The position numbers were made by a program, and so were the translations under genes. A model generated the notes under the pieces. That model saw nothing but the letters and a program-made list of their open reading frames with translations. It was not told where the DNA came from and did not search any database. From Caldifarciminota bacterium (GTDB taxonomy: Bacteria > Hydrothermota > Tepidihabitantia > Tepidihabitantales > Tepidihabitantaceae), in assembly GCA_020352555.1 (NCBI GenBank), contig CP070680.1:2332095-2372405 (forward strand): 40,311 nt of DNA, given 5' to 3'. Below are positions 1 to 40,311 of the stretch, piece after piece (the first letter of the stretch is position 1; each line of letters starts with the position of its first letter).

Positions 1-117
1 CACCGCTGCCTCGGTCCGAACGTGGAGTTGTACAACGAGTTCCATGCCCTGTTCGTGCGCCTGGCAAAGAAGCATTGCCGGGCCCGAGCGATGTGCCAGG
101 GTTGTCCTCTGTCCTGA
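1..117 (+). CDS. HhH-GPD DNA glycosylase / endonuclease III-like, C-terminal fragment
   Basis: The frame is open from the first base and stops at TGA 115-117, giving the last 38 residues of a gene that begins outside the window. The segment ELYNEFHALFVRLAKKHCR followed by a C-X5-C-X2-C cluster and CPLS resembles the C-terminal iron-sulfur loop of endonuclease III-related HhH-GPD base-excision glycosylases. Those normally have four cysteines (C-X6-C-X2-C-X5-C). Here the first spacing is one shorter and the protein stops before a fourth cysteine, although another Cys lies upstream (residue 3 of the fragment). The family call rests on this short tail only. The promoter of the next gene starts ten bases after the stop. 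Confidence 0.6.
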   Translation, partial: HRCLGPNVELYNEFHALFVRLAKKHCRARAMCQGCPLS

Positions 118-126
118 CTTAGGCCA

Positions 127-154
127 TTGACTTGCTTGGCCTTGCTCCTAAGAT
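127..154 (+). promoter_or_regulatory. Sigma70-type promoter of lptD, leaderless layout
   Basis: TTGACT (127-132), 16 bp, TAAGAT (149-154), then 5 nt to the GTG start at 160. Transcription should begin at or next to the start codon. TAG at 154-156, in frame with the gene, rules out a start further upstream. Confidence 0.65.
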
Positions 155-159
155 AGCCG

Positions 160-2463
160 GTGTTTGCACTGCTGGCGATGACGCTTGCAGCCCAGATCAC
201 GCCCTCTGCCGACAGCACGCCCGCTGATTCGACCCCTGCCGGTCTGACATTGCCCGCCTACCCGAAACAGGACTCCACAACCGGCGACACCGTGTACTAC
301 AGCGGCAAGAAGGTGACCTTCTACGCCCGGAAGGAGGAGGTAGTCCTGCTCGACAGCGCCTGGGTCAGGTACGGAGACATGACCGTGTACTCGGACTCGA
401 TACGGTACGACACCAAGATCCACCGACTCGCCGCATACGGCGACGTGCTCTTCACTTCCGCAGACCAGAACATCACCGGCGACCTGCTCCAGTACGACGT
501 GGACACCCGCAAAGGCATGATGCGGACCGCCCGGACCGAGCTGCCCGAGGGCTTCTTCGCGGCCGAGGAGGTGTGGCTGGTCGACGAAAAGGCGCTTAAT
601 GCCCGGCACGGCCACTACACGACCTGCGAGATGAACCGCCCTCACTACGACTTTTACGGCCCGAGGGTCAAGCTGCTGATGGACGACGTCGCCATAACCC
701 GTCCGGTCGTGTTCAGGACGTTCCGGTTCCCGGTCCTGGCAGCACCGTTCTGGCTCGTGCCGGTCGCGTCCGAGCGCAAGTCCGGACTCCTGCCGTTCAA
801 GGTCGGCAACTCGAGCCTCCAGGGCTGGTATGCGAAGAACATTGCCTACTACTGGGTCATCAACGACTATGCCGACGCCACGTTCACGCTCGACGTCATG
901 ACTCGGAAGGGCATCCAGCCCAGGTTCGAAGGCATCTACAAGGTCCTGCCGTTCGCCGACGGCCGGGTCGATGCCTCCTATGTCCAGGAATGGGACACCG
1001 GCCGCCGGCGCTACAACGTCGCAGGCCGGCACGAGTCAGAGCGATTTTTCCTGGGCACCCGGTTCGACGCCGAGGCCGACTTCGTGTCCGACGCCAGCTA
1101 CACCGGCGAATACGCCGAGGACGACATCCAGTGGATCAAGCGTGAAACCCAGTCACACGCCCAGATTCGGCGCGAAATCGGACGTGTCGGCAGCTTCTCG
1201 GCCGTGGCCAGCCGGACCGAGGATTTCCAGCACCACATCAACTACATGACCCTGCCTTCGGTCAACCTGTCGCTGCGTTCCTGGAAACTGCCGTTCAGCT
1301 GGACCGCGAGTCCGGGCTTGTCATTCTCCAACCTGGTCCAGACCTACACCGATTCTGCCGCGCAGGATACTGCCAGTGCCGAATTCCTCAGGGGCAGGGC
1401 CGGTCTCGGACTCGGCAGCCCCGAATACTCTCTCGGCCCGGCCGGCGGTCTGACCGTGTCGCACAGCATCGCCATTTCCGAGAGCCGCAGCTACTACAAC
1501 GACTCGCTGACGACCCGCACAACGCCGCTGACCAACGCATTCAGCCTGCAGGCAAGACAGAAGCCGCTCGGATTGCTCAACACCGACCAGAGGGTCTCGG
1601 TCGGGCAGACCAACCAGCTGTACGGGGGCAAAGACGCATCGACCAGGTACAACGCTTCTGCCGGAGCCGATATGACACTCTACCGGGTGTTCGGACTCGA
1701 AGCGTTCGGTTTCCACGGTCTGCTCCATACGACCCGGCCGGGCCTGAGTCTGGAGTACCGGCCCGAGGTCACTCCGCGTGCTTTCATCGGAACACCGGTC
1801 CTGCTCTCGCCCGAGTATGCCAGCCTCTCGATGACGCTCAGCAACGGGTTCGAGGCCAAGGCCGGGTCCTTGAGGACCAAGCACGACATCGGCCGGCTGG
1901 ACCTCGGGACCGCCTATGACCTGACTGCCGACAGCCTTAACCTGTCCCCTCTCTCGGCCCGTGCCCGACTCAATCCGCTGCCCGGACTGGGAAAGCTGAG
2001 GCTAAGTGTCGACGCCGACGCCAGCTTCGACTTCTACGAGACCCGCATCCGAGACGATTGGGGCGTCAATACGTCGCTTTCCTGGGAACAACGCTTCTGG
2101 CAGGCGCCGATTCGCGACTCCGCCCGGGACCAAACCCGCCATCCAATCCAGCGCGACCTGAAGTTCGAAGTCGGCCTGGGACACACGTTCAGCAAGAGTG
2201 CCAATATGGTCCGGGCCTCGGCCGCTCTATACGTCCCTGGGTGGAAGCTGACTCTGAGCAGCCTGGGCTACAACTTCAAGACCAAGGACCTGACCAACTA
2301 CAACATCACTATCTGGCGCGACCTGCACTGCTGGGAAGCCATTGTCTCTTTCGACCGGCTCGGCGAGACATGGAAGTACGATTTCGAAGTCCGCATCCGA
2401 AAGCTCACCGACATCAAGTTCGGCAAGGGCACGGTCCGGTCTTTCCTGCCGCTGCCCGAATAG
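160..2463 (+). CDS. lptD: LPS-assembly protein LptD (OstA) family, outer-membrane beta-barrel
   Basis: 767 residues from GTG 160. LptD, with lipoprotein LptE, inserts lipopolysaccharide into the outer leaflet of the outer membrane. After a short signal-like hydrophobic start, residues about 45-250 form an OstA/LptA-like beta-jellyroll (repeated D-x-Y-G/D-x-x-x-Y strands, then 'FRFPVLAAPFWLVPVASERKS'-type sequence, which is highly typical of LptD). The rest is strand-rich and barrel-like. There are exactly two cysteines, Cys156 (in YTTCEMN) and Cys724 (in LHCWEA). Their placement matches the E. coli Cys173-Cys725 inter-domain pair, so one of the two E. coli disulfides appears to be kept. It is the first gene of a unit with maf (3-nt gap). 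An in-frame ATG at 178 is an alternative start but would shorten the signal sequence. Confidence 0.85.
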   Translation: MFALLAMTLAAQITPSADSTPADSTPAGLTLPAYPKQDSTTGDTVYYSGKKVTFYARKEEVVLLDSAWVRYGDMTVYSDSIRYDTKIHRLAAYGDVLFTSADQNITGDLLQYDVDTRKGMMRTARTELPEGFFAAEEVWLVDEKALNARHGHYTTCEMNRPHYDFYGPRVKLLMDDVAITRPVVFRTFRFPVLAAPFWLVPVASERKSGLLPFKVGNSSLQGWYAKNIAYYWVINDYADATFTLDVMTRKGIQPRFEGIYKVLPFADGRVDASYVQEWDTGRRRYNVAGRHESERFFLGTRFDAEADFVSDASYTGEYAEDDIQWIKRETQSHAQIRREIGRVGSFSAVASRTEDFQHHINYMTLPSVNLSLRSWKLPFSWTASPGLSFSNLVQTYTDSAAQDTASAEFLRGRAGLGLGSPEYSLGPAGGLTVSHSIAISESRSYYNDSLTTRTTPLTNAFSLQARQKPLGLLNTDQRVSVGQTNQLYGGKDASTRYNASAGADMTLYRVFGLEAFGFHGLLHTTRPGLSLEYRPEVTPRAFIGTPVLLSPEYASLSMTLSNGFEAKAGSLRTKHDIGRLDLGTAYDLTADSLNLSPLSARARLNPLPGLGKLRLSVDADASFDFYETRIRDDWGVNTSLSWEQRFWQAPIRDSARDQTRHPIQRDLKFEVGLGHTFSKSANMVRASAALYVPGWKLTLSSLGYNFKTKDLTNYNITIWRDLHCWEAIVSFDRLGETWKYDFEVRIRKLTDIKFGKGTVRSFLPLPE

Positions 2464-2466
2464 GAC

Positions 2467-3042
2467 GTGGACCGGATTGTCCTCGCCTCGGACTCGCCCA
2501 GGCGCAGAGAGATACTGGCCCGGCTCGGAATCCGGTTTCGCGCCTTGTCCCCGCGCTGGAAAGAACCCGAACCCGCGGTCTCCGACGACCCGGTCCGCTA
2601 CGCCGAATCCGCTGCCAGAGCCAAGGCGCGTTCTGTCGTCGGGCTGGTGGACAGCTGCTTGGTCGTAGGCGTGGACACGGTGGTCGCGCTCGGCAAGACC
2701 ATACTCGGCAAGCCCAGAAACAGGAAGGACGCCGGACAGATGCTGCACAGGCTCTCCGGCCGGACACACACCGTCACGACCGGCGTGGCGGTCATCCGGA
2801 TCCCGGGTCGCAGGACATGGGTCGCGTCCGCCACATCCCGAGTGCATTTCAGAAGACTGAAGAGGGCTGAAGTCGAGGACTACCTCGCATCAGACGAGCC
2901 GTACGACAAGGCGGGTGCGTACGCGGTGCAGGGCCGTGCCGCCGCCTTCGTTGACTGGATGGAGGGGAGCTACCTGAACGTTGTCGGACTGCCTGCGACC
3001 GTCCTGCTGATGTTACTTGACAGGGCCGGCGCCCGGCTCTGA
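2467..3042 (+). CDS. maf: Maf-family nucleoside triphosphate pyrophosphatase
   Basis: 191 residues, starting at GTG 2467 just after the lptD stop (one codon between), so probably co-transcribed. Maf proteins hydrolyse non-canonical or excess NTPs (dTTP/UTP and modified nucleotides) to NMP and pyrophosphate in the cytoplasm. The N-terminal LASDSPRRREILARLG is the family phosphate-binding signature. VVGVDTVVALG carries the catalytic Asp. DKAGAYAVQG and the GSYLNVVGLP C-terminus are also conserved, and length is normal. The KAGAYAVQG motif fits the dTTP/UTP (YhdE-type) branch; substrate is inferred. The last 30 bp overlap the end of the convergent hypothetical gene. Confidence 0.92.
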   Translation: MDRIVLASDSPRRREILARLGIRFRALSPRWKEPEPAVSDDPVRYAESAARAKARSVVGLVDSCLVVGVDTVVALGKTILGKPRNRKDAGQMLHRLSGRTHTVTTGVAVIRIPGRRTWVASATSRVHFRRLKRAEVEDYLASDEPYDKAGAYAVQGRAAAFVDWMEGSYLNVVGLPATVLLMLLDRAGARL

Positions 3043-3720
3043 GTCCGGTACCGGCGTGGTCTTGTAGACCCGGACCCTGAATCCCTTCTCGATCTTGCCG
3101 TGCCGGTTGTCGACTATCATCGAGTACCAGCCGGTGTTCCGGACCACGACCTCGAACGAATCCGCCTCTGTGAGCCGGGCGCTGACCAGGCCATGAAAAG
3201 AGTCGTTGCGGGCCCAGCGGGCCCGGTCGGTGGAGTCCAGAATGAAGAACGACACCGTATTGGTGTCCACCCTGAAATCGCCGTCGAGCAGGTACCCGGC
3301 CCTCAGGCTGTCACGCCATTCCCGATAGGACAGCGCCTTGACACCACCGTCGTAGCTCAGCACCGTGCGGGTTACAGGGCTGACCTCAATCATAAGGGAA
3401 TCTCTGTCGGTCAAGTCCCACTCGTTGACCGCGGTCAGGCGCATCACCACTGAACCGGACGTCTCAGGCGTGTACCACTTCACAAGAGAATCGTAGTCCC
3501 AGGCAAGTCGGCCGCGGGAAACCTCCCAGCTGTATACGACTCCCTGCTTGCCTGGGGTCCATGCCCTGCATTCGTACTCGGCGCTGTCCAGGGCATTCAC
3601 CAGCGTATCCCCTCTGAGGCGCCAGATATACGGGCGGTCTATTCTGGTGCACACCGGGATGAGGGCCAACAGCACCACACCCAGTGTAGCCAGCACTCGA
3701 ATCCGACGAATGTCCTTCAT
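3013..3720 (-). CDS. Hypothetical exported or membrane-anchored Ig/PKD-like protein
   Basis: 235 residues from ATG 3720. I do not recognise the family. Residues about 8-24 form a hydrophobic segment after a basic start (KDIRRIR), so the protein is probably exported or anchored by an N-terminal helix. The remainder is strand-rich. 'EYECRAWTPGKQGVVYSWEVSRG' followed by VVMRLTAVNEW looks like a PKD or Ig-like fold. A second module ends in GWYSMIVDNRHGK, resembling beta-sandwich domains that describe an 'immediate/normal' balance of forces in secreted proteins. A GGGAGGCAGG run about 20 nt upstream is a loose Shine-Dalgarno match. It overlaps the 3' end of maf by 30 bp in convergent orientation. 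Confidence 0.6.
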   Translation of the reverse strand: MKDIRRIRVLATLGVVLLALIPVCTRIDRPYIWRLRGDTLVNALDSAEYECRAWTPGKQGVVYSWEVSRGRLAWDYDSLVKWYTPETSGSVVMRLTAVNEWDLTDRDSLMIEVSPVTRTVLSYDGGVKALSYREWRDSLRAGYLLDGDFRVDTNTVSFFILDSTDRARWARNDSFHGLVSARLTEADSFEVVVRNTGWYSMIVDNRHGKIEKGFRVRVYKTTPVPDSEPGAGPVK

Positions 3721-3744
3721 GACGATACCTGCCGCCTGCCTCCC

Positions 3745-3772
3745 AGTCTACAACAGCTCAGTCATGTGGCAA
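3745..3772 (-). promoter_or_regulatory. Putative sigma70-type promoter of the hypothetical gene ending at 3013
   Basis: On the minus strand TTGCCA (3772-3767), 16 bp, TAGACT (3750-3745), followed by a G-rich leader with GGAGG and the ATG at 3720. This one has a leader, unlike most promoters in the window. The -35 matches only four of six consensus positions. Confidence 0.35.
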
Positions 3773-3791
3773 GCCTTCTTGCCTCAGCAGA

Positions 3792-5924
3792 CTAGCGGAA
3801 GAGCGAGTACCGCAGCACCAGACCCAGGAACACGATCGACACCATCGACATCAGCTTTAGCAGGATATTGAGCGAAGGCCCGGCCGCGTCCTTGAGCGGG
3901 TCTCCAACCGTGTCTCCGATCACACCGGCCCTGTGTGCCTCCGAGCCCTTGCCGCCGAAATGGCCCTTTTCGATGAACTTCTTGGCATTGTCCCAGGCAC
4001 CGCCGGCGTTCGCCATGAAAATCGCCATCACAAACCCGGCTGCCAGCCCGCCGACCAGAAGGCCCACCACGCCTTCGGCCCCGAGGAGGACCCCGACCAC
4101 GACGGGTGACGCCAGCGCCAGGAGCGAGGGCAGAATCATCTCCTTCTGCGCGGCCAAAGTGCAGATCCGAACCGCGTTGGCATAGTCGGGCTTGGCTGTG
4201 CCGTCCATGATGCCCTTGATCTCACGGAACTGCCGTCTCACCTCTTCGACGATCTTCGATGCTGCCCGGCCGACCGCCTTCATGATCATGGCGGCGACTC
4301 CGGTCGGCAGCATCGCGCCGATGAAAACTCCGGCCATCAACCTGGGATTCAGCAGGTTGAGGTCGAGTGACGGAAGCTGTTTCAGTACGCCGTCGTCGAC
4401 CATCCGCTGGCCCACTATCCTGAACTCGTCCCGGTAGGCGGCCACCAGGGCGAGTGCGGTCAGCGCCGCCGAACCGATGGCGAAACCCTTGCCGGTCGCC
4501 GCGGTAGTATTGCCGAGCGAATCGAGCGCGTCGGTCCGCTCACGGACCATTGACTCCTGGTGCGTCATCTCGGCCACACCGCCCGCATTGTCGGCCACCG
4601 GGCCGTAGGCGTCTGTCGCCAGCGTGATACCGAGGGTCGACAGCATACCGACCGCCGCGATACCGATGCCGTACAACCCCAGTCCCGGATTTGAGCCCCC
4701 GCCCGACAGATAGTAGCTGGTGATGATTGCGGCTGCGACGACAACGACACACGGTATCGTCGACGTCATCCCCACCGAAAGACCTTCGATGATGACGGTC
4801 GCCGGCGAGGTCTTGGCCTCGGCCGATATCCTCTGCACCGGCTTGTAGGTGTCAGAGGTGTAGAGCTCGGTGAAGTACCCGATCAGCACGCCCGCAAGCA
4901 GCCCGGACACGATCGCCCAGTAGACCTGTGTGTGGTTCGGCAGCAGCCAGCGGACCGCAAAAAATGCGAAAACGAGGACCAGAATCGAGGCACCGTAGGT
5001 CCCGAAACGCAGCGCCCGGAGCAACACTCGCTGTTCCGCCTTGTCGCCGGCACGGACGAAAAAGCTCGCGATGATGGCGGCGAGGATCCCCGCACCGGCC
5101 AGGACCATCGGCAGCAGTACACCGTTCACCTCGAATCCGGTGAACTTGAGCGCCACCACCGACAAAGTCATCGTCGCCACTATCGAATCGACGTAGCTCT
5201 CGTAAAGGTCGGCGCCCATCCCGGCGATGTCGCCGACGTTGTCGCCGACGTTGTCCGCTATGACCGCCGGGTTGCGCGGGTCGTCTTCAGGGATCCCGGC
5301 CTCGACCTTGCCGACCAGGTCGGCACCGACGTCCGCCGCCTTGGTGAAGATGCCGCCGCCGACCCGGGCGAACAGCGCCTGCGAGCTCGCGCCGATGCCG
5401 AACGCGATCATCGTCGACGTGATCTTCTCAAGCCGCTCGACCGTGTCGAGGTTCGCGTAGACCGCGCGCAGAATGGCGTACCACGCCGACAGGTCGACCA
5501 GGCCGAGCCCGACCACGACCAGGCCCATGACCATGCCGGCCGAGAACGCTACCCGGAGCCCGGAATTCAGCGACCGCTTCGCAGCCCACGTGGTGCGCGC
5601 GCTCGACCGCACGCCGATCGACATACCGATGAAACCGGCCAGACCGGAAAAAAAGGCGCCGGTCAGGAACGCGAACGGCACGAATATGACCTGGAGCTTC
5701 ATGAACGCCATCACCAGCAGCAACACAAACACCACCGCCATGAAGATCCCGACACCTTTGTACTGCTGCTTCAGGTAGGCGACCGCGCCCGCCTTGACCG
5801 CGCGAGCGACCTCTTTCATCGGCTCGCTGCCTTCGCTCTGACGCAGATTGCGCAGCGCCAGGAACAGAGCGAATCCCAATGCCAAGACTGCCCCGCCCGG
5901 GGCGATCCAGAACACAGGGCTCAT
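3792..5924 (-). CDS. hppA: Membrane-bound K+-dependent ion-pumping pyrophosphatase
   Basis: 710 residues with start ATG 5924, chosen because AAAGGAG lies 6 nt upstream; 14 upstream residues are open but carry no ribosome site. Integral-membrane pyrophosphatase (about 16 helices) that couples hydrolysis of pyrophosphate to ion export. Substrate-site motifs are intact: DVGADLVGKVE, DPRNPAVIADNVGDNVGD and GDTVGDPLKDAAGPSLN. GNTTAATGKG has Ala at the position that is Lys in K+-independent enzymes, so it should be K+-dependent. LYESYVDS has Glu at the position used by Na+-pumping and some H+-pumping members, so ion specificity is open. It is the last gene after iorB (13-nt gap), which suggests it recycles pyrophosphate energy alongside the fermentative enzymes. 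Confidence 0.95.
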   Translation of the reverse strand: MSPVFWIAPGGAVLALGFALFLALRNLRQSEGSEPMKEVARAVKAGAVAYLKQQYKGVGIFMAVVFVLLLVMAFMKLQVIFVPFAFLTGAFFSGLAGFIGMSIGVRSSARTTWAAKRSLNSGLRVAFSAGMVMGLVVVGLGLVDLSAWYAILRAVYANLDTVERLEKITSTMIAFGIGASSQALFARVGGGIFTKAADVGADLVGKVEAGIPEDDPRNPAVIADNVGDNVGDIAGMGADLYESYVDSIVATMTLSVVALKFTGFEVNGVLLPMVLAGAGILAAIIASFFVRAGDKAEQRVLLRALRFGTYGASILVLVFAFFAVRWLLPNHTQVYWAIVSGLLAGVLIGYFTELYTSDTYKPVQRISAEAKTSPATVIIEGLSVGMTSTIPCVVVVAAAIITSYYLSGGGSNPGLGLYGIGIAAVGMLSTLGITLATDAYGPVADNAGGVAEMTHQESMVRERTDALDSLGNTTAATGKGFAIGSAALTALALVAAYRDEFRIVGQRMVDDGVLKQLPSLDLNLLNPRLMAGVFIGAMLPTGVAAMIMKAVGRAASKIVEEVRRQFREIKGIMDGTAKPDYANAVRICTLAAQKEMILPSLLALASPVVVGVLLGAEGVVGLLVGGLAAGFVMAIFMANAGGAWDNAKKFIEKGHFGGKGSEAHRAGVIGDTVGDPLKDAAGPSLNILLKLMSMVSIVFLGLVLRYSLFR

Positions 5925-5937
5925 CCAGACTCCTTTC

Positions 5938-6513
5938 TCAGCCGGCCAGTTCGGCTCCGGCCTCAAATGCCATCAGGTTCAGGTCGACATACTTCTTCTT
6001 GACGTTGTTGCGGATTGCCTGGAGGTAGGCGCGCTTTGGCAACTCGAGATGCCGGGAGACCGCGCCGAGCATGACGACGTTCTGCACCCGCTGGTTGCCG
6101 AGTTCCACAGCCTTGCCGAACGCATTGACCTCCAGCGCCTCGGCCGCCCGAGCCCGGATCCGGCTCTCGAGCTCGTCGTCATCCGGGCGCTCCACCATGC
6201 CGAGTTTGACCGGTAACGGATCGAGCCGGTAGGTATCGTAGAGCAGGCGCCCGGTCTCGGAGAGGAAATGAACATATCGGACCGCCTCCAGCATCTCGAA
6301 CGCGACGACCAGGTCGGCTGTCCCGACCTCGATCAGCGGCGAGTGCACCTTGGGTCCGAACCGAACGTGGGTGTTGACGCTGCCGCCACGCTGAGCCATG
6401 CCGTGGACCTCGCTCTTCTTGACGTCGAGTCCGACTGAAAGTGCGGCACTCGAAAGCAGGTCCGAGAAGAGAATGACCCCCTGCCCCCCGACTCCGCAGA
6501 TCAGGACATTCAC
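5938..6513 (-). CDS. iorB: Indolepyruvate ferredoxin oxidoreductase, beta subunit
   Basis: 191 residues, start GTG 6513, whose GTGA overlaps the iorA stop by 4 nt; AAGGAGG lies about 7 nt upstream. IorB is the gamma-domain-like subunit of the thiamine-diphosphate enzyme that decarboxylates aryl-2-oxoacids (from Trp, Phe, Tyr) to aryl-acetyl-CoA while reducing ferredoxin. NVLICGVGGQGVILFSDLL is the family's N-terminal glycine-rich motif. SEVHGMAQRGGSVNTHVRFG is the conserved 'GMAQRGG' signature. Length is normal. It is translationally coupled to iorA and followed by hppA. A related 2-oxoacid could be the real substrate. Confidence 0.93.
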   Translation of the reverse strand: MNVLICGVGGQGVILFSDLLSSAALSVGLDVKKSEVHGMAQRGGSVNTHVRFGPKVHSPLIEVGTADLVVAFEMLEAVRYVHFLSETGRLLYDTYRLDPLPVKLGMVERPDDDELESRIRARAAEALEVNAFGKAVELGNQRVQNVVMLGAVSRHLELPKRAYLQAIRNNVKKKYVDLNLMAFEAGAELAG

Positions 6514-8234
6514 GCAATGGCCTCCTTGGGACAGACGTCGGCACACATCCCGCAGCCGACGCAGACGGTCGCCTGGATCATCGACTTGCCGTCCTGCATT
6601 GTCAGCGCCGGACACCCCAGGCTGATACAGGTCTTGCACCCGGTGCACTTGTCGAGGTCGACCGCTTTCGGCGGGTCCTTGAGCCCGATCAGTAGCGCAC
6701 AAGGCCTTCTGTTGATTATGACCGCTGGCCCGGGCTCCTTGAGCACGGTCCTGATCACCTTCCTGGTCTGCTTCACCGTGTAAGGGTCGACTTCGACGAC
6801 CTTGTCGATTCCGCAGGCTCTGGCCAGTGCCGCGGTGTCGACCGGCTTCACCTCGGTCCCCTTCAAGGTACGCCCGGTCCCAGGATGCTCCTGGTGGCCC
6901 GTCATCCCGGTGGTGCTGTTGTCGGTGACTATTGTCACCACGTCACTGCGGTTGTAGCCGACATTCACCAGTCCGGTGATCCCGGAGTGGAAGAAGGTCG
7001 AATCGCCGATTACCGCGATCCGTCGCCGCTCGTCGCTGTCTCCGAGCGCCTTGTCCGCTCCGTGGGCAAAGGTGATGGAGGCACCCATGTCAATACATGT
7101 GTCCATCCCGTTGTGTGGCGGCAGAGCGCCCAGCGTGTAGCATCCGATGTCGCCGCCGACGATGACTTTCTGGTTCTGCAGTGCGAAGTACATCCCGGTG
7201 TGCGGACAGCCCGGGCACATCGCAGGCGGACGGTTCGGCAGACCCTCTTCGGGCTTCGTTCGATCCGGCCTGGCTTCACCGACCAGCGCGCTTCGCACCC
7301 TCTCCGGGTTCAGCTCGTGCCATCTCGGCAGCTTGTCTTTGCCCGCGACTTCAAGCCCCAGGGCCTTGACATGCAGCTCGATGAACGGGTCGACCTCCTC
7401 GACAACGAACAGTTTCCTGACCAGGGCCGCGAAATCGCGGACAAGACGCGACGGGAAAGGGTTGACCATTCCGAACCGGAGAAAACTCGCGTCCGGGAAG
7501 ACCTCGCGCGCGTACTGGTAGGCCACGCCGTCACAGATGATGCCCACGTCAGAGCTGCCCTTTTCGACCCGGTTCCACGGGGTCTTCTCCGAGTACTCTC
7601 GCAGCCGGTCGTACCTGGCCTCGAGGTCTACGTGCCGGAGTCGGGCAAACGCCGGCAGCATGACGGCCTTGGAGGGCTTCTTCTCGTAGCCTTTGAGCGG
7701 GCGCTCCTCGCGCTCGGCAGGCTCGACTACTGTGCGCGAGTGCGCAATCCGAGTGGTGATCCGCAGCAGGACCGGGATATCGAACTCCTCCGATATTTCG
7801 AAGGCCAGCTTGGTCAGTTCCTTGGCCTCCTGACTGTCCGACGGGCAGAGCACCGGGACCTTGGCCGCAAGGCCGTAGTAGCGGTTGTCCTGTTCGTTCT
7901 GGGACGAATGCAGCCCCGGGTCATCAGCGGACACCACAACCAGACCCGCGTGGGTGCCTATGTAGGCGGCCGAGAAGAACGGGTCTGCGGCAACATTCAG
8001 CCCCACATGCTTCATGGCTGCGAGTGCCCGGGCACCGGTGAGCGACGCCCCGAGTGCAACCTCCAGGGCGACCTTCTCGTTGGTCGACCATTCGCAGTAG
8101 ACTTCCTTGTACTCAGCAAGTGCCTCGAGGATCTCGGTCGAAGGCGTTCCGGGATATGCAGCGGCAACACGGCAGCCCGCTTCCCAGGCGCCCCGTGCTA
8201 TCGCCTCATCTCCGGACAGCAACTTCCTGCTCAT
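6510..8234 (-). CDS. iorA: Indolepyruvate ferredoxin oxidoreductase, alpha subunit
   Basis: 574 residues. Start ATG 8234 is preferred over ATG 8252 because GGGAGAAG sits 4-11 nt upstream. Catalytic subunit of IOR: oxidative decarboxylation of aryl-2-oxoacids with CoA, passing electrons to ferredoxin. N-terminal pyruvate:ferredoxin oxidoreductase domain (GDEAIARGAWEAGCRVAAAYPGTPS with the YPGTPSTEI motif). The TPP-binding domain has MCPGCPH, GDIGCYTLG and the GDSTFFHSG...DNSTTGMTG cofactor motif. The C-terminus carries two 4Fe-4S motifs (CTGCKTCISLGCP and CVGCGMCADVCP) in the last 45 residues. It overlaps buk by 29 nt and iorB by 4 nt, so the three form one coupled unit. Confidence 0.96.
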   Translation of the reverse strand: MSRKLLSGDEAIARGAWEAGCRVAAAYPGTPSTEILEALAEYKEVYCEWSTNEKVALEVALGASLTGARALAAMKHVGLNVAADPFFSAAYIGTHAGLVVVSADDPGLHSSQNEQDNRYYGLAAKVPVLCPSDSQEAKELTKLAFEISEEFDIPVLLRITTRIAHSRTVVEPAEREERPLKGYEKKPSKAVMLPAFARLRHVDLEARYDRLREYSEKTPWNRVEKGSSDVGIICDGVAYQYAREVFPDASFLRFGMVNPFPSRLVRDFAALVRKLFVVEEVDPFIELHVKALGLEVAGKDKLPRWHELNPERVRSALVGEARPDRTKPEEGLPNRPPAMCPGCPHTGMYFALQNQKVIVGGDIGCYTLGALPPHNGMDTCIDMGASITFAHGADKALGDSDERRRIAVIGDSTFFHSGITGLVNVGYNRSDVVTIVTDNSTTGMTGHQEHPGTGRTLKGTEVKPVDTAALARACGIDKVVEVDPYTVKQTRKVIRTVLKEPGPAVIINRRPCALLIGLKDPPKAVDLDKCTGCKTCISLGCPALTMQDGKSMIQATVCVGCGMCADVCPKEAIA

Positions 8235-9294
8235 ACGACTTCTCCCTTTCATGCCCGTCGAAAACGTCCATCAGGCGGCCAACCAGCGCTGCCATTTCCG
8301 CCTCCCCCGGAAAAACGAAAAACCGGGTACTGACATGTTTTGCCCACCTCTTCAGCCCACGCACCAGCCGCTTCGAATTGGCCATTCCGCCGGTCAGCAC
8401 CACCGCGTCCACATGCCCTTTGCAGGTGACCGCGTACGCCCCGATCTCTCTCGCAATCCGGTAGACCAAGGCGTCGTAGACAAGCGCTGCCTGGACGTTG
8501 CCCCGGTCGACCAGCCGCTCGACCTCCTCGATTTCGTCGGTACCGAAGTGCGAAACCAGCCCTCCCCGCCTCTGCAGCAACTCCAGGACGTCGGCCTCGG
8601 TGTATCTGCCTGCGAAGCAGAGCGCCACGAGCGGTGCCGTCGGAAGTGTCCCGGCGCGCTGAGGCGAAAACGGACCCTCCTCGTTGGCATTGGTGGCATC
8701 CACCTGCCTGCCTCGGACGTGAGCCGCAACAGTGATCCCAGACCCGAGATGAACCACGATGAAGTTACAGCGCGAGTAGGGCTTGCCCAGTCGGCGGGCC
8801 GCGTTGTGGGCCACGGCACGACAGCTCAGCGCGTGGGACAACGCCTTCCTGGTCACGCCTTTCAGCCCGGTGACGCGCGAGATGCTCCAGAACTCGTCGG
8901 TCGATTCCGGGTCCACGAAGTACGCCGGTATGCCAAGCTCCTCAGAGAATTCGTGGCCGACCAGCGGACCCAGCAGCGACGGGTGGGTAGTCTGCACCCT
9001 CCCGCGCCTGATGTCGGTGACGACCCTGCGTGACGTCCGGTACACCCCTCCGGGCAGAGGCAGCAACGGTCCTCCCCGGCTTACGACGGCCCCCAGACTC
9101 CGAGGGTCGATGCCGGCCTGCTTCAGCACGCCATCCACCGCCTGCTTGCGGAGCCGGTACTGGTCGAGCACCAGTCTGTATCGTGACAACTCGGCCTGGG
9201 AATGTCTGACGACCTCGGACAGGACCTCACGACGGCCGCTGAACACCGCGACCTTGGTAGAACCGCCGCCCGGATTCAGGACCAAGATCAACAT
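8206..9294 (-). CDS. buk: Butyrate / branched-chain fatty-acid kinase (acetokinase family)
   Basis: 362 residues with start ATG 9294, 7 nt downstream of a promoter -10 box (leaderless); no ribosome site is visible. Butyrate kinases make ATP from an acyl phosphate and ADP. LILVLNPGGGSTKVAVF is the ASKHA phosphate-1 motif. GGPLLPLPGGVYR, FIVVHLGSGITVAAH, VDATNANEEGPFSP and VVLTGGMAN are further family signatures, and length is normal. It leads buk-iorA-iorB-hppA, so the likely job is substrate-level phosphorylation from acyl-CoA made by amino-acid fermentation. That needs a phosphotransacylase, not present in this window. The family also acts on isobutyrate and isovalerate; exact substrate is inferred. 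Confidence 0.9.
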   Translation of the reverse strand: MLILVLNPGGGSTKVAVFSGRREVLSEVVRHSQAELSRYRLVLDQYRLRKQAVDGVLKQAGIDPRSLGAVVSRGGPLLPLPGGVYRTSRRVVTDIRRGRVQTTHPSLLGPLVGHEFSEELGIPAYFVDPESTDEFWSISRVTGLKGVTRKALSHALSCRAVAHNAARRLGKPYSRCNFIVVHLGSGITVAAHVRGRQVDATNANEEGPFSPQRAGTLPTAPLVALCFAGRYTEADVLELLQRRGGLVSHFGTDEIEEVERLVDRGNVQAALVYDALVYRIAREIGAYAVTCKGHVDAVVLTGGMANSKRLVRGLKRWAKHVSTRFFVFPGEAEMAALVGRLMDVFDGHEREKSYEQEVAVRR

Positions 9295-9301
9295 GTCCAG
9301 C

Positions 9302-9329
9302 AGTGTATTCCAGACCCTCCGAGTGTCAA
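9302..9329 (-). promoter_or_regulatory. Sigma70-type promoter of buk-iorAB-hppA, leaderless layout
   Basis: Minus strand: TTGACA (9329-9324), 16 bp, TACACT (9307-9302), then 7 nt to the buk ATG at 9294. It separates the fermentation unit from purH upstream. Confidence 0.7.
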
Positions 9330-9354
9330 CCAAACTGGGTATTGAGACGAGGAA

Positions 9355-9915
9355 TCAGGCGGACAGCGAACTGAGGTACTCGGCAATGGTGCGGTCGTAT
9401 TCGCTGGTGATTTCAAAGGCACGCCGTGCCAGCCGCAGACGCATCGCTTCCCCGACATCGCCCGAGCGGTCGAGTTCGGCGATCAGCTCAGGGTAGAACT
9501 CGGGTCCGGGCACTGCCGCGACATGGGCGTGGTTCTTTGCCGCCGCACGCAGCAGAGTGACGCCCCCGATGTCGATGAGCTCAACCAGCTCGGCGTGTGA
9601 AGCGTTCCTGCTGAGCCCGTCGCGGAACGGGTAGAGGTTGCAGACCACGATGTCGATGGGCTCGACAAGACCCTCTTCGCGCTTGGTCAGGATCCCGCCC
9701 GCGATTCTCGGATGGAGTGTCTTGACCCGCCCGCCGAGTATTTCAGGCGCACCGGTGTACGCTGATATCTGAGTGACCGGGACGCCGGATTCTTCGATGA
9801 CTTGTGCCGTCTTCGAGGTCGAAAGGATTTCGAAGCCGTGACGGTGAAGTGCGGCAGCAAGCTCGGGTATTCCCGTCTTGTCCCATACCGACACTACCGC
9901 CTTGCGTCCGGCCAC
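9355..9915 (-). CDS. purH: Stand-alone IMP cyclohydrolase (N-terminal domain of PurH only)
   Basis: 186 residues from GTG 9915, which shares one base with the apgM stop (TAGTG). It closes FAICAR to IMP, the last step of purine synthesis. VVSVWDKTGIPELA starts the MGS-like fold. The active-site motifs GGRVKTLHP, VVCNLYPF, IDIGGVTLLRAAAKNH are all present, so the cyclohydrolase site looks complete. Usual PurH proteins are about 500 residues, with an AICAR transformylase domain after this one. Here the protein ends cleanly at the domain boundary (ITSEYDRTIAEYLSSLSA) and the DNA downstream is buk, so the transformylase half is absent rather than frameshifted. It must be encoded elsewhere if the pathway is complete. 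Confidence 0.9.
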   Translation of the reverse strand: MAGRKAVVSVWDKTGIPELAAALHRHGFEILSTSKTAQVIEESGVPVTQISAYTGAPEILGGRVKTLHPRIAGGILTKREEGLVEPIDIVVCNLYPFRDGLSRNASHAELVELIDIGGVTLLRAAAKNHAHVAAVPGPEFYPELIAELDRSGDVGEAMRLRLARRAFEITSEYDRTIAEYLSSLSA

Positions 9916-11117
9916 TACGCTCCGAACTTGCCGAGTCGCAGGGCGTGAGCCAGCAGTGTGTTCATTATCTGCTTGGCGCGGACGTAGCCGAGATTGCCCC
10001 TTGCGCAGGCACGCTCACCGAACTCGGCGATCTGTACCTGGGGCCTCACGTATCGGGAGTGCAGCAGCAGTGGAACCGAATGCCACGAGTGGCTCTTGAG
10101 CACCGCCGGGGTCGAGTGGTCGCCAGTAATGCACAGGACGTCGAACTGCATTTCGAGCAGGAAAGGCAGCACCTCCTCGTCAAACTGCTCGATAAGCTCG
10201 ACCTTGGCGTCGAAATCTCCGTCTTCGCCAGCCTTGTCGAATTCCTTGAAGTGCAGATAGAAAAAGTCGTACTCGGACACGTGCTCCCTCAGAGTGTCAA
10301 CTTCCTCAGCCCAGCTGCCGCCGGTCTCCAGCACCGTCATCCCGACAAGCCGCGCGATCCCGCGATACATTGGGTACGCGGCGACCGCCGCAGGCTTCAG
10401 ACCGAAGCGCTCCCCGAACTTCGGCAGTTCCGGCGGCTGAGCAAGCCCTCGCAGGAGAACCGCGTTCGCCTGCTGCCGGTCACTCAGCAGACTCTGACAT
10501 CGTCCCACGAACCGGTCGACAACCCGGGCCGCTTTGGCCGCTGCCGGCAGAAGCGCCTTGACCTTCTTAGGCGACAGCCCTTCGCGCAGAGGGTCGGTAC
10601 CGGTCAGACCCTCCTCGATCCCCGGCCCCCGGAACACAACCACAAAACGGTGTTCTTTCCCTGGTCGGATTATGACCTCGACGTCTTCGAGTTCGGAAAT
10701 CTCTTCCTGCAACTTGCGGCACAGCTCGGCGCAGAGCTCGGTTGGAATCCGACCGGCCCGGCGATCGACAACCACGCCGTTTTCGTCCACGGCAGCGAAG
10801 TTCGCGCGCGCGCAGAGGTCGGTGGGCTGGATTTCGAGACCTATACCCAGCGCTTCGAGTACACCCCTGCCGACCTGGTGGGCCAGCGGATCATACCCGA
10901 ACAGCGCAAGGTGGGCAGGTCCTGACCCGGGCGAGACGCCGACGTCTATCGGTACTGCCAGACCCAGCGACGATTGAGCGGCAAGCCGGTTCAGGTTGGG
11001 TGTCCATGCAGCCTCCAGTTCGGTGCGGTTGTCGCGCGGAACGCCACCGAGTCCGTCGAGCACGACCAGAAGAATCTTGCCGCCGCTTCCCGAAACCAGG
11101 GACTCAATCAGCTGCAC
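9915..11117 (-). CDS. apgM: 2,3-bisphosphoglycerate-independent phosphoglycerate mutase, archaeal (ApgM) type
   Basis: 400 residues. Interconverts 3- and 2-phosphoglycerate in glycolysis. KILLVVLDGLGGVP carries the metal-binding Asp. SPGSGPAHLALFGYDPL contains the catalytic Ser. FDVLCITGDHSTP holds the second metal site. It belongs to the alkaline-phosphatase superfamily. Start choice: GTG 11117 lies 6 nt after a -10 box, and the resulting N-terminus (MQLIESLVSGSGGKILL) fits the family. A longer reading from TTG 11141 would place the start inside the promoter spacer. The downstream purH start overlaps the stop codon by one base, so the two are coupled. Confidence 0.93.
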   Translation of the reverse strand: MQLIESLVSGSGGKILLVVLDGLGGVPRDNRTELEAAWTPNLNRLAAQSSLGLAVPIDVGVSPGSGPAHLALFGYDPLAHQVGRGVLEALGIGLEIQPTDLCARANFAAVDENGVVVDRRAGRIPTELCAELCRKLQEEISELEDVEVIIRPGKEHRFVVVFRGPGIEEGLTGTDPLREGLSPKKVKALLPAAAKAARVVDRFVGRCQSLLSDRQQANAVLLRGLAQPPELPKFGERFGLKPAAVAAYPMYRGIARLVGMTVLETGGSWAEEVDTLREHVSEYDFFYLHFKEFDKAGEDGDFDAKVELIEQFDEEVLPFLLEMQFDVLCITGDHSTPAVLKSHSWHSVPLLLHSRYVRPQVQIAEFGERACARGNLGYVRAKQIMNTLLAHALRLGKFGA

Positions 11118-11123
11118 GCGCTG

Positions 11124-11151
11124 ATGATAGATTCGGCTCAAGGCGAGTCAA
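11124..11151 (-). promoter_or_regulatory. Sigma70-type promoter of apgM-purH, leaderless layout
   Basis: Minus strand: TTGACT (11151-11146), 16 bp, TATCAT (11129-11124), then 6 nt to GTG 11117. It decides the apgM start codon. Confidence 0.7.
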
Positions 11152-11179
11152 GGAGTCGGTCCTGGGTGACCGGCCGCTG

Positions 11180-11899
11180 TCACTCGACCTCAACCGTAAC
11201 GTCGATGCTGAACGGCCTGCCGTCCCAGATCCCCTCGAAACCCAGGACGTGTTGCCCACCAGGCATCGACGAACCGAACGACCAGCCGACAGACTGGTAC
11301 TGCACCCCGGCTTCCTTTGTCCCGGGTGCCGAGGGGTCAGTATACTCCCCGAAACGGGGGAAACCGATGGTCAGCGACCTCAGCGTCACCGTACGGTTAA
11401 ACGCATAGCTGAAGCCGGTTGATGTCAGGCTGTCGTTGCGCCGACCGCTGGACTGAACTCTCAGCCTGCGATAGGACCGCATCTCAACCGCCCCGGCGTC
11501 GTTCTCCTGTCCACCGAGTACCGCCACCTCCTCACCCAGGTAGGCAGAGTCGTACTGGCCTCCTGAGACGCCTGTCAGATCACCGTCGGTGATGCTGTCG
11601 TCACCGTCGACGTCCTTCCAGGCCAGAATGCGGTAGACACCCTCGTCCAAATCCCGAAACACGAAAGGCGAGCGCGACGGGACCGATGTCTGCTCGGAAC
11701 GTGTCTCACGAAAGACCTCTGGTGTCGAGTCAGGACCCACGTAGAGCAGCACCCGGCTGCCGCGAACGTCACCAGACTCACCCGGCTTCAGAACGAGAAA
11801 CCCCTTGAGCGTAGCGGTCCCTCCACAACCAGCGGCAAGGATCAGCCAGGCAAGAGCGGCCTTGGCTGCGATGGCGCCAAGCTGACCGGAGGACCTCAT
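11180..11899 (-). CDS. Hypothetical lipoprotein with Ig-like N-terminal module
   Basis: 239 residues, start ATG 11899, one base after the stop of the upstream gene. I do not recognise a named family. The N-terminus is a signal peptide ending in LILAAGCGG, a lipobox (L-A-A-G-C) with the lipidated Cys at residue 25. Residues about 30-120 read as a beta-sandwich carrying FVFRDLDEGVYRILAWKDVDGDDSITDGD; the D-x-D-G-D-x-S/D pattern resembles a calcium-binding loop seen in DUF2141-type envelope proteins. The C-terminal half is strand-rich and ends in SIDVTVEVE. Probably an envelope lipoprotein, co-transcribed with the membrane protein upstream. Function unknown. Confidence 0.65.
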   Translation of the reverse strand: MRSSGQLGAIAAKAALAWLILAAGCGGTATLKGFLVLKPGESGDVRGSRVLLYVGPDSTPEVFRETRSEQTSVPSRSPFVFRDLDEGVYRILAWKDVDGDDSITDGDLTGVSGGQYDSAYLGEEVAVLGGQENDAGAVEMRSYRRLRVQSSGRRNDSLTSTGFSYAFNRTVTLRSLTIGFPRFGEYTDPSAPGTKEAGVQYQSVGWSFGSSMPGGQHVLGFEGIWDGRPFSIDVTVEVE

Positions 11900-11900
11900 A

Positions 11901-12743
11901 TCAGCCTTCTACCTCTCCTGCTACCTGTTTCAGACTCCGAAGCCGCCGGCCGATGAGCCGGTCACGCATTTCGACGCGTTTCAGATGCCCGTTGGCGACG
12001 TTCACCTTGACCTCAAACTCGCCGTCCTCGCCTGCGGCTGCTGCACGGAGAGCGGCCTGGATTGACTCAAAGTAGTCCCTGATTTCTCCTGCTTGCTTGC
12101 CGAGTTCCTCGGCCACCTTCTCGGACGCGACGTAGAGCACGCTGAGCTTGTAGGCATTGCCGGTGACTGTTCTGGTTGCTCGGCCGACGTCGGCAACCCT
12201 GTTCTGGGTCCCAGCCACGTCAGCATCCGCGCTGTCCAACTGGGTTCGCAGTGGGGCAAGTAGGTCGAGCATGTCCTGCGCACGGTCCGGGCTCAATTCC
12301 TCCGCAAGGGTGACGTCGAGCACGAGGCTCCACCTGCTCAGTGCAGACCTGGCAAGGCGACCGATGTCATCCGCCGTCTCTGTTGGCGAGAACGACGCCT
12401 GTTCTGCGGCAGCGGGCTCAGGCAAGCTCGACACTGCCTTCGAAAGACCGGAATCCCCAGAAGTCTCTCGATTGGCAGAAGACCCGGGACCTGCAGCAGG
12501 AACCGCGCTGGCCTCGGCAGGGAGCTCGGACTCATCACTCTTCCTCAGAAGTCTGGGACGGTATGTAGCCAGCCAGACCAGCGCGACCGCCAGGCCACCC
12601 AGTGTCAGCCACGCGGCCAGAGCCCGTGTCTTGCGGATTCGGGCCTGCCTCGCCTTGTCCGGCTGGAACACCAGCTTGGGCACAGCATCAGTGCCGCTGC
12701 CTTGGTCGTCAACAGGCTTGCCGGCATCGGGCTGTTCATCCAT
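11901..12743 (-). CDS. Hypothetical single-pass membrane protein with coiled-coil-like domain
   Basis: 280 residues from ATG 12743. No family recognised. The N-terminal 40 residues are charged and probably cytoplasmic (Q-A-R-I-R-K-T-R just before the membrane). Residues about 43-60 form one transmembrane helix (AAWLTLGGLAVALVWLA). A Ser/Pro/Ala/Glu-rich linker follows to about residue 120. The rest is predicted helical, with heptad-like stretches (LDLLAPLRTQLDSADADVAG and onward), suggesting a periplasmic coiled coil. First gene of a two-gene unit with the lipoprotein (1-nt gap). The pair may work together at the envelope; this is inference from position only. Confidence 0.6.
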   Translation of the reverse strand: MDEQPDAGKPVDDQGSGTDAVPKLVFQPDKARQARIRKTRALAAWLTLGGLAVALVWLATYRPRLLRKSDESELPAEASAVPAAGPGSSANRETSGDSGLSKAVSSLPEPAAAEQASFSPTETADDIGRLARSALSRWSLVLDVTLAEELSPDRAQDMLDLLAPLRTQLDSADADVAGTQNRVADVGRATRTVTGNAYKLSVLYVASEKVAEELGKQAGEIRDYFESIQAALRAAAAGEDGEFEVKVNVANGHLKRVEMRDRLIGRRLRSLKQVAGEVEG

Positions 12744-12754
12744 GACCGCACTCT

Positions 12755-12783
12755 AAGCTACATCCGGGTCGCGCCTGTGTCAA
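12755..12783 (-). promoter_or_regulatory. Putative sigma70-type promoter, very short leader
   Basis: Minus strand: TTGACA (12783-12778), 17 bp, TAGCTT (12760-12755), then 11 nt to ATG 12743. The -35 is perfect; the -10 matches only three of six positions. Confidence 0.4.
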
Positions 12784-12796
12784 CTGAGCCGGGCAC

Positions 12797-12824
12797 TTGA
12801 CACACAGAGGCCACCTGGTATCTT
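12797..12824 (+). promoter_or_regulatory. Sigma70-type promoter of plsY-gpsA-merR
   Basis: TTGACA (12797-12802), 16 bp, TATCTT (12819-12824). It lies 114 bp before plsY, so this unit has a real leader. That leader holds short frames starting at GTG 12829 and ATG 12834 (16 codons, stop TGA 12882-12884), at the same distance from the -10 as the leaderless genes of this window. No ribosome site is evident at plsY itself. Confidence 0.6.
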
Positions 12825-12938
12825 CGCAGTGCAATGCAGATTCTCCGCCGGGCTGCTATCACTCACCCCCACCGCAAGTTATGAGAGCACGCTCCAGCGC
12901 TGACAACGACAGAGCGTCCGACAGCCCCATCACATGAC

Positions 12939-13556
12939 ATGATGCCCCTGACACTCGCGGTGCCTCTCTCCGCGGCTCTCGGCTTCGCCTGCGGCTCGAT
13001 TCCTTTTGGCTATCTCGCCGGAATGGCCAAGGGCATCGACATTCGGAAGCGAGGCTCCGGCAATATCGGTTTCACCAATGTGCTCAGGGTCATGAGCATC
13101 GGCTGGGCGACCCCGGTCCTGGTCCTAGACCTCGCCAAAGGGATGCTCCCCACGGCCTTCGCGGCTGAGTTGGGTCTGCTGCCGGCCTTGACTGGTGTCG
13201 GTGCAGTTCTGGGCCACGTATTCACACCCTGGCTCGGCTTCAAGGGCGGAAAAGGGGTGGCTACAACAATCGGTGTTGCCGCACTGCTCTGTGCCCGGAG
13301 CCTTCTGGCCGGGCTTGGCCTCTACGCCGTTGTGCTCTTGGCAACGGGCTTCGTCTCACTCTCGTCGATGGTGTTCGGCATCTTCCTGGCACCACTCACC
13401 CTGCTGTTCTACGGCACTGACCTGTCCTTGCTTGCATTCACCGTTGTCGTCAGCATCCTGATCCTAGTGCGTCATCGCGCCAATCTGGTGCGTCTGCTGG
13501 ACCGAACCGAACCCAGACTCGGGCTCTGGGTCAGGCTGTTTCGGAGGAAGCGCTGA
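12939..13556 (+). CDS. plsY: Acyl-phosphate:glycerol-3-phosphate acyltransferase PlsY
   Basis: 205 residues from ATG 12939 (ATG 12942 is equally possible). Polytopic inner-membrane enzyme that transfers the acyl group of acyl-phosphate to glycerol-3-phosphate, the first step of phospholipid synthesis. The three conserved loops are present: GSIPFGYL, KRGSGNIGFTNVLR (S-G-N-x-G-x-T-N), and GHVFTPWLGFKGGKGVAT (the phosphate-binding GGKG loop). About seven hydrophobic helices; length is typical. The following gpsA makes its substrate, glycerol-3-phosphate, and overlaps the plsY stop by 4 nt (CTGA). Confidence 0.95.
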   Translation: MMPLTLAVPLSAALGFACGSIPFGYLAGMAKGIDIRKRGSGNIGFTNVLRVMSIGWATPVLVLDLAKGMLPTAFAAELGLLPALTGVGAVLGHVFTPWLGFKGGKGVATTIGVAALLCARSLLAGLGLYAVVLLATGFVSLSSMVFGIFLAPLTLLFYGTDLSLLAFTVVVSILILVRHRANLVRLLDRTEPRLGLWVRLFRRKR

Positions 13557-14563
13557 ACAAGCTGGCTTTTGTGGGCGCCGGACGTTGGGCTGTTGCCCTG
13601 GCTCGCGGCTTTGCCGGGCAGGGCATTGACGTCGTCCTCTGGGAGCCTGACCCAAGCGCGCTGAGGAACCTGCTGGCATCCCGTCGGCATCCGGACCTGC
13701 CCGACTCGGCCACCATTCCGGCAGAAGTGCAGGTCACCGGCGACCTGAGGGCAGCCATTTCAGACTCCTGGCTGGTAGTGTTTGCCACGCCCTCACACGC
13801 ACTCGCCCAGTCGGCCCGCGAGGCCGCTCCTCACATCTCGGACGTCTGCGTCGCCGTAGTCACTGTCACCAAGGGCATCGACCCGGAGTCGACTGAGAGG
13901 ATGTCGGTCGTGCTCGGCCGCACCGTCCCTGGGCGTCCGGTCGTGGTCCTCGCCGGCCCCGGAATCCCCTACGACTACGCACTGGGAGACCCGACGTCCT
14001 TGGTCGCTGCCTCCGAGGACTCGACGGCCGCTGAATTGATCCGCGACTCGTTTTCTTCAGGCAATCTCCGCATCTATTCGAGCGGCGACGTCATTGGCGT
14101 CGAGCTCGGGGCAGCGCTCAAGAATGTAGTGGCTATCGCGGCCGGGATTGCCGACGGCCTCGAGCTCGGCCTGAACGCCAGGGCCGCGCTGCTGACCCGC
14201 GGGCTGGCTGAGATGACGAGACTCGGATTGGCGATGAACGCCAATCCGCTCACCTTTGCCGGTCTGTCCGGGATGGGAGACCTGATTGTCACAGCCTTCT
14301 CGGCCAATTCCCGAAACCACAATCTCGGCCTCTACGTCGCCCAGGGTCTTGACCTGAAGGCCGCCTCGGCCAGGCTCAACGGTGTGGCCGAAGGTGCCCT
14401 GACCTGCCGGTCGGCGCGGGTCCTGGCTTCGCGCCACCGCGTGGAGATGCCGATCACCGAGGAGGTTCACGGTATCCTATACGAGGGTGCCGATCCCAAG
14501 CAGAGCTTGCGACGCCTGCTCGGGCGTTCACCCAAGCCCGAAAACAGCGGAGTGACGAAATGA
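13553..14563 (+). CDS. gpsA: Glycerol-3-phosphate dehydrogenase (NAD(P)+)
   Basis: 336 residues. Reduces dihydroxyacetone phosphate to glycerol-3-phosphate for phospholipid synthesis. Signatures: the Rossmann start NKLAFVGAGRW, VTKGID, and GVELGAALKNVVAIAAGIAD with the catalytic Lys. SGMGDLIVTAFSANSRNHNLG is the C-terminal family motif. Start: GTG 13571 would remove the first beta strand of the Rossmann fold. No ATG, GTG or TTG occurs upstream in frame as far as I read back (about 85 bp into plsY). CTG 13553 lies 5 nt after GGAGG, overlaps the plsY TGA as CTGA, and gives the expected MNKLAFVGAG, so I use CTG. The glycine motif reads GAGRWA rather than the usual GAGSWG. Confidence 0.93.
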   Translation: MNKLAFVGAGRWAVALARGFAGQGIDVVLWEPDPSALRNLLASRRHPDLPDSATIPAEVQVTGDLRAAISDSWLVVFATPSHALAQSAREAAPHISDVCVAVVTVTKGIDPESTERMSVVLGRTVPGRPVVVLAGPGIPYDYALGDPTSLVAASEDSTAAELIRDSFSSGNLRIYSSGDVIGVELGAALKNVVAIAAGIADGLELGLNARAALLTRGLAEMTRLGLAMNANPLTFAGLSGMGDLIVTAFSANSRNHNLGLYVAQGLDLKAASARLNGVAEGALTCRSARVLASRHRVEMPITEEVHGILYEGADPKQSLRRLLGRSPKPENSGVTK

Positions 14564-14886
14564 AGTACTTCTCGGTAACCCAGACATGCCGCAGGCTGAA
14601 CGTCCGAGCTCACGTGCTCCGCTACTGGGAAAAGGAATTCGAGATCCGGGTCAAGCGCAATTCCGCAGGGCGCCGCATCTACAGTGAGCAGCAGGTCGAG
14701 AAGCTGAGGCTCATCAAGCACCTGATCCACCGGGAGAAGCTCACGGTCAAGGGCGCGCGGCGCCAGATGGCGAAGATGGGGTCCGGCCGGGAGCAGCCTG
14801 CTGCACAGATGAACCGCAAGCAGCTCCTTCTCTGGCTCAAGAGAGAACTACTGCAGGTCCGCGGGATGTTCACTACGGACGGCTAG
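14560..14886 (+). CDS. MerR-family transcriptional regulator
   Basis: 108 residues; start ATG 14560 overlaps the gpsA stop as ATGA, so it is translationally coupled. KYFSVTQTCRRLNVRAHVLRYWEKEFEI is a MerR winged-helix start in which the usual 'G-V-S-x-x-T-L-R-Y-Y/W' turn is recognisable. RRIYSEQQVEKLRLIKHLIHREKLTVKGARRQM is the second half of the DNA-binding domain. Only a short helical tail follows, with no ligand domain, which is common in the small MerR proteins found beside gpsA or near DNA-integration factors. The target is unknown; autoregulation of plsY-gpsA-merR is a reasonable guess. The next 160 bp hold only the promoter of the following gene. Confidence 0.88.
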   Translation: MKYFSVTQTCRRLNVRAHVLRYWEKEFEIRVKRNSAGRRIYSEQQVEKLRLIKHLIHREKLTVKGARRQMAKMGSGREQPAAQMNRKQLLLWLKRELLQVRGMFTTDG

Positions 14887-15047
14887 CCGGCGTGCAGGAA
14901 CTCAGCAGCCTGTCCTGACCTGCTGGGTCCCGCAGATCCTGGCCCGGACACGCATTCGGCCCAAGCATCGCACAGGCCGGCAACAAGTGACGAAGCGGCA
15001 TCTGCTGCCGACGGCTGCGACTGACCCACCGACCGGACAAATATGGG

Positions 15048-15075
15048 TTGACGGATGTCCGACAGCCGATACAAT
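15048..15075 (+). promoter_or_regulatory. Sigma70-type promoter of the TPR/AAA+ regulator, leaderless layout
   Basis: TTGACG (15048-15053), 16 bp, TACAAT (15070-15075), then 8 nt to GTG 15084. The TTG at 15048 is in frame with the gene and looks like a start codon, but it is the first half of the -35 box. Confidence 0.7.
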
Positions 15076-15083
15076 CAGTCGAC

Positions 15084-17801
15084 GTGGGTCCTGCCGGTTC
15101 CGCCCGTGAACACATCGCTGTCTGCAGACGGCGGGTTCAGCGAGCACGCACACCGGCCAGGCAGCTCGCTGCCAAGGGTCGACTTGCTCGGGTCCTCAAA
15201 CCTGTCTCCGCAGACGAGGCCCGCTCAATCCTCAAGGACGTGGTCAAGCAGACCGTCGGCTTCCCGTCTCTTCTCTCGATCGCCGCTTCTGACCTGGCCG
15301 AGCTCGAAATCCTGCGGGGCGACCTCGACACCGCTGCAGAGCTGATCGAGACCGCTTTTCGGAATGCTCGCGCTGCAGGCTCCCCGCGCCGCGAGGCGCT
15401 CGCCTGGAATGCCCGGGGCATGCTGGCATTGAGCCGAGCCGACTTCGCCGAAGCCCGGAGCTGCTTTCAGCAATGCCTCAATGCCGCGCGTGAAGTCGAC
15501 GACCTGCTGACACTCCGCGTTGGCCTCATCAACCTCGCCAACGTCGCCGCCGAGCAGGGGCGGAGCATGGAGGCGGTCGACATGTACCGCGAGTGCCTGC
15601 GCCTAGACGAGCAGTCAGCCAACCCGCTTGCCCGCGCGATCTCGATCTACAACCTGGGCTGGGCCCTGATGCGGACCGGCCGATGGGAGGAAGCCGCAGA
15701 GAATCTGTACCGGACTGTCGAGATATCCGAGCAGTACGGCTACCTCAAGCTCCAGCTCAAGGCGGCCAGCTGCCTCGGCAGCCTGTACCTGAAGCGGAAC
15801 CAGCTCGACAAGGCTGAACTCCAGTTCCAGAGCATCGTCGACGCCGAAACACCGGAACCCCGTTTCGTGCTGACTCTGGTCAACGCGCTCGCCAACCTTG
15901 GCCGCACCAGGCTTCGTTCCGGAAACCTGGCGGCCGGCCGCCGCGCGTTCGACCGGGCGCTGGCGCAGTGCGACCGCTCGGTCACGCCCAACCAGCGCGC
16001 CGGAGTGCTGCTTGGACTGGCAGAGCTCGCCGTTGCCGAGCGCCGGTTCGACGAGGCCCGTCGACACATCGATGTTGCCGCAGAACTCCTGGGAAGCCCG
16101 ATTCCCCCTCTGGATGAGGGAGAACTGAGCCGTGTCCGGGCGCTGATGAGCGTCGAAACCGGGGATACGAAAGCGGCCGCCGAGGACTTCGCGCGTGCCG
16201 CCGGGCTGTTTGCCCGTGTCGGGGACGGCTACGAGCTTGCCGAACTCAGGCTGCGCTGGGGCAAATGGCTGGCCGAGTCGGGAGACTGGCTTGGCGCGAC
16301 CCCGCTGCTTGAAGCCGCTTCTGCCGCGATGCGCCGCCTATCGGTCGTTGCCGAAGCGGAAGAAGCCGGCCGGCTGCTCTTCGAATTGCGGAGACAGGCG
16401 GACGCCGAATCCGCCCTGCTCGAGGCACTGTCCAATCTGCCGGGTCTGGGCCTCGAACCTGTGGCGTGTCTCGAGAGCGTACTCGATATGGCTGTCCGGG
16501 CGGTGGGTTGCGACTCGGGTGCGGTGCTCCTCCGGGACAGGCCGGTCGCATTGAGGGGTACGCCCGACCTGAAGAAAGTGCGCGCGGCTGATGCAGCGCG
16601 GCCGTCCGGCGACCCAACCAGCCTCGCCATCGCGGTCAAAGGCGTCGGTGACGTCCACGGCCTCGTGTGGCTGCAGTCGCACGAAGGTCGAGTTGCCCGC
16701 CTCAGTCCCAGAGTCCTGGACCGCATTGCCTGGGCAGCCGCCGAACCTCTCACCCGGCTGTCGGAACTGCCCAATCTGTTCACCTACGACCGGGTTCAGA
16801 TCAAAGGACTCTGCTATCGCGGGGTGATCGGCTCAGATCCGGTGATGCTCGACAACCTCAAAGTAGTAAGCCAGGCAGCCGGAACAGCCCTGCCGATCCT
16901 GATCCGGGGAGAGAGCGGAACCGGAAAGGAACTCATCGCTCGTGCGGTCCACGACTCCGGCCCGAGGCGCGACCGGCAGTTCATGGCCATCAACTGCTCG
17001 GCGATTCCTGAGGGTCTACTCGAGGCCGAGTTCTTCGGGGTCGAGAAGGGCGCGGCGACGGGCGTGTCGCGCCGAGTGGGCAAGTTCGAAGCCGCCGACC
17101 GCGGCACCGTCTTCCTGGATGAGATTGGCGACATGAGCCCGAGACTCCAGGCCCGACTGCTGCGCGTCCTGCAGGATGGTTCGTTCCATCGCGTCGGCGG
17201 GAACAAGCCTGTGGCCGTGGACGTACGCGTTGTCGCGGCAACGAACCAAGACCTGGAGCGACTCATAGGCGGTGACAGGTTCCGCTCCGACCTCTACTAC
17301 CGCCTCAACGCCTGCGAGCTGACCCTGCCTCCGTTGCGCGAACGGGCCCAAGACATCCCGGTGTTTGTCAACTACTTCATCGCCCGCAGCAACCAGGAGT
17401 TCGGCCGCAGAGTGCAGGGCGTTGCCCGTGACTGCATTCGCTGCTTTGAGGCCTACGACTGGCCCGGCAACATCCGCGAGCTCCGCCATGTCATCGAGCA
17501 GTCGGTTCTGCTTGCCCGTGGGCCTGAAGTCACCGTCGACGACCTGCCACGGCACATCCGCCGACTCTGCGTGCTGGTGCAGACGCTGAAACCGGGTGAA
17601 GACCGGAAGGCTCGACGCGAAGCCCGGCTCAGACTGGAGGCCCAGAGTCAGCGCCAACTCATACTCGACAGCCTGCAGAAGACGGACTGGCAGGTCTCCA
17701 AGGCAGCGCGGCTTGCCGGATACAGCCGGTCTCAGTTCTACCGCCTGATGGGCAGACACGGCATTCGAGGTGCTCGCGAGCACCGGAATGTCAACGAGTA
17801 G
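15084..17801 (+). CDS. TPR-GAF-like-AAA+ (NtrC-type)-Fis HTH regulator with altered GAFTGA loop
   Basis: 905 residues from GTG 15084. Residues about 30-430 are TPR-like helical pairs (for example ALAWNARGMLALSRADFAEA and LGSLYLKRNQLDKAELQFQS), a likely sensing scaffold. Residues about 440-560 look GAF-like. The AAA+ domain follows, with Walker A GESGTGKE (about 609-616), Walker B TVFLDEIGD and the arginine-finger segment FRSDLYYRLN. The C-terminus is a Fis-type helix-turn-helix (SKAARLAGYSRSQFYRLMGR). The loop that contacts sigma54 reads GAATGV (656-661) instead of GAFTGA. Loss of its Phe normally prevents sigma54 activation, so the protein may act by another route or have changed partner. 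No receiver domain is present. Confidence 0.9.
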   Translation: MGPAGSAREHIAVCRRRVQRARTPARQLAAKGRLARVLKPVSADEARSILKDVVKQTVGFPSLLSIAASDLAELEILRGDLDTAAELIETAFRNARAAGSPRREALAWNARGMLALSRADFAEARSCFQQCLNAAREVDDLLTLRVGLINLANVAAEQGRSMEAVDMYRECLRLDEQSANPLARAISIYNLGWALMRTGRWEEAAENLYRTVEISEQYGYLKLQLKAASCLGSLYLKRNQLDKAELQFQSIVDAETPEPRFVLTLVNALANLGRTRLRSGNLAAGRRAFDRALAQCDRSVTPNQRAGVLLGLAELAVAERRFDEARRHIDVAAELLGSPIPPLDEGELSRVRALMSVETGDTKAAAEDFARAAGLFARVGDGYELAELRLRWGKWLAESGDWLGATPLLEAASAAMRRLSVVAEAEEAGRLLFELRRQADAESALLEALSNLPGLGLEPVACLESVLDMAVRAVGCDSGAVLLRDRPVALRGTPDLKKVRAADAARPSGDPTSLAIAVKGVGDVHGLVWLQSHEGRVARLSPRVLDRIAWAAAEPLTRLSELPNLFTYDRVQIKGLCYRGVIGSDPVMLDNLKVVSQAAGTALPILIRGESGTGKELIARAVHDSGPRRDRQFMAINCSAIPEGLLEAEFFGVEKGAATGVSRRVGKFEAADRGTVFLDEIGDMSPRLQARLLRVLQDGSFHRVGGNKPVAVDVRVVAATNQDLERLIGGDRFRSDLYYRLNACELTLPPLRERAQDIPVFVNYFIARSNQEFGRRVQGVARDCIRCFEAYDWPGNIRELRHVIEQSVLLARGPEVTVDDLPRHIRRLCVLVQTLKPGEDRKARREARLRLEAQSQRQLILDSLQKTDWQVSKAARLAGYSRSQFYRLMGRHGIRGAREHRNVNE

Positions 17802-17994
17802 GGTCTGGCGCTGTCCGCACAGAATGTCTCACTGATGAGAACTCACACACTGCTTCAACAATAAAGGACTTACGGCGTGTGCGGAATCTGCCGCTGGCGG
17901 CATTGTGCCATCGGTGAAACAGCAGTGGGACATGGTGCTCCCGCCCAGCCGCGTAACAGATTAATAACAGGAGACTTAGCGCTCAGCTTGTTGA

Positions 17995-18010
17995 TGGCAC
18001 CATACGTGCT
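17995..18010 (+). promoter_or_regulatory. Candidate sigma54 (-24/-12) promoter
   Basis: TGGCACCATACGTGCT matches the TGGCAC-N5-TTGCW consensus with one mismatch (G for the first T of TTGC). It lies 190 bp downstream of an NtrC-type regulator gene, a usual place for its target. No clear gene follows, so this may be chance or drive a small RNA or a dead gene. Confidence 0.3.
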
Positions 18011-19008
18011 GCATCAAGCCTGGGTGCTGGATCAGGCTGTGGGGACCGGACTGTGCCGCGCGTGCACGGTCTGGACACGCACTTCCCTGAGGGGATTCGA
18101 TGGCTGTCAGGGCGCGGCTCTGTTGGAAACCGACTACCAGCCAATCCGCGCCCTGCAGCGAGAGCCAAGAAAGGCGAAGTGCCTGAGCGCCAGGATTCAA
18201 GTCCACCTCCGGGTCCGTCCTCTGCTCGGACCCGGCAGAGACACGGCTGGTGTCGCTGCCCGGACACTTCAGCCCGGAGGTGGCACCTATCCAGGGGCGT
18301 CTGAGGTTGAGATGCGCAACGTTCTGTCAGGCCTCGTTTGAAGTCCGAGAGCAAAGGTGCGCCTTGTCTTATCGCACCAGGGCCACGGGTGGCGCGAGCC
18401 ACCCGTTCCTGCATCGTGAACGCCCGTGCGGATTCCTGCTCCAGCGCTCCGCCGCTTGAGACCGCGACATGCGACCTCTGCAAACTCCTCGAGCATTGCG
18501 GCAGAGCCGAAGCGGCCTTCGCTGGATTCGGTCTCAGGACCGTTTCTTGGACAATCCGTCGCGCAGCAGCATGTTCGTCCCAGGCTGCTCCCCTTCCCCT
18601 CTCGCGTTCTCTGCGGCCCTGCAGCGCACATGAGGACATGATGCCGCTTGCCTGCCTGATCTCGTGTCCCACGGCGAAGTCCTGGGCCATCCTCATCCCT
18701 GCAGACTCCTCGGCTGGTGACACACGGTGCCGGAAGCTCGGCCTCATTCGTCGCTTGCTGCGATGTCCAGCGACCCGCTCTCCACAGGTCCTCCGACACG
18801 CGTCAGGACGAGTCACGCCCTGTTGTCCGCAGCCCACTGACCGCCCAGCCAGTCTCTGCTGCACAGGTTGACAATCAGAAATTGCTCGTCGCCGCGCGGC
18901 GTGTTTGCCCAGTGCGTCTGTTGTAGCGGGCGGCCGGATGGCCGCAGTCAGAAACAGGAGCAGAACCCACACCGAGTTCTGGGGACATCCTGCCTCCTCT
19001 AGCGGTTC

Positions 19009-19075
19009 GGGCTTGGAGCCCTTTCGCTTGTGAAAGACGTTACGCCGGGGTCACTGCACCCGGCATTGGTGTAAC
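19009..19075 (+). other. Cluster of three hairpins, possible structured RNA or regulatory site
   Basis: Three consecutive inverted repeats. GGGCT-TGG-AGCCC lies near 19009-19021. CTTTC-GCTTGT-GAAAG spans 19021-19036. A larger element has an outer stem GTTAC (19039-19043) / GTAAC (19071-19075) and an inner stem GCCGGG(G)T / ACCCGGC closing a 6-nt loop. Strand is not determined: it precedes the MATE promoter on the plus strand and the possible decayed gene on the minus strand. No known riboswitch consensus was recognised. Confidence 0.35.
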
Positions 19076-19191
19076 CCGTTTGGTTTGGGGCAGGCCGGCC
19101 CGCAACCAGCCTACATTCAATTATCAACCCCCTTGGCCCCGATGTCAAGCTTGTTTTCGCATTGTCTTCTGCCCCCCACGTTCAGTCCCGC

Positions 19192-19219
19192 TGGACAGTA
19201 GAGCCGGCTGTTCTACAAT
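19192..19219 (+). promoter_or_regulatory. Sigma70-type promoter of the MATE transporter gene, leaderless layout
   Basis: TGGACA (19192-19197), 16 bp, TACAAT (19214-19219), then 6 nt to TTG 19226. Confidence 0.65.
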
Positions 19220-19225
19220 TGCGTC

Positions 19226-20665
19226 TTGAAATCCCCGCACCAATCCCCGCCTGGGACGTCCGGAATCGCGAACCAGGAGTTCTCGCGTTCGGCCCGAATG
19301 GGGTTCCAGCCGGTCGGCCGTCTGCTGGTCAGCTTCTCCCTGCCTGCGCTGGTCGGCATGGTGGTCAACGCCACCTACAACATCGTCGACACAGGGTTCG
19401 TCGGCCGCCTCGGTCACGAGGCGATCGCAGGCCTGACCGTAGTCTGGCCGCTTCAGCTGATCATGATCGCCCTGTCGGTCGGCGTCGGTGTCGGCGCCAA
19501 CTCGCTGATAGCCAGACGCCTCGGCGCCCGCGACCCGGAGCAGGCCAACCACGCCGGTGCCCAGGCCCTGCTCCTGGCAGTGGTTTCAGGCCTGTTGATG
19601 ATGGCCATTGTCCTGGGCTTCACCGACCCCATCCTGCGTCTGCTCGGGGCGCAGCAAGACATCCTCCCGTTTTCACGGGCCTACATCACGACCATTGTCT
19701 GGTTCGCACCGCTTGTCTTCCTGCCAATGACCTGCAACAACCTCATCCGCGCCGAAGGCAACCCGCTCCTGTCCATGGTAATCATGGGAGCATCGGCCCT
19801 CATCAACATCGGGCTCGACCCGCTGTTCATCTTCGGCATCGGCCCGTTTCCGACCCTGGGTGTTCAGGGTGCGGCGATCGCGACAGTCATCGCACGCGCC
19901 GTGGCCGTGGCCCTGTATCTCGGCTACTTCGCGAGCAGCTCAAGCGGCTACCGGTTCCGCTTTCGCCAGTTCATTCCTGCGCCGCGGGTTTGGGGTCGAA
20001 TCTATGCGGTCGGTCTGCCATCGATGGCGATCCAGCTCAGCGGGAGCGTGGTCGCCGGGGTCGCCAACAACATCGTCGGCGGCTTCGGGTCCCTCGCCCT
20101 GGCCGGCTTTGGGGTCATGTTCCGGCTCTTCGCTTTCGGCTTCATGCCCTGCCTCGGCATCAACCAAGGCGTGCTGCCGCTGGTCGGTTTCAACTACGGT
20201 GCGCGCAAAATGGGTCGGGTCCGGGAAGTCGTGCAGAAGGGAGCGCTCTCGGCCACGGTCGTCACGACCCTGTTCACCATCCTTTTCACCGCGATTCCGT
20301 ACCTGTTGGTGGGGCTTTTCAACCGAAACCCCGAGTTCATCGCCTTGGCCGGACGCGGCCTACGCATCACCTCGGTCGCCTTCTTCGGTGTCGGTTCTGC
20401 TGTCGTCTTCACCGGCTTCTTCCAAGGCATCGGTAAGGCGGTACCAGCGATGTTCCTCTCCCTGACCCGTCAGCTCATCTTCTACCTGCCCGGCATCCTT
20501 GTCCTGCCCAGGCTGTTCGGCCTGGACGGGTTCTGGACCGCGATCCCGCTGTCAGATGGCCTGGCGTTTGCCGCATCGCTGACCTGGACTGCGTGGATGT
20601 TCCGCAAGCTGGGCGTCCCGCTCTTCAGACGCGGCACAGCGTCTGTGCCCGGGCCGGCTCCCTAG
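19226..20665 (+). CDS. MATE-family multidrug/Na+ (or H+) antiporter
   Basis: 479 residues from TTG 19226, placed 6 nt after a promoter -10; ATG 19298 is an alternative that would remove 24 hydrophilic residues. Inner-membrane efflux transporter with about 12 helices in two homologous halves. MGFQPVGRLLVSFSLPALVGMVVNATYNIVDTGFVGRLG is the typical MATE start (helix 1 and the N-lobe cation pocket). The second half begins near AVGLPSMAIQLSGSVVAG and has MPCLGINQGVLPLVGFNYGARK, also typical. It is closest by eye to the NorM/MepA-like bacterial group. It converges on era with a 9-bp gap. Substrate unknown. Confidence 0.92.
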   Translation: MKSPHQSPPGTSGIANQEFSRSARMGFQPVGRLLVSFSLPALVGMVVNATYNIVDTGFVGRLGHEAIAGLTVVWPLQLIMIALSVGVGVGANSLIARRLGARDPEQANHAGAQALLLAVVSGLLMMAIVLGFTDPILRLLGAQQDILPFSRAYITTIVWFAPLVFLPMTCNNLIRAEGNPLLSMVIMGASALINIGLDPLFIFGIGPFPTLGVQGAAIATVIARAVAVALYLGYFASSSSGYRFRFRQFIPAPRVWGRIYAVGLPSMAIQLSGSVVAGVANNIVGGFGSLALAGFGVMFRLFAFGFMPCLGINQGVLPLVGFNYGARKMGRVREVVQKGALSATVVTTLFTILFTAIPYLLVGLFNRNPEFIALAGRGLRITSVAFFGVGSAVVFTGFFQGIGKAVPAMFLSLTRQLIFYLPGILVLPRLFGLDGFWTAIPLSDGLAFAASLTWTAWMFRKLGVPLFRRGTASVPGPAP

Positions 20666-20674
20666 CCTGGACCC

Positions 20675-21571
20675 CTAGCGGTAGACGTTGTCTCTGAGGA
20701 AACGTTCGTCCTGGCGCCAGGCCTCTGCCACTTTGACCCACAGTTCGAGGTAGACCGGCCGGCCCAGGAAACGTTCGATCCGTCCGCGCGCCCTTGCCCC
20801 GACCTCTTTCAGCGCCCGACCGCCTTTGCCGATGACTATCGACCGCTGGCTGTCTCGCTCGACGTACACCACCGCCCTGATGAAGTCCTTGCGCCCTTCA
20901 CGCTCCTTGAACTCCTCAACGGCAACGGTGCACGAGTACGGTATCTCCTCGCCGTAGCGGTTGAACACCGCCTCGCGCACCATCTCGGCAACATGGAAGC
21001 GCTCCGGCCGGTCAGAGACCATGTCGGTCGGGTAGAACGGCGCCCCTGCAGGCAGGGAATCGACAACCGCCTGCTCCAGGTCCCTGACCCCGTCGCCCCT
21101 AAGGGCGGACAACATCAACACGCTGCCGTAGCCCCGCTCTGAGAGCCGCCGGGCCATTGGCAGCAACTCGGGCTTGTGGACCAGGTCGACCTTGTTGACC
21201 GCAACCAGCGCGCCGCGGCCCTCGACCGCGCGCAGGGACTCGTCCCAGTCGGCCGGTCTTGACCCGTCGAGCAGCAGCACCACAACGTCGGCATCTCGAA
21301 GCGCCTGCCCGATTTCGCGCCGCATCATTTCCTGCAACCTGTACTTGGGAGCGAGAACACCGGGCGTGTCGAGCCACAGGGCCTGAAACCCGTCGCCGTT
21401 GTGGATGCCGAGTATGCGGTGCCGGGTGGTTTGGGGTCTCGGCGCGACGATTGCCACCGGGTATTCAAGCAGGCGGTTCAGAAGCGTGGACTTGCCTGCG
21501 TTCGGCTGGCCGATCAGCGCCACGTAGCCCGACTTGAACCCGGCCTCGTCAGCAGGACCCGCTTCGGTCAA
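20675..21571 (-). CDS. era: GTPase Era
   Basis: 298 residues. Era binds the 3' end of 16S rRNA and helps mature the 30S subunit. G motifs: G1 GQPNAGKST, G2 PQTTRHRILG, G3 DTPG, G4 NKVD and a G5-like SAL. The C-terminal KH domain has IVIGKGGRALKEVGARARGR and ends LELWVKVAEAWR. Start: TTG 21571 overlaps the accA stop (TTGA), giving the usual Era length; reading further upstream only enters sequence opposite accA's own frame with no Era homology. It is the last gene of the minus-strand unit beginning at 24518. Confidence 0.94.
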   Translation of the reverse strand: MTEAGPADEAGFKSGYVALIGQPNAGKSTLLNRLLEYPVAIVAPRPQTTRHRILGIHNGDGFQALWLDTPGVLAPKYRLQEMMRREIGQALRDADVVVLLLDGSRPADWDESLRAVEGRGALVAVNKVDLVHKPELLPMARRLSERGYGSVLMLSALRGDGVRDLEQAVVDSLPAGAPFYPTDMVSDRPERFHVAEMVREAVFNRYGEEIPYSCTVAVEEFKEREGRKDFIRAVVYVERDSQRSIVIGKGGRALKEVGARARGRIERFLGRPVYLELWVKVAEAWRQDERFLRDNVYR

Positions 21572-22506
21572 CCGGCGTAGACCCCGATCTTGCCGAGCCG
21601 GGCTATGCGTTCCCTGACGAGCTGCTCCCCGGTTCTGTCCTTGAGCCGCCGGTGGTTGGCCAGCACCGCCTTTTTCACCAGCTGTGCGGCCTCGTCCCAG
21701 TCCTGGTGCGCCCCGCCTCTGGGCTCGTTCACGATGCCGTCGATGATGCCGAACTCGAGCAGGTCGGCAGCGGTCAGCCGGAGCGCCTTGGCCGCGTCGG
21801 GCGCGCGCGCGCCGTCTCGCCACAGGATCGATGCGCAGCCGCGCGGCGATATCACCGAGTACACCGCATTCTCCATCATCAGCACCTGGTCGCCGACCGC
21901 GATCGCCAACGCACCGCCCGACCCGCCTTCGCCGATGACGACGCAGATCACGGGCACGGGCAGCACCGACATCTCGCGGATATTGCGCGCGATCGCTTCG
22001 GCCTGCCCGCGCTCCTCGGCGCCGACACCGGGATAGGCGCCCGGGGTATCGACCAGAGTCAGTACCGGCAGTCCGAACCTTGCGGCCAGCTCCATGATTC
22101 GAAGAGCCTTGCGGTAGCCCTCAGGGTGTGCCTGGCCGAAGTTGCGGGCGATGCGCTCCTTGGTGTCGCGCCCCTTCTGGTGTCCGACGATGGCGAAGGC
22201 GATATCATCTATCCGGCCCAGCCCGGCGACAATCGCCCGGTCGTCGGCAAACGCCCGGTCGCCGTGGAGTTCGGTGAAGTCGGTGACCATGCGGTCGATG
22301 TAGTCGAGCGTGTAGGGGCGACGCGGGTGCCGGGCGAGTTCGACCCTCTGCCACGGCGTCAGATTGGCGTAGAGCCTGATCTTGGTCTTCTCGATCTGCT
22401 CGCTCAGGCGGCGTGCTTCTTCCTTGGCCCCGATCGCGGTCAGCTCCTCCAGCCGTTCCACCAGTTCGGCCAACGGCTGCTCGAAATCAAGCCAGCCTTC
22501 AGGCAT
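21568..22506 (-). CDS. accA: Acetyl-CoA carboxylase, carboxyltransferase subunit alpha
   Basis: 312 residues from ATG 22506. Part of the heterotetrameric acetyl-CoA carboxylase that makes malonyl-CoA for fatty-acid synthesis. The N-terminal helical region (LDFEQPLAELVERLEEL) is followed by TPWQRVELARHPRRPYTLDYI, and then the crotonase-like core: GHQKGRDTKERIARNFG, HPEGYRKALR, TLVDTPGAYPGVGAEERGQ, EGGSGGALAI and SVISPRGCASILWRD. All are near-invariant AccA motifs. Length is typical. The partner accD is not in the window. A 12-nt gap follows the PorV-like gene, and era overlaps its stop. Confidence 0.97.
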   Translation of the reverse strand: MPEGWLDFEQPLAELVERLEELTAIGAKEEARRLSEQIEKTKIRLYANLTPWQRVELARHPRRPYTLDYIDRMVTDFTELHGDRAFADDRAIVAGLGRIDDIAFAIVGHQKGRDTKERIARNFGQAHPEGYRKALRIMELAARFGLPVLTLVDTPGAYPGVGAEERGQAEAIARNIREMSVLPVPVICVVIGEGGSGGALAIAVGDQVLMMENAVYSVISPRGCASILWRDGARAPDAAKALRLTAADLLEFGIIDGIVNEPRGGAHQDWDEAAQLVKKAVLANHRRLKDRTGEQLVRERIARLGKIGVYAG

Positions 22507-22518
22507 CCGCCCCTGCGC

Positions 22519-23394
22519 CTATCGACCCAGCCCGACCGAAACGCGGTGGGCCAGGCCCAGATTGTCGTTCAACGGAGTCAGCGCGTAGTCGAAGCTGAAC
22601 CGGCCGAGCGCCAGTCCCAGACCGAAGCCGAACCGGCTGCGGGTGTGGAGCCATTCGTAGCCGGTCCGCAGGAACAAAGTCTCGGCCCAGCCGAGTTCGA
22701 TGCCGCCCTGCCCGGTGAAACGCTCGCTCAGGATGAAGTACGAGCCCTCGCCTGCGAACTGGAGTCCGAACTCTCCGCCCAGACGAAGTTCGTAGGACGC
22801 CCCGGCCCGGGCCCGGAACGGCATCCGGAAAGTCTCACGGTGGTAGGCGGGATTCCGGCTGAAGTCGGCGACCGAAACACCCAGCACCAGGCCGCGGAGC
22901 GGGACCAGTCGCATCCCAGCGTCAAGCCCGATGCTGTTGGCCTGGTGCTCGAGTATCTTGGAATAGTAGTACCGACCAGAGACGCCCAGGCTGACGACCC
23001 CGCCGAACGACCGGGCGACGTTCAGGTGTGCCGTCATGTCCACCGGCGTGAAGTACCCCAGCGGCTCTTCGAGCGGCACCTCGGCGCGGTGTTCGAACCG
23101 CCCGGCCGAGAACGCCACCGCTCCGACTCCCAGCCTCACGAAGCCCAGGTTCCGCACCAGGAACAAGGACGAATGGTGGGTATCCAGCAGCCATTTGGCG
23201 TACGACACCCGCAGCTGGAATCCTTCGGTGAGGATCGACGACGCTGGATTCCAGACCATCGCCTGCGGACCCTCGCCGCTCGCCACGCCCGTGTTGCCCA
23301 TCCCGGCCTCCCTGACCCCGGGCAGGATTTTAAGTGAAGTGAACCCGGCGAAACACAGCGCCGGAATCAGCAGGACGAATGCCGTTCTCCGCAA
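22519..23394 (-). CDS. PorV/PorQ-like outer-membrane beta-barrel protein
   Basis: 291 residues; start TTG 23394, two bases after the previous stop. Signal peptide MRRTAFVLLIPALCFAG. Then GVREAGMGNTGVASGEGPQAMVWNPASSI, the 'G-x-R-x-x-x-M-G-x-x-x-V-A ... W-N-P-A' start typical of PorV/PorQ and related UPF0164-like barrels. Alternating hydrophobic strands follow to a C-terminal ...VSVGLGR. In Bacteroidetes PorV is a T9SS shuttle, but the wider family includes fatty-acid transporter-like barrels, so the link to the T9SS-type proteins in this window is inference. Genes either side (KOW-like protein and accA) do not settle it. Confidence 0.65.
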   Translation of the reverse strand: MRRTAFVLLIPALCFAGFTSLKILPGVREAGMGNTGVASGEGPQAMVWNPASSILTEGFQLRVSYAKWLLDTHHSSLFLVRNLGFVRLGVGAVAFSAGRFEHRAEVPLEEPLGYFTPVDMTAHLNVARSFGGVVSLGVSGRYYYSKILEHQANSIGLDAGMRLVPLRGLVLGVSVADFSRNPAYHRETFRMPFRARAGASYELRLGGEFGLQFAGEGSYFILSERFTGQGGIELGWAETLFLRTGYEWLHTRSRFGFGLGLALGRFSFDYALTPLNDNLGLAHRVSVGLGR

Positions 23395-23396
23395 GC

Positions 23397-24518
23397 TCAG
23401 CTTTCTATTATCTCGACGTTCGCCCGCGGCAGCAACACCCTGGTCCGGTCTTCGAGTTCGACCTCAAGCACGCGGGCCTTGGCCTCGGATTCGATCTCCT
23501 GGAGCTCGACCGGGAGCTGCGTCACCTTGCCGATCTGCCCGAAGTTGGGCTGGCGGATGATACGGACCGCCATGCCGAGTTCGAGGCCGCCCTCGGCCTT
23601 GCTCTGCATGACCTCGCCGTCACCCTCTTCCTGGGGCACGATGACCTCGGGTCGGATCACGCCCGCCCTGATCTGGGTCGCACCGTTGACCGACGCCATC
23701 CGGCCCTCGAGTGACTTCAGCAGGTCGAATGTCTTCTGCGCCATCCGCATGCGGCCGAAACCCTCGGTCACGACCAGGGTCAGGCCTTTCTTTTCCGACC
23801 CGGTGATGGCGACGCCGATGTCGTAGCCCAGGAACTTCCGGAGTGTCGAGTCCTCGACTCCGCCCGCAACAACGGCCCTGGCACCGACCTTGAGCGCCCG
23901 GTCGATCGCCTCATGCGTTATCAGCGAGCCGCCGATCACGACCTTGCCCTCGCAACTCTCGTCCAGCTCCTTGCCGGTCAGGACCGCTTCCGCCGAATCC
24001 ACGACCGTCTTGAGTTCGCCCCGGACTTCGCCCCCGACCCCGAAGATGCCCTGGACCAGGCTCGCCTCGGTCTCGACCACCACACCTTCGTTCGGGATGA
24101 CTTCGGCGACCCGGCCGCGGACATAGGCATCGACCTGAACCGGCTGCGGCGGTTCCCTGAGTATCACCTGTCCGGTCACGCTGGAAACGCTCTCGACCGC
24201 ACCCTTGATCGGCGATTTCACCTCGGACTTGAACAGCCCGAACAGACCCTTTGACCGCGCGACCGCTTCGTTCTTCTCGACCGCGTCCCCGGCCTTCTTC
24301 AGCATCATCCCGGGCACGTCCTCCGGCGGCACACCCAGCAGCCCGCCGACGTTCAGGGTCGTGACATTGCCGGGCAGCTCGGTGCGTGCGACGACATCGT
24401 CGCCGCTGACCCGCTGCCCCTTCTCGGCCTTGGTTTCTCCGGGAAGCGGCAGCCGCCGTTCTTTCCTGACCACGGTCCGGGCGGTGACCTTGAGACCCGG
24501 CGTGTACGCATGCGCCAT
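23397..24518 (-). CDS. Conserved hypothetical protein with barrel-sandwich and KOW-like domains
   Basis: 373 residues from ATG 24518. No named family recognised. Residues about 1-140 look like a barrel-sandwich hybrid, with RnfC/biotinyl-like turns (VARTELPGNV, SPIKGAVESVSSVTGQV). The middle has GGSLITHEAIDRALKVGARAVVAGG and LTLVVTEGFGRMRM, resembling uncharacterised proteins that I recall from other deep-branching phyla. The C-terminus, GMAVRIIRQPNFGQIGKVTQLP, fits a KOW motif, as in NusG-type RNA-binding proteins. No transmembrane segment. It heads the operon with the PorV-like barrel, accA and era. Function unknown. Confidence 0.75.
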   Translation of the reverse strand: MAHAYTPGLKVTARTVVRKERRLPLPGETKAEKGQRVSGDDVVARTELPGNVTTLNVGGLLGVPPEDVPGMMLKKAGDAVEKNEAVARSKGLFGLFKSEVKSPIKGAVESVSSVTGQVILREPPQPVQVDAYVRGRVAEVIPNEGVVVETEASLVQGIFGVGGEVRGELKTVVDSAEAVLTGKELDESCEGKVVIGGSLITHEAIDRALKVGARAVVAGGVEDSTLRKFLGYDIGVAITGSEKKGLTLVVTEGFGRMRMAQKTFDLLKSLEGRMASVNGATQIRAGVIRPEVIVPQEEGDGEVMQSKAEGGLELGMAVRIIRQPNFGQIGKVTQLPVELQEIESEAKARVLEVELEDRTRVLLPRANVEIIES

Positions 24519-24525
24519 TGTCGTC

Positions 24526-24553
24526 AGGATATTTGAGGCGCCGACACTGTCAA
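24526..24553 (-). promoter_or_regulatory. Sigma70-type promoter of the KOW-porV-accA-era operon, leaderless layout
   Basis: Minus strand: TTGACA (24553-24548), 16 bp, TATCCT (24531-24526), then 7 nt to ATG 24518. Confidence 0.7.
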
Positions 24554-24584
24554 GAACACCCGGAGGAAGACCGAGAAACGTGCC

Positions 24585-24612
24585 TTGACTACAGCAGCCG
24601 TTGTCTTACGAT
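24585..24612 (+). promoter_or_regulatory. Sigma70-type promoter, divergent partner of the 24526 promoter
   Basis: TTGACT (24585-24590), 16 bp, TACGAT (24607-24612), then 8 nt to ATG 24621. The two divergent -35 boxes are 31 bp apart. Confidence 0.6.
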
Positions 24613-24620
24613 GGGCGAGC

Positions 24621-24734
24621 ATGGAACCCGCGTCCGAACCTCTGGAGCCGGCAATCCAGGCAGCAGCCGGCAACATCCAGGATAGCGGGTTCTGGTTCTC
24701 GACCAGGGAGTTTTCGCTCGAGTCCGAAAGGTAG
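24621..24734 (+). CDS. Small ORF of 37 codons, probably leaderless
   Basis: ATG 24621 to TAG 24732-24734. The protein starts MEPASEPLEPAIQAAAGNIQ and ends FSLESER; it is acidic, soluble and resembles nothing I know. Support: the start lies 8 nt after a -10 box in the layout used by other genes here. Oddities: it contains a direct repeat (AGCCGGCAA and ATCCAGG, about 19 bp apart) and inverted repeats, notably CTGGT/ACCAG (24692-24706) and TCGCT/AGCGA (about 24712-24737), so the stretch could instead be a structured leader of the ferritin-like gene 77 nt downstream. Confidence 0.4.
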   Translation: MEPASEPLEPAIQAAAGNIQDSGFWFSTREFSLESER

Positions 24735-24811
24735 CGACCCCGCATCTTCCGCCTGTTGCGAACGGTCGAACAGCCGGACCTACGAAGGGTACGCAGAACA
24801 GGAGTTGCACC

Positions 24812-25315
24812 ATGAGCATGCCGAGAAAAGAGTGCCTGCCGCTCGACGAAGTGATGGGCACGGTGGCGAAGATAGACGACCATGTCGAGAGCTTCTATCA
24901 GTCCGCCCATGAGTTGACTGCCGACGACGAGGTCAAGAGCGCCTTCGCCAGGTTGCTGACGCAGAAAAGGGAGAGCCGGCCTGCGGTCGAGAAGGTCTGC
25001 GAGTCTATCGCCTGCGGCGACAAGTCGCTCGAGGCCGCCACCCAGGAAGACCTCGACTTCCTGAGCGCGGTCGCCGAGACCTCGTTCTTCCGCCGCGTCG
25101 GCAAGGTCGAAGACCTGGCCGACCCCTCGCTCAAGACCTCGCAACTGGTCGACAATGCGCTCAAGCTCGAGAAAGACCTGATGCTCTTCTACATGAAGTT
25201 CTTCGGCGTGAGCTGCGCCGAGCACCGGCCGATATTCTCAGAGCTGCTCCAGCTCACCCAGCGCCAGATCGCCGAGCTCAACGCCATCCGCGCCCGACTG
25301 CAAAAGATGCGCTGA
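24812..25315 (+). CDS. Ferritin-like (rubrerythrin-like) four-helix protein with degenerate metal ligands
   Basis: 167 residues from ATG 24812, with AGGAG 7-8 nt upstream (ATG 24818 also possible). The pattern is four amphipathic helices: about residues 14-36 (VAKIDDHVESFYQSAHEL), 42-66, 110-130 (VDNALKLEKDLMLFYMKFFGV) and 138-163. This spacing fits the ferritin-like/rubrerythrin fold. The usual E-x-x-H pairs of helices B and D are not visible (KRESRPAVEKV and TQRQIAELN lack the His). A di-iron centre is therefore doubtful and the role may be non-catalytic. No C-terminal rubredoxin domain. It is expressed with or after the small ORF upstream. Confidence 0.6.
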   Translation: MSMPRKECLPLDEVMGTVAKIDDHVESFYQSAHELTADDEVKSAFARLLTQKRESRPAVEKVCESIACGDKSLEAATQEDLDFLSAVAETSFFRRVGKVEDLADPSLKTSQLVDNALKLEKDLMLFYMKFFGVSCAEHRPIFSELLQLTQRQIAELNAIRARLQKMR

Positions 25316-25453
25316 CCTCGCCCCTGAAGCAGGAGACGTCGGCACCATCCACTCCGGTGCAATCACACCGCTCTTGCCTCGGTTGGCGGCTTCCCGGTGC
25401 AACCTGGGTTTCCAGCCCCTTCCGGTCCGGCCTCAATATTCCGCACACACCTA

Positions 25454-25480
25454 TTGACACTCCAAGGGAGAGACTATAAT
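25454..25480 (+). promoter_or_regulatory. Sigma70-type promoter of the C25 protease unit
   Basis: TTGACA (25454-25459), 15 bp, TATAAT (25475-25480); an alternative -10, TAATAA at 25477-25482, gives 17 bp. Both boxes are perfect consensus, and the TATAAT ends 6 nt before the TTG at 25487. The preceding 25316-25453 stretch holds nothing recognisable. Confidence 0.75.
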
Positions 25481-25486
25481 AATACG

Positions 25487-25588
25487 TTGATCTTCATATC
25501 AGCCATACTGGTAGGACCCTGGGGTCCGGAGTATGGCTGCGCATTCCGCCTAGCAGCAACTGGAGACATTGTCCCCAAGGAGGCCTGA
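25487..25588 (+). CDS. Candidate 33-codon leader ORF coupled to the C25 protease
   Basis: TTG 25487 lies 6 nt after TATAAT, the same leaderless layout as other genes here. The frame stops at TGA 25586-25588, whose last base is the A of the protease ATG (TGATG). The peptide begins MIFISAILVGPWGPEYG and is unlike anything I recognise. Its final codons (AAG GAG GCC) form the protease's AAGGAGG ribosome site. A 38-nt inverted repeat lies inside it. This arrangement suggests translational coupling or a leader-peptide switch. It could also be chance. Confidence 0.4.
   Translation: MIFISAILVGPWGPEYGCAFRLAATGDIVPKEA
25501..25538 (+). promoter_or_regulatory. Large hairpin in the leader of the C25 protease
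   Basis: AGCCATACT (25501-25509) pairs with AGTATGGCT (25530-25538), an exact 9-bp outer stem. Inside, GGACC/GGTCC (about 25514-25527) forms a 5-6 bp inner stem around CTGG, with an asymmetric internal loop (GGTA/GG). It begins 14 nt after the presumed transcription start and ends 50 nt before the protease ATG. Confidence 0.55.
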
Positions 25589-28500
25589 TGAAACGCCTGA
25601 GTCTGTTGGCTCTGGCAGTGGCAGTGGGTGTCGGGCTTGCCGCAAGCATCTCCGAGACGTTCGAGTTCGAGTCCGGGATGCTGGAGATCGGCAGCCAGGA
25701 CGGCTATGCCACTGTCACCCTGCCCGTGGCACCGCACTGCGAGCCTTTGGGCGCGCCTGATCTGCCGGTGGTCACCTACCACGCGGTGATACCGCCCACG
25801 GCCGAGGTCACCGGCTTCGAGATAGTCGAGCTTGAAGAAGAAGTCATACCTGGCAGCTACTCGATACTGCCGGTGCAGCATCCTGTGCCGTGGTCTGTCG
25901 ACTACGAGAAGCAACCGTTTGTCCGGCCTGACCCTGCCTACTACGAGGTGGACGCGGTGTATCCTGCGTCTGCTGCCCGGTTGGGCACGGTGGGCAACAA
26001 GGGCGGGTACCGGCTGGTCAACTTCGGCATCCATCCGGTGCGCTACAACCCGGTTGAGGAGCGGCTCTATCTGGTGAAGCGTATCCAGGTGAGGCTGGAC
26101 TACGCCAGCGGCAAGCGGCATGCTGTGCGCCGTACCGAGCTGCAGAACATGATCCACGGGTCGTGGGTCAGCAGGCTGGTGCTCAACCCTGCAGATGTGG
26201 GCCGGTTCTCTCCTCCGGTGCGTCAGACCGGCCGGAGCTCCTCGTTCCTGCCTGAGGGCGAGTACGAGCACGTCATCATCACCACCAGCCCGTGGACAGA
26301 CTCGCTGCAGCCCCTGAAGGAGTGGCGGACGCGCCAGGGCTGGCGTTCGACCATCATGCTCCTGTCCGACATCACCTCGGACTATCCTGGTCGGGACACT
26401 CCGGAGAAGGTCCGGAACTTCATCAAGGATGCGGACACGACCTGGGGCACGATCTACGTGTTCATTGCCCGCGACGACTATCCTTCAAACAGCGACGTGA
26501 GAGTCACCGTCCCCTACTCCAGCTACAACACCAAGTGCGACATGTACTACACCGACCTCGACGGTGACTGGGACGCGGACGGCGACAACGTCTTCGGCGA
26601 GGTCACCGATTCGGTCGACGGCTATGCCGACGTCTATGTCGGCATGATCACCATCACCGACGGGAGCGAGCTGTCCAACTACATGCGCAAGATATTCGCC
26701 TACGAATTCAACCCGGACACTTCCGACACGTGGGCGACCAAGCAGCTGCTGCCCAACGGCGTCAGCTTCTCTGACGAGTTCAACGATTCCTGCGCCGTAG
26801 CCTCACAGACCCCGCCCTGGTACGACCTCAAGATGTACAACTCAGGCCAGGGCCAGGTCCGCCCGACCCCGCAGCTATTCTGCGACTCGCTCAACTCCGG
26901 CTACTCCCTCGGCAGCATCATCGCCCACGGCGCGCCCGACCTGTTCCAGCTCGGCGGCGACGTGACAAGTGCCATGATGCTTGCGCTCAACAACCCCGGC
27001 CGTCTGAACTACTCAACCTATGTGTGCTGCAACACCGGTGAATGGGACCGCGGCTCGACCAACGGAGACTGCATCGCCGAGAACATGGTGTTCCACGCTG
27101 AGAACGGCTTCATCGGCGTGCTCAAGAACGACAAGTCCGGCTGGATCCGCTGTGCCGAACTGTTCAACTATGCGCACATGTTCGGCGCGTTCGGGTACAA
27201 GACCGAGCGCTGCCCGACCATGAGTGAGATCAACTCCTACGGCAAGGACTTCTGGGTGTGGACGTTCCAGGATTCGGGGAAATACCGGATGGAAGCGCAG
27301 GAGCGCAACCTGTTCGGCGCTCCGGCTGTGCCGGTATGGGTCCAGCGGCCTTTCGTTGCGAGCGTGACCAGACCCGGTGCCATCAACATCGGCAACAACA
27401 TCCCGGTCCAAATCACTGTGACCGACGGCAGCGATGCGGCGGTCGAGTCGACGATGGTGTGCTTGATCAAGGGCACCGAGACCTTTGCCCGCGGCTGGAC
27501 CGATGCCAGCGGCCAGCTGACGCTGTACGTGTCACCCCTGACCCCGGGCATGATGAACTTGACCGTCTCCAGCGGCCTGCATCTTCCCTACCTTGACTCG
27601 ATTGCTGTCATCGCGGCCGGCAAGTACGTGTCCTACTTGAGGCACTTCGTCGTCGACTCGGTGGGCGGCAACGGCGACGGCATCATCAACCCGGGCGAGA
27701 CCGTTGACATCCCGACCTGGGTCAAGAACTACGGCGATTCGACCGCTCGGTACGTCGAAGCCGACCTCAGGACCCACACCCCCGGTTGCTCGATTGTCGA
27801 CGACTTCGGCGAGTTCGGCGACATCCCGGGCCGCGACAGCGCATTCGACGAAGACGGCTTCACCCTGCAGCTCGCGAACGGACTGCCCAACGGCTACGCC
27901 ATCCCGTGCTCGCTGGTGGTGTACGAGGAGTTCGGCGAGTGGGTGTCGTTCGTGACATTCCGTGTGGGCGCGCCGGTCCTGAGCTGCGTCAGCTTCGAGG
28001 TCAGAGACGAAGGCTCGGGACAGCCCAACGGCCGGCTCGACCCGGGCGAAACCGCTGACCTTGAGGTCACGCTCAGCAACTCCGGGCTCGGGCATGCCGA
28101 GAACGTCTTCGCCGTGCTGCGCGCATTCGACACTCTGCTGACGGTCGAAGACGACAGCGGCACGTTTGGGACGGTGATGGCCGGTAGCACCAAAGTCAAC
28201 ACCGCTGACCGGTTCACCCTAACCGCCGACGCCGCGATGCAGCTCGAGACCCCGGTGCTCTGCACGCTAGACATCTACGCCGACAACGGCGTCGAAGAGC
28301 ACGCCGAATTCGTCCTAGTTGTCGCCGAACTCCGGGCCATCGACCCGATACCCGACGGCCCGCGACGGCCCTCGCTCTACTATGCCTACGACGAATGCGA
28401 CACCATGTACGACCCGCACCCTTCCTTTGACTGGGTGGAAATCAACGGCGTCGGCACGCGCATTGCCTACTCCCAGAACGACGCGGTGGTGATGGTCAAC

Positions 28501-29331
28501 CTTCCGCCCGCGTTCGGGCCGTTCTACTTCTACGGCCGGCGCTACACCCAGGTCTCGGTCAGCGCCGACGGCTGGATCTGCCCGGGCAACTACACGACCG
28601 GCAACTACTCCAACACCCGGCTGCCCGACCCGTCGACACCGCCGGGCATGGTCTGCCTGAACTGGGACGACCTGTACCCCAGCTACTTGAGCCAGGGGCA
28701 TGTCTATCACTACCACGATGCCGACAACCACCGGTTCGTGATCGAGTACGACAGTGTCGCCTACTGGAATCCCCGCACGATCCGCGACAAGTTCCAGGTG
28801 CTCATCTACGACACCACGGTCACGACGTTCACGGGCGACAACGCCGTCGTGGCCCAGTACATGACCGTCAACGGCTACTCGAGCACGACCGTCGGCATCG
28901 AGGACCCGGGTCGGACGATAGCCATCCAGGCGCTGTTCGACGGCGAATACCACCGCGGCTGCGCCCAGATTGCCCCTGGCCGGGCCATCAAGTACACGAC
29001 AGATCCGCCCGATCCGACCGGGCTGGAAGAGAAAACAGGCGCGTTCTCGGTGCTGCGCGGCCGGCGGCTGGCAGTAGCTCCGAGTCCGTTCAGCCGGAGC
29101 GCGTCGGTCCACTGGAGTCTGGAGCGGGATGCCGACGTCAGTCTCACGGTTTTCGACGCCTCGGGCCGTGCGGTCAGGACCCTGGTCAAAGGACAGGCCC
29201 GTGCCGGTGCGCACACATCGGTTTGGAACGGCACCGACGACTACGGCCGCAGACTCGCCCGCGGCATCTACTTCGTGCGACTCAAGACCCCTGAGACCAC
29301 GCTCAAGGTAAAGACTGTGCTGACACGCTAG
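25588..29331 (+). CDS. Secreted C25-family (gingipain-type) cysteine protease
   Basis: 1247 residues from ATG 25588, with AAGGAGG 6 nt upstream. Signal peptide MKRLSLLALAVAVGVGLAAS. Residues about 20-230 resemble a gingipain-type propeptide. About 235-620 is the caspase-like C25 domain: IIAHG (His447) and YVCCNTGEWD (Cys480 or Cys481). The His-Cys spacing of 33 equals that of RgpB (His211/Cys244). FDRGST...CIAENMVFHAENGFIGVLKND fits the remainder. Then come beta-sandwich repeats (two CARDB-like units with GDGIINPGETVD and NGRLDPGETADL), a module around 930-1130, and a C-terminal FlgD-Ig/T9SS-like domain (VFDASGRAVRTLVKGQARAG, ending GIYFVRLKT). Extracellular or cell-surface role expected. Substrate and secretion route inferred. 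Confidence 0.85.
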   Translation: MKRLSLLALAVAVGVGLAASISETFEFESGMLEIGSQDGYATVTLPVAPHCEPLGAPDLPVVTYHAVIPPTAEVTGFEIVELEEEVIPGSYSILPVQHPVPWSVDYEKQPFVRPDPAYYEVDAVYPASAARLGTVGNKGGYRLVNFGIHPVRYNPVEERLYLVKRIQVRLDYASGKRHAVRRTELQNMIHGSWVSRLVLNPADVGRFSPPVRQTGRSSSFLPEGEYEHVIITTSPWTDSLQPLKEWRTRQGWRSTIMLLSDITSDYPGRDTPEKVRNFIKDADTTWGTIYVFIARDDYPSNSDVRVTVPYSSYNTKCDMYYTDLDGDWDADGDNVFGEVTDSVDGYADVYVGMITITDGSELSNYMRKIFAYEFNPDTSDTWATKQLLPNGVSFSDEFNDSCAVASQTPPWYDLKMYNSGQGQVRPTPQLFCDSLNSGYSLGSIIAHGAPDLFQLGGDVTSAMMLALNNPGRLNYSTYVCCNTGEWDRGSTNGDCIAENMVFHAENGFIGVLKNDKSGWIRCAELFNYAHMFGAFGYKTERCPTMSEINSYGKDFWVWTFQDSGKYRMEAQERNLFGAPAVPVWVQRPFVASVTRPGAINIGNNIPVQITVTDGSDAAVESTMVCLIKGTETFARGWTDASGQLTLYVSPLTPGMMNLTVSSGLHLPYLDSIAVIAAGKYVSYLRHFVVDSVGGNGDGIINPGETVDIPTWVKNYGDSTARYVEADLRTHTPGCSIVDDFGEFGDIPGRDSAFDEDGFTLQLANGLPNGYAIPCSLVVYEEFGEWVSFVTFRVGAPVLSCVSFEVRDEGSGQPNGRLDPGETADLEVTLSNSGLGHAENVFAVLRAFDTLLTVEDDSGTFGTVMAGSTKVNTADRFTLTADAAMQLETPVLCTLDIYADNGVEEHAEFVLVVAELRAIDPIPDGPRRPSLYYAYDECDTMYDPHPSFDWVEINGVGTRIAYSQNDAVVMVNLPPAFGPFYFYGRRYTQVSVSADGWICPGNYTTGNYSNTRLPDPSTPPGMVCLNWDDLYPSYLSQGHVYHYHDADNHRFVIEYDSVAYWNPRTIRDKFQVLIYDTTVTTFTGDNAVVAQYMTVNGYSSTTVGIEDPGRTIAIQALFDGEYHRGCAQIAPGRAIKYTTDPPDPTGLEEKTGAFSVLRGRRLAVAPSPFSRSASVHWSLERDADVSLTVFDASGRAVRTLVKGQARAGAHTSVWNGTDDYGRRLARGIYFVRLKTPETTLKVKTVLTR

Positions 29332-29348
29332 CACAACCGAGACAGACG

Positions 29349-29377
29349 CGAGGGGCGGGACGGTGTCCTGCCCCTCG
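29349..29377. terminator. Hairpin between convergent genes, likely transcription terminator
   Basis: CGAGGGGCGGGAC and GTCCTGCCCCTCG form a 13-bp stem (one G-T wobble) with a GGT loop, between the protease stop (29331) and the glycosyltransferase stop (29397). No long U tract follows on either strand, as expected in GC-rich DNA. Confidence 0.6.
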
Positions 29378-29396
29378 GCTTCCTGGCAGCGACCTG

Positions 29397-31331
29397 TCAG
29401 CGCAACTGGTCGAGCGCCTGCCGCGCCTTGCCAAAAGACGGGTCGAGCCTGAGTATCTTCTGCCACCGGGCATGCGCCTCCGCCCTCCTGTTCTCATAGT
29501 AGTCGAGCAGTCCCAGATGGAAATGGGCCGGTACGAATACCGGGTCGACCTCAAGCGCCAGGACATAACAGCTCCGGGCCTGTTCGAGGTCTCCTCTGGA
29601 CAGCGCCGTGTTCCCGAGATTGTTCCACCCCTGAACCGAGTACGGATCCAGCGCAACCGCCCTCTGGAAGCAGATCTCAGCCGAGTCGAGCTTCCCGATC
29701 GCAGCGAAGACGTTGCCCAGTGTGCCGAAGCCATCCGGCATGCCCGGTTCACGCCTTACCGCGGCACGGGCCGCCTGACCGGCCTCATCAGGCCGGCGCA
29801 GCGACATGAGGACCGAAGCTTCCAGGGTCAGCAGGTTGTAGGCTGAATCCTGCTGCAGGCCCTTTCTGAGCTCGGCCAGCGCCGCACCCGACTTGCCGGT
29901 CTTGTACATGGCTTCCGCGACCATGAAGTGGTTCTGGGACGGATCTGCCCGTCCGACATCGATCAGCGGCGCATTGGCGTAGCCGAACCCGAGCACGAAC
30001 ACCAGCAGTCCGAGCGCAAGCCGGCGACCGCGCGAGCGCCACAGCTCGGCCGCACCGCAGACAGCAAGCAGAACAAGAGGCGGTATCAGCCCCATCCTGA
30101 ACCTGGCCGTAACGAAGAACAGGACGAAGCTGAAGCCGTAGCTGACGACGAAGACGTAGACCGGCAAGAGCCGCTTCCGCGATCGCCAGGTAAGCACGAC
30201 TCCGACCAGCGACAATGGCAGAAGCAGCCCGAAAGGAAACTTCAGCCACGTTGTCCGAAACACCAGCCGGTCCAGCCAGGTGTAACGCTTGAAGAAGTAG
30301 ACATCCCGATTGTTGGAAACCTCGGCCCCACTGGTCAGGACGAGCAGCTTGCGCAGCAGCAGCCGGATGCCCTGCAAAGGCCGCTCACGCCAGAACTCAA
30401 GCCCCCGGCTCAGCCAGTAGCGGTCGATGTCAGCTCCCCGCAACCGTCGCCCCAGCGCGACCTCGGCCTGCGACTTCACGTCGTTGAACCCTCCCCACCA
30501 GCTCGCTCTGGTACCGGGCAGAATCGCGGTCACCCCGTCCGATTCCGGGTTGTTGCCGATGTAGAAGTTCGTCCCGGCCTGCCAGGCGATCGGCACGAAC
30601 CGCCGGCCCACGACGTAGTTGCGGACCGTAACCGGCAGTATCACCATCGCCGCGGCGCCGAGCAGCACCAGTATCCGCTTCCAGGCGCGACGCCGGTACC
30701 GCAGAAACAGCCAGACAACCAGGCCGGCAAGGAAAGCCAGCACGTTCGGCCGGGTGATTGCCGCCAGTCCGAACACCAGCCCGGGCAGATACCATTGCCG
30801 GTCCTGGTCGCAGCTTCGATAGAGCAGAATCAGACCGAACAGGAGCAGGAACAGCAGCAGAACCGGAATCAGCAGCTCGGCGTCGAAGTACACGGCCATC
30901 GGATACGCCGCCATCACAAAGCCGGTGATCCGCGCGTTCCGCTCAGCGCTTGGGGATACCGACAGGCCCGCGTCCTGCCGCTCGGCCAGTATCCGCCGGG
31001 CCAGCAGGTACATCAGCCCGCAGCTGAGGCCGCCGACTACCGCCTGGACAATCCTTACCGACAGCAGGTCGGCGCCCGCAAGGCGGTAGATCAGGCCGAG
31101 GAAATAGGGGTACAGCGGTGCCCTGAAGAAAGCGTCGGAGATGAACTCCGTTCCCGAAGCCACGGCCAGCGCCCACCGGTGATGGTAGAGCGAGTCCATC
31201 TGCGGCGAGTTGAAGAGCGGGTCGCTTCCCCGGGACTGCAGGATATATGCGAGTCGCACGACAAACCCGGCAGTGGCGATGATTCCGAACCAGTGGGCAG
31301 ACCGAGGTCTCGGTCCGCTGGCTACTGACAC
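29397..31331 (-). CDS. GT39-like membrane glycosyltransferase with C-terminal TPRs
   Basis: 644 residues from GTG 31331, 6 nt after a promoter -10 (leaderless). Residues about 1-460 are a multi-pass membrane domain of about ten helices. RLAYI, MDSLYHHRWALAVASG and FFRAPLYPYFLGLIYRLAG fit the PMT/ArnT-like family, in which the early-loop acidic residue (Asp in MDSLYHH) is catalytic. It would transfer a sugar from a polyprenyl-phosphate donor to protein or lipid on the periplasmic side. Residues about 480-644 are TPRs (NLGNTALSRGDLEQARSCYVLALEVDP, LGNVFAAIGKLDSAEICFQ), probably exposed and used for partner binding. Acceptor unknown. It is divergent from yggS, with both promoters in 95 bp. Confidence 0.75.
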   Translation of the reverse strand: MSVASGPRPRSAHWFGIIATAGFVVRLAYILQSRGSDPLFNSPQMDSLYHHRWALAVASGTEFISDAFFRAPLYPYFLGLIYRLAGADLLSVRIVQAVVGGLSCGLMYLLARRILAERQDAGLSVSPSAERNARITGFVMAAYPMAVYFDAELLIPVLLLFLLLFGLILLYRSCDQDRQWYLPGLVFGLAAITRPNVLAFLAGLVVWLFLRYRRRAWKRILVLLGAAAMVILPVTVRNYVVGRRFVPIAWQAGTNFYIGNNPESDGVTAILPGTRASWWGGFNDVKSQAEVALGRRLRGADIDRYWLSRGLEFWRERPLQGIRLLLRKLLVLTSGAEVSNNRDVYFFKRYTWLDRLVFRTTWLKFPFGLLLPLSLVGVVLTWRSRKRLLPVYVFVVSYGFSFVLFFVTARFRMGLIPPLVLLAVCGAAELWRSRGRRLALGLLVFVLGFGYANAPLIDVGRADPSQNHFMVAEAMYKTGKSGAALAELRKGLQQDSAYNLLTLEASVLMSLRRPDEAGQAARAAVRREPGMPDGFGTLGNVFAAIGKLDSAEICFQRAVALDPYSVQGWNNLGNTALSRGDLEQARSCYVLALEVDPVFVPAHFHLGLLDYYENRRAEAHARWQKILRLDPSFGKARQALDQLR

Positions 31332-31337
31332 GGATGC

Positions 31338-31365
31338 AGTATCGACAGCGAGCAGTCTGCGTCAA
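31338..31365 (-). promoter_or_regulatory. Sigma70-type promoter of the GT39-like gene, leaderless layout
   Basis: Minus strand: TTGACG (31365-31360), 16 bp, GATACT (31343-31338), then 6 nt to GTG 31331. Divergent from the yggS promoter at 31391. Confidence 0.55.
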
Positions 31366-31390
31366 GTACCCCTGCCCGCCGGCAGGCGGC

Positions 31391-31418
31391 TTGATTGGCC
31401 TGTGGCGGCTTCTATAAT
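31391..31418 (+). promoter_or_regulatory. Sigma70-type promoter of yggS, leaderless layout
   Basis: TTGATT (31391-31396), 16 bp, perfect TATAAT (31413-31418), then 7 nt to TTG 31426. Confidence 0.7.
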
Positions 31419-31425
31419 CAGACCC

Positions 31426-32124
31426 TTGTCTTCAGCCGAATCTGTCGCCGCGAATCTCGGGCACCTTGAGGAACGCATAAGGGCGGCATGCGACCGTGCC
31501 GGCCGCAGCCGCGATGAAATCAGACTCGTTGCCGTTACCAAGACCCGGTCACCAGCGGATATCATGGCCGCAGCGGCATCCGGCATCAGTGACATCGGCG
31601 AGAACCGGGTTCAGGAAGCTGCAGGCAAGAAACCACTAGTCACCGCCCCGCTCGTCTGGCACCTCGTTGGCCATTTGCAGCGCAACAAGGCCCGCAAGGC
31701 TCTCGACATTTTCTCGGTGTTCCACAGTGTCGACTCGGTCCGGATCGCCCGGGAACTCCAGCGCCGCTGTCAACAGACCGGAACCGAGGTCAAGGTCCTG
31801 GTCGAAGTCAACACGTCCGGCGAACCGACCAAGTTCGGCGTTGACCCGGAACTGGTCGCCCCGCTGGTCGAGCAGGTGCTGGACCAGAGTCTGCTGGAGC
31901 TTGTCGGCCTGATGACGATCGGCCCTGGCTGGGCTGTCCAAGACCCTGAAGCTTCCCGCCCGTGTTTCCGGGCTCTTGCCCGGCTGGCGCAGCGCACCCG
32001 GCAGCAGTTCGGAATCCCGTTGCCCCAGCTGTCGATGGGCATGAGTGCCGACTACGAGCAGGCCATCGAAGAAGGCGCAACCATCGTCAGGATCGGCACC
32101 GCCATATTCGGCCCCCGCGACTGA
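31426..32124 (+). CDS. yggS: YggS/PROSC-family pyridoxal-phosphate homeostasis protein
   Basis: 232 residues from TTG 31426, chosen because it gives the family length and lies 7 nt after TATAAT; no ATG or GTG is available before the conserved core. YggS binds PLP in a TIM-barrel without known enzymatic activity and buffers the cofactor and 2-oxoacid/amino-acid pools. LVAVTKTRS contains the PLP-binding Lys. HLVGHLQRNKAR, VNTSGEPTKFGVDP, GLMTIGP and LSMGMSADYEQAIEEGATIVRIGTAIFG are family signatures. A metallopeptidase-like gene follows with a 2-nt gap. Confidence 0.93.
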   Translation: MSSAESVAANLGHLEERIRAACDRAGRSRDEIRLVAVTKTRSPADIMAAAASGISDIGENRVQEAAGKKPLVTAPLVWHLVGHLQRNKARKALDIFSVFHSVDSVRIARELQRRCQQTGTEVKVLVEVNTSGEPTKFGVDPELVAPLVEQVLDQSLLELVGLMTIGPGWAVQDPEASRPCFRALARLAQRTRQQFGIPLPQLSMGMSADYEQAIEEGATIVRIGTAIFGPRD

Positions 32125-32126
32125 CC

Positions 32127-32516
32127 TTGGACACCACCCGGTTCAGAGAACTGGTCAAGGAGGCGGTTGACGGCATCCCCGACTACTTCCGCCAGAAGTT
32201 CGCCAATCTCGAGATCCAGACTATGCCTGTCGCCCCACCCGACATCGCCCAAGACCTCGACAAGCACCCGATGGGGCTGTTGGGTGTCTATCAGGGTATC
32301 CCCTACAAGCGCCGGGGCCCGTGGTACGGCAACGTCATGCCGGATCGGATCATCATCTTCCAGAAGCCGATCGAGGCCCGCTGCAGCACCGAGGATCAGG
32401 TCCGCTCGCTGGTCCGCGAAGTCGTCATCCACGAAGTGGGTCACTACTTCGGGCTTTCCGAAGAAGAGCTTCGTCGACTTCAGAAAGACGCCCGCGACTC
32501 GGCGCAACGGGACTAG
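32127..32516 (+). CDS. Zincin-like metallopeptidase family protein (PF06262 type)
   Basis: 129 residues from TTG 32127, two bases after the yggS stop. VREVVIHEVGHYFGLSEEEL contains the HExxH zinc motif with the third ligand probably downstream, as in the short bacterial 'metallopeptidase family' (DUF1025). The N-terminal helix RFRELVKEAVDGIPDYFRQ and the strand LLGVYQGIPYKRRGPWYGN are also characteristic. Length is typical. It is presumably cytoplasmic, with no signal peptide. Substrates of this family are unknown. Probably co-transcribed with yggS. A strong hairpin begins two bases after the stop. Confidence 0.82.
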   Translation: MDTTRFRELVKEAVDGIPDYFRQKFANLEIQTMPVAPPDIAQDLDKHPMGLLGVYQGIPYKRRGPWYGNVMPDRIIIFQKPIEARCSTEDQVRSLVREVVIHEVGHYFGLSEEELRRLQKDARDSAQRD

Positions 32517-32517
32517 A

Positions 32518-32545
32518 GAGAGGGCGGGACAGCTCCCGCCCTCTC
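32518..32545. terminator. Hairpin between convergent genes, likely bidirectional terminator
   Basis: GAGAGGGCGGGA pairs perfectly with TCCCGCCCTCTC (12 bp, CAGC loop), one base after the metallopeptidase TAG (32514-32516) and 20 bp before the stop of the convergent gene at 32566. Confidence 0.65.
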
Positions 32546-32565
32546 AGAAGAACCCGGGTCTTGGG

Positions 32566-34281
32566 CTAGTGCTTGAGCACCAGCTTGCGCGTTGCCGACG
32601 CGTCCTTGGTTTCGAGCCTGACGAGGTAGATGCCGGCCGGCAGCCTCCGCGAGTCGAGCGCAACCGATCCGCCGGTGCCTGACTGCGAGCTGAAGAGGTT
32701 CTCTACCAACCGGCCGGTCGCATCGTAGAGATCGACCGATACCTGCTGTCTGCCCGGAATCTGCCAGCTGATCACCGCTCGTTCGCCGGCCGGGTTCGGG
32801 TAGCTGGTGAAGAGCGCCGGCTCGTAAAAGACCGGCCGGTCCGGCTCCTCCAGCCCGACGCCGCCGGCCACGGACGCCGAGGTCATCCACTCGGCCGGAA
32901 TCTGGTTCCAGAGCGGTATCCAGTTGCCCGGCCTGCCGTAGAAGCTCGCGCTGTCGGTCTCCTGGTCCGCGACTCCGGACGGACGGCCGGTCGCGGCATG
33001 AATCGGCTTCACCGATACCCAGAACGTGCCGGTGTCGACGATGATCATGCTGTCGAGATCATAGGCGTACACCTGGTCGTGCATAGCTTCGAGCGTGTCG
33101 CTCTCGTAGAGCAGCTCCATCCCGTCGTCGGCGTAGACCTTGAACTGGAAACTCGAGTCCGGCCAGGGCTGCTGCGGGTGGCTGTAGAACCTGGACCTGA
33201 CCCGCGAGATCCCGACCGGGTAGACGAGCCCGAAGTCGACAGGGTCGAACTTGGTCGCTCGCTCCGAGTTGGGCACCGACACGATCCAGAAGGAGCTCGA
33301 CTGGAAGTCGGCATACTCTATCCACCTGGCAATGCTGAGGTCGTAGACAATCGTGTCGTTCGCGGTCCAGTCCTCGCCCGCCGCCTCGGTCCAGACGTTG
33401 ATCCTGTAGAGCCCGGAGAGACTCGGGACCTGCCACATCGGCGTGAAGAGCATCTGTTGAAACCCGCCGCGCTCCAAGTTCATGGTAGTAGCCATCGAAT
33501 CATCGTAGGTATAGGCGTTGGGGCCGGCAATGTGCAGCTTGACTGGAGTGCCGGTCGGAAGCACGGCAGTACCGAGATTCCTGACCATCGCGTAGATCCG
33601 CATCAGGATGCCGGGGACCGTGTCCGGCGGCATCGTGTAGGAGAAGTATTGCGTCTCCGCGTTGTTCTCCTGTGGCGTCCAGTCCACGACCGCTCGGATC
33701 ATCCAGTCGCCGCGACGGGAGTACTCGCTGAAACCGCCGCTCGTGAGCGTCCACATTCGGTGGGAAGGCGCATTGTTGCCGCCGTCTATGGAGAAGTAGG
33801 GGGAGCTTCCCGAATCGGCCGACTGGTAGTGGAAGATATAGTAGTTCATGCCGACTATCTGTTCGTCAATCGGCACGTAGTTCCATTGACCGGTTGTGAT
33901 GCTCAGCGTGTCCGAAACCCACAACTCGGTCCCCGGAGAGCCGCCGGGTCCGTCATCGGCAAACACCTTGACCATGGCGGTGTTGCCCCCGGAGAAGTAG
34001 TGCAATAGGGCGCCGGCAAGGGTGAAGTTGTCGGAAGGACTGATGAACTTCACACCCCAGCCGTTTCCTGCCATGGTCCACCTCCAGCCCTGGGCAGGGA
34101 AGTTGTTGTCATGGTAGAAGGTATCCACCGCCGGCCGAAACACCTCCGGTGCTTCCGGGAAGATTCCGGGCTCAGGGTCGGAAGCCACGACGTGGTGGTC
34201 AGGGCTGGTGATCCACCGCTCTGTGTCGGCAAATGCTATGCCGACTCCGACAATCAGGCACAGGACTACGAGTCTGCGCAT
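32566..34281 (-). CDS. Secreted protein with T9SS type A sorting domain
   Basis: 571 residues from ATG 34281, with AGGAGG 6-8 nt upstream. Signal peptide MRRLVVLCLIVGVGIAFADT. The body is beta-rich with no catalytic motif recognised: an N-terminal module of about 150 residues (FPAQGWRWTMAGNGWGVKF) and an ARM-like/CARDB-like middle (NNAETQYFSYTMPPDTVPGI). The last 80 residues form a T9SS type A sorting domain (SYPNPAGERAVISWQIPGRQ, VDLYDATGRLVENLFS, LPAGIYLVRLET, KLVLKH end). It is therefore predicted to be exported through an outer-membrane type IX-like route. No enzymatic role claimed. Confidence 0.8.
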   Translation of the reverse strand: MRRLVVLCLIVGVGIAFADTERWITSPDHHVVASDPEPGIFPEAPEVFRPAVDTFYHDNNFPAQGWRWTMAGNGWGVKFISPSDNFTLAGALLHYFSGGNTAMVKVFADDGPGGSPGTELWVSDTLSITTGQWNYVPIDEQIVGMNYYIFHYQSADSGSSPYFSIDGGNNAPSHRMWTLTSGGFSEYSRRGDWMIRAVVDWTPQENNAETQYFSYTMPPDTVPGILMRIYAMVRNLGTAVLPTGTPVKLHIAGPNAYTYDDSMATTMNLERGGFQQMLFTPMWQVPSLSGLYRINVWTEAAGEDWTANDTIVYDLSIARWIEYADFQSSSFWIVSVPNSERATKFDPVDFGLVYPVGISRVRSRFYSHPQQPWPDSSFQFKVYADDGMELLYESDTLEAMHDQVYAYDLDSMIIVDTGTFWVSVKPIHAATGRPSGVADQETDSASFYGRPGNWIPLWNQIPAEWMTSASVAGGVGLEEPDRPVFYEPALFTSYPNPAGERAVISWQIPGRQQVSVDLYDATGRLVENLFSSQSGTGGSVALDSRRLPAGIYLVRLETKDASATRKLVLKH

Positions 34282-34377
34282 GGCAGTTCCTCCTTGGTTG
34301 CTTCGAATCGTCCTACGTCCGACCGGCCGTATTCAGGCTGAGGCGATCGAAGGCCACGACCGGCTTGGACTTTCGGT

Positions 34378-34406
34378 ATGATAGCCCCCCTGCAATCTTA
34401 GGTCAA
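34378..34406 (-). promoter_or_regulatory. Sigma70-type promoter of the T9SS-type gene ending at 32566
   Basis: Minus strand: TTGACC (34406-34401), 17 bp, TATCAT (34383-34378), with a leader of about 90 nt and a proper AGGAGG before ATG 34281. This gene is not leaderless. Confidence 0.7.
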
Positions 34407-34572
34407 GTAGTGTAGCGGCGTCGCAAGTGCGGCAGGTGCAGGCCGGAGACCGGCAGCCTCGAACGGCCGGCCGAGCCTGCAGTCAGGAACGGCCGCGGGC
34501 ATCCCGGTCCGCCCAATGGGGACCCCGGAACCGCTTTCACCGAGCCAAACCGACCTGCACTCACTTCAGCAC

Positions 34573-34601
34573 TTGACTTTCGACCCTCTCTGCCCTATTG
34601 C
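34573..34601 (+). promoter_or_regulatory. Putative sigma70-type promoter of the DUF4390-ntrYX unit
   Basis: TTGACT (34573-34578), 17 bp, TATTGC (34596-34601), then 11 nt to ATG 34613. The -35 is good; the -10 is weak. Apart from this and the divergent 34378 promoter, the 331-bp gap 34282-34612 shows nothing recognisable. Confidence 0.4.
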
Positions 34602-34612
34602 TTGTGCAGGAG

Positions 34613-35197
34613 ATGACCTTCCTGCTCAGCCTGCTGGCGGCAAAAGGCCTTGGCGCCCTCATAGGCGGTCTGCTGCTCATCACCCAGCACTCGCCCGGCT
34701 TCGCATCCCCCGAACTTGTGGTGAGAAACGACACGGTCTACGTCAAAGCCGAACTGAAACACGGCTTCAACAAGAACCTCGACCAGCTGCTTGAATCCGG
34801 GTCCCTGGTCGCAATCGCCTACACGGCGACCGTCTTTGCCCGTGACCGTGCAGGCGGGGTTGTCGAGTTCGCGCCGTTCAGCTTCTACCACTCAGCGGTC
34901 TATGAACCGGGTGCGGGCAACTACACGGTCTTCCGCTCGGAGTTGAGCGGGGGCCAGGATTCGCTTTCGACCACCGGGGGGCTCGAACTGACAAAGGACA
35001 GGCTGACGTCGGTGATGGCGCCGGTATACCGGGCGTCCGAACTCCCGCCCGACTTCGAGTACTCGTGCCGGATCGAAGGCGCCCTGAATACGATAGAACT
35101 CGAGGGGACAGACGGCAAAGAGCTGGACCTCAACGTATTCTGGAACTACCGGTATCCACGCGGCGTCACGCCCTGGACCAGCCTGCACCGGCGATGA
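34613..35197 (+). CDS. DUF4390-like exported protein
   Basis: 194 residues; ATG 34613 chosen (GCAGGAG just before it) over TTG 34598. N-terminal hydrophobic segment (TFLLSLLAAKGLGALIGGLLLI) followed by a strand-rich periplasmic domain. LVVRNDTVYVKAELKHGFNKNLDQLLESG and VFARDRAGGVV resemble the DUF4390 pattern, a family that sits next to NtrY-type kinases in many bacteria, which supports the call. Stop TGA overlaps the kinase ATG (ATGA). The role is unknown, but the position suggests input to the NtrY/NtrX system. Confidence 0.6.
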   Translation: MTFLLSLLAAKGLGALIGGLLLITQHSPGFASPELVVRNDTVYVKAELKHGFNKNLDQLLESGSLVAIAYTATVFARDRAGGVVEFAPFSFYHSAVYEPGAGNYTVFRSELSGGQDSLSTTGGLELTKDRLTSVMAPVYRASELPPDFEYSCRIEGALNTIELEGTDGKELDLNVFWNYRYPRGVTPWTSLHRR

Positions 35198-36366
35198 CTC
35201 TTCGCCAGCGCCTCGTCGTCACGGTCGGCATCGTCTCTCTCATCTCGGCCGCGATCTTCTCTGCGTCGCTCTACCTGATGGTCAGGTCCACCCTCAGCTT
35301 CTCCGAAAACCGAACGGTCGAGCAGGGCATAGAGATCGGGGTTGCCGCTGCCCGGAACCCGGCCGAAGCTGCCCAGGCCCGCAGCGCATTCCGCGCCTAT
35401 CGTCAGCTGCAGGCCCTGCGCGGCCTGATCGAGCAGCGCACACCTATCGCCGGTCTTCTCTTCGGGCTGGTCATCTTCGTGCTGTCACTCGGCATCAGCT
35501 CGTTCGTACTGCTGCGGCTCACTCGGCCCCTGAACGAACTGACCAGGGCGCTCGAAAAGGCCGGGCGCGGCGACCTCTCGGTAAAGGTGAAAGGACCTCC
35601 GAACAACGAGATCGGCAATGCGGCCCGGGCCTTCAACACAATGACCGACCGTCTCCGGGAGCTGCAGGAAGACCTGAAGCGCTCTGAGCGACTGGCCGCC
35701 TGGCGCGACGTTGCCCGAATCCTGGGCCACGAGGTCCGCAACCCGCTCACTCCAATCCGCCTCTCGGTCGAGCGCATCCAGGAAAAGGCCCGGACCCACA
35801 GCCCGGACCTGCCTGATGTGCTCAAGAGCAGTACCCGGACCATGCTCGACGAGATCGATGCCCTTGACCGGATCGTAGGCGAGTTCTCCGAATTCGCCAG
35901 GCTGCCGTCGCCGGCCAAACGGGCTGCAGGGCTCAACCGGCTCTTGTCCGACACGGTGGCCCAGTACCGGCTGGCCGCTGAGCAGGTAGCGTTCGAAACA
36001 ACGCTTGATCCCAGGGTCGACACCTGGAACGCGGACCCAGACCTGCTGCGCCGGGTTTTCGGCAACATCATCAAGAACAGCATCGAAGCCATGCGGTCTG
36101 AGATACCTGCGACCGGCGCCCGGGTCAGCGTCCGCACCGAACTGCGCGGCACCGCTTGCCGTATCATATTCGAGGACAACGGACCCGGGATCCCTGAAGA
36201 CATCCGCGGCCGGGTGCTTGACCCGTACGTGACCACCAAGACCAAGGGCACCGGCCTGGGTCTTGCCGTGGTCCGCAACATCGTTGCCGAGCACGGCGGC
36301 ACCGTCCAAATCCAATCCCCGGGCCTGGGGACCAGGATCGTCATCACACTGCCCAAAGGAGACTAA
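35194..36366 (+). CDS. NtrY-like sensor histidine kinase
   Basis: 390 residues from ATG 35194, overlapping the previous stop. Two transmembrane helices (about residues 10-30 and 84-105) enclose a short periplasmic loop of about 55 residues. A HAMP domain follows (LTRPLNELTRALEKAGRGDLSVK). HisKA has ILGHEVRNPLTPIRLS with His179. HATPase has NIIKNSIEAM (N box), EDNGPGIPED (G1) and GTGLGLAVVRNIV (G2). It is an NtrY-type kinase, but it has no PAS domain and a small periplasmic region compared with typical NtrY (about 700 residues), so the signal is likely sensed in the membrane or by the neighbouring DUF4390-like protein. It phosphorylates NtrX, encoded directly downstream. Confidence 0.9.
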   Translation: MTLRQRLVVTVGIVSLISAAIFSASLYLMVRSTLSFSENRTVEQGIEIGVAAARNPAEAAQARSAFRAYRQLQALRGLIEQRTPIAGLLFGLVIFVLSLGISSFVLLRLTRPLNELTRALEKAGRGDLSVKVKGPPNNEIGNAARAFNTMTDRLRELQEDLKRSERLAAWRDVARILGHEVRNPLTPIRLSVERIQEKARTHSPDLPDVLKSSTRTMLDEIDALDRIVGEFSEFARLPSPAKRAAGLNRLLSDTVAQYRLAAEQVAFETTLDPRVDTWNADPDLLRRVFGNIIKNSIEAMRSEIPATGARVSVRTELRGTACRIIFEDNGPGIPEDIRGRVLDPYVTTKTKGTGLGLAVVRNIVAEHGGTVQIQSPGLGTRIVITLPKGD

Positions 36367-37734
<1,368 letters not shown>

Positions 37735-37748
37735 TCCTGTGCTGTTCA

Positions 37749-37765
37749 AGACACATGCTGTGTCT
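37749..37765 (+). terminator. Small palindrome after ntrX, possible terminator or operator
   Basis: AGACACA-TGC-TGTGTCT, a perfect 7-bp inverted repeat 15 nt after the ntrX stop. No U tract follows. It may act as a terminator or as a binding site together with the repeats just downstream. Confidence 0.35.
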
Positions 37766-37773
37766 ACCCCACA

Positions 37774-37799
37774 CAAGACTCGGGTCATGCAAGACTCGG
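37774..37799 (+). repeat. Two direct repeats of CAAGACTCGG, 16 bp apart
   Basis: CAAGACTCGG occurs at 37774-37783 and 37790-37799; a shorter copy CAAGAC lies at 37747-37752. Spacing of 16 bp suits tandem operator half-sites. Located between ntrX and the small envelope gene. Confidence 0.4.
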
Positions 37800-37902
37800 A
37801 CCGGCACAGACTTCCCAAGCGATTTCGCGATACTCAAGGTAAGTGCTACTCCAAGAATGACTTAGCGTGCAGACTTCTGCAGCACATCACCGACATCTGC
37901 TC

Positions 37903-37918
37903 TGGCATGTCTCATGCA
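37903..37918 (+). promoter_or_regulatory. Candidate sigma54 (-24/-12) promoter
   Basis: TGGCATGTCTCATGCA fits TGGCAY-N5-TTGCA with one mismatch. It precedes the gene at 38011 and follows the ntrX-like gene, a plausible target arrangement. No competing sigma70 promoter is evident between 37735 and 38010. Confidence 0.4.
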
Positions 37919-38010
37919 TCTACACCCTTTGTGAGTCGCGGTCCCACGCTGAGAATCGGATTGACCGGGCAGGCTGCCGTTCCGGCCATTCTGCGTCCGA
38001 AAGGAGCATC

Positions 38011-38457
38011 ATGCGTACGATGATGACAATCTTGCTGGTTCTGTTCTCGGTCGGGCTTGCCCAGACAGGCCCTGCAGAACAGCCGCGGTTCCCGATAGAA
38101 GCCGGTGCGGACTCGGTCGACCAGGTCTCCATCTTCCGGCCCAAGGTCGTGGTCCACCGGGAGATCATGATACCCAAGGACCCGTTCCTCGGCGGTGCGC
38201 TGTCCCTGGTCCTGCCCGGAACCGGCCAGGCCTACTGCGGCAAATGGCTGAAAGGCGCCGGCTTCCTGCTCGGGACTCTGCTGAGCTACAGCTTTGCCGG
38301 AGCTGCAGCCGACGAGGACAGTCAGCTCAAAGAGAATGTCAGGGGTCCGGTCGGCGGCGGGTTCCTCCTGCTCGGACTCGGACTGCATGCCTGGTCGGTC
38401 ATCGACGGCGTCAACACCGCCAACGCCCACAACCGCCGACTGGTCGGTTCTCCGTAG
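38011..38457 (+). CDS. Small envelope protein with TM2/DUF5683-like domain
   Basis: 148 residues; ATG 38011 has AAAGGAG 6 nt upstream, whereas a longer frame from 37867 has no ribosome site and reads through non-coding sequence. Signal peptide RTMMTILLVLFSVGLAQ. After about 50 variable residues, KDPFLGGALSLVLPGTGQAYCGKWLKGAGFLLG is the conserved core of DUF5683-type proteins ('P-G-x-G-Q-x-Y-x-G-x-x-x-K-G'), and two hydrophobic segments follow. Probably an inner- or outer-membrane protein of unknown role. A sigma54-like promoter at 37903 would put it under NtrX-type control; that is inference. Confidence 0.65.
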   Translation: MRTMMTILLVLFSVGLAQTGPAEQPRFPIEAGADSVDQVSIFRPKVVVHREIMIPKDPFLGGALSLVLPGTGQAYCGKWLKGAGFLLGTLLSYSFAGAAADEDSQLKENVRGPVGGGFLLLGLGLHAWSVIDGVNTANAHNRRLVGSP

Positions 38458-38465
38458 GCAGTAGA

Positions 38466-38504
38466 CTGAGCCACCTCAGCCCTGCCTGATTCTGCCCGGG
38501 CAGA
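38466..38504 (+). terminator. Two hairpins after the small envelope gene
   Basis: CTGAG-CCAC-CTCAG (38466-38479) and the perfect 14-bp palindrome TCTGCCCGGGCAGA (38491-38504), both within 50 bp of the stop. Possible termination signal; no U tract. Confidence 0.4.
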
Positions 38505-38579
38505 GCTGGCTCGGACAGAGCGAAATCAGCTCTCAGACAGCCTCGACCGCTTCGTTCTCTTCCCGCTTCTAGTTCGGCC

Positions 38580-38607
38580 TTCACATTCTCGCACTTCCCT
38601 GTAGTAT
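38580..38607 (+). promoter_or_regulatory. Putative sigma70-type promoter of the beta-helix gene
   Basis: TTCACA (38580-38585), 16 bp, TAGTAT (38602-38607), then a short leader with GCAGGAGG before ATG 38629. Confidence 0.45.
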
Positions 38608-38628
38608 CGCAAGTAGCAGGAGGCAACG

Positions 38629-40110
38629 ATGAAGCGAACCGCATTGACATTGCTGCTTGTCCCCGCGCTGTGCCTGGCGGGTGTGATCCGTGTCCCGTCG
38701 GAGCAGCCGACAATCCAGTCCGGCCTGAACGCTGCTGTGGCCGGAGATACGGTCCTGGTCGCTCCCGGAGACTACGACGAGCGGCTCACCTGGCCTGGGC
38801 GTGACGGGATCGTGCTGATGAGCGAGAAAGGCGCGGACTCGACCGTCATCACCGCCAGCAACGCCGGCCGGGTCCTGACCATGAACGCTGTGAACTACTC
38901 CTTCGCCACGATGGTCCGGGGATTCCGCATAGCTGACGGCAGGCAGACCGGCAGTGCTGCCGGTGTCCTGTGCCGTGGTACGCCCATTTTCCTGAACAAC
39001 CGGATCACCGACAACGTCGCGCTCCAGTACGAGACCGGCGGCGGCGTGCGTGCCGACGGATCACCCGTCTTCGGCTTCAATCTCATCGCCCGCGACTCGG
39101 TCCAGGTCAGGGGCATGGCGGGTTTCCGCTACGGCGGCGGAGTCTACTGCACCGGCTCGGGGATATTCTACGCCAACGTATTCGCCGACAATGCGGTGTT
39201 CGACTCGTTGTGCAGCGGGTTCCGCTACGGCGGCGCACTCTACCTAGCCGGCGGCGCGCCGCTCGTGTTCAACAACCTGTTCCTGTGCAACGCCGTCCGG
39301 ATGACCGACGGCAGCGGGTTTGCGTACGGTGGCGCGGTCTGCGTGGACGAAGACGCGTCGGCCTACATCGCAAACAACACCTTTGTCGGCAACGTCTGCT
39401 CGGCCCACATCACCTACGGCGGCGCGTTGTACGTCCCGTATGGCGCTTCGAAGGTCAAGAACAACATCATGGTCCACGACTCCTGCCACGGCTCAGGGCA
39501 AGGCGGCGGCATCGCGAGCGACACCGATGCAATGGTCTGCGACTACAACGACGTGTGGCGCAACTACCCGAACGACTACTACCGGTGCACCGCCGGCCCG
39601 AACTCCCTCAACTCTGACCCGCTGTTCACCGGAGCCGCATTCGGCGACTACTGCCTGAGCCAGGTCGAAGCAGGCCAGGTCGAGGACAGCCCATGCCTTG
39701 ATGCGGGCGACTCTCTGCTCTTGACCTCTCCCCTCAACCTCGACTCGCTCATCCACGCATGGACAACCAGGACCGACTCGTTCCCTGATGCCGGCACACC
39801 CGACATCGGATTCCACTACGATGTCAGCCCTTTCACCGCCGTGCTCGAAGAGCAGGTCAGGCACAGACAGCACCAGGGGCTCAGGCTGATACCCAACCCG
39901 GTGACCGAGAATCAGGTGGAGCTCAAGGGAACGCCCGGCACGAGGCTGGTCGTGTACGACGCATCAGGCCGAAGTGTCGCTGACTGTCGGTTGTCGGTAG
40001 GCGAAGGTCGGGTCCTGCTCGACATCAGCAGCCTCGCACCCGGAGTGTACCTCGTCAGGTCAGACGCCATGCAAGACCCGGGCCATGCCCGGCTTGTGGT
40101 CCAGCGCTAG
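38629..40110 (+). CDS. Secreted right-handed beta-helix protein with T9SS-type C-terminus
   Basis: 493 residues from ATG 38629, AGGAGG 5-6 nt upstream. Signal peptide MKRTALTLLLVPALCLAG. VIRVPSEQPTIQSGLNAAVAGDTVLVAPGDY is the usual start of a parallel beta-helix (pectate-lyase-like, DUF1565-type). Repeats of about 35-40 residues carry 'GFRYGGGVYC', 'GFRYGGALYL', 'GFAYGGAVCV' and 'ITYGGALYV', four internal copies between about 160 and 285. The last 75 residues form a T9SS type A sorting-like domain (LIPNPVTENQVELKGTPG, VVYDASGRSV, LAPGVYLVRS). No catalytic residues recognised, so it is likely a surface adhesin or polysaccharide-binding protein. Its stop shares the CTAG with the next gene. Confidence 0.8.
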   Translation: MKRTALTLLLVPALCLAGVIRVPSEQPTIQSGLNAAVAGDTVLVAPGDYDERLTWPGRDGIVLMSEKGADSTVITASNAGRVLTMNAVNYSFATMVRGFRIADGRQTGSAAGVLCRGTPIFLNNRITDNVALQYETGGGVRADGSPVFGFNLIARDSVQVRGMAGFRYGGGVYCTGSGIFYANVFADNAVFDSLCSGFRYGGALYLAGGAPLVFNNLFLCNAVRMTDGSGFAYGGAVCVDEDASAYIANNTFVGNVCSAHITYGGALYVPYGASKVKNNIMVHDSCHGSGQGGGIASDTDAMVCDYNDVWRNYPNDYYRCTAGPNSLNSDPLFTGAAFGDYCLSQVEAGQVEDSPCLDAGDSLLLTSPLNLDSLIHAWTTRTDSFPDAGTPDIGFHYDVSPFTAVLEEQVRHRQHQGLRLIPNPVTENQVELKGTPGTRLVVYDASGRSVADCRLSVGEGRVLLDISSLAPGVYLVRSDAMQDPGHARLVVQR

Positions 40111-40311
40111 TCCCCGGCCTCGCTGGCTGGAACCATCCCGAACTCGGCGACCGCGACCCAGAATGGGAACCCCGGGGACTCGACCACATTGTGCCCCATG
40201 TTGTGGGGCCGGCTGACGACCTGAACCGCGTCATCCACGCCGGAAGCTACGAAGTAGAACAGCCCGTCCGGCGACACCTCGATTCCGTGCGGCCGCTTGC
40301 CCACCTCCACG
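40107..40311 (-). CDS. Beta-propeller-like (YncE-type) protein, C-terminal fragment
   Basis: The frame is open to the window edge on the minus strand and stops at 40107, so only the last 67 or so residues are visible. VGKRPHGIEVSPDGLFYFVASGVDDAVQVV is a blade of a YVTN/YncE-like beta-propeller, in which 'G-x-x-P-H-G-I-x-x-S-P-D-G' is the repeat signature. Probably a secreted or periplasmic binding protein; the rest lies outside the window. The stop TAG and the neighbour's TAG are the two strands of one CTAG (40107-40110). Confidence 0.6.
   Translation of the reverse strand, partial: VEVGKRPHGIEVSPDGLFYFVASGVDDAVQVVSRPHNMGHNVVESPGFPFWVAVAEFGMVPASEAGD

Follow-up and report, generated by a model that had tools for sequence, protein, structure and literature searches.

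The question raised by this locus, a window of 40,311 nt from the single-contig genome of a Caldifarciminota bacterium (WOR-3), is whether promoters that end only a few nucleotides before a start codon are a sign of leaderless expression, in which the message begins at the start codon itself. The preliminary description had claimed nine such transcription units, each with a TTGAC-like -35 box, a 16-bp spacer, a -10 box and a start codon 5-8 nt further on, and the sequence read-out agrees with this letter for letter in 9/9 sites:

127-162, plus strand: lptD, leaderless promoter and GTG, TTGACT-16-TAAGAT-5-GTG
9292-9329, minus strand: buk (acetokinase family), leaderless promoter and ATG, TTGACA-16-TACACT-7-ATG
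11115-11151, minus strand: apgM, leaderless promoter and GTG, TTGACT-16-TATCAT-6-GTG
15048-15086, plus strand: TPR/sigma-54-activator-like regulator (domain search), leaderless promoter and GTG, TTGACG-16-TACAAT-8-GTG
19192-19228, plus strand: MATE transporter, leaderless-type promoter and TTG, TGGACA-16-TACAAT-6-TTG
24516-24553, minus strand: KOW-like gene, leaderless promoter and ATG, TTGACA-16-TATCCT-7-ATG
24585-24623, plus strand: 37-codon ORF (24621-24734) upstream of gene 24812, promoter and ATG, TTGACT-16-TACGAT-8-ATG
31329-31365, minus strand: GT39-like/TPR gene (domain search), leaderless promoter and GTG, TTGACG-16-GATACT-6-GTG
31391-31428, plus strand: yggS, leaderless promoter and TTG, TTGATT-16-TATAAT-7-TTG

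The gap between the -10 box and the start codon is thus 5, 7, 6, 8, 6, 7, 8, 6 and 7 nt in order along the window. Departures from the consensus are seen in the -35 boxes of the MATE gene (TGGACA) and yggS (TTGATT) and in the -10 box of the GT39-like gene (GATACT); the KOW-like gene gave no Pfam match.

The expectation that this layout is enriched genome-wide was borne out. A search of the whole genome (one contig, 3.26 Mb) for the strict layout returns 246 sites, compared with 5 in the reversed control, and an 840-kb sample displays peaks both in spacer length and in nearness to a start. TTGACN-Nk-TANNNT occurs 139 times with a 16-bp spacer, 55 times with 17 bp, 26 times with 18 bp and 3-11 times at other lengths, and 78 of the 248 gene-upstream promoters in the sample (31%) have their first in-frame start codon 5-9 nt past the -10 box, compared with 3-19 of 248 (1-8%) in shifted controls. 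Six permuted -35 words gave 0 in-frame near starts in the 840 kb, where the real word gave 41. The same signal emerges when starts are set by coding potential only: TANNNT lies at a gap of 5-9 nt in 40 of 320 first genes, and 30 of these 40 have a -35 box matching in at least 5/6 positions at 16/17 bp (0-1 of 40 at five other spacer pairs), rising to 33 of 40 when at least 4/6 positions are required (0-3 of 40 at the other pairs). In a 200-kb sample of E. coli K-12, taken as a negative control, the strict layout turned up 5 times with a 16-bp spacer and once with a 17-bp one, less often than the reversed pattern (9 and 7) and too rarely for a matrix.

Trained on the 840 kb at a fixed control rate, a promoter matrix picks out 14 promoters in the window; the window belongs to the training sample, and its sites are in part bound to be recovered. 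All nine of the units first described are among the 14, as the near-gene subset (9/14); the other five, each a matrix match, are:

12741-12783, minus strand: near-leaderless promoter and ATG 12743, TTGACA-17-TAGCTT-11-ATG
12797-12824, plus strand: promoter TTGACA-16-TATCTT, back to back with the preceding one
25454-25480, plus strand: promoter TTGACA-15-TATAAT, with ATG 25588 after a leader of about 100 nt
34378-34406, minus strand: promoter TTGACC-17-TATCAT, with ATG 34281 after a leader of about 90 nt
19120-19148, minus strand: promoter-like TTGACA-17-GATAAT, without a clear target gene

From the promoters at 12797(+), 25454(+) and 34406(-), transcripts of the next called gene would carry leaders of about 90-110 nt; the ATG that lies 9 nt past the -10 box of 12797(+) opens a frame of 16 codons only, and the next called gene starts at 12939.

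Shine-Dalgarno (SD) sequences divide these classes of genes as had been supposed from the window, where such starts lacked them and operon-internal genes often had them. A 5-nt SD core precedes 0 of 78 leaderless genes (1% with a 4-nt core), 45% of 117 leadered genes and 27% of 209 operon-internal genes, the absence from the first class being partly forced by geometry in that the -10 box fills the SD position. The tail of the 16S rRNA carries an intact anti-SD.

At sigma-70-type promoters transcription starts about 7 nt past the -10 box. From the geometry, the reading frame, the absence of an SD and conservation we infer leaderless expression; the sites are very probably ordinary promoters of this type whose transcription start coincides with the start codon's first base or lies at most about 3 nt away. 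In the model that we propose, RNA polymerase would read TTGACN-16-TANNNT, presumably through the housekeeping sigma factor, and begin at or just before the ATG or GTG, and the ribosome would then initiate on a message without an SD leader, while many operon-internal and longer-leader genes would use an SD instead; the transcript start and the mechanism of translation are likewise presumed. Leaderless or near-leaderless transcription appears to be a main mode in this genome, as the preliminary description held, accounting for about a third of the confident gene-upstream promoters (78/248); it is not the sole mode, with SD-led leadered genes standing beside it.

With gaps of 5-9 nt a leader could range from nothing to about 3 nt, and some of these genes may be near-leaderless. 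An unlikely but serious alternative goes further, in that the polymerase would choose an upstream purine and produce a leader of 1-4 nt, read by a short-leader initiation route. A pyrimidine first base, as in a TTG start, is a poor initiating base, and gaps of 7-9 nt are common among the leaderless promoters (28/78); gaps of 5 and 6 nt, which speak against a leader, make up the other 50/78. Transcription starts favour a pyrimidine at -1 and a purine at +1, and the base before the start codon (C in 40 of the 78 here, G in 26; T in 28 of 41 in the same-class genome G008) fits this pattern only mildly. Cytosine has been described as 'preferred' at -1 in mycobacterial leaderless genes (PMC4633059).

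Far less probable is the reading in which the promoters are real, the near start is coincidental and translation begins at later codons behind ordinary leaders. Coding potential alone does favour a later start in four of the eight window genes that it called (15240, 19298, 31259 and 31564). Against this, a frame test at gaps of 5-9 nt found 41 ATG codons where 8.5 were expected (4.8x) and 32 GTG where 8.6 were expected (3.7x), an excess absent at gaps of 0-4 and 10-14 nt, with CTG depleted (4 versus 17.2). TTG reached 7 versus 3.0 expected and the control codon ATT 6 versus 3.0. Leaderless GTG starts are therefore clear and TTG is doubtful in general; because its excess equals that of ATT, we do not claim it as a leaderless start beyond the MATE gene. 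Of the earlier remark that GTG and TTG are unusual on leaderless messages, the half on TTG would stand, and the half on GTG does not, this codon being clearly above background here and normal in mycobacteria (PMC4633059, in part).

Orthologs within the order share the layout to varying degrees. The strict layout is found in 23/23 orthologs of the KOW-like gene, 16/24 of yggS, 15/24 of apgM and 13/24 of lptD, where shuffling predicts 0.13-0.33 per gene; no match to it was found in the remaining 8, 9 and 11 orthologs of the latter three. The ATG of the KOW-like gene maps onto residue 1 in 21/24 loci, and in the yggS orthologs, which mostly start with ATG or GTG, promoter and start shift as one; both findings argue against later starts. 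Both WOR-3 MAG loci found for buk have the layout, with gaps of 9 and 7 nt. The MATE gene is less straightforward: 2/6 orthologs pass the strict test (0.01 expected) and 4/6 do not, while by eye 5/6 have a -10 box followed after exactly 6 nt by TTG (4) or CTG (1). A conserved ATG lies 17-32 codons downstream in all six sequences compared, and for this reason the MATE gene could have a leader. That the layout reflects chance matches to a permissive pattern by a reader looking for it is already refuted by the genome-wide counts, the permuted words and ortholog conservation, even though the nine sites are a subset of 14 and three of them depart from consensus.

The 37-codon ORF has a match in one searched relative only (L203, 46% over 24 aa), beside a homolog of gene 24812. 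We rejected the idea that this divergent unit accompanies the KOW-like gene as a conserved partner, since only 4/24 loci of that gene, besides the one described here, have an opposite-side near-start promoter; the single match of the small ORF weakens the idea further.

Leaderless expression of this kind is already known. The Deinococcus-type '-10-motif' promoters, examined by reporter tests and RNA-seq, resemble those described here in that many genes have a -10 box lying about 6-7 bp ahead of the ORF; most such genes are without a classical -35, whereas 33/40 genes here have one by the looser criterion given above. Mycobacterial leaderless genes likewise have ATG or GTG at the transcript start without an SD, GTG working about as well as ATG and TTG or CTG being ineffective (PMC4633059, in part); our genome differs in its canonical -35 and 16-bp optimum, and in the MATE gene TTG or CTG stands exactly 6 nt past the -10 box in 6 genomes, our own included, where the later ATG is also conserved. 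The TA-led genes surveyed by Zheng et al. 2011 (PMC3160421) belong to the same signal class, a -10-like box about 10 bp before the start codon. In the available parts of that survey, 207/953 bacterial genomes were positive, TA-led genes averaged 19.2% in Actinobacteria and 39.4% in Deinococcus-Thermus, leaderless expression at such scale was chiefly a matter of these two groups and archaea, and WOR-3 was not among the groups named; the word 'spacer' is absent from its text. Our literature search found no report of leaderless transcription for WOR-3. What appears to be new is the occurrence in WOR-3, with a canonical -35 retained and a 16-bp optimum.

E. coli-type sigma-70 promoters have a 17-bp spacer optimum. 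The optimum is 16 bp in our genome (G000) and in G008 (88 at 16 bp, 14 at 17 bp), where 41/96 promoters are leaderless, and 17 bp in G037 (14 at 16 bp, 40 at 17 bp). In other families of the phylum the preferred spacer is 17 bp, and leaderless signals are weaker in most of these. It is possible, if doubtful, that the housekeeping promoter of the phylum has switched between the two optima, that 16-bp lineages became more leaderless as polymerase geometry and start mode co-evolved, and that UUG and CUG may be accepted at the 5' end; we hold this low because the TTG excess equals that of ATT and some 17-bp families have a high leaderless index. RpoD was matched in 58/60 genomes (none in G041 or G052), and 48 of 50 loci were aligned (G023 and G054 left out), and columns with residues in under about 40% of the rows were removed. 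A change in RpoD was set aside as the cause of the switch, since by eye no residue tracks the spacer class among the 48; the core has single-residue gaps only, in G005, G011 and G057, all 17-bp genomes, and the other 17-bp genomes are without them.

A leaderless mode that is widespread in a diverse, uncultured phylum and keeps intact -35 boxes would widen the known spread of such expression, and the 16-bp families, with strong leaderless signals, and the 17-bp families, most of them weaker, offer a natural comparison. For annotation, gene callers without a model of this signal may overlook the near start and settle on one further downstream, which is what happened with coding potential alone in four of the nine window genes. 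Genomes of 62% and 41% GC both have the leaderless layout.

The preliminary description had claimed that nine transcription units of the window (lptD, buk, apgM, the TPR regulator, MATE, the KOW-like gene, the small ORF at 24621, the GT39-like gene and yggS) share a TTGAC-like element, a 16-bp spacer and a TANNNT-like element 5-8 nt before the start codon. Inspection of the letters confirms this layout, with a spacer of 16 bp in 9/9 units and a gap between -10 box and start codon of 5 to 8 nt; three units carry off-consensus elements (TGGACA in MATE, TTGATT in yggS and GATACT in the GT39-like gene). An 840-kb sample, made up of 40 stretches of 20 kb and the window itself, was used to train a promoter matrix, which recovers 14 promoters in the window, including those of all nine units. 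Three of the other five would leave a leader of ~90-110 nt ahead of the next called gene, the fourth lies 11 nt upstream of an ATG, and for the fifth no target is clear; the nine units are thus the near-gene subset of the 14. A leaderless reading of these promoters is well supported by the sequence comparisons described below. Features associated with the promoters of the window are:

12783(-)/12797(+), 24553(-)/24585(+) and 31365(-)/31391(+): three divergent back-to-back promoter pairs, with -35 boxes starting just 14-32 bp from each other and, in two of the three, start codons 94-102 bp apart
12834-12884: a frame of just 16 codons, from an ATG 9 nt past the -10 box of promoter 12797(+)
24621-24734: an ORF of 37 codons, its promoter of the leaderless type, upstream of gene 24812; a similarity search finds a similar small ORF ahead of a homolog of this gene at another locus (L203)

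The genome is a single contig of 3,261,444 bases, and the genome-wide scan proposed in the preliminary description bears out an enrichment of the layout: TTGAC-N17-TANNNT-N5..8-NTG has 246 matches, against 5 for the backwards pattern. In the 840-kb sample the counts of TTGACN-Nk-TANNNT are 139 at k=16, 55 at 17 and 26 at 18, with 3-11 occurrences at each other k in the range 10-24; with the pattern reversed they are 3-6 over k 13-20. When the -35 word is replaced by any of six permutations, with the -10 box kept and an in-frame start required at gap 5-8, there are 0 matches, compared with 41 for the real word.

The matrix, with its threshold set at ~10% control hits, identifies 327 promoters in this sample (193 with 16 bp and 99 with 17 bp), in which 674 genes were called from coding potential alone. 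For 78/248 promoters upstream of a called gene (31%), the first start codon in frame falls at gap 5-9; sliding the promoters by -40, -13, +13 and +40 leaves 7, 3, 19 and 15, respectively. With starts set by coding potential only, TANNNT lies at gap 5-9 in 40/320 first genes; of these, 33/40 match the -35 at 4/6 positions or more with a spacer of 16 or 17 bp, against 0-3/40 at five other spacer pairs.

Orthologs were examined for TTGNNN (at least 4/6), a spacer of 16 or 17 bp and TANNNT at gap 5-10, leaving out the window's own copies. Across the order the layout is kept in 23/23 loci for the KOW-like gene, 16/24 for yggS, 15/24 for apgM and 13/24 for lptD, where dinucleotide shuffles predict 0.33, 0.20, 0.21 and 0.13; control windows at gap 15-20, 25-30, 35-40 and 45-50 give 0-3 matches for these four genes. 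In yggS the promoter and start are shifted jointly relative to the protein, the start in our genome lying four codons further out. The case for promoter and start codon acting as one unit rests most strongly on this conservation, together with the joint shift. In a scan of named genomes that may omit records very near our own, buk has two close relatives (67 and 68% identical), both in MAGs of candidate division WOR-3 (also called Stahlbacteria), to which we accordingly take our genome to belong; the layout recurs at the corresponding position of both loci, the gaps being 9 and 7.

Counts of in-frame codons at gap 5-9 were compared with expectations derived from positions further on. ATG (41 vs 8.5 expected) and GTG (32 vs 8.6) are in excess and CTG is depleted (4 vs 17.2); of two control codons, GTC gives 8 vs 11.5. 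GTG is a clear leaderless start in this genome, a property shared with mycobacteria (PMC4633059); leaderless starts in a 41%-GC relative (G008) are ATG in 40/41. TTG (7 vs 3.0) is doubtful as a general leaderless start because its excess equals that of the control codon ATT (6 vs 3.0); the same paper describes TTG and CTG as failing at the leaderless position in mycobacteria.

In 5/6 orthologs of MATE, inspection by eye shows a -10 box followed after exactly 6 nt by TTG (4) or CTG (1), with some weak -35 boxes and none recognisable in one locus (L260); 2/6 orthologs within the family carry the full layout, against 0.01 expected. The near codon may instead lie in a leader with translation starting at a later ATG, which is found 17-32 codons downstream in all six sequences (our own and five others). 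However, none of the six has a stop codon between the near TTG/CTG and this shared ATG, and the residues F-x-[RK]-[SA] ahead of it are conserved; the open frame and kept residues therefore favour the near codon, and speak for MATE being translated from it.

The anti-SD is intact at the end of the 16S gene (GGATCACCTCCTTTC). A 5-nt SD core precedes 45% of genes with a 20-200 nt leader (n=117) and 27% of operon-internal genes (n=209), with 3-4% in a downstream control; it is found in 0/78 of the leaderless class, an absence partly forced by geometry since the -10 box occupies that place. Two modes, leaderless and SD-led, seem to operate in parallel in this organism.

The -10 signal of leaderless genes is reportedly modelled by GeneMarkS-2. 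Such genes, marked by a near-start -10 box, are described for 207/953 bacterial genomes, where Actinobacteria average 19.2% of genes and Deinococcus-Thermus 39.4% (PMC3160421). In the latter, leaderless genes are a common expression pattern and mostly lack the -35 (PMC12340547), whereas in our genome it is intact. Our search for leaderless genes in WOR-3/Stahlbacteria or metagenome-assembled genomes, with most subscription journals outside its coverage, found no report. The leaderless start is of a known kind, here in a phylum for which no report was found. Two features are its own: the -35 is intact, with a spacer optimum of 16 bp, and the phylum is split between 16 and 17 bp.

Scanning 60 phylum genomes with the four combinations of spacer (16 or 17) and gap (near, 5-8, or far, 21-24) shows that the spacer optimum varies by family. 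All six families of our own class (f1-f6) prefer 16 bp, f4 just slightly, as do f7, f8, f13, f14, f15, f22 and f26 (f13 and f15 weakly); f9, f10, f11, f12, f16, f18, f20, f21, f23, f24 and f28 prefer 17 bp, and f17 and f25 are near even. In f19 and f27 matches are not above, or about equal to, the reversed control, with no TTGAC-TANNNT excess at either spacer, and the promoter consensus of these families may be another one. The preference is sharp in G008, where 128/139 matrix promoters have 16 bp and 41/96 upstream of genes are leaderless, and in G037 (f12), where 38/39 have 17 bp and 3/35 are leaderless. Across the 24 families that have 100 or more sites, 16/17 preference correlates with the near/far ratio (Spearman 0.71), which is a lead and not a test because families are not independent; exceptions to a tight link are f11 and f24 (17 bp) and f17 (even), with ratios of 1.47-1.62, and f22 (16 bp), with just 1.15. 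No insertion or deletion in RpoD tracks spacer class. In f8 the best match to RpoD diverges unusually far, scoring 248-294 bits where most other families reach ~333 or more.
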